Assembly (NCBI GenBank): GCA_009760855.2
Contig: WPIO01000001.1
Span: 22,100,501 to 22,164,500 of the forward strand
Direction: 5' to 3'
Source: Cristatella mucedo
Taxonomy: Eukaryota; Bryozoa; Phylactolaemata; Cristatellidae
Length of the DNA: 64,000 nucleotides
Positions 1 to 64,000 of the stretch are shown in pieces; within the stretch, counting starts at the first letter, position 1, and every line of letters begins with the position of its first letter. The notes under the pieces are model-generated. The model worked only from the letters and a program-made list of their open reading frames with translations. It was not told the origin of the DNA and did not search any database. Both the position numbers and the translations under genes were made by a program.

Positions 1-3000
1 CTTCTTAGCGCTGGGTCAGCATTAGCATCAAAGTGCGTATACGGGAACATGCAGATGCGCTGAAAATACTCAATTTCCTTTTAAAGCGAATCCAAATTTA
101 ATTTAAGCATGCCCATCGCTTACCAAAGGCAGGTTCAGCACGACTTCCGGTTGGCCACGCTCCCCCAACCGGCTTTACAATACGCTAACTCGGCTGGTCC
201 AAGCGGAAAAGTCGGGAAGCGCCAGTCGTCACTTCGGACGACAGCAAAGGGGTTGGAGAGCGAAGAGCAAAAGCCGATGGCATGTCATGGCTTCTTTTTG
301 AAAAAAACTTTTAAGTTTATAGTCCTGGGAAGTTTTAGCATTTCAATATTCGCTTTCAACGATGGGAGTGCATGTTGAAGCTGTATATGTATATGAGCCA
401 ACTATCTCCCATTATTGATACAGCCGTCGCTGTAACGTTAAAAATTTAAGAGAAAGGACTCGGCGCAGACGTGACGTCAAAGACTGCTATGACTATTACA
501 TGCGATAAACCGAGTTTAGTATAGGCAATAGAGACGCGCAGCGGTTGCTTTGGAGCAGTTCACGGCTTAGCTCGCCCCCGCCGCCGGCTTCGGCTTTCCG
601 CCAGCCTGCCGAACGGCGGGGGTGGGGGGGGCGAGGGACTTTCGCGCGCTCGATTTTCAGTCGGCAACTAACTCGACTCTCTGGGCGGTCTCTCAGACAA
701 AGCCCGACGAGCAAGCCATTCCCTCCGGCTAGTCTCGGCTTAGCGAACGCGGGTACCGGCCTCGCCTAGTAATTGCTGCGTAGAGGCAGAGACAGAGGCA
801 GGCCGGAGGAGCCAGGCCGCCGCCAGGTGTGGCACTCAGTGCGCACGCGCACGCGGCCTTCTCGGCGGATGTCAGCGGCAGCCATTTGGGTCGTAGGCTG
901 CGCATTGCGTGGCCGAAAAGCGATCGATCGTGTCAAGTGCCGTCAGCCGATAACATCAGCATCTGCTTTCGCTGCGCAGCTATTGGGTTGCAGTCGTTTG
1001 AGTGCAAGAATTCGCTCTATGGACAGTCCTTCCCCACGACCTTTGTATGACCTTGAACTATGACCTAGTCCGTACTGCTGCCGCGTTTATTAAAGGGCGA
1101 GGTACAGTTTAAAGAAAGAAACAGCAAAATGCTCCTTTAATATCGCGATGCAGCATTACTGTTGAATGCAAAATATTCACTTTCTATTTTGCATAAAGCT
1201 TTCGATGAGAACCGCAAGTTTTAAGATCCATTCGCTGAAATTCGGTACACGTACAACTATCTAAATAAAGATATGAAAAAACTCCCTACTAACCATAACG
1301 TACATCAGCATGTAATTATACGGCTGACCTAAAGCACGCCACGATAAATAATGCTGAAAGCGAGACTTGAAATTGAACTAACTGAGGCATTTTTAGAATG
1401 TCCTGCTGTGCATTTCCTTGGTATTCAGCTTGTTGCACCATTGGTACACCCTTTAATACGAAGTGTGGAATATAAAATACAATTATACGCTGCTATTTTT
1501 CTAATTTTTAAACTTGCCTCAGTCAATTTTAGCGCCAAGATTCTGCCTGCGTGCACATTACTAAAAATCAGAGCTCAATAAAATGTTGCCGCTGCTTTTC
1601 GAAAGCTAATCAGAGAGGTCGATTTTCCTCACGAACGCAAAGAATATCAGGCTTTCCCGGTGCGATGAGCCGTCTATATCGGTCTAGTAAATGGGCCGCC
1701 TAGGCGTCAGTTTTGCGGATGGGTAGGCATGCGTGTGCGTCGTGCATCGTGCGTGTGTGACCGATACTTTGGCTGCGCGGCTGCGCCTGCTCATACTCAT
1801 GCTGTGATACGTCCACGAGCTCGACACCCAGCATAAAGTGCATAATGTGAGAAAGCGGAGCCCGCAGCTCAGTCATTGGCTGCATCCCGTGCAGCATGCG
1901 CTCTGCATTCACGCTGTGAAAGCCCGGCGGGCGATAGTTGGGCTATACTAATCCAAGTGAGGGAGAAAGCCTGCGAGTGGTTCAAAAAAGAACAAGCCGG
2001 TGACCTATTTCCAAAAGCTAGTGGCGACATACTTGAATGGATATCTTGGTATCGGTGTCTGGCTGCACCAACACTCATTAGATAAGACAAGTGAAGCGGA
2101 AATGGCGTCGCAGCACATGCAAAACACTAGGTAACAGATTTCAATGTATTTCTTCTCCTTGGGTCTATATTTTCTTTTTCTAATCCCTTATGCCTAAAAT
2201 AAATATAAAATAGCTGTCGCTCTGCAAGAATTTACTTCTGAGGTAAGGATAAGGATATTTAGAAATGCTGCGGTTTTGCTGCGAGGCACAATGCTGACGT
2301 CTTGTTTGTTCATATTGCAAGCGTTGTGCCTCGGCCCGAATTAATACGCTATACCGTATTTTCCATGGAGGTTTATTAGCGCACATTTCTTAAAGGAACA
2401 TTGTGGTTGATGCAATTGCACAGTAAGAGAATAGAAACAAGCCGTATTTGATTGACATCATCACCATCACATCAAGAGGTTCATGAACTATGCCAAAATT
2501 GTATGCAGAATCCCCGTTAAAGTCAATATCCTTGATGATATTCGTTTACAATGTATTGACAGAATGGAAGCTTACTCGATGAGCCAGACAAGAAGTTTTG
2601 CCAGGGTATATAGACTTTTAGCATCGCTACCAAGTACAGTATGTAGCACGTGGGGCTATGTTAAGTGGCTTCTTCGAGAAAGAAATTTGCAGCATAGCTG
2701 AATATACAGAATATGAAATAATGTCGAAAATTTATGAGTGGTTATTTTTGCATGAATTCAGATTAATTGCATGTTAATTTTGATTGATATGGTTTTTCTA
2801 ACTAAATGAAATCGCAGGACGCGAATTCAATATTTCCTTAATCGGAATCAGCTCAATTTCAAGTTAGTCGTGGTTACTGTCACAAGAGTGACGTTGTTTT
2901 TGGAATAATGGCCATTCATTTTCCATACATCTGAGACATAGGCAATTGCAACAATAGCAATTAATTTCTACGAAAAATTTGTTTTTGCTTCACGGTGTAT

Positions 3001-3390
3001 TGAATTTACCGTTCTTCAAAGGGCACACGAAGCAACTATAAGACGTCAGAAATATAATTACTGAATTAATTCCAGTACATTGTGCTTATGATTAAGAAAC
3101 TATTAGTCTACTTGTGGACAATTTAGGTCTTAAAAGAGTTAAAATTAGATATGTGGCGGCCTCAATTTTGCCCTACGCTCCTGGCAGGCTAAGGGCGGAC
3201 CCCGCTTCAACCCGTGCGATTATGTGGTTGAGACGACATCTTCATAGTACCTTGGGGCAGCTATTGTGACGCATTGATCTAAGCTGAAGCACCCGACAGA
3301 ACGGCTGTGTAATCTTCCTCAGGTCGGTATGTCGGACTGGCGGAATGCAATCTACTTCCTGTAAATCTCACCCAACTAATTAACTCGGCA
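1..3390. other. Intergenic, no gene seen
   Basis: I see no gene in this stretch. Open frames are short, overlap on both strands and lack domain motifs. The segment at about 545-1060 is clearly richer in G and C, with many CG steps, than the AT-rich sequence around it; it could be a promoter-like or CpG-rich island, but no exon next to it can be supported. Confidence 0.4.
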
Positions 3391-3394
3391 ATGT

Positions 3395-3690
3395 TTCTAT
3401 GTAATGTAATGTAATGTATCTCCGTCAGTAACTCCACGAAGCCACAAAGACTGTGTGGGTTTTACGCAGGAGAGTTTTGTATAGCGCACTCACAGCCTAA
3501 GCGGCTTCCGGTATGCATTCGGTAGCAAACAGACTTCGTCTCACGCAACAAAGAGAAAGTGGGAAGCATAGCTGAGTCAGGAGAGCAGTTGAGGTAGTGA
3601 GTAGCATAGAAGTAGCAGCTCAGGACCGCTGAAAAGGATGTGCCATAGTCGGCAGTAGGAGAGTAGTTATCGTTATAGTTATAGTAGCAA
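3395..3690 (-). mobile_element. LINE family 2, 3' end fragment
   Basis: This minus-strand fragment holds the 3' end of LINE family 2. It starts on the left with the pentanucleotide tail (repeated TGTAA on the plus strand, 3402-3418), followed by the complement of the conserved 3' region also seen at 35128-35566, 36955-37268, 46195-46551 and 52460-52680. It is 5'-truncated and has no reverse transcriptase part. Confidence 0.7.
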
Positions 3691-4017
3691 TCCATTCTGG
3701 CTACGGATAAGTCTGTTTCTTTCAAGAACAGAGTTTCTTCACCTGTGCACTATCCAATATGCCGATGCCGACCATTAGCAATCTCTTTACCCGAACCCAA
3801 GTTAGATCCACACCCGGTGATCCTTGCCGTGATCAGGAATCTTGCTCTAGCTTGGTTTACATCAAATTGTACAAGGGTCGGAGAGTCTGACCCCAAGGCA
3901 ACATTTTTCCTGGAGTCACCGCCTTCCGTTTCCTACTTCATTACCTCTGGTCCTTGCTTTACCTCTTTGTCAATCTTCAAGCTTGTCCCTACTGACTTCA
4001 TCTATGCTTTATCAAGT

Positions 4018-4170
4018 GAATTATTACTATTATTATTATTATTATGCTTGTTATCATCGAGCATGCTACCATTAACCATTCGATCGTGCTTCCTTTGTAG
4101 CAAATGTAAAGTGCCTAGAAAGAGATTGAGTTCTCTCATGGTCCTATATCAAATGTGTTATTATTATATA
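4018..4170 (+). mobile_element. LINE family 1, 3' tail fragment
   Basis: A short plus-strand piece of the LINE family 1 3' end. It carries the conserved stem region (GCAAATGTAAAG..GCCTAGAAAGAGATT) followed by ATT repeats, with another run of ATT repeats at its left edge. It has no coding content. Confidence 0.65.
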
Positions 4171-4267
4171 TGTAAGTTTTTTCCCAATCTAAGAAGACTA
4201 TCAGCCTTCTAGACCCCGAACTTGCAAAAAAGTTCCGACTCCCTTAGACAGGACACCTTCAACGAGC

Positions 4268-4885
4268 TGGTATATGCATTTGGGACATCCCATCAAGACT
4301 TTTGCAACTCCAAATTTAGGTCTTTCTGACTGTGCAATAAGAGGCTCAAAGTTGGTGGCATACTCTGCAGCTGGGCCTGTCTGGCGTACACGTCAAACTG
4401 TCGCATTTCATTGTCATTCATTGAACTGCACTGGTTCCCCGCGAAGCAGTGTTTCGTTCTCAGGGTGCTCTCACTCACTTTTAGGAGCCTTCTTAGCTTT
4501 GCTCCGGCTAATCTTCCTACTCATTGCACCAAAAACTCCTCAAATCTGGTCGCTTTGTTGTGTCTTGGTCGGGCTTCACATTCGGCAAAGATCATGCACC
4601 ATGCTTTCAGTTCATATGCTCACAAAGCCTGCAACAAAAAAACCCACTGACTTCGTAGAAAACTTCCTGACTTTCCAGACCTGGAAAGATGCTAAATAAA
4701 ACCTGTTCCTCACAGCCGTTGCTTAGCCAGTGCAAATTAGACTTAGCGTGTTTTTCCATGCTGAATTTTTCCATGTTATCACTAATCGGTTACACGCTTA
4801 CTTTACGGCATATGTAAAAAGCCTAGAAAGAGGTTAAGTTCTGTTTGGGTGATGTAATGATGTTTTATTGGGAATACCTTTAATT
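4268..4885 (+). mobile_element. LINE family 1, degenerate 3' part
   Basis: Plus-strand degenerate copy of the last part of the LINE family 1 reverse transcriptase ORF and its 3' UTR. It aligns by eye with 8090-8800 of the intact copy: the segments matching 'CIRRLQLVQNSAARLVC' and the following 'HWLPVKQRI' region are still recognisable, but the frame is broken several times. The conserved tail is at about 4810-4860. Confidence 0.6.
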
Positions 4886-5140
4886 CCTCTGCAAGACTTC
4901 GAGATTTAAGCTGCTGGAACAGTGAAGCCAACGTTAGACATAAACTTTATTTCTTAGGGCAGTTCGAGGCAAAGGGTATCATTAACTAGACATGCACTAT
5001 ATATGCTATGGATTCATGGCACCATCTTGTTACCGTCACAATCTAGGACCTCATGAGAAAGGAAATATAAATGAGTCTAAACATCAGCTTTGAGTTACGA
5101 ATAGCCTCGCCGAGTGCAACTGAAGAAGATTTCCACTTAC

Positions 5141-5334
5141 AACGAGCAGCCAAGCTTCGTAATGACCGGTAATACCCGCTGCAGTGGTGGTCTGATATAA
5201 CCACGATCGTCTCGTCACCGAGCTCACTAGCAGGGCCCCCGGCATTCTGGGATAGCTCGTGGCATCAGTTAGGAGCTTGGCTGCCTGTCTGTGCAAGCTC
5301 TTGTATATCTGCACAATATTTGGATCACATACTG
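5141..5334 (-). pseudogene. Coding-like segment with frame break, unidentified
   Basis: Read on the minus strand, the first half gives a plausible protein (DPNIVQIYKSLHRQAAKLL, then YPRMPGAL). The second half gives a plausible protein in a different frame (ELGDETIVVISDHHCSGYY), ending at a consensus GTAAGT donor (GT at 5140-5139). One frameshift of 1 or 2 bases near 5215-5235 would have to be invoked to join them. This looks like a decayed exon of some gene or element. I do not recognise the family, and no neighbouring exons were found. Confidence 0.3.
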
Positions 5335-5402
5335 TGTCCTTCAAACCGTAAAGCTAAGTAAGCAGCTGAGTCTTGAGCACTTACGTCCGAGTTTGAGATA
5401 GA

Positions 5403-5545
5403 AGTAATAATATACTTAATTTGTATAGCGCCCTAGCAGAACTGAAACTCTATTCAGGCGCTTCGCATAAGCCAAGGGGCTCAAGCCACCACTCTGGTAG
5501 TTAAAGGCAAGTACTTTAATCTCTGAGCAAAACCAGGACGGCATT
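5403..5545 (-). mobile_element. SINE family 2 (tRNA head, LINE-type tail)
   Basis: Minus-strand SINE copy. The left side is a LINE-like 3' tail (the complement of AGCGCC..AGAG..GGGCGCTATACAAA plus AT-rich repeats). The right side is the complement of a degenerate tRNA-like head, with a weak A-box-like segment near 5520-5540. It matches the better preserved copy at 24885-25020 along its whole length. Confidence 0.5.
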
Positions 5546-5549
5546 GTAA

Positions 5550-7400
5550 TGTTTACAATATCCCATACATATTTTGGTTAGTCAGCAAAAATAAATTTCG
5601 TAATCCTCTCAATGTTCAAGACACGAACATTATATCTTCTTTAAAATGGGCCCATATGTTGTGTAAGCGTACATGACTGAAACTTTTCGAAACGGTTTGA
5701 GCTCACTAACGCAGTATACAGGCGTGACATAATTGATTTAGAGGCCGCGAATTTATAATTCTTCATAAATAGTGCTCGGAAATGGTTAGCATTCTTTAAA
5801 AACCTTTCACCGAAGGATTTTGCAGGTATTTACTGGTAGATATTATCTTTCAGTCGCGACACTTGACTCACTATTTTATTAGCTCTCGTTATCATAGTAG
5901 ATCTAATTCTGTAGGTCCTCTACGTCGGCTGAGCGCAGTTAGATGTGAGTAGTCAAAAAAGGCATGTGGGTGTAGGCATTCAGCGATTCTATTTCACTTG
6001 CCTTTGTCTTTTGGAGGCGGTTCTCCTTGGTCGAATTCTGAAAAAAGCAAGAAAGAGCTTTCTGAGATTTCTTTAAGGCCAAGCATTTAATTGACTATTA
6101 GTTTCGCCGGCTGCGACTTTTTAATGAGCTTGGCAGAAGTTGATTAATTTTCCGGACACACTGTGCCATTGCTGCAAACTCTCATAAGATTATGTGAGGC
6201 TCGTTTTTAGCCAGTATCCTGTGATTCTACTAAAAGCTCAATATATGTTGTTATTCTGAAGCTTCATCGCCAGTGCTTCGGAGCTCGTGTCAATCGCGAG
6301 ACTGCAATATGCCTCAAGCTCAATACTGTGCAGTTCGATAGTCACAGCGATTGTAACCCCCTCCATAAATACTAATCGATCGCTGGTACTCTTATCAGCA
6401 CAGGATCAACACAAGATCGAAATTTACTAGCTACGCAACAAGTCATCGTCGGTACACAGGTACATAAAGAATCTTATAATTGATTCACAATCCATCTAAG
6501 CTACGCACAGTAAGATATTTTACTAGATGGCTGTCTACCTGTGACTGCTGATGCCTCTCCGCTCTGGAGAGCGGCCTTGGGTGACTCAAATGTGGACCTT
6601 TACTTAACTTTTTCGTGTTATCTTCGGCTATTCCTCTGATATTTCCACAGCGACGGTTCTTGAGCTGTCCTCCGATACGCTACTGAAAACTGGAATTGCT
6701 TAGAATAAGGTTCGATGTCACCTTTAGTCAGTATCTACCGGCGGGCCTCCTTTGGCAGGTTAGTCAAAAACCTCCCTGCATCCTACATTCGCCGTATCAC
6801 TATACCGCTATGCTATTAAAAACTCGACCTGTAGGTTTAAAGCACTATTTATTAGCTCTCGTTATCATAGTAGATCACTCACCGCGCCTCAGCATTTGTC
6901 GGCCATTACTAAGGTTCCATTACAATTCGGAGCACCGGTGCCTGACTACATGCAGAATTGCATGCAAGCCGCTAAATTGGCATCTCAAAAATTATGAGGT
7001 AATCTCTTAAATTCCGCTTGATAATAGTCCGATCAGTAAAAGTCAAGGGTTACGTATTCGTAACGAGGCTGTCCAGGAGAAGCTAGATGCATTTCTTTCT
7101 GCTGAACGAGACTGAGACGATGCTCTGCTGTAGCGGCTGTGTATCTGAACCCCCTCCAACCGGTTTCTTGTATTTTCAGTCCGTGCAGTCTGGCAAGGTG
7201 AATGGCAGGGGTTGCTATTGCTGTTCGTGAGTCGTTTGGCCATGCGACCTGCGATTTTTCGCATGAACCATCGTGCCATCCGGTCTCCGTCAAAGATCAT
7301 GTCTCTCACAGTTGATCTACCGACCTTTTTTTGGCTGTCCAACCTTGTTTATGGAGTAGTTTTGGCAGTCCCTAACTAAAAACTGTATATGTAATAAGCC
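5550..7400. other. Non-coding stretch; short repeat pair
   Basis: No gene can be supported. A 27-nt string (TATTAGCTCTCGTTATCATA plus GTAGATC) occurs at about 5878-5904 and again at about 6850-6876 in the same orientation, so the two places share part of a dispersed repeat. Overlapping minus-strand open frames at 7033-7342 have no recognisable domain. Confidence 0.35.
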
Positions 7401-7404
7401 ATTA

Positions 7405-8803
7405 ATGTAGAGTGTCTCTTCTTGTTTTGCTCGATCTTTCGGCAGCTTTTGATACCATCGATCACAAAGTACTTCTAGAGCGCCTCTCATCTCGCCTGGG
7501 CATCACTGGCACTGCTCTGCAGTGGTTCAGGTCCTATCTCAGTGGGAGACTCCAGAGTGTTGACGTGAATGGACAAAGATCATCTGAAGTACCTCTAAAA
7601 TATGGAGTACCTCAGGGCTCTGTGCTAGGTCCGGTCCTTTTCACCGTTTATACTCTCCCTCTCGCTGATGTGATTGCCAAGCACAATCTAGGCTTTCACT
7701 TCTATGCGGATGACACTCAGTTGTACCTTTGCTTTGATCCCTCCCAGCCTTCGAGCACCTCAAATTCTCTCAACTCACTTGCTGCATGCATTGATGACAT
7801 CCGATCATGGATGGCAGCAAATTTTCTAAAACTAAACGATGATAAAACTAACTTACTAGTTATGGGCAAACCTAGTGTTATTCAGAAATTGGAAAGGCTG
7901 ACTTTCAAAATTGGCTCTGCCAGCATATCTCCAGTTGCATCAGCTCGAAATCTAGGTGTCATATTCCAAAGCGACCTCTCGTTAGACGACCACATCAGCT
8001 CCACAGTCAAATCAGCCTATTTTCAGCTTCATAACATTGCTAAAATTAGGGCTTGTTTAGATAAGGATACCACGTCCAAGTTGGTCCATGCATTCGTGAC
8101 ATCTCGTCTCGACTTCTGCAACTCACTGCTTACTGGCCTACCAGCATGTGCGATCAGGCGATTGCAGCTGGTGCAAAACTCTGCAGCTAGGCTTGTCTGT
8201 CGTGAGCGTCGCAGTTGCCACATTACTCCACTTCTCGCCGACCTGCACTGGTTACCAGTCAAGCAACGGATTGACTTCAAGGTTTTGTCGCTCACTTTTA
8301 GGTCTCTTCATTCTATGGCTCCAGCCTATCTTTCAGATACACTACCCCATCAGGCAAAGCATCGTACCACTCGCTTTTCGGAATCCAACAGTCTAGAAAT
8401 ACCTCGTACAAACCTTAAATCCTTTGGAGACCGTGCATTTAGCTCGTATGCTCCCACAGCCTGGAACTCCCTCCCGACCTGCATCAGAACATCCCCTGAC
8501 CTGACCACATTTAAAAGAAACTTAAAAACATACCTATTTAGGACAGCATTTAGTGGGTCCTTGTGATTCGTCCTCGATGTGCTTATGCGTGCTGACACTG
8601 TTCATGCTGCCACTAACCACATTTGCATGCTGACCCAGTGCATGTAACCCCTAACCATGTTATTCATTTTGTTTGTTTTTCAAGCATGATTTTACTTACT
8701 ATTCTATTGCGTATCACTTTGCAGCAAATGTAAAGCGCCTAGAAAGAGATTAAGTTCTCTGAGGGCGCTTTATCAAGTGCAATATTATTATTATTATTAT
8801 TAT
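7405..8803 (+). mobile_element. LINE family 1, near-intact 3' portion (CR1/L2-like)
   Basis: 5'-truncated non-LTR retrotransposon. It consists of an open reverse transcriptase frame (7412-8566), about 220 bp of 3' UTR, a conserved stem region near 8725-8785 and an (ATT)n tail ending at about 8803. The microsatellite-type tail and the reverse transcriptase signature fit the CR1/L2 group of LINEs. The truncation point is near 7405, just upstream of motif A; an in-frame stop at 7403-7405 precedes the open frame. Confidence 0.85.
7412..8566 (+). CDS. LINE reverse transcriptase, N-terminally truncated
   Basis: The open frame of 384 codons encodes the palm and thumb of a non-LTR retrotransposon reverse transcriptase, the enzyme that copies the element's RNA at the nicked target site. 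Visible motifs in order are LLDLSAAFDTIDH (motif A, catalytic Asp, residues about 7-19), GVPQGSVLGPVLF (motif B, about 65-77), FYADDTQLYL (motif C, the two catalytic Asp, about 97-106), LKLNDDKTNLLVMG (motif D region, about 139-152) and, near the end, AWNSLPTCIRTSPDLTTFKRN, typical of CR1/L2 enzymes. The first codon is GTG and the frame simply begins after a stop, so this is not a true start: the endonuclease domain and upstream reverse transcriptase motifs are missing. No stop interrupts the rest, so the copy is young. Confidence 0.85.
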   Translation: MSLLVLLDLSAAFDTIDHKVLLERLSSRLGITGTALQWFRSYLSGRLQSVDVNGQRSSEVPLKYGVPQGSVLGPVLFTVYTLPLADVIAKHNLGFHFYADDTQLYLCFDPSQPSSTSNSLNSLAACIDDIRSWMAANFLKLNDDKTNLLVMGKPSVIQKLERLTFKIGSASISPVASARNLGVIFQSDLSLDDHISSTVKSAYFQLHNIAKIRACLDKDTTSKLVHAFVTSRLDFCNSLLTGLPACAIRRLQLVQNSAARLVCRERRSCHITPLLADLHWLPVKQRIDFKVLSLTFRSLHSMAPAYLSDTLPHQAKHRTTRFSESNSLEIPRTNLKSFGDRAFSSYAPTAWNSLPTCIRTSPDLTTFKRNLKTYLFRTAFSGSL

Positions 8804-8954
8804 TGCCGGAGACTTTAAATTTCACATCAACTAACCTAATAAAGTATAGTAAAAGAGCTCGCTTTCTGAAGATTCTGTATCATTCCCTCTGATAATCTTC
8901 ACTGCCATAACAATTTAGCCTTTCTATGACTGAGATTTTTAATACTTCTCTGGA

Positions 8955-10710
8955 AAATGGGTTGTAACCAAGTCCTTCAAATCGGTCATCATTAGACCGA
9001 TACTTAAAATGTATGAACTAAATTTACAGGTCATAGATAGCTCGCGGTCGACTTCCCTTCTTTCTTTTTTGGTCGAAATATACTGATAAGATTATCGCTA
9101 AGCAGCTTGTAGCACACTTTAAAAAATAGTAAAGTTTCAGAAAAGTTGCAGTCGGGTTTCAAGCAACACCACTTAGCTGAAACCGCTCACCTCCGTGTAA
9201 TTAACGATATCCTATGCAGCAGCGATGCATGGAATGTCACTGCCGTCAGGCTGCGGGATCTGTCAGCTGCCTTCGACACTATTGATCACGACATCCTATT
9301 TGAACGATTCAGAACAATGACCGGTCAGGCAGACGATTCGCTGGTGTGGTTCAAATTTGACTTTTCGGTCGTATTTAATCCGTGTCGTGCGAGGGTTCAG
9401 GATTCCTCCACCAGACCAATCACTTGTAAAGTCCAATAAGGGTCCGTATTTGATCCTTTGTAGCTCTCCACTTATACTGAACCTACGGGGAAGGTGATAT
9501 TCGGGCCCATAAAATCGGCTGTCACTTCATGCTGACGATACTCAGCCGTATTTGCTGTTTAAGCCATTGAAATGTGTTGCAGCGACTGATAAACTGAATG
9601 GTTGCTTTGCAGACAATCGATCCTGGATGTCGGCTAAGGTCCTTCAACTTAATGACGATAAAACCGAACTGCTACTCATAGGACACCCCAAGCGTATTGA
9701 GAGACTAGAAGACTTTGCTCTTCTAATAGTTGATGTTGTTGTGCGACTTTCGTCGCGTGCTCGAAATTTAGGTCTCGTCTTTGACAACTGCCTAAATTTT
9801 GGAAGTTTCATTTGAAAGACAGCCCCCCATAGCTAGCTAAAACGTCCGATCCCTATCTGAGATTAGGGAATGTCTACTAAAATGGCTTGAAAAAATTTAA
9901 TTAGCTACCTGAATCTTTCTCGGCTAGATTTTGCAATTATATTTTGGCTGGGCTAGCAGAAAAGCTACTAGGTCACAGCAGCTGGCGATGAATATGGCTC
10001 CAAGACTCGCTAACAAATCCTGGAGGTGTGACCGTGTGTCTCATTTGCTGAAGGACCTTCCGTGGCTTATGGTCGATCTACTGATAAAGAGTAAAGTTCT
10101 TATGCAGACCCAAAAGGCCTGCCACGGCTTGGCGCCTTCATACCTAGCTGAGCCGTGCACCAGTTTTAGCCTTCTCGTGCCCTCAGGTCCTACGCGGACA
10201 ATAAATTAGCTACTCCACCCCTACACTTAAAAACTGTTGGCGACCGAAGCTGCAGACCTAGACTGCGTTCACTTTCACAATGCTTACGGAACTATCTCCA
10301 TGATCGCTCAGGGTTTAAGGTGCTTGCTCTTCACGGCCGAGGTCTTGGGTTTGAATCCTGCGGTGGACGATCCTTACTGCCAACTGTAAACAATGGTGAT
10401 AGCCGTTGAGGCTCTTCTGCACAATAAAGATGACTCTGTTAAGCCAGCTAATAATACTAAAAGTAAATGTGCGGCACGTGCTTTCCAGCCGTCCTGAGCT
10501 GCTACTTCCACCTTACTCACTACCTCAGCTGCCCGCCTGACTCAGCTATGCTTCTTACTTTCTTTTTGCTGCATGAGATGCAGTCTGCTGGCTGCCAAAT
10601 TCGTGCTGAAAGTACCACAGGCTCAGAATGTCCTAAGAAACAGTCTCCTCCGTAACACTACATAGTCTTTGTGGAGTTAAAGACAAAGATATTCATTGCA
10701 TTCTATTTAC
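8955..10710 (+). mobile_element. LINE family 2, degenerate copy interrupted by a SINE
   Basis: Plus-strand decayed LINE. It begins with a segment translating as SFKSVIIRPILK (the usual upstream reverse transcriptase motif). The motif A region (LRDLSAAFDTIDHDILF) is at about 9250-9305, LQLNDDKTELLLIGHPKRIE at about 9645-9705, and the C-terminal 'tryptophan-N-S' zone near 10240-10300. At 10301-10458 a SINE family 1 copy splits the element; the 3' region resumes at 10467 and ends near 10710. Many frameshifts and stops are present, so it is not functional. Confidence 0.75.
10301..10458 (+). mobile_element. SINE family 1 inserted in LINE family 2
   Basis: Plus-strand tRNA-derived SINE. It shows an A-box-like region (AAGGTGCTTGCTCTTCACGG), a B box (GGTTTGAATCC) and the family body (GGTGATAGCCGTTGAGGCTC), ending near GTTAAGCCAGCTAATA. 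Flanking LINE family 2 sequence is continuous across it when it is removed, which shows that the SINE inserted later. Confidence 0.75.
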
Positions 10711-10802
10711 TGTACGAGCGCATTTGCTTCAAAGGCAAGCCTAATTTCAGTTAGCAAACGTAACACAAAACATGGCCTGCTTAGATAAAGAGTACCACAG
10801 CC

Positions 10803-10980
10803 ACACAAAAAATCCTAGCTGATTAAACAGCCTCTTTTTTATAGCGACAGAAGAGCCTTTACGGCTATCACCACCGCTTGCAGTGGCGATAAAGAATCGC
10901 CCACCGCAGGAATCGAACCCACGACCTCGGAACCGAGGTCGTGAAAGCAACCACCTTACCTAGTGTGCCATCACGGCTCA
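10803..10980 (-). mobile_element. SINE family 1 (tRNA-derived)
   Basis: Minus-strand, well-preserved copy. On the minus strand it starts TGAGCCGTGATGGCACACTA (A-box-like), then has a perfect B box GGTTCGATTCC, a 13-nt inverted pair (CACGACCTCGGTT/CCGAGGTCGTG), the body GCAAGCGGTGGTGATAGCC and an A-rich end. It should be transcribed by RNA polymerase III if active. Confidence 0.8.
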
Positions 10981-11043
10981 AAAGCTCAAAGCGTTTTGTG
11001 ACGTTGTGTCTAGGTCAATTCAATTGCCATTGATCTGGACTCG

Positions 11044-11480
11044 TGGCCACTGCCGTCAATCGTCTGCAACTGGTGCACTACTCAGCTGATCGTCCGGTGT
11101 GTAATCAACGGTGTAGCTTATGTATCACACCACTTTTGTCTGAGCTTCACGGGCTCCCTACTAAGCATCGAATTTATTTCCAAGATCCCTTGTCAGGTTT
11201 ACTCGTTCCTACGCTCGCTTGCACCAGCTTAGCTATCCGACATCCTTACTCTTCGAATGTACTCTCGCACCACAGCCTCTAGTCACCTCGATGTCCCTTG
11301 CACTAAATTGAGTTCTTTTGGTTAAAGAGCTCTTAGATCGTACGAACCGAAATTCGAGCATTCCTTTCCAGCTACAGCGACCACCTACCACGACCTTGAG
11401 CTACCAAAATTTCAACTAAAGGCACCCTGTTCCGGTCAAATTTCATTAACCTTAAAGTAATTTTAAATTTTTCTCCAGTG
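11044..11480 (+). mobile_element. LINE family 1-like, C-terminal coding fragment
   Basis: Plus-strand fragment corresponding to the region after 'CAIRRLQLVQNSAARLVC' of the intact copy: 'VNRLQLVHYSADRPVC', followed by a degenerate 'LHGLPTKHRI' segment. The frames are broken. It has no tail of its own; two isolated tail fragments follow at 11670-11862. Confidence 0.55.
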
Positions 11481-11669
11481 TGCATTGCGTGCATAACCTA
11501 TGAATGATCAAGTGTAAGTTAAATGCTAGAGACCCTGCAAATCAGTGGCACTGAGATTCTCTTATTTGAATTAGCATGCTAGCTTAAGCATGATACTTTT
11601 TTCTGTTGCCGGATTTTCGAAGTCTGATAATTTGCACACCAGTAGCCCTTGGTCATTGATTCTCTTAGA

Positions 11670-11862
11670 GCGAATTGCAAAGGTATTGTTTGAGCTTAGT
11701 TCTCTTAGGGAGCTATAGAAATGATCTATTAATATCATAATTATTAATATAACCGTAATATACAATAGACAGGAAGTCTTTCCTCAATGCGAAAAATCTC
11801 TGGAAAGAGATTTAATTGTCTTATGGCATCATGAAAATTTCTTAATATTGTTATTATAGTAG
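11670..11862 (+). mobile_element. Two LINE 3' tail fragments
   Basis: Two imperfect plus-strand copies of the LINE family 1 tail motif (..AGAGATTTAATTGTCTTATGG.. and ..GAGCTTAGTTCTCTTAGGGA..) lie at about 11783-11862 and 11670-11735. Each is followed by AT-rich sequence. They are heavily diverged. Confidence 0.45.
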
Positions 11863-12559
11863 ACAAATATGTAGAATAGACAGCGAAAAAACTGTAGTAA
11901 AGGACAACAGAGTCAAGATTTAATGGTCGCCGGTCTGCCGAATTAACATATTCAAGGTCCATCGATACGGACAATTAAACAAACTTAATGGCGATGGTGT
12001 TAAGATTATCAACTGAAGCATGATAATACTTAAACATGGGGACATGTGAAACAGGAAACAAAACCATTCATCTTCAACGTGAAAGAATTCTTGACTTGAA
12101 ATGCTGTGGGAGTTCTTCCCCGCTAGAAGTAATAATTTTATGCAACAATACTGTGCTCAACACAGACGTCGAATGAAACTTAGCAAGGTGATACTCAGTT
12201 TAGGCATTTTTTATATTTTAGACGCCATCGGGTTTCTCAAAATATATTTTCAAAGCTCAACAAAGTGCTTGGGCTATTACTGTGCCGCAGTGACACAGAC
12301 ATAGTCCAATTTTTGTCGAATGCCCAAGTCAGCTCGATCATTTTTTAGTAGGCCAATTCACCTGGCTTATCTGTATTATGTGCCTATGCATGCATCATCC
12401 GGAAGGCCAGTCTCGGGGATCAGCACTCTTTACAGTATCACTCTTTGCGAGAACAGTGAACGTCAGCAAAGTTTCCATTATTCTCGCAGTTGATGACGAT
12501 CCTTCCGACGATGTACCATAGCTCCATCTGTAACTTCGCAAACCTAGCAGGCTATGTAC

Positions 12560-13780
12560 GTGTTATGTAGAAGAGTTTTCCTTAGGGCATTCAAAGCCTA
12601 AGCGGTTTTTAGTAGGCGCACAGTAGCACACTAACAAAGAAAGTTGGAAGATAGCCGAGTCATGAGGACAGTCGAGGAAGTACACGTAGCTTGGAAGTCT
12701 CACGATGGCTATGCATGATTCTCCACAGTTTGCAGCAGGAAAATAGATATTGTTGCGTATGAGTCGTTGCAATAGGCTGCACAGTCTAGGACAGGCATGG
12801 AAAAAGCGGCCGTTGCAAACTGTCTATGAGCATAAGAATGGAACCGCTAATTTAGTGTCCATAGAGGACCTGAGGGCATGAACAGGCTGAAACTGTTCAA
12901 GTAGTTCATCTAGGTATGAAGGAGCCAAGTCATGGCAAGTCTTTTGGATCAGTGTATGAACTTTGTATCCGTTGATCAACTGGGATCAGTCACAGCTCCC
13001 TCAGCAAATGAGACACGTGGCTGAGTTGTCCTATGAGTATCAGTTTGGTTTTTATAGCCCTTTAACTTATGGAAACTGATCGGTATCTAGGATCAACTGT
13101 CTGAAACTTAAGAATTCAGTTTATAAATCACAGCAGCAAATTTCGACGGTGTAAACAAAAAATGCGGCTGATTATTGTCGTCTGAAAAGTGATGGCCGAT
13201 TACATGGGCCCGAATCACTTCTTCCAGAGGTTGAGTATATATAGAGAACGGTAAATTACCGAGGTCGGGACGAACCAGTAACTAACTCCAGAGGTGACGG
13301 GTCTGGTGAATGAGACTTGACCACAATGCGACATGGATTTAATACGATCGGACCAGAATGATTTGAACCACGCTATTGCATCGTCTGGCAGTCTGGTTGA
13401 TGATCTCAACAGTTTATTGGGATTTGTAATCAACAGTTTCGATAGCTGCTGATAGATCCAGCATGGCTAGGGGGCAGTAAAATCTCCGTCATCTTTGCTA
13501 CTTGGATATCGTTGGTTACGTTGTTTCGTGCAGCTTCAGTTGGGTGGTGTCGCTTGATTCACAACAGCAGTTTTTCTGACAATTTATTATTAGGAATGTT
13601 TGCTCAAAGCTGATAAACGACAATATTTTTGATAATTTTTGACAAAATAAGAAAATAGAAAGAGAGCGGTAGTTTGCTAGGAGCTCTGAATCTGATCCAG
13701 GCTTTTTAAGTAGTTGTGTTACGATGGCCGATTTGAAAGGCTTGGCACCAACCCTGTCATCCAGAGAAGTAATAAAATAG
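12560..13780 (-). mobile_element. LINE family 2, degenerate long copy
   Basis: Minus-strand LINE. Its 3' region is on the left (12560-12990). Reverse transcriptase remnants occur at 13215-13433 (DDAIAWFKSFWSDRIKS), with the motif A area at about 13440-13480 and the upstream FKSAIVTQLLKKPGSDSEL segment near 13640-13760. The same blocks appear in the plus-strand copy at 8955-10710. Stops and frameshifts are frequent. Confidence 0.7.
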
Positions 13781-13929
13781 CAGAGTTACCAACAAAAATA
13801 ATACATTCTTATAGAGCCATCAAAGAACTTAATCTCGTTCTACATTTTTATACTTTAGTATTATTTTAACAGACTTATTGCTGGAATAATTGTGCCTGCC
13901 TGAAAGACCAACGAATTTCGTCAGGAGCT

Positions 13930-14025
13930 CTTTTTTCTAGACTTTGCAGCAAATGTAAAGCGCCTAGAGAGAGAGAGAGATTAAGTTCTCTGAGGGTGCT
14001 TGATCAAGTGCATTATTATTATTAT
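13930..14025 (+). mobile_element. LINE family 1, 3' tail fragment
   Basis: A short plus-strand tail (TTTGCAGCAAATGTAAAGCG.. to the ATT repeat) with an expanded GAGAGAGAGA run inside the stem region. It has no coding part. Confidence 0.7.
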
Positions 14026-14464
14026 TAGACTTTATTAAGGTAGCCACTTCGTATGCGGAAATGTCGTAATGCATCTTAAGGAAGGTCAAAGGTTGCGATG
14101 CCAAATTGCTTAGTCGGAGGGGCTCAATGGAGGCCTGATTGCGTGGCAATCCAATTTTATGCCCGAGCTGTCACTGTTGGTTAGCAAATCATTCACTGTC
14201 CGATGAAATTATCATACGTAAGACTGGCAGGATCTCAGTGTTTGAGCGAAAGAAGCTGTAGCTTTTCTCATCTTCGTGCTGTAGACACGGAGGAAGTCTT
14301 TAAAATAGGCTTGATCGCAGTCAGGTGGAAACTTCTGTAAGAGCCATTCAAGCCTCTGCTGGGCTTGGCACATCTGAATTTGTTGGTAAATTTAAGGAAT
14401 CTTCGCGATTCTGTACGCGAAATGTAGAATGTAGAAGGGCACGCTCGTCGGGAGCTCTCCTAAG

Positions 14465-14770
14465 TTTCGTGTTCACTGCATCATTAGTAATAACAGTAAT
14501 AATGCGTTGGGATAGTGCCATCAGAGAACTTGATCTCTTTCTGAGCACTTGACATTTGCTGCAGAAGAAGCAGGATCGAATGGTTAGTAGTAGCATGCAC
14601 ACTGTTAACAAGCATGACATGGTTAGAGGTAACATGCACAGGGTCAGCATGCAAATACGGTTAGTGGCAGCATGCACGGTGTCATCAGGCGTAAGTAGAC
14701 AATGGACGACTCAAATCGACAAACTAAATGCTGTGATAAATAGATTCGTGTTCAGCTTCTTTAGCAAATG
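14465..14770 (-). mobile_element. LINE family 1, 3' UTR fragment
   Basis: Minus-strand copy of the LINE family 1 3' UTR. The tail stem complement (CAGAGAACTTGATCTCTTTC) is at about 14522-14541, and the 3' UTR motifs with GCATGCAAATACGGTTAGTGGCAGCATG follow to the right. It is 5'-truncated near the end of the ORF. Confidence 0.65.
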
Positions 14771-15105
14771 AGGGTATCGAGGCTGTCAGCTGAGTATGAG
14801 CGTAAGTCTTTTGCTGAATTGTTCATGTATAACGAGCTATCAAGATTCGTGACGGCGGTCGGGATTTTTTCCTGAAATTCATGTTTGAGCTTACTTATGA
14901 CCTTCAGCACAGCCCGAGAAGCACTGCCGAAATTTAGATCCAACCTAACGCACGGACGAGTACAGAGAGAGATCTGGCGGTTGGGATCTGCCTCGGTGGA
15001 CGAGAAGCAGCAGCAGCAGAGCGATGCAGAACGTCTGGCGATATGTAGACTCGCTGCATTCGTTTGGGCGGCAATCAGGGGCGACCCGCTGCAGCTCGCC
15101 CTTAC

Positions 15106-15208
15106 CGGCCGTCGGACCGCTGCTTAGGCACTGCCGTTGCTGCCTTCGAGAAGCGCGGCGTCCGGCTTCGCCTGGTGCTCAGTGCAGCTCTCTGCAAAGC
15201 AGACGATT
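15106..15208 (-). pseudogene. Degenerate candidate exon 3 of gene A
   Basis: This lies 194 bp downstream of gene A exon 2. The right splice frame exists: acceptor TGTGCAG before 15208, donor GTAAG after 15106, length 103 bp, entering in phase 1 and leaving in phase 2 as in the paralogues. The end reads PKQRSDG where paralogue F has PKQCSGS. Read from 15208 the frame is open but has no cysteine. An alternative acceptor (TTTGCAG, exon from 15191) gives KSCT, keeping the first thyroglobulin cysteine, but then reaches a stop because about 29 bp are missing. Most likely a decayed thyroglobulin type-1 exon; a newly evolved exon is less likely. Confidence 0.35.
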
Positions 15209-15402
15209 CTGCACAGGGGCGGAGACGGATCGCGACCGACGGATTGCCGCCATGCAGTCGTGCAGGCCGGCGCCGCCTGTCTTGACTCTAACGGTCATGC
15301 TACCCTTCACCGTTGGTAGTCCTCACCGACTCGGGTAATGAGTAATGGGTGCAGAAGCGGCGGCTCAGAGAAGCAGCAGCTGAAAGAGCCACGCCCACTC
15401 AC

Positions 15403-15817
15403 TCTTGGAGCACTTCAGCGTCTTAGCGTCGCAGTATAGTCCCCTGCCGCACTCGGCCGTTGGCGTGACTCCGCTTAAAAACGGCGCCGGGCACGATTGT
15501 CCTTCTCCTTAAACGTCGCGCGTGCGCGCGTGCGCGTGCGATCGCACTGCGTCTCGTCTCGGCGCTCGTCGGTGGGCTGAGAAGCTGAGGAGAAGCGCCG
15601 GCCGAGCCGCGGCCGTCGCCTACCAACCTATTTGGACGACGCAGCTGGGGCAGCAGCCGCAGAAGCCCCCGTTCGCAACGAATCGGCCGTTCCCAGCCGT
15701 GCAGCTGTGCTCGCTAACAAAGCCGCAACGGACTCTGCTGCAAATATCTATAGGGCACACTACTCCGAGCGCCGTCGTTGAGCACAGCAGCAGGACGAAA
15801 ACCTGCATCGCCTCCAT
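15403..15817 (-). CDS. Gene A: secreted IGFBP-N-like protein, exons 1-2
   Basis: Exon 1 is 15817-15628 and exon 2 is 15507-15403, with a 120-bp intron (donor GTTGGT, acceptor TTAAG, phase 1). Exon 1 gives a signal peptide (MEAMQVFVLLLCSTTALG) and the first half of the cysteine-rich domain (CPIDICSRVRC, then GGFCGCCPSC). Exon 2 continues GEGQSC..TAECGRGLYCD and ends K plus a phase-1 donor (GTGAG), so at least one more exon is expected. The ATG at 15817 was chosen because the coding length then equals paralogues B, C and D; the ATG at 15808 is possible. No intact thyroglobulin exon was found downstream, only the degenerate candidate at 15106-15208. The gene is therefore either a truncated copy or a pseudogene. 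The locus is notably GC-rich. No TATA box is evident. Confidence 0.7.
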
Positions 15818-16229
15818 GACTCGCACCCACCAAGGACTGGCTGGACAGCTTCGGTCGAAGGACGACGCGACGAATGAGTCCCAGCGTCCCTTTCTCGCTT
15901 GTACCAATGGGCGGCGTTTTCCTCGAAGACCGAGCTGCTATTTTCGGGCGCGCGTAGGCAATCACTTGGACACTCCGCTCCGCCCAGCACGTGGAGCTTG
16001 GCCAACTATTCGACGATTCGCTGACGGGAGCGAGATCGACAATCGGCATGCGGCATTGATATTCTCTGCCCCGTCGCAGGCTGTGAGTTTTCGCTTTTTG
16101 CCACCGTTGCCACGGGAGACTGCTGGGCGTGGCTCAGCTCCACGACTGAGCTACGCCGCCTGCACGCTGAGCACTGGCTCGCGAAGCGAAGCAAGCGTGG
16201 TCATCCTGCGGCGAAATTCCTCGCGTCCC

Positions 16230-16570
16230 GATAGAGGAATAAGTCGTTTGAAGTTGGTGCCAAACTCTGCATCTAGGCCTGTCCGTCGTGAACGCCGAAA
16301 CTGGTACGTTACATCGCTTTCACCGACGTTAACTGGCTTCTCGTCAAGTGGCCTATCTATTACAAACTTCCGTCACTTATTTAGGTCCTTTAATTCACTT
16401 ACTGCCGGCCTATTTATAGCTGAAACATTTATTAATCGGGTTTCGCCTCGCACTACGGCTCTTCTGGTCAAGCCATTTAACTGTGCATCTAAACAACCTC
16501 GTAACCTTTAGAGACCATGCCTTCAGTTCACATTCTGGCTTAGCCTTAAACTCACTTTCTGTAGTTGGAC
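16230..16570 (+). mobile_element. LINE family 1 C-terminal coding fragment
   Basis: Plus-strand degenerate fragment. It matches the intact copy from the LQLVQNSAARLVCRERRSC zone (here LKLVPNSASRPVRRERRNW) through the region encoding FRSLHSMAPAYL. It lies upstream of gene A in the transcriptional sense and has broken frames. Confidence 0.6.
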
Positions 16571-16819
16571 GCGGCGAAAACAAGTAAGCGACACCACGGA
16601 AACATCGACGGGGCCTTCAACATGTATTGGAGCTCGCAGCGCGACGGCTCACAGCCGTTCTCTACTGCGCCTGCGTTCCCACTGCCCTCATCCCACCCCT
16701 GCCTCTCAGCCTCCACTCATCAATGGCGGCGGGCTGCTGGACCACAGCTACGCTCCGGCCCGTCACGAAGCTACATCCAACGGCTATTTACCGGCGGGTT
16801 CGCATTAATCAATGAATAC

Positions 16820-16985
16820 TAGCTGATTTCACGCCCTCTTTTGTGTAGCGACAGAAGATTCTTAACGGCTGTTACCACTGCTTGCAGCGGCGACGAATAA
16901 TCACCCACCACCGGATTCGAATCCACGACCTCGGGACCAAATTCGTGAAAAGCAACCGCCTTACCTTGCGTGACATAACGGCTAG
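16820..16985 (-). mobile_element. SINE family 1
   Basis: Minus-strand copy with B box GGATTCGAATCC as read on either strand, the body complement TGCTTGCAGCGGCGACGAAT, and the left end AGCTGATTTCACGCCCTCTT. It is more diverged than the copy at 10803-10980. Confidence 0.65.
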
Positions 16986-17239
16986 GAACAATACTGGCTT
17001 ATGTGCTAGTATGCCCAGTATTCGCCTGTCGGTTGTCGTCCTTTACTTGCTTTTGCTCACTGACACTTCACACCAAATTGCCAACTGATTGGATACTTCG
17101 TTTTTCTTGCATGTAAAGTATCTCGAATGAGATTTGTTTCTCGTTGATCGCTATACGCGTGTCTTATTCATTATGTTAAAAGCATCTGCCGGAAAAGACT
17201 AAGGAAAACTCAAGTATAGCATTTCAATAACGGTCCGAG

Positions 17240-17335
17240 TGTCCGCTCAACTATGGGTGCGTCCGACCCAGCTAGTGAGCCGGCCTACTGCAAGGACTTG
17301 AACCCACAATCTGGTGCTTGAAATCTCCGCACCTC
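17240..17335 (-). mobile_element. Possible tRNA-derived SINE remnant
   Basis: The minus strand carries a perfect B-box-like string GGTTCAAGTCC within a segment weakly similar to the SINE family 1 head. The body and tail are not recognisable, so this may be a very old copy or an unrelated tRNA-like sequence. Confidence 0.3.
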
Positions 17336-17339
17336 ACTT

Positions 17340-20300
17340 TCATTATCTTTGTTTGCTACCTTTTTTCATAAATGCTAAGTTAGGTGAGCTTTGAGAGTAA
17401 GGATATCCCGCGAGCTTTTATTCTGCAGTCTCTTCGCGTTGCAGTTGGTTTGTCGTATGCGACGTTTCTTTCTACGCTGAGTGGCTTCCTCCGTCGTTCG
17501 TTACTCTCACAGTTGTCTGCGATTGCTCCGCAAGGTTGAATTCGCCGATTGCCCATCGCCGTCGGGACAAGAAATCGCCGCAGCAATCGCCGAGTTCAGC
17601 GACGCTCTTGCAACGTCGAAGCATTATACGGCCCGGCGGCCGCCAACGCGACCCTCCCTAATGCGCACGCACGAACCGCCACCCCCCCCCCCCGTTGCAG
17701 GAGTCACGCAAGACCGACAGCTCACTACCTTGTCAGGCTTCAGTAGACGTTTATTCGTACTGACACCGCAGCGGGCCGGCACGTGAAAGTGCGCTCGTCG
17801 TTCTAGTTGCAACTGCCCAGTTTCGTCAGGCCGTGACTTGAGCCTCGTCAAACCATCACCGCCATAAATCGCAATAGCCCATTAACCGGCGGACCATAAA
17901 CTGCGGATAGCAAAGCAATTAATTAGCCACATTGCATACATTAGATACATACAATGCATACATCTGCTCACGTTGCTGTTTGCCCATCAACTTCTACGAA
18001 AGACACATTCTTCCACAAAGGTAGGCGGAAACCACAGGTTCTACATGGAAATTCTCCGTCGCAGCTCTTTGGACGCTTTGAAGTCAATACTCCCATGAAG
18101 CTTTCCGAGCTATCGTTGCCTTCAGAAAATGGTTACTCAATGAATCGTATTGCTATTATAAACGTCGACTTCCCGTTGAACCCTGCGATAGTTTAGGAAA
18201 TATATTCGGCACGCGCAGATCCGTTTTTATCGGAATCTTTTCTCTTCAAACAGAGATCTGCTACTTACAAGAAAACTACATTTTGCTTGAGCCGCTGCCT
18301 GAGAGAGAGAGAAAATAAAAGTTAATACCTTACGTTAATCACGGTACGGGCGTATGCTTACCAGGCTAACTTGACCTGGGTCTCGTCCCATAGGTCAATT
18401 TCAGCTCGAGTTGCAGCCCTGGATTCCGCTCGTGCGGCTTGCATTAACGTGGCTTCGCACACGCTTCACTCACGCACGTTCATCCAAACTAAAGAGGTTG
18501 ATTAACGTTATCAAAAGGTTTCCAGCACTTCCCGGTCCGCTGGTCCCTGAGATGCGTGCTATGTAGATATGCTGTGTAGATATGCGTGATATGCTATGGC
18601 AGCTCATGTGCATACGCTGTGCGGTGCATACGCTGCGTGGGCTCCGACTTTGGCCACTGCCAGGGGCTTGCGCTTTGCGACTGTCTCGTGGTGCGGCAGG
18701 TGTTCGGTGATTGGCTGCTAACTTCCGCGTGAGCGAAGATCCTTGCCATTTAGATACGTCGTTGGGATTGCAGACTTGCAGTGCTGAGACCGGCTGCCCC
18801 CCCCGTATTAGCACTATCTTTATTATCTGAACTCTTTAACTTCGAAAACTCCAAAGTATGGCTAGTATAAGTGACTTTGCTTGCTTAATGGAAGTTAGTG
18901 TGTGACCGCCGCGTCACCGTGAGCGCTCGTAGTTTATTTGTCCTATTTAACACGTGCCTGCAGTTAAAAAGTTGTATTCAGAAGAAACCTCCACAACTAG
19001 TCACATTCGATGTGTCTATAATTAGGAACTACTTACCGCAGTAGATGGCTACAGATTTCTTAATCAGGATATGTGAATGCGTCAACTTCTTTATAATTCT
19101 CTTGGGCCTGTATAAATCTTCCAGCTGTCTAGACAACTTTTTAGACTGAAACAACTGCAACTCAGCGCTATTAGGGCTACCGAAAATTTCAGCCTCATAA
19201 ATTTTGGTAATAATTTGGTTGCTTGCGGGGTTAGCTTTTAAATCCGAAAAAATCAGTCACGTGTCTTCTAAATCCAAGAAATTCAGTCCCGCGTCTCCTT
19301 TAATAAAGCAGACGCTACGACTCTCAGTTGAGCAACAAACACATGGCTAACATTTCATTCTGGCCCCAATACCCATCATGGCCCTGGCTCCGCAATACCT
19401 ATCTAGACTGAGCACCAGCCTCGGCATATTCGTGCTCTTATCCCCTCTTACCAGCTACGAGTCGCTAGCATTGAGTCGAGTTTCAGGTTTCACAGGTATT
19501 CGCACCGCGTCAATGATGACCAAAGCCGGTTACGAGCGCTGGGCTTGCGATCTCTGGCCATTAGTGCAGCAGGCACTGAAGCGATGAGTTTTGTATCTCA
19601 CCTATTGACAGATGGTGGCGTTAGATGCGCACGTTGCAAGTTTAAGCAGATGCCATAGGACAGAGAATATGTTCAGACAGCTGGCGGCTACTTAAAGATA
19701 ATACAGGAGGAGTTCAGATCGTAAAGAAGTACCTCACAAATGAGTTCCGAACTGCATACCACGTCAGCCTCGACCACAGCCGCTTAGCTCGAGCCCCTTG
19801 GGCTGGATAAGCCAACGCTGCCTTTATTGCACAGATCGAATACGCATGCGAAGCTGGTAAAAACAGCACTCTTCTCGGAGAGTTGCTCTGTGAAAAGTTC
19901 TTAGCCGAAAACTCTGCGCTCGTAACGTTCCGATAGACGACTACTTGTTCCGCTATGAAGCAGCGAGGTTTAGAACCTCCTGGATTAACTGTCTACGAAT
20001 GGGCGTCATTCGCTATCACTACAGGCGATCACTAAAGCCTCAAATAGACTGACCATATGACTGTAGAAGAGTAGTCTATCGTGCCGAGTGAGGAAGTTGG
20101 AAACAGTTAACGACGTTTTCTTTTATATGTTATTTTTCATTCCACAAGACAAGTTTCACTCCTTGAGCCTAAATTTTAAACGCCCTTGCATGATATAACG
20201 GAACTTCTCTGACCAGACAGCTGAGACCTTTCACGTGAGAAAGTACGCCATCTCCCATCAGAGAGATCAAGATATTGGAATCTGTATCTGCAATATGTCG

Positions 20301-22910
20301 TCTCTGTACTGGCCATTCCCAAATATGGCTAATTCCTTTCCGGAGGGTCAGGGACGGGGAACTTAGGGCCAGACGGTAGTGGGGCTATGGATGTATGAAT
20401 GCGTGGATGCAAGATGAGACACTCTTGCCAGTTCAACATTTGGAAGGGCCAAGCATGCAAAAGTAGCAGTTTATTGAGTAGTCAGTTGGTTCCTCGTTAA
20501 GTTATTAAGTAAATAAACTGCAAGGCTATCTTTTCTCACGTGCAACAGCCAGTAAGCATAGAAAATTATTTAAATTACAAAAGGATTTTTCACACACTAG
20601 TTAATATTCCGCATGAAATTTCATCAAGCGAGCAGCATTTGTTCAGTTTACCTTCAGGAATTCTTTTACTGTTTTCGCGTGTGAAATTAGGCACCCGGAG
20701 CTTGTGTTAGTCCCCGTTGGTACACAGAAGTATGCTTTGTGAGCCTAAATGCCTTATATACCTTAATAGATCACCACAAATATTCTCGCTCATTTTTCGG
20801 CAACTTTTCCACACATAGCATTGCATTTGCCAGATACAAGCTAACTCTTGATGCCACGTCAACCAAATAAGACTATTTATAAGTCTCCTTCTCTGGATTA
20901 ACATTCATTAAAATGCTCATTTAATGTGCCTCTACAGTTACACTTCCATGGATACCATTCTAAAATGTTTTGTCCGACTAGGCCTCACTAATTCAGGTAG
21001 CGGAACAATGCTTGCTGTGTATGTGAACCTGAGGTAACTAGTGTGCCTGGCAGAAAAATGGAAAATTATAATTATCATTTTTGACAATAGAAAATTTTCG
21101 GTGGAAAAGTAGAAATTTATATATTTATCGCAGGCATAAAGGATTGGAAAGATAAAGTTTGAGCATAAGGGGAAATTCAGTTTAATGTTGCTGATATAGC
21201 ACTCCAAGATACAGCCCTAGTTTGACCTTAAACGATGCCAACTAGCGATTAAACTCCTCCATTGGAGAGAGGCAAGAGCCACTGAGCTCCAAATATAAAT
21301 AATATATGGTTTCGGGATCGTGAATACGCCGTGCAGGAGATTAAGTCTGCGAACAGTGGATTTTCTCGACAATACCTCGCAGAAGAATTAGACATTGACT
21401 ACGCTTAGGAATTCATGCATAAATACCAACTTGGATCACCGGCTAACGGCTCGAAAGTCAATCCACTGAATTTAGGGGATCCCTGGTGATATGATCGCAT
21501 CGTAAGTGATTTTCTACGAGTGCTTGAATCATCTTTGTGAAAGAGATCTAACGGGTTAGCTTGGCCTTTTTTAAGATATACGAGTCAATTACTCAAATTC
21601 GAATAGGCCTTTATTACTATTTCAAATATTGTCAAAGCAACTTTCACGTCTGACAGTGACGGCCCGTAAACGCTCAAACGTTTGAGCCAGGATTACACTG
21701 ACACTATTCAAAAGAATGCTGCGATGGTAGTTGCTAAAGAGTTACACAACTCTAATGTCAATGGATCATCAGAACATTCAGATTATTATTACTTATGCTA
21801 TGGATTTGTACAGCTGCATAGAAACTGTAGCCCATTCTGAAATTATTTATCATGTTTTGTATAGACGCGAATAAACGTGGAAACCTCTAACTTCACTTGG
21901 TAAGGTGGGCCTAAGTCTCCCATAAACTAGCTAGTGAGACAATCCTACTGATAGTAATCTTATAGTTTTCCTTTAATCTGAAAAAGCTAACTGGATCGAA
22001 TATGAAAAATAGTGTTAGCTGCTTTTTATTAATTGCATTACCAAACGAACTTAGCCTAATGTTTAGTTCTGGCGGAAAAATCAGGTTTATGTCCTATTAG
22101 TCGGAGCAGGCTAGTAACTCATCACTAATTTCCGTGTGCATGCAAGGACATGGAAAGGTATATTCAAAATTATTTAGGTTAATGTATCTGCTCTTTGCCA
22201 TAGGTTTTAGCATTCGGTGAGCAAGTCAGCTACAACAACTGGCCCACTGACCTATTAGAATTTCAGACAGCTGAATACAGAATGTCTTTGAGCAGCGTGC
22301 TTACAGCCTCGAGCTGTTGGTGACTCACTTGGTTACCAATTTCATAGTGACCCCTAATCTTGCCTTCAGTTGAAGCTCGACGTGGGAGCTCCATTCTTCA
22401 GAAGAATCGAGTCTGTCACGAAATCCTTTGATTAGTTTGTCTCTCCAAGGATCCTAGTTCCTAGCCTGTAATCCTTAACTACAGTATGAGTTCTCCAAGC
22501 CAACTAGCATGACCGTCACAGTGGCCAGCGATGAACGTGTGCGTCACACTTCTAGCACTCGGGCGAGCATTCTACTCGTGGTCTAGCTTTTACATAAATC
22601 ATCGTCATTAACAGGGCAAAGCAGCTGATTGCCTAATTGCCCTTCCTCAAATACTACCGGACTATTATCCCACAGTGTGCCGCAAACTAACAAGCTATAG
22701 TATGAAGGTCAACCTGCAAATCCCTTTGTCACTATTCGAAAGTAACAGGCGCGCGTCCGACTACTGACAAAGTGGATCTCAGAGGTAGTCCCAAATCCTC
22801 CAAAAAGCTAAACAGGACAGAGTAAGCAGCTAGGAGCAGTTTCGTTGCATTGGTTCAGGGCATTCTGGTCGATCATAAGGCTGAATATTCTGAGCAGCTG
22901 GTTCAGGCTC
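17340..22910. other. Long non-coding stretch
   Basis: No gene, and no clear member of the mobile families named here, is visible. The part at 17400-17850 is GC-rich with a run of C (about 17680-17694). Open frames on both strands there are mutually overlapping and domain-free. Confidence 0.35.
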
Positions 22911-22912
22911 TA

Positions 22913-23612
22913 TAATAATAATAATAATGATAATACATTTGTATAGCGCACTCACAGAACTGAATCTCTATCTATTCACTTTATAGATGCTGTATAGAAA
23001 GCATTACCAAATAATTGGTGGTAACATCAGCTAGCAGCAGGCATAGTGCAAGTAGGTTCGTGCATACGACGACCGAAGCACAAAGACCCACCAAATGCTG
23101 TAATAAACATGTGCGTTTCAAGGTTCTTTTTAAATCTCGTCGTGTCAGGGGATATTGTAACGTGCGTCGGTAGTGGCTTTGGGAATATAGGAACCAAAGG
23201 CACGATCTCCAGCGATTTTGAGGTTCGCACGAGCTATGGGTAAACGATTGAAGTCAGAGCAGCGTGTTGTACGATTCTTCACCTGGTGGGGGAGTAGTTC
23301 TGTAAGGTGGGATGAAGCCAAAGAATGAAGAGACCTAAAAGCGAGTGAAAAAACCTTAAGTCGATGCGTTGCTTGACTGGGACCAGATGCAGGTCGGCAA
23401 GAAGTGGTGTGATGTAATACGTCAGTAATACAGACAAGCTTAGCTTCTATGTTTGCATCAGCTATAAGCGTCTTATCGCACAGGCATGAAGACATGCAAG
23501 TGGCGACTTACCGAAGTCAAGACTTAATGTGGCAATGCAATTGAAGCAAGCCCAAATTTGTGTAATATATAGCTGATATTAGGCAGATTTGGTTGAGGAG
23601 CTGATTGGTCAT
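22913..23612 (-). mobile_element. LINE family 1 copy, left arm of an inverted pair
   Basis: Minus-strand copy with its AAT-repeat tail on the left (22915-22935), 3' UTR, and C-terminal reverse transcriptase coding remnants up to the 'SLDDHISSTV' region at about 23580-23612. Frames are broken. Its 5' end faces the 5' end of the plus-strand copy starting about 55 bp further right. Confidence 0.65.
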
Positions 23613-23667
23613 CCAGTAAATGGCACTTCGCAAGATGACGGAAGTTTTGTCATCGATGGTATATGCT

Positions 23668-24342
23668 TACACTCCAGATTACCGGCCTGTGCAATCAGGT
23701 GCTAACAGCTGGTGCAAAACTCTGCAGCTAGGCTTGTTTTTGGGCGTCCCAGCTGCCACATCACACTACTCTTGCCGACCTGCACAGGCTACCAGTCAAG
23801 CAACGCATCGACATCAACATTTTATCACTCACTTTTAGGTCCCTTCGCTCTTTGGCTCCAGCCTACCTATCAGATCTATTGCCCCACCAGGCCGGGCATC
23901 ATACTACCCACTTTTTGGAATCTAACTTTATCTGTGGCTCTTACAAACCTCAAATCCTTTGGAGACCGTACCTATAGTTCGTATGCTCCCAAAGCCTGAA
24001 ACTCATTCCTGACTTCCATCACGGCATCCCCTGACTTGACCACATTTAAAAGAAATTAAAAACGCACCGATTTATCACAGCATTTAGTGGGTCCATGTGA
24101 TTCGTCCTTGATGAGCCTATGGGTGCTGACACTGGGCATGCTGCCACTAACTACACTTGCATGCTGACCCTGTGCAAGTCACCCCTAACCATGTTATTCT
24201 TGTTGTTTATTGAGCATGCTACTACTAGCCATTCAATCATGCTTCCATTCAACCATTCATGCTCTTTGCAGCAAATGTAAAGCGCCTAGAAAAACAGTTC
24301 TATGCGAGCGCTTTACAAAGTGTTATTATTATTATTATGAAG
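23668..24342 (+). mobile_element. LINE family 1 copy, right arm of an inverted pair
   Basis: Plus-strand copy starting near the codons for 'CAIRR' and running through QNSAARLVFGRPSCHITLL, the C-terminus, the 3' UTR with its GCATGCTGACCCTGTGC motif, and the ATT tail at 24322-24338. It is moderately diverged and frameshifted. Confidence 0.75.
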
Positions 24343-24884
24343 TTAGTCCAATACTCGGCTCTTACGGATTTTTCACTGGTAGCTCTGCCGCAGTTTAGCT
24401 GTCGTTAATAAATTTTCTCGCTATGCTTACGAAGCTCGGACTTTCCCATATAGGCACGTGAACTCTTATAAAACTAACTTGATATGGCTCTACGCGAGTT
24501 TTTGGCAGAAAAAAACTATGGTCTTCTTTAGAATCTGGTCCTATTAATAAAGAGCTAAAGAAGTTAAATGAAAACTATAAACTTGTCCTATTGCTAATAA
24601 AATGCTCTACGTGCAGCATGGAGGATAGTTACCTATTGAATGTAATGCTGTTAAGTCGATTACAGATATACAACAATTAGTGGTTTTGAGATCCACTCGT
24701 GCATACAGGATCTCCAAGAAAGTCGTTCGGTATCAGGCATGCTAGAGTTAGTCCGTTGTTTTAAGTAACAGCCAAGACCCTGAATGTACTTAGCCCTCAC
24801 CCCACACCTGGGGCGCCGTCACTTTCATCGATGTCTATGCAGAGCTTCGAAGCCGACGAAGTCGGCGAGTAAGCTTATATATAA

Positions 24885-25020
24885 TTCATTTGTATAGCAC
24901 CCCAAGAGAACTTAATCTCTATTGAGGCGCTTCACATGTGCCTCGGAGCTCGAGCCTATGACCTCAGTCAGACCTTGGTCGGGGCGAGCACCTTAACCGC
25001 TAGACCAAACCGGCTCGGCA
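24885..25020 (-). mobile_element. SINE family 2, well-preserved copy
   Basis: On the minus strand this reads as a tRNA-like head with A box TGGTCTAGCGGTTAAGG and B-box-like GGCTCGAGCTC. It then has a LINE-type tail AAGCGCCTCAATAGAGATTA..TTGGGGTGCTATACAAAT. The tail has the same order and the same pairing arms as the LINE family 1 3' end, as expected for a SINE mobilised by that LINE's machinery. Other copies are at 5403-5545 and 27714-27840. Confidence 0.65.
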
Positions 25021-25469
25021 ATGGCTTCTGCGCTATTGCATCACACAAAGCCGTCACCAAGCCCTACCATATCATAGCGACTTGGCAAGCTAGAGGTTCA
25101 TCTTGCAGTGACTAGACTACACTGCGGCCCTCTAGGCAGATGCCTGGCTTTACCTACCTGGTCATTAAAGTGAAGATTGATGCCGACCGACAAGTGGCAG
25201 CAAGATTATTATCCTTGCATGTGAGCATGACTCAGCACGTGAGTATGATGCATGCGCTGTTGCCAGGCCAAAAGGCAGTCAGCCGGCATCATCCTAGTAC
25301 AAAGGCGCCAGTGGAACTGAATTAGGACCATCTGAGTATGAGAAGCAAGTACAGTAAATGACTCACGGCTTGAATTAATAACTTGCAACCACAATGGCTC
25401 AGCAAATAATTTGCAACAGTATATCAAAGGCTGGCATAACCATGACGACAAAGCAAATACAAGCAAAAA

Positions 25470-25585
25470 ACCGTGTGTGCTTGTGCTCGTTTGTATGCAT
25501 GTGTGCACCTGAGTGCCTGCATGCACGTGTGTGTAAGCGTGCTTGCGTGTGTGTGCACGAATGTATGTATGTGCATCCATATCAT
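25470..25585. repeat. Degenerate TG-rich simple repeat
   Basis: Imperfect TG/GTGTGC-type simple sequence just beyond the 3' end of gene B. No coding role is inferred, although it opens all frames locally. Confidence 0.6.
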
Positions 25586-25633
25586 GAACCATGGGTCCAA
25601 TAAAAGCGATGCTCATGTGACAAATCAATTTAG

Positions 25634-25639
25634 TTTATT
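25634..25639 (-). terminator. Candidate poly(A) signal of gene B
   Basis: AATAAA on the minus strand, about 110 bp beyond the gene B stop codon. The position fits, but the motif is short and common. Confidence 0.4.
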
Positions 25640-25746
25640 GGAGTCAAAAACACAACAAAATAACTAGTATAATGGTGTATTAGGGGTTATAAGCTACTGA
25701 TTGCATCAGTTGCTCAAAAGCTCGTGAAAACCTACTCGGAAGAAAC

Positions 25747-28700
25747 TTAGCAGTTCAACATCGACATGTTTCTAATGGACACCCCTTGCGATCCACTCAG
25801 CTGCTTTCCGGTTCGTCGGTCGGCACAGTAGCACACCGATCCTGTGCACTGAACACGATCATAGTTACCATTGGCAGTGCATCGGAACATTTTGCCAATA
25901 AGATGTAGCTTCTTGTAGGCTGCCTTATCACGAGCACAGGCTGCAATACAAAAATGGGTCGTCCTCAAGGATATGGTGCCACAACAATCTAATAGGGGGC
26001 AGAAATGATGTCATGGCACATCTTTTGAAGGAAGAGTGGTCAACAGTGTAATAATGAAGTGTAGGCAGGCTTAAACGATAGATTTATCCGTGTGGCACAT
26101 GAAGCCCTTGGGCGTTACACCGAGCAAGTAGGCAGCATGTACGGTCTATCCAAAAACAAGGCTGATCCGTCAGCTGGACTTGAAAGCACTAAATGCTCCA
26201 ACAATTAATACTTCTACATGGAAAGATCGTGCCATTCTCTTAAGAGTTTCAATGACCTCTCAAGCCTTTAGCGAGAATTCAACTAACTCATTGATAAATT
26301 GATAGTAAGCATAAAGATAAATTGATAGTAAGCATTGCTACAGTTAGGGCAGTATAAGCTAGTCGTACTTACTGCAAAGCATATCCTTTGAGTCTCGGAT
26401 TGGTACTGCTGTGCCATTAATCATCGTGCCATCCTTTTCCACACAGTAACAACTAAAAAAGAACTAAAGTGCTGGGGAAAGCTCGTAAATCTCTTTCATC
26501 ACATGGCATGTAAATGTCCATCAATCACATATGGGTGGACACTGATGAGCATCCCCTGAGTTTATCACTTATCCTCATCATGCACAGACATGTGCCTGCG
26601 GATGGTGGCCTCAATGCATTTGAGGCACTACATCTAATTCTCTCGTGGCTTGCTGTGTGAACATTATTCAAAGCGTCAAATGAAACATGCACGTGGCCAC
26701 ATAGCACAGGCTGAGGATGGCTGCTGATCGCAGTAACTAGAGCACCGACTCGTGATCCTTCAAGCAAACAAAACCGGAAAAAATTGCGACAATGTGCTGC
26801 TCGGTCTAAAGGACTAATCTCATAATTCACACGCATAGCAACTACCGATGGTAACAAAGTGCTTTACTGAAAGAGCCCTCATTACAATTCGTACGCACTT
26901 CACCAATACCTATAGCTTACATAGTATACGACTGGGAACCTTTTTAGTTGATGGTTCAAGACTACCACGAACGAATCAGTTACAGCCAGTTATGCTTTTC
27001 AATAATCCACATGATTACGCAACAGAATTCTTCTACAAGCTCCATTCACGGAACAGCATATAAGCAGCTCTTATTAGCAGTTGTTCCTACAAAAGCACTA
27101 GTTAATAGACGAGTGAAAGCCATTGTATATCTGGAAACCTATTGGCATGTAATTGCGACTAAGCACAATTCTACAGACACCGCATCTGCATAGTACAGAA
27201 ATAGCTTGAAGCACACTTTAGACACCGTCGCATGGTGAGCAAAACTCTTCAGTTCTTTGGCTTCTCATTGCTTCTCAGTGGACGCTTCAGTGGCCATTAA
27301 ATGACAGCAGCATTCGAGAAAAGGAGCATTTGCTTCTTCCTTTCCATCTAATAAGACGCACTGCAGTGCACAGCTAATCCATAGAGGAGGGCCATTGATA
27401 ATCGAGTGCCCTTTGCTCCAATACCCAAGCACAATTCAAGTGCCAAATGTGCCATCATGACCCACTGTCACTAAGCACTATTCCCTTACAAATGCAAACG
27501 ATATATCTGGAAGCTAATGCTCAGCAGAGGTGGGGCAGTTCAGGCTGAAGATGCCAAACATAATCACCTATGACAGTTTGACTGACCTATGTCGTACCAG
27601 TGACAAATGTCCAGGGTAAGACTACCTTGATCTTCACTACACTGCCAATGATAATGAAATATTAACTATATTACCCAGAAGAGCTCATCCCTTTTCTATA
27701 CACTTCACGCAGGCTGAATGGAAGATTTAGCTCTGTTGTTAAAATGCTTGCCTTTGACAACGGAGGTAAGATGATCACCTTTGGCTACCGAGCTGGGCTC
27801 GAGCCTTGGGTTTATGTGAAACACCTGGATAGAGCCACCATTATCGGACCAAAGAGCATTGCTAATCATGCGCACACAAATGGCTGCTTATTTGCAGTGC
27901 CAAGCTCCCACTCGCTTGTTACTATCTATTGCACATCTATGTGCATGGGTCAATCGCAGAGAGCTTTCTTCGTATAAAACTCCTTGCTTGGACTAACACC
28001 CACCAGTTAGTGACCAGCAAACTTGACTAAAGCGTGTACAACATCTACAAAAGTAGCAGAAAGAGAGTGAGAAATGTCGGGAGTGACGACTAATTGTAAA
28101 AACTATTTCAATTTCGTTGTGGGGTTGCATCAGCAGCAAACCAGTCATTATTTGTTGCAATTCTAAATTGGGTTCAGCAAACATGTTTAGACCCACTTGT
28201 AACTTGCTTCCTCTAATCACTGAGAGTGGATGAGCATGGCTTTTATCTGCTGGCCTGGTGGGACGGCTCCTGCTTGTCTTCGTGTAGGTCTAGGGGTAGG
28301 GCTGACCGGATGTTGGGACAAAAGCCTTCGTGGTTCGGAAGCTGGCTTCAGGCTTCACCGGCCTATGGCTGAGTGTTCAGTAGGCATGCCTGCTTTGGAC
28401 CCCAATTAAGAGCCCAGTATTACACCACGATCAAATTCGTACCATGCTTCCCTAGTGTCAAGGTGCAGAAAACTAGAAACAGCACCATAAAACTTTCCAT
28501 AGATGCAGGAGGCAAGTAGACAGAACAGATCACAAGTCTTGGATGTTTTCATAGATATTGCTCGTGAGATAGAAATGCAAAACATGGTGATTTTTCGCTC
28601 GTCAATAAGAGTGCATGCGTATGATTCGTCCAAAAATTGAGTAGCCAACCATGAAAGATGACCCACCTGTTAAATGTGTAACACATATGCACTCTTTAGT

Positions 28701-30994
28701 GGCTTTAGCTCTTTCTTTAACTCCATACATGTTTATGGCAATTGTACTTCATAATGCAAATGAGCGACTGAACGTGTGAACAATAAATGAACGAATGAAC
28801 GACAAACGTGCGAGGAAACACACACACACACACACATCTATGTGTATACCCTGAAATTGTATTACATAGGTCATGCTAATATCAAGTATTTAGACATCCT
28901 CAGGAAGAATGTACAATTTCCTAGTCACAAAACAGATCAAATACGCCCACAATGGTGCATACGACGCGTGCAAGAGAACTGAGTTTGACGCTGTGCTAAC
29001 TTAAGACGTACATACAACCTTGCACACGCACGCACATACATGTGCGCACTCATACACACACACATACACACACACACACAAACACACACACACGTGCGCA
29101 CGCACATGTGCGCACGCACGCACACGCACATAAATGTGCATGCACACAACCAGACCACATCGCCTGAATGCAAGCATCAAAAAAGCACATGTTCACGCCC
29201 ATAATATATGCAGTTGTGTGCCAAATGTTTTCCACCAATAACAAGTCAGTGCAGTGCACAGTTGCTTAGCAACAGCCTTGGTCTAAGTGAGTCCGACTCT
29301 TCTTGCTTCTGCCCAACACTGTTCGTTTCCATTGGCCCTCTCTTCGGCACATATTCCACTAGCACTTATGCCAGCACGAGTCTCACTGCCACAGCAACCT
29401 TGCCAATGACAGAGCTGCTCACACCGACCACTTTTCAAAACTGAGGCTCTTTGAGTAACATATACATCAATCCCACGATAATATCCAAAGGTTGCTGAAA
29501 CTGTCCATAGTCTTTCAGTGAATTTTTTCATGCACCACAATGAAGACTAGATAAGGGTACCACAATCTATACTGCCCTCCATAAGTTTCTATGCACCTGG
29601 CCTACCGATCAGAGTTTGGTTGTCGCTAATGCCCGCATTCCAGTTAATCACTATGCCACACTAATAATTAAATTGCAACAATCTGCTCATGCAATTTTGG
29701 CTTTATTCACAGGTTACTACGTTTGGCTAAGTGAGTAACTGCATTTTCTGGCAACCGAGTTGGTGGCTTGCACGTAAACAGGTGTGGTCATGTGATCCTT
29801 CCTCCCCCTTCCCCCCCCCCAGTGGAGGCCATCCAGTAGTAGATATTTTGATTTGCTTTGTCACCAACAACGCCTCCTCTGTGAATGATGAGCTAAGGTA
29901 ACCCTATGTCTCACTGACATGAGCAGGCCAGCACTAGCCCTGGTGGGCATGAGTAGTTTCCCAAATTAATGGCCCTTCCCTCCCACCCCAGTGGGAAGCA
30001 GTCTGTGCTGTCGATTCAATTGGCTGCGCTCGACTATCCTACATCGGCCTGTTTCTTGCAGCTCTCCAAGCCCCTGCCCGATTAACAGTTCAAGCTCCGA
30101 ATCAAAGACTGCAAACCATAAATCTGATTCGACAAGACCGCGAATTCATGCGATTGCTTCTTCTTCCAGGGACAAGCCTCTCATTAAAAAAGCTCAGCGC
30201 TGGCGAGCAGTCTCGTAAAACACGTCCGAAGCGCTTTTTCTCGGCGTCCCGCGAAGGACTGGTCGAACAGGTCTGAACAGAAGCTATAAGTAACTGGTGA
30301 GCAACGACAGCAGCCGAGACAGACGCCTCCCCTTACCTAGATCCCGAGCACTGCCTCGCCGCGTATGTACCGTCAGAATCACAGACCGGCAGCGTTCGCC
30401 CGAGCAACTGAGGTCCTGACTTCAGCTCGTTGAGCTTGGTATTGCACACTCCCGCAATCGTCGCGTCAGCCTCTAGATCTATTTCAAATGAAGCGCATGA
30501 GCCTGACAGTACAATTAGATGCGATAGACTTGGTGTCTGCAAGAGGCCGCAGTGCATTAAGCTACAAAGCTGTGCAATGAAAAGAGCGCTAAGCAACGCA
30601 AACTTACTTTTAGTGCACAGCCTCGTGCTTAAGTCGCACAGCAGACCCTGGCCGCACTCCGACGTCCTCGGACTGCCAAGAAGAAATATAGACGAGCAAC
30701 GCTGTCCTTCACCTATAACGTTTCACGCACTTTCTCTCTGGTGGCTTCACCTTCCTGTATCGTAGTGGACTCCCGACAATGTTCAAGTCGTGGCCAATGC
30801 TTACCGATTTGGATAAGGCACGTCGGGCAACAGCCACAGAAGCCGCCCTTGGCCTCGAAACTTCCGTTTTTTGCAGCGCAATTAGCCGCAGTTAGCTGCT
30901 CAGAGCAGCTCACCCTGTTGCAATAATCGCTAGGGCAGACGAAGAGGCCCACGGCGGCAGACACGCAGGACAATAGCAAGACGGACCAGCGCAT
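25747..30994 (-). CDS. Gene B: secreted IGFBP-N-like plus two thyroglobulin type-1 repeats
   Basis: Five exons: 30994-30805, 30712-30608, 30472-30337, 26452-26373, 25940-25747 (stop TAA), with GT-AG introns in phases 1, 1, 2, 1; 234 residues. The signal peptide is MRWSVLLLSCVSAAVGLF. The 12-cysteine N-domain shows CPSDYCNRVSC, GGFCGCCPTC, GEGQRC and TSECGQGLLCD. Thyroglobulin repeat 1 (exons 3-4) shows C..LPVCDSDGTYAARQC, then CYCVEKDGTMING and a last C. Repeat 2 (exon 5) shows CARDKAAYKKL, FRCTANGNYDRVQC and CYCADRRTGKQL and ends LNC. Each repeat keeps six cysteines. Thyroglobulin type-1 repeats often inhibit cysteine proteases, and the N-domain type binds growth factors in vertebrates; the actual target is unknown. 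Exon 3 is 21 bp longer at its 5' end than in E and F, and intron 3 is 3.9 kb, full of simple repeats. No TATA box is obvious. Confidence 0.85.
27714..27840 (+). mobile_element. SINE family 2, diverged copy in gene B intron 3
   Basis: Plus-strand diverged copy. The head is GGCTGAATGGAAGATTTAGC.. GTTAAAATGCTTGCC, followed by the B-box area GGGCTCGAGCC and then ATGTGAAACACCTGGATAGAG, which matches the tail start of the copy at 24885-25020. It lies antisense to gene B inside intron 3. Confidence 0.4.
28817..28836. repeat. (CA)n microsatellite
   Basis: A pure CA dinucleotide run of about 20 bp inside gene B intron 3. Confidence 0.8.
29030..29140. repeat. Imperfect (CA)n/(CG-CA) microsatellite
   Basis: A CA-rich run with GCACGC interruptions in gene B intron 3. 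The cysteine-rich open frames on the minus strand here are translations of this repeat, not a gene. Confidence 0.75.
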
Positions 30995-31649
30995 TGTTAC
31001 CAGCTGTGTATGTTTACAGACCGATCGACCATTACCAGCGAATAACCTCTAAGCTGCACAGCGCGCATGCTCGCTCCTTGCTTCCGGTATCTCCTGCGAG
31101 CTTTCGTCAGAGCTTGCCAGAAAGCACTTAAGTACTCCAGCTGAAATTTCTCCGCACCACACGATAAGGATGTGTGGTGGCTCTTTCGCAGCTGTCTCTC
31201 ACCCACAGTGTCAAGTGTAGGACCTACGAGGTCCATCTTCGGTCTCTCTTTAGTTCGTTGCTTTCTTAAGTATACTGGCGAAACCGGGGCGTGCTAAATC
31301 AGCCAGATTATGGCTGATAATTATTTTTCGCAGTAACTGAATCATAACGGCTAGGAAACAATTGTACAATAATCTTTTGGCAAGGCGGCACAAAATCCGA
31401 AGCCAAGTAATTACCGTAACTGTCATAAGTCATACAGTTTATAAGCTTGCTTAATTGTGTTTCAGCCCGACATCAAAATTTGCACACGTTCAGCAAGGGA
31501 CTTTTAAATCCCAAATTTCAGTAGTGCGGGCAGTGACGCCGTCGCTCCAACAATATCCTTTTCGGTAGCCAGCTTGATCATGCAGTAAAGAAATCCGTAT
31601 TTCGGGTTTAATATCACCACCAAAGTCGCAAGCAGCGAGATGAGCAGAA

Positions 31650-32215
31650 GACGACTCATAATCTGGTGGGAAAAGTAGTTCTGATAGGTAGGCTGAAGTT
31701 CGAGAATGAAAGGACCTGAAAGTCAGAGACAGAACCTTAAATTTGATGTGTTGCTTGATTGAGCCAGTGCAGGTCGGCGAGAAGTGGTGTAATGATAGTA
31801 AAAATGCACTTGATAAAGCGCCCTCAGAGAACTCAATCTCTTCCTAGGCGCTTTACATATGCAACTGAGACGCTCACAACAGACAGGCCTAATTACAGAG
31901 TTTTGCACCAAATGCAACCGTCTGATAGCACATGCCGGGATACCAGCAAGCAGTGAGTTACAGAAGTCGTGACGCGATGTCATAAATGCATAAACCAATT
32001 TAGATGTAGTATCGCTGTCTAAGCAAGCCCGAATTCTTACAATGTCGTGTAGCTAAAAGTTTGCCGACTATACTGTGGAGCTGATGTGATCGTTAAGTAC
32101 AGGGTCATTTTGGAACAGGACGCCTAGACTTTCTTTCAGATTCAACAGGAGATACGCTTGATTAGCCAATTTTGAGCTTTAAGCTTTCCAAATTCTTAGT
32201 CATTATGAGCTAAAA
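31650..32215 (-). mobile_element. LINE family 1 fragment with nested LINE tail
   Basis: Minus-strand reverse transcriptase C-terminal coding remnant (for example AFMTSRHDFCNSLLAGIPAC and IRRLHLVQNSV). It is split at 31795-31866 by another minus-strand LINE 3' tail (AAATGCACTTGATAAAGCGC.. to ..CTAGGCGCTTTACATATG). LINE coding sequence continues on both sides, so the tail piece is nested. It sits upstream of gene B. Confidence 0.65.
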
Positions 32216-32794
32216 GATGGCATACGATGCCGCCAGCGTTTGACAACTGGTGTTGAAGCAATATTTCCTGCTCACAGATCTATGCTTGATCTGAGCTCAG
32301 TATAGAGCCTGTTAAGCGTCGGTGACGCTTCTATTATACCACGGATGATATATAACTAGACGTTTGCAATCATTAACCTGAGTTATTTGTTCGACATAGA
32401 GACAACCTGTATGGTTGCAACCCTTGGAAAATATTTAGGCAAAAGGCAGACATGATTCAAGTGAGACTGCTATCATTTTTGTTTCTCTATGCACAGGGAC
32501 TCAAATGTGAGTTTTATGAGCAGCTACAGCAATGTTACTCTGAATGGAAAAGTTCGTCGGATGTTCTGTCTCACATTGTCCCAAATGTACCAAGTTACTA
32601 AAAATGGTACTTCAGAAGGGTTTTCCGCCACATTACACTAAGAGTGGTTATCGCCAACTGTGTAATAATTATTGCACTCAATATTTGCTTCTTTATTTTC
32701 TAGGCAACATGCAGAAACGCTTGAGATAAGGTAGTGCTGCAGTTACAATAAAGTGATAGACGCAGATGCTTGGGATGCAACAGATATAGTCTTT

Positions 32795-32873
32795 GGGCAG
32801 TAGCAAATGCAAAGTGCCTAGAAAGAGATTGAGTTCTCTGAGGGCACTATATCAAATGCGTTGTTGCTATTAT
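32795..32873 (+). mobile_element. LINE family 1, 3' tail fragment
   Basis: Plus-strand tail only: AGCAAATGCAAAGTGCCTAG, AGAGATTGAGTTCTCTGAGG, then a TTGTTGCTATTATT end. Confidence 0.65.
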
Positions 32874-32944
32874 TACCGCGTTATGATGTCATGTGACATG
32901 CTGTTAAGCTGACGAAAGAATAGCTACCGCTGGTTATTAGGTCC

Positions 32945-33240
32945 TCTGATTACCTACTCCCACTCAATTGTGCTTAGGCGAACAAAGCATACAGGATAAA
33001 AAGATAGGTCTACTGGTTGTACAAAAGCATGCCGCGGTTGCTCTTAGTCGCAATGTGCTCAGTTTCACAACGCTCAACCACACAGAACGAGAATTCACTC
33101 GGACAAAGTGAAGGCAGTCAAGAAACAGAAAGTTCTTTGGCTTCCCTTTAAATGTTGTAAAATCGGGAAATAAAATAATGTCTGTTGGCTGTGAGTTCCA
33201 AGTTTCAGGATCGCAGTAACCATGAGGAACGGTAACCAAG
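32945..33240 (-). mobile_element. LINE C-terminal coding fragment
   Basis: The minus-strand open frame contains ETWNSQPTDIILFPDFTTFK, the degenerate counterpart of the LINE family 1 C-terminal AWNSLPT..PDLTTFK zone. It has no tail, and the rest is not recognisable. Confidence 0.5.
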
Positions 33241-33723
33241 GTACTTGAATGATGATGTTATATTTCGGCAAAAAAATCTAAACTATGTATGACAGCATCC
33301 AGAGCTCGTGTAACCGGCTCTCGCTTGGCTACTGGTTAGCCAAGATAAGGCACGTGCAGGACAAGTTCACTAGACATGCCTTTTTGAACCTTCGTAAGCA
33401 CTCAATGCTAGTCTAGGAATAACCTTGACTATTCAGCTAATGGAAGATGCGTCACATCAATAGCTAGTACAGCTCCAGCCAGAAACATAGGCCTCGGCTG
33501 GCCTCATAGTCTTCTTGCTTTTTTCTCAGTTTGGAGTACACGTCAATTAATCAATGCAGTCGTCTTTGAAAGCAGACATCTAGCACATCCGAATCATGTA
33601 TCAGGCATAAAAATTGTACAGCCACATGGCTTAGTAATGGTCCGCCTTAAGCATGTGAAAGTAATCTATGTCGAATGACTAAACGATAAATGAAGGCATG
33701 TATATTTTATCTAAGTCGTGACA

Positions 33724-33825
33724 TCAAAGCTCCGGAAGCTTGTAGGATGGCTTGAAGTGGATCTCAATCTCAGAATCCTTCACTGTCACTACAATCCGGC
33801 TCTCAGCCATGCCATAAATCTTGTT
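33724..33825 (-). CDS. Isolated coding-like terminal segment, unidentified
   Basis: A minus-strand open frame of 33 codons plus a TGA stop (33726-33724). It is bounded upstream by TAA and an AG at the right place for an acceptor, but without a pyrimidine tract. The peptide (ending SEIEIHFKPSYKLPEL) is hydrophilic, regular and G/C-biased at third positions, unlike the surrounding AT-rich DNA. It could be the last exon of an unrecognised gene, a 5'-truncated retrocopy or chance. Its reading phase does not fit direct splicing from gene C exon 2. Confidence 0.25.
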   Translation of the reverse strand, partial: NKIYGMAESRIVVTVKDSEIEIHFKPSYKLPEL

Positions 33826-33829
33826 TTAA

Positions 33830-34830
33830 TTCATGTTCATACCAGGTGATAGAACTAAAGAGGCGCACGTGATGATCGAACTCAATTATTGGTTATATTG
33901 GTGCTTAAATTGAAAAACCAATCGCCTGCACGAAATTTTTAATTCCTTCATTCTTGGTGCTTTCGTGAAGTTGCAAATAAATTAATCATAAAAAATGTAG
34001 TTTGAATGGATTCCCAAATCTCAGTCTAGCTATCTGCAAGTGAGAATCATTTTTATGATTAATTCAATTAGAATCAGCAATCAAAGTAAGGGTAGTGCAC
34101 TGAGATATTTTATAGGACGACGGCGTCTGCTTCTTGGATTTGAATCGGCGACTTGACCGAGGTCATAAGATGCAGAGGCTGACGATCGTGGACTCAAGCA
34201 GGCGGCTTTTGAACTTCTTTCTTTCCGTTCATTTCATTCCTCTTTTACTGGGCTATAGGGCTGGCAGCACCTGAAAACCGGAGTGCATTAACAATTCAAT
34301 CACACTGAATAGAAAAATTGTGAAGGCGAGCAAAGAAAATCTCCTCATTCCGCCACCGGGGCAATTTAGAGTAGATGCAACGACCGGCCGCCGCGAACAA
34401 AATCAAGCAAAAAACTAAGCGCATGCATGGTGGCTTGCAATAATAAATGAAGTTCGGACGCCACCCTGTCTCTTTACGTAAAAGCCAAACAAGATAGGAT
34501 CCTGGAATTTTTAACGCGATTAGGCGGCTGTGGCCTTTGATCAATTTTTGGACTTGCGAGCTAACGGTTATTGCTTAATATTCTTAATTCACTTTTGACA
34601 ACTGCAGTATAATTTTCTTGTTGTTTTCAATTTTGTATTACCGTCTGTAACTGCTTACAATGAACTAAATTCTCGTCGCCAAATCTTTATGTAAGCTTCA
34701 ATGCAGCTCACAGCAGGGTTAATAGTGCATAGTAACCTATTTAAGGTATTACTTAATGAATAACGATTTCTAGCACTGCAATTTTAAGAATATGTTTGGA
34801 GGCATTCAATTTCAATGACTATAGTTATTG
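33830..34830. other. Non-coding, AT-rich
   Basis: No gene is seen. A tRNA-like B-box string (GATTCAAATCC on the minus strand, near 34136-34146) might be a SINE relic. Confidence 0.3.
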
Positions 34831-34832
34831 TT

Positions 34833-35052
34833 TATGCGTGCTGACACTGCTCATGCTGCCACTAACCACATTTGCATGCTGACCCAGTGCATGTAACCCC
34901 TAACCATGTTATTCATTTTGTTTGTTTTTCAAGCATGATTTTACTTACTATTCTATTGCGTATCACTTTGCAGAAAATGTAAAGCGCCTAGAAAGAGATT
35001 AAGTTCTCTGAGGGCGCTTTATCAAGTGCAATATTATTATTATTATTATTAT
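34833..35052 (+). mobile_element. LINE family 1, recent short 3' copy
   Basis: About 215 bp nearly identical to 8586-8803 of the copy with the open reverse transcriptase frame. By eye I count two substitutions (CTGTTC/CTGCTC and CAGCAAATG/CAGAAAATG). It ends in the same (ATT)n tail. It is a severely 5'-truncated, recent insertion. Confidence 0.85.
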
Positions 35053-35127
35053 TGTTGCGGCTATCCTTCGGGCTTGAAGTTCATATGACCTGATATATAA
35101 CTTAAAAGCTCGTCTGACGTGAGGTTT

Positions 35128-35566
35128 TGGATTGTAATGTAATGTAATGTATCTCCGTCTGTAACTCCACAAAGTCATAAAGACTATGTGGGTATTACAC
35201 AGGAGAGTTTTGTATAACGCACTCACAGCCTAAGCGGCTTTCGGTACGCATTCGGTAGCCAACAGACTTCGTCTCACGCAACAAAGAGAAAGTGGGAAGC
35301 ATAGCAGAGTCAGGAGAGCAGTTGAGGTAGTGAGTAGCATAGAAGTAGCAGCTCAGGACCGCTGAAAAGGATGTGCCATAGTCGGCAGTAGGAGAGTATT
35401 TGTCGTTGCGTAAGAATTATGGAAGCGAGTTCCACAGTCTAGGACCTGCAGAACTAAAGCTTCTGTCGCTAACTGTCTTTAAGCGGAGGAATGGGACAGC
35501 TAGTTTATTGTCCGCACAGGACCTCAGGGCACGAACAGGCTGAAACTGATGTAGCAGTTCAGCTAA
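35128..35566 (-). mobile_element. LINE family 2, 3' end fragment
   Basis: Minus-strand fragment with the TGTAA-repeat tail on the left (35133-35149), the conserved 3' region, and the C-terminal coding end SDRSFSSAGPRLWNSLP at about 35417-35470. The typical CR1/L2 'AGPRLWNSLP' box confirms a LINE origin. A SINE family 1 copy abuts its 5' side at 35567. Confidence 0.75.
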
Positions 35567-35743
35567 AAAAAATCCTAGCACATTAAACAGCCTCTTTTTG
35601 TATAGCGACAGAAAAGCCTTTACGGCTATCACCACCGCTTGCGGTGGCGATAAAGGATCGCCCACCGCAGGAATCGAACCCGCGACCTCGAGACCGAGGT
35701 CATGAAAGCAACCGCCTTACCTAGTGTGCCATCACGGCTCACC
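35567..35743 (-). mobile_element. SINE family 1
   Basis: Minus-strand, well-preserved copy. It runs from the A-rich 3' end (left, AAAAAAAATCCTAGC) to the tRNA-like head (right, TAGTGTGCCATCACGGCTCA) and has the B box complement GGAATCGAACC. It is very close to the copy at 10803-10980. Confidence 0.8.
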
Positions 35744-36954
35744 GAGGCGGGCCTTGTGGGTCAGCGTAAGAACAACCTATGCATAGTTTACTGTTGCCAA
35801 TTGGAGCGGTCGGTCACTGACTGGCCGGTATGATTTGTAACACCCTTCCAGCTACTGGTCCAGCTTGTTTTCTACTGTTCAATATGTATTTTGCCAAACT
35901 GTGGACTTGATACCGTCGCCAGCACTTGAAACAAACTATGTTAATGTTAAGGTCTGAAAACCGTAGGCAACCCTAAATACTGAAATTAATGAAACCTTCC
36001 ATCGTCACCAACTGTTTCGACACGAAAAAAGACACCTAATTTAGTGTTTGAGGTGAACCTGCATATGAGGAGTCAGATGCAAATTGTGCAGCCCCAGTTT
36101 AGCATACATTGAAGAGGCCTAGAAACCGTGGTGGGCCTAGAAAAAAAGAAAGAATAAAAGCTTTTGATCATTCATGCGCCATGCATTCGCAGGTCGACGG
36201 AAAACATCTATTTAAAAATGAGACCATGGGGTTGTACACACTATTATTTGATTTTAATTTCAATTATTTTTAGTTGTTAATTGTTAGAGCTTTGTGTCGG
36301 GTATCTCGTGACTTTGTCCTTTCAATGATGGTAGCCTCACTTGGCGTTGAGTATTGATAGTATAGATTATATATTGATAGGTTGTAAGTACAAATGGTAT
36401 TGATGCCCCTCGTGCCTGGTTCTTGATCGATCCACATCAAGTCACTTTACCTACGTATGAAAACTTCATGAGGCTGGCGACCAGACAGCCTCGTTACTTT
36501 ACAAGCAATCGCAGTGCACATGCAATGTTACTCCAATCGGTCGAAAAGCCACGGACTAGCAAGTGGTGAGTCAAGGATGAGAAGTAAGTAGAAGAAGATA
36601 AGCCCATGAAGGATTAGACCATTAGACGAACCCGAAATGCAGTATAATAAGATTGTGCCACATGCATGCGGCCTACTTACATTGCCAAGTAAGAAGTTAA
36701 GAAAAGATAGTTAATTACGAACAAGAAGTTGGGCATTCATTGAGTTTCAATCCCAGTCAATGTGGCGGCTGTTGCATGGTACTCAATTGAACTTGGCATT
36801 CTCATTATCGTGCAGACTTGGCTTTAATACGTTGGACATATTAGAAAGTAGTGCGCTTTTGGTGTGCCTTTAGAAGTTATTTATGCACAGGTACCTGCAT
36901 AGATACCTGCGCATTTAACTGCATATGCTTTGTATACATATATGCTTACTTTAG

Positions 36955-37268
36955 CTCTGCAGGTCCTAGACTGTGGAACTCGCTTCCACAATTCTTACGC
37001 AACGACATCTACTCTCCAACTGCCGACTATGGCACATCTTTTTCAGCGGTCCTGAACTGCTACTTCTATGCTACTCACTACCTCAACTTCTCTCCTAACT
37101 CTGCTATGCTTCCCACTTTCTCTTTGTTGCGTGAGACGAAGTCTGTTGGCTACCGAATGCGTACCGAAAGCCGCTTAGGCTGTGAGTGCGCTATACAAAA
37201 CTCTCCTGCGTAACGCCCACATGGTCTTTATGACTTTGTGGAGTTACTGATGGAGATACATTACATTA
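36955..37268 (+). mobile_element. LINE family 2, 3' end fragment
   Basis: Plus-strand copy. It begins in the coding end SSAGPRLWNSLPQFLRNDIY, continues through the conserved 3' region (GTGAGTGCGCTATACAAAAC) and ends with the tail ACATTACATTACA. The 120-codon open frame at 36851-37213 is LINE-derived, not a host gene. Confidence 0.8.
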
Positions 37269-37669
37269 CAGAATATATAAATCCAGCACTTTAGGTAATG
37301 CAAGATTCTGGAAATACATTTGAGCAGCCTGGGGATCAAGATATAATACCAAATATTCCAGCATTTAATGGATGTCTGCCTAACCAAATTTCAACATAAA
37401 TGATTTGCATGAGTTATAAAAAATTTCACTAATTGGGTGTGTTACTATCTTTATTTTCTTACTACTTAGAAACACATGCGATTTGACCCGGCTTTTGCAG
37501 TACCTTGGGCTATTTCTGATTTCCATCAATAGTCATTTTCGAAGGATATTATTTTGTAACACTGTTTAAGCACTGCGAAGTACAATTTACTGGATGCACA
37601 AAATATCACCATTCCTTTAAATGAATATCAGTAACTGCATCAAGCATTTTCTTAGCAATCATTACGGAT

Positions 37670-37775
37670 TTGAAGCTGTGGCTAATAAAGGATTGCCTGC
37701 TACAAGACTCGAACACACAACCTGGGCAATGAAAAGCGATCCGCATACCCCTGGGGTTAGACTAGGGAGATAAAA
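37670..37775 (-). mobile_element. SINE family 1, degenerate copy
   Basis: Minus-strand remnant: B box region GTGTTCGAGTCTTG, then GCAGGCAATCCTTTATTAGCC, which corresponds to GCGGTGGGCGATTCTTTATC in good copies. The 3' part is lost. Confidence 0.45.
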
Positions 37776-38584
37776 TGCAAGCACGTTCTCTCCCCTCCAT
37801 AGTTCCCCTCGATGTGTAGCAGGTGAAAAAACTTAATAAATTTAAAGCTAAAAATTGTACGAGCCCGGATGTTTAAGCAGAATACACAAACTAGATTACT
37901 CTAAAGCTATAGCACAATAAAAAAGTCTCTTCAGGATCAAGCAAACACCGTGCTTGTATACAGTCTTATACATGATGAGCTGTTCTTACTCTCAGTGGCA
38001 CACTTTGGCTGTGAATTAGATTAAATAATAGTACTGAAGTATGATGTTCTGTTTTTTCTTTATGAGCGTTATTCAACCGTCAGGCCGTTACTTATTGAGT
38101 CATACCATTAATAGGTGAATAGAAACTTGGGCTGGTAATAATCTGTCCTGGGCTACGACTTCCGCGTGAGTTCCTTAGTGCTTTCCTTGTAATAAACACT
38201 GGGATCTGTGAGTGTAATCTTACGCTTTGGTGTGATGTGAGAGTAGGTGATTTAAGAATTTTTTCCCAACCGGCTGGTCCAGAGCAGACACCCTCACAGT
38301 GGTGATTATAGAGTATGGTCGTTCTATAGACATGTCGGGCAGCTAACGGTGCGAGTTTAGTAAGCCATGTGTTTTCACGCTGACATGTGAACTCGTTTCT
38401 GATATATGAGTACAGATTACTGCAGCTACTTTGGCTGCATGCCTAAAGATTTTGATCGCAGCCTCTACAATTCCTTTGAGGTGCGCTTCGAAGAGAGGAG
38501 CTACTCCTATCAGTATCGGTCATTCTGCAGTGAGGTTTAGCATCAGTGAATTGCGTGGTGGTTTTGGTTCGGAAAAATTAGTGC

Positions 38585-39700
38585 TATAATAATAATAACT
38601 ACTATCATAACACATTTGCATAGCGCACTCTGAGACTGAATCTATCTCTAGACAATTCACAGAAGCTGCATATAAAGTACTACCAAATGTTTGGTGGTAA
38701 CATCCGCAAGCAGCATGCATAGTGTAAGCAGGTACATGCACACGATGGGTGAATCATAAAGACCTACCGAATGCTGTAATAAACAAGCGTGTTTTAAGCT
38801 TATTTTTAAATATTTTTATATGTAGGAGACATGGCGACGTGAGTCGTTAGTGAGTTCTAGGCTTTGGGAGCGTAGGAACTAAAGGCACGGTCTACAGAAG
38901 ATTTGAAGGTTCGCACGAGGTATGGCTAAACGATTCAAGTAAGAACAGCAGGTTGTACTATTCTTCGTTTGATGGGTAGTATTTGTGATAGGTAGGCTGG
39001 AGCCGGAGAAGGAAGGAACCTAAAATTAAGTGACAGAATCTGAAATTCGGTGCGCTGCTTTATTGGGTGCCAGTGCATGACGGCGAGAAGTGGTGCGATG
39101 TGGCAACTGCAACGATTAAGACAGACAAGCCTAGCTGCAGAGTTTTGCAACAGCTGTAAGCACCTGATTGCACAAGCCGGTAGACCAGCAAGCAGTGAGT
39201 TACAGAAGTCGAGACGGAATGTTACAAATGCATGGATCAATTGAGATGTGGTATCCCTGTCTAAACAAGCCCGATTTTTAGCAATGTTATATTGCTCAAA
39301 GTAGGCAGGCCTGACTGTGGAGCTGATGTGGTCGTCTAATGAAAGGTCACTTTGGAACAGGACACCTAGATCACGTGGAGGTTCAATAAAAGATATGCTG
39401 GCGGAGAAGATTTTCAGCGTCAAGTTTTCCAATTTCTTAATCACACTTTTTTGCCCATAACTAGTATGTTAGTTTTGTCCTCATTCAATGTAAAAAAAAA
39501 TTTCGCTGCCATCCATGTGCGGATGTCTTCAATACATGCAGCAAGGATATAAAGAAATTGACATGCTTGAGGGCTGGGATGTATCTAAGCAACGATACAA
39601 CTGTATGTCATCTGCGAAGAAGTGAAAGCCTAGATTGTGCTTGGCAATGACAACAGCAAAAGGGAGATCCTAAACTGAGAAAAAGTGGATCGAACAGTGC
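38585..39700 (-). mobile_element. LINE family 1, long diverged copy
   Basis: Minus-strand copy downstream of gene C exon 2. The AAT-rich tail is at 38587-38600, followed by the 3' UTR and a long reverse transcriptase remnant. An uninterrupted 169-codon stretch at 38935-39444 shows FQSDLSLDDHISSTV, HAFVTFRLDFCNSLLAG and QNSAARLVC. Upstream of it the complement of the motif C/D region continues to about 39700 with stops. Confidence 0.8.
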
Positions 39701-40117
39701 TTAACCTTCAAACGCTTTCACAGAATTCGTGATGCCTTGCCTACGATTTATAGCAAAATACAGGAAAAAACAAAAATAAATATACTGCAAAACCTAAAGA
39801 AATTAAGTACGTAGTCTAACTTAACGCCTGTTTGCTTCTAATTTGTGTGCTCTCTGTTCAACGTGCGTTATTTTAAGGCGAGGCTGTGAAGCATCTAGCT
39901 GATAAGAATTTAAGAGGATGAACATTGGCTGGCAAGCCTTAATTTGAATCGTTATTTGCTGATGCTCAAGTTCCTACGATTGGGATCTCAAGTGCATCAG
40001 ACAGAACTTTGTCTGACTCACATCCGCTTACTTTTCTCACTCAATGTAACGCAGCTATATGTAATGCATCAGGAAAAGGTCAACATCCCCGGCAAGGATT
40101 TGTACAAATAGACTTAC

Positions 40118-40485
40118 TTCGAATGCATATCCGTGAGTTAATATCGCAGTACAGTCCTTGGCGGCACTCGGATGGCCTTGGTTGTCCCGGCACGATGATG
40201 GGAGAGCAGGTCTGTCCTTCTTCTGCAACACCACACGGCTAGTCTGACGAAATCAGCTCGCCATTGAAAGAGCGCGCTTGCGGACGACAGCATACCTATC
40301 TGTATGATGCAGTGGGGGCAGCAGCCGCAGATGGATCCATTCTGCAGGAACTTTCCGTTTTTAGAAGCGCAGCTTTCTTGTGTGAGATCTGCCGAGCATG
40401 TGATGCGAGTGCAGGCATCTTTCGGGCAAACGATCATCATTCCAAGCCCAGACGCTACTAGACAAATCAATATAGGTATCTTCAT
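40118..40485 (-). CDS. Gene C: secreted IGFBP-N-like protein, exons 1-2
   Basis: Exon 1 is 40485-40296 and exon 2 is 40222-40118; the intron is only 73 bp (GTATG donor, TTGCAG acceptor, phase 1). The signal peptide begins MKIPILICLVASGLG. The cysteine-rich domain shows CPKDACTRITC, SICGCCPHC, EEGQTC and SECRQGLYCD and ends ICIR before a consensus GTAAGT donor in phase 1. All 12 domain cysteines are kept except that YC of the start motif is AC, which retains the cysteine. No thyroglobulin exons were found before gene B. Read-through without splicing would add about a dozen residues to a TGA, so a short single-domain product is possible. Its closest relative is gene D. A TATA-like box lies at 40553-40560. 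Confidence 0.75.
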
Positions 40486-40552
40486 GGTGCGACCCGGCGA
40501 AGAGCGGTGACCGATTGATGTTTTTGGCTTCGTTTTACGTGATGAATTTTGT

Positions 40553-40560
40553 CTATATAG
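40553..40560 (-). promoter_or_regulatory. TATA-like box of gene C
   Basis: CTATATAG on the minus strand, 68-75 bp upstream of the chosen ATG. A start site about 30 bp downstream would leave a short leader. Confidence 0.45.
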
Positions 40561-41507
40561 GCTCGCCGTCTTGGAGAGGCAGCAAGATTTTATCTCTCTT
40601 TAGGTAAATGTCAACGTCATTATCGGCTTAGCTGGAGGAGCAGGTGGCAGCTTATATGAATATTGCCAGAGCGGGTGATAGTAAACTAGTTGGGATATCA
40701 GCAGCCCTGCACTTAGTGGCAGATGTCATCAGACATGGCTTAATTTCCATGCGCCTTATAGAAGCGAACCTCTGCGACTATCTCCCGAAGAATTTTTTTA
40801 CCTTTTCTCCTTCCAAGATGCGAATGTGGCTGCATTTACTGAGGCATACAGTCACAGCTGTAATAATTGTTTGAGGCTTTTATTTGAAATAGGAATTTTC
40901 TGCGCCATGCCAGTGGCCATACTGTGACTCAAGAAACTCCTACCAACCTAAGCTTCAAAACATTAATGAGTAACAGCAAAAGCTGAGCTGTACAGATGCG
41001 TCCTTAGCTGAGACTGGACAGATGCAATGTCAATGCAAATTGTGACAGGATCCAGAAGCGAGTTCCAGACTATCCATGCGTATAAACTGAAGGCTCTTCC
41101 ATCGAAAGATATTTCAATTTAGCACAAGAAACGATGAGATAACTGAAATCCGAGAGCACAGGGTGGTGTGCGATTACGCTGGAGAAGCGAGGATGCCGAA
41201 TAGGTGGAAGCAAATGAAGAGACCTATAAACCAGATAGGGAGCCATTAATGCTCCGACAGATTTGTTGTGATGTCGCAGCTACACCATTTACCATAAAAG
41301 AGACAATCTGCTGAGTTTTTCACGAGCTGCAGTCAATAAAGGGAACAGACCGAGAGTCTTGAATGAATGAAATTACAGTAATTTATGGTATAAATAATAG
41401 AACTAGTTTGACCATCATATTCTAGACTAAGCGGGCTCTGATTTTGGCAATTTGTTGTCTTAATTAAAATTGGGCCGACTTGACAGCGGAGGCAATTCGC
41501 CCATTAA

Positions 41508-42110
41508 ATAATAATAATGTTGGGAAATGGGTATATCATTCTAAGAGAACTAAATCTCCAAGTACTTTAAACGTGCTTGAAATGAAGCATGTCTATTGGT
41601 TGGTGATAACATGCACAATGTCAGTACCTATCCCATAAATAGGCAAACAACAATATTCGCACTAGCACAGCAAACTGTGTGAGGAACATATGCGTGTTAA
41701 CTTCTTCTCTAAATTTTGTCAAGTTAAGGGACGTCCGCCAGAGTTCCAGATTTTGAAAGCATTAGAACCCAAAAACATGCTCTTCAAAGGACTTGAGGCT
41801 GGTTTTGAGGCATTGCTAAGTGACTTAGTCACAAGGGCGGGTAGTACGGCTCCCAGCTTGATGGAAAAATCATTTGGTTTCTATTGTCCGGAGCAAGAAA
41901 ATAGAAGGACCTAAAAAGGAGTGACTAAACCTTGAAATTGATAAGCGGTTTGATGATAAGCTAGTGCAGGTCGGCGAGAAGTAGCGTAATACGGCAATTG
42001 TGACGTTTAGGCTAGTCGAGCTCAGCTGCAGCTCAGCCTTGCTCCAGCCTTAAGCGCCTTACTGCACAAGCCGGAAGAGTAAGCAGCGAGTCATTGATCT
42101 TATGGTGGGT
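41508..42110 (-). mobile_element. LINE family 1, very degenerate copy
   Basis: Minus-strand remnant. The AAT tail and stem complement are at 41508-41580, and coding remnants run to the segment matching the complement of 'RPAGLCNKAL' at about 42060-42090. No long frame survives. Confidence 0.45.
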
Positions 42111-42119
42111 GTGGGAATA

Positions 42120-45100
42120 GCATGCCGAGATTAAGGAATGATGAGCGAATCCTGAGGCCTTAAAACTTGACGGCGATACTAGGCCTGCCCATAATTAACT
42201 GCTTGATTTGCCGTTGCCGTTATTGAGATTCAAGAAATTATTGACCATCAAAGTGCGAGGATTTTTTATATGCTGGCTGCAAGGAAATTAAGTGAAGCTG
42301 ATGCGCACATGGGAGCTGAGATGGGTCTAAGGAGGTGCAGAGCGCTGAGTGCCATCGGCATAGAGATGAAAGCCAAACGTTCGCTAGGCGATTCGGTATT
42401 GGCCCAAAGGGAGAGTATAGATATCAGAAAGAAGGGAGCCTGAGACAAGCCGAGGTACACCTTATTTTATCGGCTTCCCCGGATGACTGAGAACCCCTTG
42501 GCGCCAACACACACTTATGCCTCTCTAACTGTGGTAGAACCGAAATAAGCTGATCACTTAGGCACTGTTACCAGGGCGTATAATGAATTCAATTCAGTCC
42601 GTCCCCCTGAAGCACTCTGAAAAAGCCAGAGATCAATTTTTCTGATTTTTCAGCATCTTGGGTAAGAGGCTATTAGCTCGGTAGGTAGTCCGATTTTAGA
42701 AGCCAGCGCCAGTTGCACATACAATGTCGGGATATTTCTTCTTTAATGATTGATTCTAACTTATTTCACCGAGTCACGGCAGTTTTTATAACCCAATGAG
42801 CTGTTTAGCCTAATTAAATAGGGCACTTGATTTCTATCAGTTTGTATGTCCATTTATTTAATCGCAATTGGTATGTTTTCTATATTCATCGTATTCTTTG
42901 TTGATTTTTCATACCTGCTATGTTATTTTATGCATTTTTATCTCGATATAAATCATTTCAGATGGGTTTTTGAGACCTTTATTCCAGTAAAGCAATACGT
43001 TATCATTTGTTTGGTAAGAATGGTCGTTATTTATCGTAATCAAGGACTTGGTATTAACTACACGCTGGTGACTAGTTGAAGAAGCTTAGGCATTACCAAA
43101 AAGAATAATTATAGGAATTTTATCAGAAGCCATTGAATATGAGAAGCAGAGGAAAAAACGTTTTTCTTTTACAAAATATCATTTTGAAAATGGCGATGGC
43201 TACATAAGGGAACAATGCAGCAGCCGTTGTATTCACATCCGGCTGTCATTGCCAACTAATTATGTCCGTACTACTGTAAGTATTGTCCTGAATTTATTTG
43301 AACAAGAATGTTGCATGCAAGATTTTCATATTCACATTGCTAACCTAAGCTATCGATTCTGCATAAAGTTCAACTGCTGCCCAGAGACAACAAGGTAACT
43401 CTCTATAAAAGGTTGAAAGTTAACCAGAACGAATAACGACAGTGGCAGCATTGAGACTTTCTTATCTTAGGACGGAGGTGCAGATAGATGCTGCACAATT
43501 CCTATAAGAGAATCTAGGAGTATGCTCCTCCGATGTTATCCATCAGCGAAATTAACTAATCATTCACACAGTATGCTATTTTGAAGGGCTTTGAGATTGC
43601 TCTAAAACTAAGGAGGTCGCTCTCGCAAATTATTGTTAGTCTCTGCTTTCTTTCTTGGAGATGATGACCGATGCAACTGCCAGTGCTTCGCAGTCATTGT
43701 CGGTCATACTAAACTTGCGCCACAACCTCAACAGTCAGAGTTCTTTTCGCGTGATTTTAACAGACCCGCTGATCTTCTGCAGAAATAATTCCTGGCATTT
43801 TATATTGGAGCATTGCATCTTTGGCCGTCACAGGTTTTGATGTCTCGAAAAATGCTGACAAGTTTGAGCTGCCTAGCTAGCGCGTGAGAGTAGTTGCTAG
43901 TTGGTGTTGGCTGTGATGGTATACATCGGGCTTTGGGTAGTTCGGTCAAATGCCTTAGTCCTGAGGGTCTGGGGTATCTTGGAACGATTCCCTGTGCTTA
44001 AACCCGAGGGCCTAAGCTATCCTAGAATCGCTCCCTGAGCCGCCATTATTGGAATATTTTTTGTGAGTGGCGAGAGATTTGTTTCAGACACAATTCGGCC
44101 ACTTAGCCACTCTCACTGACGGCAGGGTTCTTGCACGGTGAAATTGGGTATGATAACTCTCACTTGCATAACTTAAGCATATTTCTATTGCTATAGATTG
44201 GCTTTAAATTATTGAGCTATGCAATACGGTTTCAGTTTCTTTGAAGACCAAAGGGAAATGCATCATGCAACATACGATTGGCCGGCTGCGGCAGTTTGGG
44301 GGTACTCTATTGGCAGTCATCTTTCGTAAGTGCTTAAGTGAGTGCTGAGAGGAAGAGTGAGAGGAAGGTTACAACTATCTATTACAGCAGCACAAAGAAC
44401 GCGGAGACGGAAAGAATTGTGGAATAGATAGATCCAAAGCTCCTAGAATCAGTAGCTTGATCGGTGGCATGCCCTTAAACCTAAGAAACAAGCTCGGATG
44501 ATGCTATTGCTGATAGAAGGAGCAGTCTGCTGCTAACTTTAATAAAGATTAGGCGGCTCCATTCCACCACTATCGGGCGGTGCTTGGCAACAGCTGAGGG
44601 GAAGGCAGTTGGTAGGTGCATTAAGTCACGTGCCTAGGCCCTGGCAGGTTTTCAGCGTACGTTTCAGATTAGAGAGTCAACGTCATAGCATTTACCATTG
44701 TCAATAGATGCATACAGTTGAATATTTACACAAAGTAATGACTAATAATTCGCTTTGAACATGCTTAGAATGGGTCGGAGAAGCTCTAGTCCAATTCGTG
44801 GTCTTCTGATATCGGGACTGCACTCTCTGAGCTCTGTAACAAAAATAACTACCAGCTATGGAATGAATGCGAAGTAATTTTCGGCCAGGCTGAATCGCTT
44901 TATTCTCTCACACGCACGCTCATTTATGCATTCATAATCGCATGCTTACGTGCAGGTTTAATTATTTTTTCCGTTCTTATGGAGCTGCATGTATGACATG
45001 AAAGTGTAGTTGAAATAAAATAAGAAACTTCAGTATAGCTGTGTGGCAGTGAGAATTTTTATTGATATCAACATTCACGGCATTACCTGAGGCATACACA

Positions 45101-46060
45101 GAAAACTATGCAATCTTACAGAGTGGAGTTGGCAGCATGACTGGGACAGGCGACAGGATGGATGCAGACTCTACACGCAGCCTATACATGGTGCATTATT
45201 TCAATCAGACGACTCCTCCTTTACTGTGGTGTTTGATTTACGTTATCTAAAAAATAGTAATTCGGTAAAAACATACTTACTTATCCTAGAGGCTGCAGAC
45301 AAGCGAGTAAAACTTCGCTTAACTTGTATTAGCCAGCTCTGCGAATATAGTTTTGGTTACGACAGCGGCGTAGGTCCATATTGCCGTGACCTCTTAGCTA
45401 ATGCAGCCTTATAAATTGTAAATGGTTCATAATGTTAAAGGTGATTAGTATTAAAAGCTTTCTATTCTTGTATATTTTAGTCAATTCTTTTTCCTGCATG
45501 TTCATTGCTCAACCTGAGGAGCCGCGAGTGAATCTCACCCTTTCGCCTTGTGCTTCCGGATTATAACCAGGGGCGGCGTCTGCCGCTCGGCAAGGTCATC
45601 CTTAGCAAGATATTTTTCCATCGCTAATGATAGACAAATCACCCATCCCTTAGTCTCCACGGGTCGGAAAGATGGCACAGTATGGCACATCATAATGTTT
45701 TGAAAGCCTGATTTTTGCGGTTGGTTGAACATTTTTGCAAGAGTAACTACAGTGCACGTTAATTAAATCACGTCTGCCAAATACGCTTTTCTGCGATTAG
45801 TGGTTCGCGGATGAGGCTCATTTAATAAACAGGCTCCAGTATCATCGATTAAGCATCATTATGTTATGAAACACTTTATGAAAAATTGCCTTTTAATGAA
45901 GACTAGGTTTTATATTCAAAGACAAAAGCCATTTTGAGCGTAGCAATCTATTTGCGTAAAGTGGGAAAGTGGTGGTCTGTACAAGCACTATCTTTTAAAA
46001 TTTTGCAGCCTGAGTTGCAGCTTTGGGAGTTCACAGAAAAGGAGCCATCTGGATGTTTTC
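42120..46060. other. Long non-coding stretch
   Basis: No gene is seen. I searched the minus strand here for thyroglobulin exons of gene D (patterns QCxxxxCxC and the second-repeat GNY..QC) and found none. At 43950-44038 an imperfect tandem duplication of about 44 bp is present. Confidence 0.35.
43950..44038. repeat. Imperfect 44-bp tandem duplication
   Basis: Two adjacent similar units: CTTAGTCCTGAGGGTCTGGG.. ATCTTGGAACGATTCCCTG and CTTAAACCCGAGGGCCTAAG.. ATCCTAGAATCGCTCCCTG. Confidence 0.5.
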
Positions 46061-46061
46061 T

Positions 46062-46150
46062 TTTAATAATAATAATAGTAATAATGCCTTTGTATCTTAA
46101 CTTCAGCGAACTAAATCTCTTTCTAGGCACTTTACAAATGCTTACACAAA
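46062..46150 (-). mobile_element. LINE family 1, 3' tail fragment
   Basis: Minus-strand tail: AAT repeats, then the complement of the stem region (GCGAACTAAATCTCTTTCTA GGCACTTTAC). Confidence 0.55.
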
Positions 46151-46194
46151 GCATGACACTGGCACTGACATACATGTGCATGGTACATACACAT

Positions 46195-46551
46195 GTATGT
46201 ATGTATGTATCTCCGTCTGTAACTCCACAAAGTCATAAAGACCATGTGGGTGTTACGCAGGAGAGTTTTGTATAGCGCACTCACAGCCTAAGCGGCTTTC
46301 GGTACGCATTCGGTAGCCAACAGACTTCGCCTCACGCAACAAAGAGAAAGTGGGAAGCATAGCAGAGTTAGGAGAGCAGTTGAGGTAGTGAGTAGCGTGG
46401 AATTAGCTGCTCAGGTCCGCTGCAAAGGATGAGCCATAGTCGGCAGCAGGCGAGTAGTTTTCGTTGCGTAAGAATTCGTGGAAGCGAGTTCCACAGTCCA
46501 ACACCTGCAGAGCTAAAGCTTCTGTCGGCAACGGTCTCTAAGCGGAGGAAT
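46195..46551 (-). mobile_element. LINE family 2, 3' end, left arm
   Basis: Minus-strand copy with a TATG-repeat tail (46195-46215), the conserved 3' region and the coding end corresponding to SAGVGLWNSLPRILT near 46470-46510. It meets a plus-strand LINE family 2 piece at 46552, head to head. Confidence 0.7.
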
Positions 46552-46720
46552 GCTACTCCATATTACTCGCTTTCTTAGCTGCCCTCCTAACTCAGCTATG
46601 CTTCTCATTTTCTCTTTTTTGCGGGACAAAGTCTGCTGTCTACCGTATGTGTACCCGAAGCTGCTTAGGCTACGATTTCGATAAATAAAATTCTCCTGCG
46701 TTACATCCACTTAGTTTGTA
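46552..46720 (+). mobile_element. LINE family 2, 3' end, right arm
   Basis: Plus-strand segment matching the last ~170 bp of LINE family 2 (TCAGCTATGCTTCTCATTTT, then CTGCTTAGGCTACGAT, then TTCTCCTGCGTTACATCCAC). It is complementary in content to 46230-46400, so the two arms form an inverted repeat. Confidence 0.6.
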
Positions 46721-46734
46721 AAAAAAAAAGTAAA

Positions 46735-46905
46735 TACCAGCTGATTTAACAGCCTCTTTTTGTATAGCGACAGAGAGCCTTGACGGCTATCACCACCGCT
46801 TGCAGTGGCGATAAAGGATCGCTCACCAAAGGATTCGAACCCACGACCTCGGGGCCGAGGTCGAGAAAAGCAAACCACCTTACCTAGTAAGCCATTACGG
46901 CTCAC
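46735..46905 (-). mobile_element. SINE family 1
   Basis: Minus-strand copy with an A-rich end at about 46721-46740, the body, the B box complement GGATTCGAACC and the head end CCATTACGGCTCACC. Confidence 0.75.
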
Positions 46906-47784
46906 CAATTTGTGAGTCTACGTTGAGTTACGGGTGGAGGTACGTTACGTTATATTACATGTCTGCGGATGCCTCTAAGCCAATGGTGTTGACCGCTGAA
47001 CAAGCCACTAAATATTTAGGATTAAATGTCATAGCAATAGATATTGTTTCCCAAGTATGACTGGCAGTAATATTGCCAACACCAGAAGAGCGATATGAAG
47101 ATATCAACGGATCGCCTTTTTCTGCGAAATAAATAGCCCCTCCCCCTCCGAGGGGCTGTGAGTGACCATAGGAAAATTAATTATTCGGTCATTTAATCAC
47201 GTCATGCACGATGTTCGGTAAATGATCTAGTCCTCGAGGCTTCAGTATCAAGACAATCTGTGCTGGAGCATATTCTGTCCCGTTAGAAGCTGTCCACTTT
47301 CTCAACTACGCGCCTTTCGGTCAATGGTTGGACGTGTAATCCCGTAGTGGGCTGTGCACCGGTCCGACTGAGCAAAACTCACCCCACTCGTCGTCGGATA
47401 TTGAACAACTTTTAGAGGAATAAAATACCGTTCTACTGAGTAAAATTAACAATAGAGAAACAGCACTCCAAGCAAAATGGAAAAGCCTCACAGAATGTAA
47501 GCGAAATGTTCCAAGTGGGCTCACGGTTGCATCTGACCTGTATTCACGCCTCCTACAATAGGCTCGCTTTTTTATATCAGAGGACGCTGGAAGAGGGACG
47601 TTGTGTCACTCGCTGTTAAGTACCTGCTTTCCGGCTCATCAGATTCGCGTATACATTCTTGGGTAAATCGGTTTCATCTATGTCACGTGCGTTTTATACC
47701 CAATGCACTGCAGAGTTAAAGCGTTCGCATTAAACACGCTGAAAGTCGCAATCCCCCAAGGGACATTATAATACATGCACTTAC

Positions 47785-48153
47785 TCCTAATGCATACGCG
47801 TTCGCTGATGTCGCAGTACGTTCCTAGCCGACATTCAGACTGTCTTGGCTGTCCGGGCACTATTCCGGGAAAACAGGCCTGTCCTTCGTCTAAAGCACAA
47901 GACAGCAAGTCTGATGACATTAGGGTTGACACGGAAAAAGGGCAGTGCTGGGCGACAGCATACCTATCTGTATGACGCAGTGAGGGCAGCAGCGACAGAT
48001 GGAACCATTCTCCAGAAACTTTCCGTTTTTAGAAGCGCAGCTTTCCTTGGTGAGGTCTGCTGGGCAGGTGATGCGACTGCAGTAGTCTTTCGGACAAACT
48101 ATGCTCATTCCGAGCGAGGTCGATACAAGACAAATCAAGATTGAAATCTTCAT
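47785..48153 (-). CDS. Gene D: secreted IGFBP-N-like protein, exons 1-2
   Basis: Exon 1 is 48153-47964 and exon 2 is 47889-47785; the intron is 74 bp, phase 1. The signal peptide begins MKISILICLVSTSLG; an in-frame ATG 12 bp upstream (48165) is possible, but the chosen start matches gene C. The domain shows CPKDYCSRITC, SICRCCPHC, DEGQAC and SECRLGTYCD and ends VCIR at a phase-1 GTAAGT donor. The usual G-C-G-C-C core is C-R-C-C here. No thyroglobulin exon was found in the 7.3 kb before gene C. Exon sizes are identical to gene C, indicating a recent duplication. A TATA-like box lies at 48229-48235. Confidence 0.75.
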
Positions 48154-48228
48154 GGTGCCCGACAAGGTGACACAGACCGGAGCGCAATTGATGGACTCGC
48201 CTGAGCGCCTGACATGCAGCGTTTTCCC

Positions 48229-48235
48229 TTATATG
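48229..48235 (-). promoter_or_regulatory. TATA-like box of gene D
   Basis: CATATAA on the minus strand about 80 bp upstream of the ATG. The placement is similar to that of gene C. Confidence 0.4.
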
Positions 48236-48239
48236 CCCG

Positions 48240-49800
48240 GTGTGTACGCCTCGATGGCGTGAGCCCTTCGATGTAGATAAACGTCACAGTCGCTATCTCG
48301 GCAGCTAGGTGAGCGTTCGACGAAGCAGGTGGACCGATAAAGAAACACCTGCAATACCAATAACGCCGTTCTCAGGGACAGAGGTCAATAAACATTGCTC
48401 AGCGTTCCGGTGCTTTGCAGGTGAAAACCATGCACAGGCCTTTGACAGCATTTGCTGCGGAATGAAGGCAAGCCAGTGATTGTTTGATTTTTTTTCTTTT
48501 CGACAAAATTGTTTTCTGCGACAGACAATCCGTCATTAGGGTTATATCCAAATCTCATCATATTTTACTACTGTCGAAATAAAATAATAAATCCTAATGA
48601 CCCGAGACTGTAAGTGTGAATGCTTAAAAAGAAATACCAGGGAAGTAGATAATCTCCAGACGTTAAAGAAGAAATCTCCCTGCGGACCCTATCTAAATAA
48701 ATTGGCGCAGTTAAAAAGAGGTACCAACCCTGTGAATGATACGGCAATTTCAGACAATTGCCCACCCAGGGGGCAATTAAGTAGGGAACAAAACAAACCG
48801 TCAAAATAATTTCGTATTATTCTTACGTGTTGCCAGTGTGCGTATGCTTTTTAAGTGCGACTCGCACAACTCCTTCGGGCTGCCTTCAAGTAGTTCTGCT
48901 AGGAATCAGGAATGATGATCATTGGACGGCCAGCGGTAACCGCAAGCTTCGGGCTAGACACGCAAGCATGCCTAGCTCTACTCAAAGTAGTGGACAGATA
49001 GTGGAGCATGTGAGTCTACGGTTCCTGCTTCCGCATTGTTCTCATTCAAAATAATACACCTGCAGCCAAAATGCACAGCGCTTAGGTCTCAGCCCATCGG
49101 GTAAGCTGCATCTGTGTGGTGGGCTCAATTCCTGCACGTGGCAATCCTTCATTCTGGCTTCTAGCAATTCCTTTTAAGTTTCACTTGGCAATGCTCCAAT
49201 TGCAGGCTCTCTATGTAAGTTCTCGAACCACTAAAAACAGCACATGAATTTAAAATGCGGCTACCACAGGGGTCCTCTATATTTCTCAAGCTTTGAATCT
49301 CTTTAATTTCCTTGTTTTCCTTCTCTTTGATTTTAATTCCACATTTAACTCCAGGTTAATGGACTGAGGTCCTGCCGCCGAAGAAGCCCTTAAAAGATTG
49401 GCACATTCAATTGAACTAAACCATGCACGTACTTTAAGACTGTTGATAATAGGTTGCTTTTATGAGTCCCTAACAATTTTATTCCTTTCGTGAGCACAGC
49501 CAAAAATTATCTTAGATGGGCTTCCCTTGACTTCCGTTTAGCAATATTTTCAAGCTGTTCTACTCATTCTTTTAAGAACAAGACAATTCTTTTCAATTCT
49601 TTAATAAGCATCTCAGATAAAGTGTGCCTGATTTTAAATTGAGGCATTTTAAGGAAATGGGTATCATTTTCTATGCAGCACACACTTAAGAGCATCTAAG
49701 CGCATCATCTTTTCAGCCCCGACATCAGTTCAGTAAGCTGCATGATTTATATATGAAACTATTCAGACATAATATAATTAACATTCTATAAAACATTCAA
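48240..49800. other. Non-coding stretch
   Basis: No gene or clear mobile element is visible. The part next to gene D (48240-48320) resembles the upstream region of gene C. Confidence 0.35.
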
Positions 49801-49804
49801 ACAT

Positions 49805-50640
49805 AATATAATAATAATAATGTGTATTGCATAGCACCCAAGCAGGTGCTTTAAAAATTGCTTAAAAGAAGCAATAACCGATGGTCAATGAAAAGCAAAG
49901 TACCCTGCTTAAGCAAGCATACAACAGCACATAAAAGACTTATGACCGCTGTTTAGTAGGACTCCCGGCTAGTTAAACTCACTCAATCATGCACAGGTAA
50001 GCGCACAGAAAAAAGACAAGTCCACTGGGGCGCTAAACACGAGCATGTGGCGGCTGCCGTTAGACATGGAATGCATAGTTTTCATTGTTCACAGCTACAC
50101 AAAAGGAGAATATATTTGAATTATGTAATGGCGAAGAGGAACAGATATATTTTCAGCTTCAACTTGAATGTTGTAAAATGAGGAGATGGTGTGATGTCAT
50201 TCGATTGTGAATTCCAAACTTGGTCCACTGTCTCCAGCAAATGTAAAGTTAGATAGGGGCACAACCAATCAAACAAAGTCAGAAGAGCAGGTGATGCGAC
50301 AGGAGATCTGGTTTGAAACTAATTCAGATAAGTAGGAGCAAGAGAACAAAAGAACCCCATGGTGGGTGATGGAATCTTGAAATTGGTACGATGCTTGCAG
50401 AGAGGTGAGCAGTGGTTTAGTCCTGCAGATGAAGCGTCTACGACAGGTAAAAAATCTACGCCTATCTGTAGACTGTTAACCTGTCCGGAGCGTCCGAGAA
50501 GCTTCGTGTCGGTGGGTCGTTGTTACCAACTTGCCGGCGGACCGTCTCTGAAGACAAATTAGCGGGAGAAATTAGCTGGTAGAGCCGATTTAGGAATGTA
50601 GGCTTTCCAGTTTCTAAGTAACACTTGCTTTGTAAAGAAT
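49805..50640 (-). mobile_element. LINE family 1-like, degenerate copy
   Basis: Minus-strand: AAT tail at 49805-49822, followed by diverged 3' UTR and C-terminal coding remnants. The order matches the other minus-strand copies but identity is low. Confidence 0.45.
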
Positions 50641-50959
50641 TCAAAGGTAGGTTTTTTTAATTCAATTTTAGAAACTGCGATGCCATTCAAGTTCAAATGT
50701 AAGCAACCTGTGCTGTTATAGAGCTGAGAGAGCGTTGCTCTGTATTTTATTTCAGTTGTTATTCGTTCGGCTTCTTGTCAGACTATGCTTATTCACCAGA
50801 CGAAGAAAGGGACGGCTATACGGCACTGTACCAAGAAAAATTAAACTGAAGCACAATCAGTAATGTTTCTTGAATTATGCACCCAAATCCTAAATCATGT
50901 TAGGCCAAACGTTGAAAGACGGTCATATCAGGTGTTCATTTGCTTCAAGAAAAATGAAC

Positions 50960-51240
50960 TTCTGCCTCAGCAATGGCTTTATCCGCACCTGCTGCAAATG
51001 CTGCTGTTGCTGCAAATGCTGGTTCTTTGCACTGCTTCCACGGTGCCTTTCAATTACCAAAGGTGCTTAACTCGGTCTTTGGGCTGGCTGAAGAATATCC
51101 GTGCTGGCTGCTTGCTGGCTGCTAGTGAAGCAACCTCTTCTTCAAGTCGGAGCTGGAGACTTGCTCAACACGTGTAAAGTACCAGTTTCATCAGCAGGTG
51201 CTTTAATTTTTGAAGGGCGTGCATCGACGAGTAATGGGAC
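50960..51240. repeat. Duplicated GCT-rich flank, copy 1
   Basis: GCT/CTG-rich sequence (TGCTGCAAATGCTGCTGTTG, then TTTGCACTGCTTCCACGGTG, GGGCTGGCTGAAGAATATCC, ACTTGCTCAACACGTGTAAA) that matches in the same order the segment at 60770-61040. It lies in the gap between genes E and D. Confidence 0.55.
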
Positions 51241-51303
51241 TGGCCTTTCTTAATAGCTTGATACAGTAGCCTCTAATGTATTTGAAGCATTTTTAGCCTC
51301 CTT

Positions 51304-51403
<100 letters not shown>

Positions 51404-52459
51404 ACCGCTAGCTAGCGTGTACTTGGTCCTAGCTTGCCGATAAAGCATGTATCTGGCTGCTTTTTCTTAAACGAAGCACATAGTTTGATCTCTTGAGACC
51501 ATATTCCAGTGATTGTTTGGGGATATGGGTAGTAATATAAGTTTTTGAACACCCATGACCTGATACATTCTCCATTAATAATTGACAGGTGGCATAGTAA
51601 CAGCCTAGTATGCTACTATTTCTCTCCTTAATAACTTCACTCTTAGCTGCCATTTGTAATTCACCACGGAATTTCTAATCGCATCAGTCTCCATTGCAAT
51701 ACCCTGTGGGACATTGGTCTAATCCGTCGATGCTTGATCTAAGTGTTCTAATTGAGGGTCGTGTTTTCTTTGGATATTCTAGAGCGGCCCGTGACTTAAG
51801 GGTCTACGAAATTAAGGAGCGTGAATAATCAGTAATTCTTTTTAATTGACACCCAAGGGACGAGTCAAGAGAATTTTTTATCGACATGTCAGGAGAAGCT
51901 TACGTTTTGATTAAACCAGAACCGAACTATCGATCTGGCATCTAATTATGATGGAGCTTATCTTGTCATGCCGGATAGAGGCAGTGCTAAGACGATAATT
52001 AGCTGCAATATGCCGATTTGAGAATTAAAAATGATTGGCTGAATACGTATAGGGATCTACAGCTAAACACCTCAAGAGCGTTTTTACATCGCTGGTAAGA
52101 AGAGCGATATGTCGTGTCTTTAGAATTAAGCATACAACTTGTATTACCACTTACTCATCTATATTTTGACAGACAAACTTATAGACTATTTCCTGCGCAA
52201 ATTAGCACTTTCTGGCCGTTGTCTATTGCAGAATGTTATAATTTAGGTGAAAACCCATACCGATAGATGATAATATCGTATACGCTGCCATGCCTCTCGA
52301 TTAATCAAATGACCATGAATCTTAGTACGGCAAAAACATTTTGAAAATCAATTTTCCCATTAATTCTCTTCTGTTTGATGCTTCACCAAGCCAATCGTAT
52401 TTACAAGAATAACATGAAGATTTCGGCCTATAAAAGCCAGCGCTTCATATGGATCTACT

Positions 52460-52680
52460 TTCATCTCACTCACTACCTCAACTGCTCTCCTGACTCTGCT
52501 ATGCTTCCCACATTCACTTTGTTGCATGAGATGAAGTCTGTTGGCTACCAACCGCGTACCGAAAGCCGCTTAGGCTGTTAATACGCTATACAAACTCTCC
52601 TGCATAACAACCACGTGGTCTTTGTGGTTTTGTGGAGTCACAGACGGAGATACGTTACATGACATTACATTACGTTAGAG
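52460..52680 (+). mobile_element. LINE family 2, 3' end fragment
   Basis: Plus-strand copy of the conserved 3' region (TCACTACCTCAACTGCTCTC, then GAAAGCCGCTTAGGCTGT) ending in an ACATTACATTACG tail. Confidence 0.75.
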
Positions 52681-52689
52681 ATTGTATCC

Positions 52690-54520
52690 GTTGGCACAGA
52701 GCGGCATGTTTATCCAAATAAGTCTACTTTGAGAAAGCTAATCTCAAGGCATCGATATGAGAGCACTGTTTCTGAGAATTAGGTTTTGCAGCCACCGCAC
52801 ATAGAATAGACTAATAGGAGGGTACGTTTGCCTGCAGCACGCAAATACGCAAGGCACTTTCCATGCCCTGAGTATAAGAAACTATGCGTGTTTGAATGCG
52901 TAGAGGCATTTTATTTTTCGCTTGCTTTAGCAGTTTCTTTAAATTGCTTTTAGTTTGTGAAGCAGGTAAAGCTGGTCTTGTCCTGGTAGCTGCCTTATGT
53001 GGGTTACGTGCAGGCTTTCTTTAGGCAGCTGCATTAAGTTAAGAATGCCGCGTCACTCTCCTTATGCTACTTTTAGTGCGATAATCAGCCGCGAGTTGAA
53101 GCTCTACATGTATGCTGGCTTTTCGCAGGCCATCTTTTGTCATTGTTAGCACAGCAAACGACATCGCCTAGCTGCAAAAAAATCTAGTTAGCACACACCT
53201 GCGACTTGTTTAGAAAACAAGCAACAATGTGGCACGGATTCAGTGCGTTAATTGAATTATATAATCTAGCTATAAAAATCAGGCATTTCTCACTAGCTTG
53301 TTTTACACATTTAATATCACCTAAAAGTAAAGTAACAGTCTTTCTGAAGATCCAAGTAAGCCTTTATAAATTCTTAATAGAATTAAGTTGTTGCTCCTCT
53401 CTTTCTCTCTTCCTCTCTATCTCTCGTCAATAGAACAGTCTAATCCAATCCATACTACTATAAAGCAGGAAACATATGATCAGCGTATACAGATATGGGT
53501 TATATACACAAGTGAGCTGGGTTTTCCAGTACTTCGATACTGCACTTTTGCTTTTTACAGTGTTAATGTTCAATACATTTTGCAGTTGTGTTATTGCGAC
53601 TCTACTTGATATACACTCGTCTTTATGAACCTGATAAAAAGCCGTAGCGGTGGCTTAATAACATACCTAATAACGCTTTTTAACTTTAACAAGAAATCCG
53701 TCTTATTACAAATACTCTTTGTTATTTATGATTCACTCAAATGTCGCTTATTTTTAGTCTTGTTTGCTGGATAACTCTCTCAAAAGATACATTGTGGGAA
53801 CATCATGCCATGTGCGTGTAAAGGCTTGAATTGCACGATGGCTACTTTATCTTCTTTCTTTTTTCATACGTAAGAAACTCTTTCTTATCAGCTGGCAGCT
53901 ACAGGTAGTTGCTAGCTATAGTCTATACGACCATCATTATTTTTTCATCATCGTGTCATCTGCAGGAGGCAACGTTTAAACAGGTCAAGCTTAGCTGCAT
54001 CCTCAGAAAAATCAGGGTTGCTGACGATCTACCATTACATAAAGACGTAAGAGATCACGTCGCTTGTAGTGTTTGTTTCATTAGAAGGCCTTAAATATGA
54101 ATGAAGCCCTTAAATCTTAATGTAGGGCATCCACCCCAACTACACGGTGACTTGTTTACGCTGCCACAATATCCTTGGTACTTCTAGTAACTTCTAGTAA
54201 CAAGTAACTTCTGATAATTTCTAGTAACCAGTAAAAAGCGATCAACGTGCACGGTACAATGCCTACAGGCATGTGCGGGTATAATGCACAGCCAGCAGGC
54301 GTACTTACGCTAAAAAAATAAATCTTAGCATTATTCTTATGCATGTTCCCTGTGTGCATACTTTCAGGCAGCTCTCCTGGCAATGAGGTATAAAAGTTAA
54401 CTGACACGCAGGCATGACAATTAGCCTACTGTGCCGCAGTAGCTAGAGTTTGCTATGGAATATTGCAATTAGAGAAGTAAGGATCTGCTGATTCAACAGC
54501 CTCATTTATACATCTTCAGG
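52690..54520. other. Non-coding stretch
   Basis: No gene is seen. Short direct repeats of CTTCTAGTAA occur at 54180-54230. Confidence 0.35.
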
Positions 54521-54524
54521 AAAA

Positions 54525-54690
54525 AATACTAGCTTATTCAACAGCCTCTTTTGCATAGCGACAGAAGAGCCTTTTGGGCTATCAATACCGCTTGCAGTGG
54601 CAATGAAAGATCGCCTGCAGCAGGATTCGAAGCCACGACTTCGGACCGAGGTCTTGAAAAGCAACCGCCTTACCTAGTGTGCCATTGTGG
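54525..54690 (-). mobile_element. SINE family 1
   Basis: Minus-strand copy with a short duplicate of its 3' end just before it (about 54485-54515, GATTCAACAGCCTCATTTAT). The B box is altered (GGCTTCGAATCC). It abuts the hairpin at 54694-54769. Confidence 0.65.
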
Positions 54691-54693
54691 ATA

Positions 54694-54769
54694 AGCATTG
54701 GTGGCTACCATCCCCACTTGTCAGTCCTTTATTGCTCGAGTGCAAGTGGGGATGATAGCCACCAATGCT
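54694..54769. repeat. 27-bp inverted repeat with AATAAA in its loop
   Basis: Arms at 54694-54720 and 54743-54769 are complementary over 27 bp with one mismatch; the loop is 22 nt. On the minus strand the loop reads GAGCAATAAAGGACTGAC, so a poly(A) signal (54733-54728) lies in the loop about 225 bp past the gene E stop codon. Confidence 0.8.
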
Positions 54770-54957
54770 GACTGCAGTAGGACTTTTAGCCTACATTAAT
54801 TTTAACTTTTGGTGAACACTATTATTCTTAATATTCGGATATAATAGGAAGAAAAATATAATGTTTCCATGCTGTGCGATATTTTTCGCCGACGCCCTTT
54901 ATGAGGTGTGGCTTACAGGATGCCATAGAAGTGAAATCTGGCAACTGCGTAAGTAAT

Positions 54958-57695
54958 TTAGCACCTGAGCGCCGCTATCCGACCGATAGGCACTGTAAGA
55001 GACTTTACACTTGGTTCTCCTGTTTCTGGATTAGCACAGTAGCACTCTGATCCTCTGCACTGGATTTTTTCGTAGTTTCCACTGTGGGTGCAGGTGAAAA
55101 TGTTTCCAAGTATTCCTCGTTTCCTGTGCCTCTCTCGTGCGCAGGCTACAAGCAGATAACAGAATTCTCAGGTAAGATGTTGTAAAAAATGCAGCACAAT
55201 AATTTAGGTTACAGCAATTTAGTCTTTTATAAGTTGCTTCAATTTTTAGTTTATTACAACGACTTAAGATGTGCGCTGTAACCAGTTATGCGATGGAAGC
55301 TGCTTACGCTCAGGCTTATACTGCAGGAAGCTCTCCGCGGTACTAATGTCCTGCCCTCCTGGCTTTGAGCAGTTAACGTTTTCCATAGATAGTATTTTAA
55401 TTACTCTAACAATTACTAGATACTAATTAGCCCATTCGCAAGGCTGCTCGAACTAGACTAGCATTGATAGCTGACCAGAAAGTGTGACTTTATAGTCAAA
55501 TGCGGTGTACCTGGTCACAGGATAATTGCACTACACAGCTTGCTATGATCACTGTAAATGACCGCCACATGCTTGAGAATAGATTTGTCCTTCCTTTGGC
55601 ACTTGAATGTTGGTGTATTATAGCCAGCAATTCTCCAGCTCAACGACATGGATCTCAGCTTGTTCACCACATGCCTTCAGATTAAGATTTCTTGCGATTG
55701 AGTGTCGGATATACATATTGGACATGTTGCTACGAACTTCCGGATAAAATTTTACTTCCAATCTCGGACAATAATAGCAGTAAAACATTCATATAGCGCC
55801 TGATGAAGGGAACAAGATCTATTCTCGAATCTTGACACGAGCTGAAAAAGTTCATATTATGACTAACCGTTTGAAATGCGTCCCTTCGAATTAATATTAA
55901 TACTAATAATAATATGTAGGACCCTGGGTGAACTAAATCTTTTTCGTGACCCGTTTGTGTGTGCTTAACAAAAACCCTACCTATCGGTTAGTGAGAGCCT
56001 GCTCGGTGTCAGCACGCATAAGCACACAAAGGAAAAGTCACACCGACTGAGAAAATTGTGGCAGAAACATGCTAGTTTTTAGTAACTTCTTAAATATCGT
56101 CCGCTCAAGATGTCTGACGTCAGTTAGAAGTGACTTCTAGGCTTTGCGAGCATGCAAACTGAAGGCTAGAGGCGCAGCTAAACGACCTGAGTCAGAGGAG
56201 CTGGTATCCCAATTGAAAATCTGATTATCGCGTATTTAAATTGCAGGCGCCGTAGCCGCATATGGGAATAAAAGGACCTCAAATTGAGACACAGAACCTT
56301 CAACATTGAAACGCTTCTTGATGAGGAAGAGCCGCTGCAGCTCGGTTATAAGTGGCGTAATTTGGAAGTTGCGAGTGTTAGCATAGCTACGGAGTTCTGC
56401 GCCGACTGCCATGACCTATTGCTCAGGTAGGAAGACCTGCGACTAATCAGCTACTGAAATCTAGTTGGGTCGTCACCAATGAAATGCATGGACCAACTTG
56501 GATGTAGCATCCTTGTCTAAGCAGTCCCGGATTTTGTAAAGTAACGTGGCTGAAAGTTTGGTAACACTGTCAAGCTAATGTGGTCGTCCATTGAAAGATT
56601 ATTTTGGAGCAGGACGCCCAGATTCCATGCAGAGGCTACCGGAGACATGCCGGGCGAGCCCATTTCGATAGCTGGCAATATCTCTGACCATTGCACTTTT
56701 ATGCGAAGCACCAGGTTGTCCCATTAATAACAAGTCCGTATACTTACTGCAGTACATGGTACGTGCGTCCCGGATTGGCACGGATGCACCCTCTATAGTA
56801 GTTCCATCCTTTGTGACGCAGAAGCATCTTTAAAATACAAGTCACATGCACAGTTGAGCGTTGTCGTAGCCGGAGCCGCGCTTTCGCTTAGACTACTTCG
56901 TCACACTATTCACCGGCATTTCAATGTTAAATATTTAATCTTACATCGAGTTTATGCACTGCCTAGGAGCGTACGATCCATCATTGTCGCACTTGGGAAC
57001 AATTTGCCCCCATACCGGAGGCAGGGCTTTCAGCTCCATCAGCGTCATGCCGCAGGTTTCTAAGGTGTAAAACAAACGAAGCGATTAGTGGTGCCTGTTA
57101 ACACCTCTTGCTTAAGCGTCCGTCCCATTATAGTGGCAATTCTAGCAGCATCTTATAAGACCTGGAAGTGCATTCGTTCGTGCATAGCTTTCAAAAAGCA
57201 TACTTGGGTCGTGTAAGTGTGTAAAGCTCGATGCGTACATCATGCAAAAATCCACCTACTTTTAGTGCACTCTCTCGTTGCGTTGTCGCAGTAGAGCCCC
57301 TCAGCGCATCTTTTTTCTGTCATCCAAGGAAAGCCGTGCGAGTAGTCACCGACGCACAGTTGTCCTTCACCTTTAACGCATGTGCACGAGCTAGCGGCAG
57401 GTTCAGCTGATGACTAGGGCACATTTATACATCTAGGCGTGGCAACGCGTCCGACAATGCTCCTGCGAGGCGTCTGCTGCGAGCATAACCTACCGATGTA
57501 CTCGATGCATGTCGGACAGCATCCGCATATGCCACCTTTCCTCTCGAACTGGCCGCCGCCGGCTAGGCAATCGGCGGCGGCCAGCACTGCGGGACACTGA
57601 ACGTGGCTGCAGTAGTCGGCGGGACATGTCAACAAGCTGTACGCGCTGGAAGCGCAAAGCATCAGCAGCACTGTTTGCGTCATCACTTTTTTCAT
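54958..57695 (-). CDS. Gene E: secreted IGFBP-N-like plus two thyroglobulin type-1 repeats
   Basis: Five exons: 57695-57494, 57370-57260, 57059-56945, 56827-56748, 55145-54958 (stop TAA), with intron phases 1, 1, 2, 1; 231 residues. Start chosen at MKKVMTQTVLLMLCASSAYS, which gives a clean signal peptide; an in-frame ATG at 57758 would spoil it. The N-domain shows CPADYCSHVQC, GGICGCCPTC, GEGQLC and KRCAEGLYCD. Thyroglobulin repeat 1 (exons 3-4) shows CGMTLMELKAL, VPKCDNDGSYAPRQC, then ICFCVTKDGTTIEG and a last C. Repeat 2 (exon 5) shows CARERHRKRGILG, FTCTHSGNYEKIQC and CYCANPETGE and ends RC. Exon 2 is 6 bp longer than in the paralogues. Intron 4 holds a same-sense LINE family 1 fragment that begins within about 10 bp of its donor. 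Confidence 0.88.
55905..56740 (-). mobile_element. LINE family 1 fragment inside gene E intron 4
   Basis: Minus-strand, same sense as gene E. AT-rich tail on the left (55890-55915); coding remnants include SPVASAWNLGVLLQNNLSMD and, at its 5' end, TDLLLMGQP, the counterpart of TNLLVMGKP in the intact copy. The 5' truncation lies only about 8 bp inside the intron, so exon 4 reads straight into LINE sequence. Confidence 0.7.
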
Positions 57696-58589
57696 GGTAG
57701 TCCTGCGGTGTGCGAAGCTGAAAGAGACGCCGGTTCGTCGCTGCGTAATTGCGCTCAATTACACCTGCTCAGTCTCAAGCTACCACAAGTGACGCGAAGC
57801 TATTTCTTGCATACTAAAGTGCGACATTCTGCGGAACGAAAGAGCAATCGGTTTTCTGATACAGCAGAGATCGTGCGCTAAATGAGTAAATGATGAACAA
57901 CAAGGGAAGACTTCGCACTTCGCACTTTGCCCATGGATTGTAGTACTTGAGCTCAAGCTTCAATCATGTAAGCCAATAAATTGTATTGCGCGCCCTTACT
58001 TACGCGTTGTCTTCTGCCTGACTTCGCAAATTCACTCGCTGCAAGGCCCGCGTTTTTATACTCTTGTGTCATATCAATAACTTCATTGTTTGTACGTCAC
58101 TAAGGGATTTACGGAATCGCTCAAGTCTGATGAATTGTTAAGAAGAGTCTGTCAGACTTTTTCATGTTACTTTTTCTCGGCATAATTAAAAGAATTTCTT
58201 ATGTCAAATGATGTTTAATCGGGGATGCAGTGGTACTAAAGGGCAATCGGCACCCTATTCAACCTTGAACTTGACTCCGACCTGGCTAGGGAAATGCTGA
58301 AGACCTCGTGGGTCAAAGTTAATTTCCAACTCTCCCAAATACTTGGAATGCCTTCACTCATAGACTTGTGTTTAAGAGACTGCTTTGCTCGTTTGAGCGA
58401 ATTTCGCATGGTCTCCTAACAGTTGCCTAGAGCTAGATGCACGTTCATTTCTTAATAAGTTACTTCATTTTCGCTCACACTATCTCTTCTTCTCTGTCCC
58501 GATCCCCTTGGAATCAAGTTTGCTCTTTTTTTAGCGCCTGACATTTGTCGTTTTAGATATACTTCGTCAATCAATATGAATGTTCTGGG

Positions 58590-58672
58590 ATTAAAAAAAT
58601 CTAGGCTGATTTTACAGCCTCATTTTTATAGCGGTCGAGAAGCTTTGCCAGCTATCACCGCCGCATGTTTGG
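58590..58672 (-). mobile_element. SINE family 1, partial
   Basis: Only the 3' half is present: A-rich end, GGCTGATTTTACAGCCTCAT, TATAGCGG and GCTATCACCGCCGCATG. The tRNA-like head is missing. Confidence 0.6.
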
Positions 58673-59296
58673 TTTAGAGAGGAAATTTCGATTTATTGCA
58701 GCTGAAAATAGCAGAAGCAGTCAAGTGCCTCCTCGCTAGTGAACTATGCACAAAGATTCCCTTGCGACGGTGTGCTTTTTAATTCGAGCAGCTTTAAATT
58801 CGTTTAGATTTTCCCGAACTTCATTCCTGCTGTCTTTCCTTAATCAGCCTCTTCCGTTTTTGTTATTACTTTTTAAAACCTGCGGAAATCTGGGTGCCTT
58901 ATCTTAGTTTCGCCAATGTCGTTGTTGAAACTTTGTTGCCCAAATACCAAGTCGTCAAGTAAGTTCTTCTCAGGATTCCGCTCATACAAATTGCGAGGAG
59001 GTGATATTATTGAACATTGAGTTGTATGTTTGCTATTTATAAATAGCATGAGGCCGGCTATGAGCGCCAGACTGAATTTAGGGCAATGTAAGCTATTTGG
59101 TTGCATTTCCTCGTTACTCCAATTAGCCTCTTGTAGCTCTTGCGGTGATATAACCTACGTTAAGGGTACTTCTCTGAAACATTCTCATAAACTCTTTTGA
59201 TGGACGCCACCACATAACTCTGTCTACAAGCCATACGCTTAGCCCCACGGCAATCCGCTCCAATTCCCCTCTCTCTCTTTCTCTTTCTCTCTCTCT

Positions 59297-59428
<132 letters not shown>

Positions 59429-60689
59429 CTCTCTCGGTCGCTCAGTCTTTTTCTCGCTCTCTCTCCGACACAGCATGCTCTACGGCTTCGCAATATTGCA
59501 TTCAGTTTCAAGGCAGATCGCAGCTAGATTTATCCGTCATTTTACAGACTGAATCTGCATCAGCAAAAGTCTAGGAATGTTTATATACTGGTCGTGGATG
59601 CCTGCGACTTCCTAAATCATTACCAATGGCCAGTGCGTTTCTCTTCTCACTTGGAACCTTGAATAACTTGTAACGTGGACGATTTTGAATATCGAGTGGA
59701 ATTCAGCTCTCCTTCTTTCAGACTATGTTGACATGCAAATTTTCTCTGCCACAGACGCCTCAAGCTAGAAAAGCGGTCTAGGAGTCAGCTCGGTACTTTT
59801 TTGCGTTCGCAGCAACGTTAAAATGAGTATTTAAATTATAAGGATGAGTTAGTGACGCGCTAGTTTATAGGAGAACTTAATGGGAAACTTGAAAGCACCT
59901 ACAAGCTTCCCTACGCAAATTCTCAAATCACCGAAACCAGCTTGAAATTTGGCAAAACAGTTGACGTCGCGCTACTGGCGCCCCGCTCCCCGACGTTCTC
60001 CTTCGTCTCTTAGCAATAGCTTTAATTTGTAACTATTGTACTTTACCTTTGGATAAACTCTGAGCATCTCAGCTCAATGTGCGCCTAACATTAAATGCGA
60101 GCTCTGTAATGAAAACTGTCGGTCATTTACTAACCAAAACATTCTAGAGAGAATAAAGCCTACCATTCCTCCCCCCCCCGAATATTTTCGCCGACGCTTC
60201 TATTTTTTATCTCTAAAACAATTCAAACTGCCCAATATATTTAATATCAGCTTCCACTGCCAATCTTCAATTCTCTAATTGGACGAAAGTGAAGTTTTGC
60301 TCGCATGGTGACTTGGAAGACTAAGCGTATTCGAGAGGTGGGTGTGTAGAATGGGGCGGCACACTGCGCCGCACTAATTAAAATTATATGACTCATTCTA
60401 TAAAATTAAAGCATGCGTTCAAAGCAATAACCATATTACCTCCTAAATTGTGAACTATAAATTCAAAGTCACGTTACATCAAAACTCCGAAAGACGGGCA
60501 CGTCTCGCGTTCACAAGCTGCATGACAATGCGTTTTCGCTTCCGCGTTCACCTTTCTCTGGCCAGTCCCGCGCAGCGCACGTTTGCACTTTTTCTACTAG
60601 CTCCGAGGTATTTTTTGTTTATGACGGCCACAAAACGTCTTCAGCTATTCAAAAGTTCACACGCGCTGGATGCTGGCGGTCGGAAAAGC

Positions 60690-61040
60690 AGCAAACTTGG
60701 CCCAGTGTTGCAGCGAGTCACGTGCAGCAGAGACTCACTGCAGCAAGTGAGATGCTGTTGCAAGTGACTCGTTGCTGCAGTGGTGGCGGCGGCTGGTGCT
60801 GCTGATGCTTCAACTGCTGGTGCAGCTCCAGCTACAGCTGCTCCTGCTATTGCTGTCGCAGTTTCTTTACACTGCTTCCCCATTGCCTCCGAGTCTTTGA
60901 GCTGGCTTGATATCAAGCTGGCTGGCTTGCTTGCTAGTTACTGAAAAGGTACTTCTGTTTTCGAGGTTAAAACTTGCTCATCGTGTGTGAGGCACCAGGT
61001 TCAACATTACACGCTGCAATTAGTTTGTGCAGCAGTGTAT
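60690..61040. repeat. Duplicated GCT-rich flank, copy 2
   Basis: GCT/CTG-rich sequence with short palindromic GCAGC/GCTGC strings. From about 60770 it matches 50960-51240 in order (TTTACACTGCTTCCCCATTG, TTGAGCTGGCTTGA, AAACTTGCTCATCGTGTGTG). It lies about 600 bp downstream of gene F. The alanine-rich minus-strand frame here is repeat translation. Confidence 0.55.
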
Positions 61041-61367
61041 CTATGGAAAACTGCTCTGGCCGATGGTGCAGGTGTGTATACTATCGATGAGCTGCTTTAT
61101 TTTTTGTCTGACCCACTTTAGATGCGGATCTCTGTAATGCAATTTCATCCTTTTTTCTCCCACTGGTCAATGTGTTTTTGGTCCTTTTTTAATGAATATT
61201 AACGTTCAACTTAAATCTCCTTCAGTAAAAATTGCTGCTCAGACTGATGACGTATTACTAATCACTGCATGCAACCTCTTCACTCCTCAATCACGTCTTT
61301 AAAGCGTTTTTCATAGGTGACGGCCTGTCCAATCATTCCAATCTCCATATCAATATTTGTATCGTGA

Positions 61368-61373
61368 TTTATT
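61368..61373 (-). terminator. Candidate poly(A) signal of gene F
   Basis: AATAAA on the minus strand, about 225 bp past the stop codon. Weak evidence, but no closer canonical signal was seen. Confidence 0.3.
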
Positions 61374-61595
61374 TGCCTTCGCTTACACTGCATACCCACC
61401 TGAACAGATTACCTTGAGAGTTTAACGGTGCTGGCTTCAATTTGATGTATCACTATTAACCCGAAGAAAGTCGTTACAGTATTAAAATATTAAAATTGTG
61501 CACTTTAATATAAAGAATAATAAAACATTCTCCGTCTAGAGATGATACCGAAGGTGCTCGACGATAGGGACGATGTCGTGAAGCATCTCACTGAC

Positions 61596-63795
61596 CTAGC
61601 AATTAAGTGACGTTATTTGGCCAATCGGAACTGCTTGAGAGCTCTCGATCCGTTTGCCCGATTCCGGATGGGCGCAGTAGCATGCGGATCCCATGCACTG
61701 GATGCTGTCATAATTGCCGTTGCTGGTGCAGCGGAACATCTTGCCAATGATTCCAAGCTTCTTGTACTCCTGCTTGTCTTGTGCGCACGCTACAATCAAA
61801 TACAAGCAAGTTCGTGACGTCGCATTTCTCCAGGCAATGCGATTTTAAGAAGTGCAGTCGTGAAAGTTTAACACAGAGAAACGTGCGCCACTTATAAGCG
61901 GTCGAACGGTGTGCTTATAGCCTCTTCTAGCAGTGTTGATTAGTTTTTTTGTGTATTAGAAGCATTTGAAACTGCGTATGACATCATCTTGGGCACTTTG
62001 AGGCTATGTAAGCCTAAAATATTCTCAGTCAGTCAGATCGTGGCAAAACGGTAAAGTAGAATGCTTACTCTCGTTCAGGCTCTCGAAATGCGATATCGGG
62101 CACACTAATTTATTGCGACTTCTATCGGTTATCCTCGGCGTATATTCAATATTGCTCCAGCGATATGTTGGCCTCGCGTCCAAGTAATAGTTTAACCAGT
62201 GTCGCTTAGCCGGTAGCGAGGTCAGGCACTCGAAACTCGCCCTACTGTGTCAATGCCAGTGACACAGTCTAGAGTCACCATACGCACTTTTAACAATGTG
62301 GTAGTTCAATTTATTGTAACTATTTATTGCCATTTAAAGATGGATACTGTCACGGCAGACGATTCGATTGCCCACTTTAAGGCGATGTTAATTATTCTGT
62401 TTAGAATATGTCATTTTATATCTGCAAAGCTTATCTCTTCCAAGTACAAACACTGAATTGCAATATTGGTAGTCATGGTAATAATGAGAAGAATAATAAT
62501 AAAAATCATAATTGCTGCTCTGAGAACAAGTACAGAGTACTTTGTCAGGATAGACAAAAGCTGTAAGCAGCAATCACCGCTCGCTACTTCTTACGTGCGG
62601 CATTTGCTAGAGCGTATTTGGGAATTTTATTTTCCGACGATGTAATGCATATACTAGTTAACCCACGCTTACATTCCTTCCTTGAGATTTTGGGTGTTAA
62701 TTATTGACTGTAGTCTTTCAGAACCCCAGAATACCGACATAAACTCTGTAACTCTGCGCGCCAGATAGCAGATATAGGCAAGCTTCTCCGACATTTAAGT
62801 GGGACAGCCATCAAATAAACCATCCCCATTAAACCACTGAGCTCTGTGCACATTAAACAGGCTCTTTCCTAAATAAAACCTCGATGACTACTTACTGCAG
62901 TGGACATTTTGTGATTCCCAGATTGGTACAGACGTGCCATCTATAGTTGTTCCGTCCTTAGTGACACAGGAGCATCTTTAAAAGAAGGTCGAGCAGTTCA
63001 GCTCCAGTTTACTTGCTTCCACGACACTGCTAATAGCAATTCCACACTTTGATTTTACACTGCGCCAAGGCACGATTAATCTTACCGAGAGCCACTGCAC
63101 TGCTTAGGAGCGTAAGATCCGTCGTCTGCACACACTGGCAAGCTACGCCCCAATACTGGAGTGAGGGCGCTCAGTTCCTCCAGCGTCATGGCGCAAGTCT
63201 CTAGAAAACAGAAAAACGCAAGAGCCGTGCAACATATCAGCGTCCGTCTCAGCTTATGCCTTCATTCTATGCTAAAGCTTTTTTGTTTCTATTTAGCAGT
63301 GAAAATGCATGTACCTACATCGAGGTGAAATAAAGCAGCACTCTGGACATTCTGCCACAGCCACAGGTCAATCTCGTAAGCAAATGAAAGTCAACTCACT
63401 TTTAGTGCAAGTTTTCTTTGTGCTGTCGCAGTAGAGACCCTGTGCACACTCTGCCGTACTCGGGACGCCGAGCAAGAGCGTCGAGACGCACGATTGTCCT
63501 TCACCTATCAAGCACAGCAGCCCACATTGTTACCTTAGTAACTTAGGGTAGGGTTGGCAAAGCATGGCAGAGAACATGTCGCGCCGAGGGAGTGAAACCT
63601 ACCAATCTGCTCCACGCAGCTCGGACAGCATCCGCAGAAACCTCCCTTCTCCTGGAACCGGCCGCCGCTGACTGCACAGCTGTCGGCCGTCAGTTCAGCG
63701 GCGCACTGGACCTGGCTGCAGTAGTCCGCCGGGCATCGTATTAGGCCGAACGTACTGGCGATGCTTACCACCAACAGCACCGCTAGTCTCAGCAT
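61596..63795 (-). CDS. Gene F: secreted IGFBP-N-like plus two thyroglobulin type-1 repeats
   Basis: Five exons: 63795-63603, 63504-63400, 63200-63086, 62975-62896, 61789-61596 (stop TAG), with introns of 98, 199, 110 and 1106 bp in phases 1, 1, 2, 1; 228 residues. The signal peptide is MLRLAVLLVVSIASTFG. The N-domain shows CPADYCSQVQC, GGFCGCCPSC, GEGQSC and TAECAQGLYCD, 12 cysteines in all. Thyroglobulin repeat 1 shows CAMTLEELSAL, LPVCADDGSYAPKQC and CSCVTKDGTTIDG, closing at VHC. Repeat 2 shows CAQDKQEYKKL, FRCTSNGNYDSIQC and CYCAHPESGKRI, closing at LNC. All splice sites are GT-AG. It is the cleanest copy of the array and the best template for the others. The domain order resembles vertebrate IGFBPs; single repeats resemble thyropin inhibitors. 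Function is inferred only. Confidence 0.9.
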
Positions 63796-63846
63796 TTTTG
63801 AGAGGCAGTAGCGTACAACTGGAATAAAACAGCGGGCCGTTGCAGC

Positions 63847-63852
63847 TTTATA
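63847..63852 (-). promoter_or_regulatory. TATA box of gene F
   Basis: TATAAA on the minus strand (in CCTATAAAGCTGC), 52-57 bp upstream of the ATG. This would place transcription start about 25 bp before the coding region. Confidence 0.55.
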
Positions 63853-64000
63853 GGAAAGCGAGGCAGCGCGTATATCTCCACTTCTCCCCTACGCTGGTAT
63901 CTCTCTCTCTCTCTCTCTCGCCAAGCAAAGTTCGACGGTCGTATCGCGGAGCAGAAAACGCGCGATAAGTAAGGTCAGTCAACGACGGGTGCGAGAAACC

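Follow-up and report, generated by a model that had tools for sequence, protein, structure and literature searches.

A tandem array of genes joining a putative AmFPI-1-type domain to two thyroglobulin type-1 repeats

The window (the whole stretch of 64,000 nucleotides that was analyzed) is part of contig C111 (24.8 Mb), in a genome of 572 Mb and 688 contigs. It contains six copies of a first exon, A to F, head to tail and all on the minus strand (Table 1). Genes B, E, and F have five exons each, and their spliced products are 244, 231, and 228 residues long. Every one of their 12 introns is GT-AG, with phases 1, 1, 2, 1 in each gene. Their proteins have a signal-like peptide (a hydrophobic stretch at the N-terminus, judged by eye), a 12-cysteine domain with a CGCCxxC core and GL(L/Y)C near its end, and then two thyroglobulin type-1 (Tg1) repeats of six cysteines. 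An earlier note on this DNA had described these three genes, with this order of parts, as a tandem array spanning 25747 to 63795. On the minus strand, the stop codon of B ends at 25747 and the start codon of F begins at 63795. The array is real and its coordinates are correct; with six first-exon copies, it is larger than the three examples.

Across the window, profiles of the five exons recover six copies of exon 1, six of exon 2, and three each of exons 3, 4, and 5, with E values between 4e-15 and 2e-41; no other row falls below E = 0.006. Since the profiles were built from the same copies, these scores speak to completeness and are not independent evidence of homology. The same profiles found no further copies within 100 kb on each side of the window (264,000 bases, of which 5,000 are N). 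We also searched the whole genome exon by exon, which is an insensitive approach. PF12190 (see below) matched at two places with E ≤ 0.001, namely exon 1 of B and exon 1 of F. The B protein gave 25 rows at E ≤ 1, of which 21 are on C111; the other four (two on C661 and one each on C233 and C667) cover only the second-Tg1 part of the query. An Rfam scan of the window found nothing over the gathering score.

Table 1. Positions of the exons of the array within the window.
Gene	Part	Position	Strand	Remarks
A–F	Copy starts	A 15817, B 30994, C 40485, D 48153, E 57695, F 63795	-	
A	Exon 1	15628..15817	-	12-cysteine domain only; in-frame donor GTTGGT weak
A	Exon 2	15403..15507	-	Then GTGAGT donor
B	Exon 1	30805..30994	-	Signal-like peptide and cysteines 1-8 of amfpi-1-type domain; GT donor, phase 1
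B	Exon 2	30608..30712	-	Cysteines 9-12 of amfpi-1-type domain
B	Exon 3	30337..30502	-	First half of Tg1 repeat 1; acceptor ambiguous
B	Exon 4	26373..26452	-	Second half of Tg1 repeat 1
B	Exon 5	25747..25940	-	Tg1 repeat 2 and stop
C	Exon 1	40296..40485	-	12-cysteine domain only; Tg1 exon not found
C	Exon 2	40118..40222	-	Then GTAAGT donor
D	Exon 1	47964..48153	-	12-cysteine domain only; Tg1 exon not found
D	Exon 2	47785..47889	-	Then GTAAGT donor
E	Exon 1	57494..57695	-	
E	Exon 2	57260..57370	-	
E	Exon 3	56945..57059	-	
E	Exon 4	56748..56827	-	
E	Exon 5	54958..55145	-	Tg1 repeat 2 and stop
F	Exon 1	63603..63795	-	PF12190 over cut-off, 29.3 bits, on the exon's open frame alone
F	Exon 2	63400..63504	-	
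F	Exon 3	63086..63200	-	
F	Exon 4	62896..62975	-	
F	Exon 5	61596..61789	-	Tg1 repeat 2 and stop

The model for gene B is ambiguous at exon 3. The pyrimidine-rich acceptor of its exon 3 gives about 17 residues and one odd cysteine more than in E and F; a weaker alternative AG lies near 30450. Its intron 2 (105 bases) has no in-frame stop, and the frame of exon 2 stays open through to exon 3. Splicing to the weaker AG, or retention of intron 2, is therefore possible in gene B. An AATAAA lies about 107 bases downstream of its exon 5.

Both Tg1 repeats of B, E, and F are over the cut-off for PF00086 (20.6 bits), as the earlier note's reading implied: the proteins score 67.9, 62.1, and 54.2 bits, with two stretches each (the query letters were approximate at the exon joins). 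The aligned Tg1 pairs have 12 invariant cysteines. Repeat 1 is split by the phase 2 intron (exons 3-4), repeat 2 is a single exon (exon 5), and a C-T-C join links the repeats in each of the three proteins. The tryptophan of the CWCV motif, which is typical of Tg1 and not required for family membership, is replaced in repeat 1 (CYCV, CFCV, CSCV) and in repeat 2 (CYCA); Trp-Cys-Val is named as conserved in the available text of a tick thyropin paper (PMC10889554). For exon 5 alone, a structure predicted from a three-row alignment has a mean pLDDT of 76.7 and a pTM of 0.60. With Foldseek, Tg1-containing chains rank highest for it, the best with E = 0.0095; no match reaches E ≤ 0.001.

The earlier note had labeled the 12-cysteine domain as IGFBP-type, and this label does not hold. 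Five of the six copies pass PF12190 (amfpi-1, fungal protease inhibitor, MEROPS I83; cut-off 25 bits) with 27.2–34.0 bits, and A is just under, at 24.3. For PF00219 (IGFBP; cut-off 28 bits), no copy has a significant match: five score 16.1–20.0 bits, with E the best at 20.0, and D is not listed. As a positive control, the two IGFBP domains from the same genome that were scanned pass PF00219 at 37.6 and 37.7 bits. When a profile of the six domains was compared to the PDB, the sole entry at E ≤ 10 was AmFPI-1 (3bt4), and no IGFBP appeared at that threshold. Furthermore, the first eight cysteine gaps (nine cysteines) are identical to those of 3bt4 in five of the six copies. In A, the third gap is one residue shorter; the last three gaps vary slightly among the copies. 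The genome's own IGFBP domains have another cysteine spacing. Comparing the N-domain to a profile of five of them with hhalign gives a probability of 82% (E = 1e-5). The structure predicted for exon 1 alone (six-row alignment; mean pLDDT 75.1, pTM 0.39) had no match in Foldseek.

We reject IGFBP membership on the basis of the Pfam cut-off, the PDB profile search, and the cysteine spacing. Judged from its letters, the N-domain is IGFBP-like in its cysteine core, yet classed elsewhere, and a CGCCxxC domain before Tg1 repeats is not automatically an IGFBP domain. Vertebrate IGFBPs 1-6 combine a cysteine-rich CGCC N-domain and a C-terminal Tg1 domain in one secreted protein. The parallel with their layout survives in part: B, E, and F also have an N-domain followed by Tg1 in one protein, but this N-domain passes PF12190 instead of PF00219. 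The vertebrate proteins have one Tg1 domain and an N-domain of another family, as judged by the Pfam cut-off and the cysteine spacing, whereas B, E, and F have two Tg1 repeats.

In A, C, and D, only exons 1-2 (the 12-cysteine domain) were detected, and these genes look like single-domain versions of the N-domain. D deviates from the core motifs (CRCC and GTYC), and A is the least certain copy, given its weak in-frame donor. The exon profiles found no Tg1 exons for these genes in the window. A Tg1-like fragment near 12432-12512 (E = 0.006 with the exon 3 profile, 0.02 with the exon 5 profile, and 0.05–0.85 with tblastn) has an in-frame TGA and lies beside a transposon, and it is too weak to call as a Tg1 exon. 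A protein-level comparison of the regions downstream of C, D, and A found no clear shared terminal exon, only repeats or weak rows, among the best 22 of 46, 65, and 44 rows per pair. As all three genes keep a splice donor after exon 2, they may splice to an undetected short exon.

The two closest pairs are C/D and E/F. C and D are the closer of these, with 78% amino-acid identity and a dN/dS ratio of 0.15 (dN = 0.135, dS = 0.875). For E and F, the ratio is 0.41 for the N-domain (dN = 0.323, dS = 0.784) and 0.31 for the full protein (dN = 0.298, dS = 0.974). For 11 of the 15 N-domain pairs, dS was not calculable. C/D and E/F look to be under purifying selection, and ratios below 1 suggest that C and D, with their single domain, are probably functional. 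In a tree of the six N-domains, C+D (100/100) and E+F (85/83) group together; how A, B, and E+F join is not resolved.

We propose that the array is a tandem cluster encoding protease inhibitors that are secreted and rich in disulfides, of which B, E, and F would be mixed-type (I83 plus two I31); we estimate the probability of this reading at around 55%. The amfpi-1-type N-domain (exons 1-2) would act on serine, and perhaps metallo-, proteases of microbes or of the gut, while the Tg1 pair (exons 3-4 and exon 5) would act on papain-like cathepsins. With different targets for the two parts, one molecule would cover two protease classes. The fused protein might serve as an inhibitor in defense or in the control of digestion, and the cluster possibly has a defense role. 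Thyroglobulin-type repeats occur in other protease inhibitors. The earlier note had suggested growth-factor binders, inhibitors, or both; the thyropin (putative inhibitor) half of this holds, but growth-factor binding has no positive support. According to the available text of two papers, cathepsins V, K, and L are inhibited by the two-domain tick thyropin IrThy (PMC10889554), a protease from Aspergillus by AmFPI-1, and trypsin, thermolysin, and Metarhizium Pr2 by GmCP8 (PMC9273619).

The residue after cysteine 9 is P, S, S, F, V, and V in A to F, and lysine or arginine in none of the six. AmFPI-1 has lysine directly after cysteine 9 in the letters of 3bt4, unlike the array copies; we take this to be Lys54, the reactive residue. 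In the insect relatives BmSPI69, PxSPI57, and MsCP8, P1 is given as Lys, or Arg/Lys, in the portions available of PMC3278429 and PMC5309989. With other residues at this position, the array's proteins would differ in specificity from their insect relatives and from one another, or they may have lost inhibition.

We also considered that the proteins might act in immune recognition or regulation, as GmCP8 and MsCP8 do: the N-domain would bind microbial surfaces or modulate the phenoloxidase cascade, and the Tg1 repeats would be spacers or stabilizers. The lack of Lys or Arg after cysteine 9 is consistent with this. In the available text of PMC9273619, GmCP8 is an opsonin, a multiligand recognition protein, and bactericidal, while MsCP8 stimulates phenoloxidase activation and inhibited none of the seven proteases tried. 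However, both of the fused families are inhibitor families, and GmCP8 inhibits trypsin and thermolysin as well. We consider this role unlikely, though it is the best of the alternatives.

It is improbable that the fusion is an artefact of joining neighboring genes, namely six single-domain amfpi genes and three two-Tg1 thyropin genes. The gene models were built from DNA alone, and Tg1 exons were not detected for A, C, and D. Also, the open frame of gene B from exon 2 through intron 2 to exon 3 has a hydrophobic stretch, where a separate start is possible. And contig C661 has a tandem pair of two-Tg1 genes (97.8% identical over 3.9 kb), with exons cut as in B, E, and F (by eye), and the 5.5 kb upstream yielded no N-domain. 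But in each of B, E, and F the donor of exon 2 matches the acceptor of exon 3 in phase; the gap between these exons is only 105 (B), 200 (E), or 199 (F) bases, which would leave little room for a promoter and a terminator; and intron 2 has in-frame stops in E (three) and F (four).

Least probable of all is IGFBP-type binding of a growth factor, as the earlier note proposed, or of an insulin-like peptide, since the common CxCC core, the weak PF00219 scores of five copies, the hhalign probability, and the presence of Tg1 in vertebrate IGFBPs are set against PF00219 scores below the cut-off in all six copies while the genome's own controls pass, a PDB search with no IGFBP, and a different cysteine spacing.

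The C661 tandem pair is recent, and its exon 5-like part is out of frame in both copies. These plain two-Tg1 genes suggest that the Tg1 pair is the older unit, to which the N-domain was joined later, though this is not proof.

Each part of these putative inhibitors has known relatives. The N-domains resemble the hemolymph proteins AmFPI-1, GmCP8, and MsCP8 in their 12 cysteines, the spacing of the first nine (in five of six copies), the CxCC core, and secretion. Those proteins are small, cationic, and single-domain as described, whereas in three copies of the array the N-domain is followed by two Tg1 repeats. IrThy (MEROPS I31) is similar in having two consecutive Tg1 domains joined by C-x-C and in being secreted; its join (Cys79-Lys80-Cys81) is described as forming interdomain disulfides in the available text of PMC10889554. 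The disulfide pattern of its C-domain appears there as atypical, whereas the second Tg1 repeat of B, E, and F keeps the usual C-x-C (CYC). IrThy lacks the N-terminal 12-cysteine domain that B, E, and F have, so these are not Tg1-only proteins. The U24-ctenitoxin-type/TT1LP proteins of spider venom and gut also have two Tg1 domains and are small, secreted, and often multicopy. An amfpi-1 domain is not reported in the same protein in the available text, whereas B, E, and F have both; the spider papers, in the parts available, list amfpi-1 and Tg1 proteins separately (PMC9972223, PMC12785369).

Several surveys, each available in part, bear on these families. In one that covers arthropod inhibitors, I83 is assigned only to several insect groups, and I31 appears as a family of its own (PMC5673224). 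A tick survey has 53 I31 sequences, and I83 is not named in the available part of its main text (PMC5361777). I83 was also counted in a monogenean (PMC10308649), and mixed-type inhibitors are already known as a class (PMC3278429). Among the papers listed in searches of the open literature, some of them available in part, we found no description of a fusion of amfpi-1 and Tg1.

Going beyond our main proposal, a fuller account is possible, but we hold it only tentatively. A secreted protein of an invertebrate that is probably not an arthropod may combine I83 with two I31 domains, as an inhibitor of two protease classes whose N-domain reactive residue has diversified across the array. An amfpi-1 gene would have joined an older two-Tg1 gene, with the plain form surviving on another contig, and the weak kinship to IGFBP profiles would hint that the cysteine frameworks of IGFBP and AmFPI-1 share an origin. 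If confirmed, the fusion would be a natural mixed-class protease inhibitor and a new setting for the AmFPI-1 family, which is best known from insects. The six paralogues could then allow specificity to be read from a single variable residue.

The earlier note, which proposed a check against arthropod proteomes, seems to have assumed an arthropod. In the genome, we found no match to the arthropod cuticle domain PF00379 (Chitin_bind_4) and none to the molluscan hemocyanin domain PF14830, although absence is not proven for either. The mitochondrial contig reads by code 5 and has the block nad1-nad6-cob-nad4L-nad4-nad5 (gene names assigned by eye). We take this block to be lophotrochozoan-like; together with the lack of a PF00379 match, it implies that the arthropod assumption is probably wrong.

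Elsewhere in the genome, contig C661 carries a tandem pair of genes with two thyroglobulin type-1 (Tg1) repeats. By eye, the exons of these genes are cut in the same way as those of the window's Tg1 half; in both copies the part that resembles exon 5 is out of frame. The tandem copies are 97.8% identical along 3.9 kb; this duplication is recent. We found no N-domain in the 5.5 kb upstream of these genes. As for IGFBP domains, five matches (loci L009-L013) exceed the cut-off of PF00219 outside the window, versus none inside it. One of the five is followed by a Kazal domain.

Downstream of gene A is a weak Tg1-like fragment, with an in-frame TGA and an adjoining transposon. It may be a decayed exon or a chance resemblance.

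The window's tRNA-Arg-like prediction sits within a dispersed repeat, apparently a short interspersed element derived from a tRNA. By eye, the two non-LTR retrotransposon frames are CR1/L2-like, and similar open frames also occur in the flanking 200 kb. Both dinucleotide arrays are long.

Contig C688 (loci L039 and L040) is mitochondrial, and its COX1 reads by code 5. Judging from repeated open frames, it holds three copies of a block of ~1.5 kb.

Positions of the features discussed
Feature	Sequence	Position	Strand	Remark
Two-Tg1 gene pair (L005, L008, L041, L042)	C661	946026-951560 and 963081-969250		
Tg1-like fragment	window	12432-12512	-	
tRNA-Arg-like prediction	window	35659-35752	-	
Second copy of its dispersed repeat	window	46725-46906		near gene D
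Reverse-transcriptase-like frame	window	7406-8566	+	
Reverse-transcriptase-like frame	window	38938-39468	-	
TC x 46.5	window	51306-51398		100%
TA x 63	window	59300-59425		98%
Block copy 1	C688	about 2.5-4.0 kb		inverted
Block copy 2	C688	about 11.0-12.5 kb		
Block copy 3	C688	about 13.1-14.6 kb
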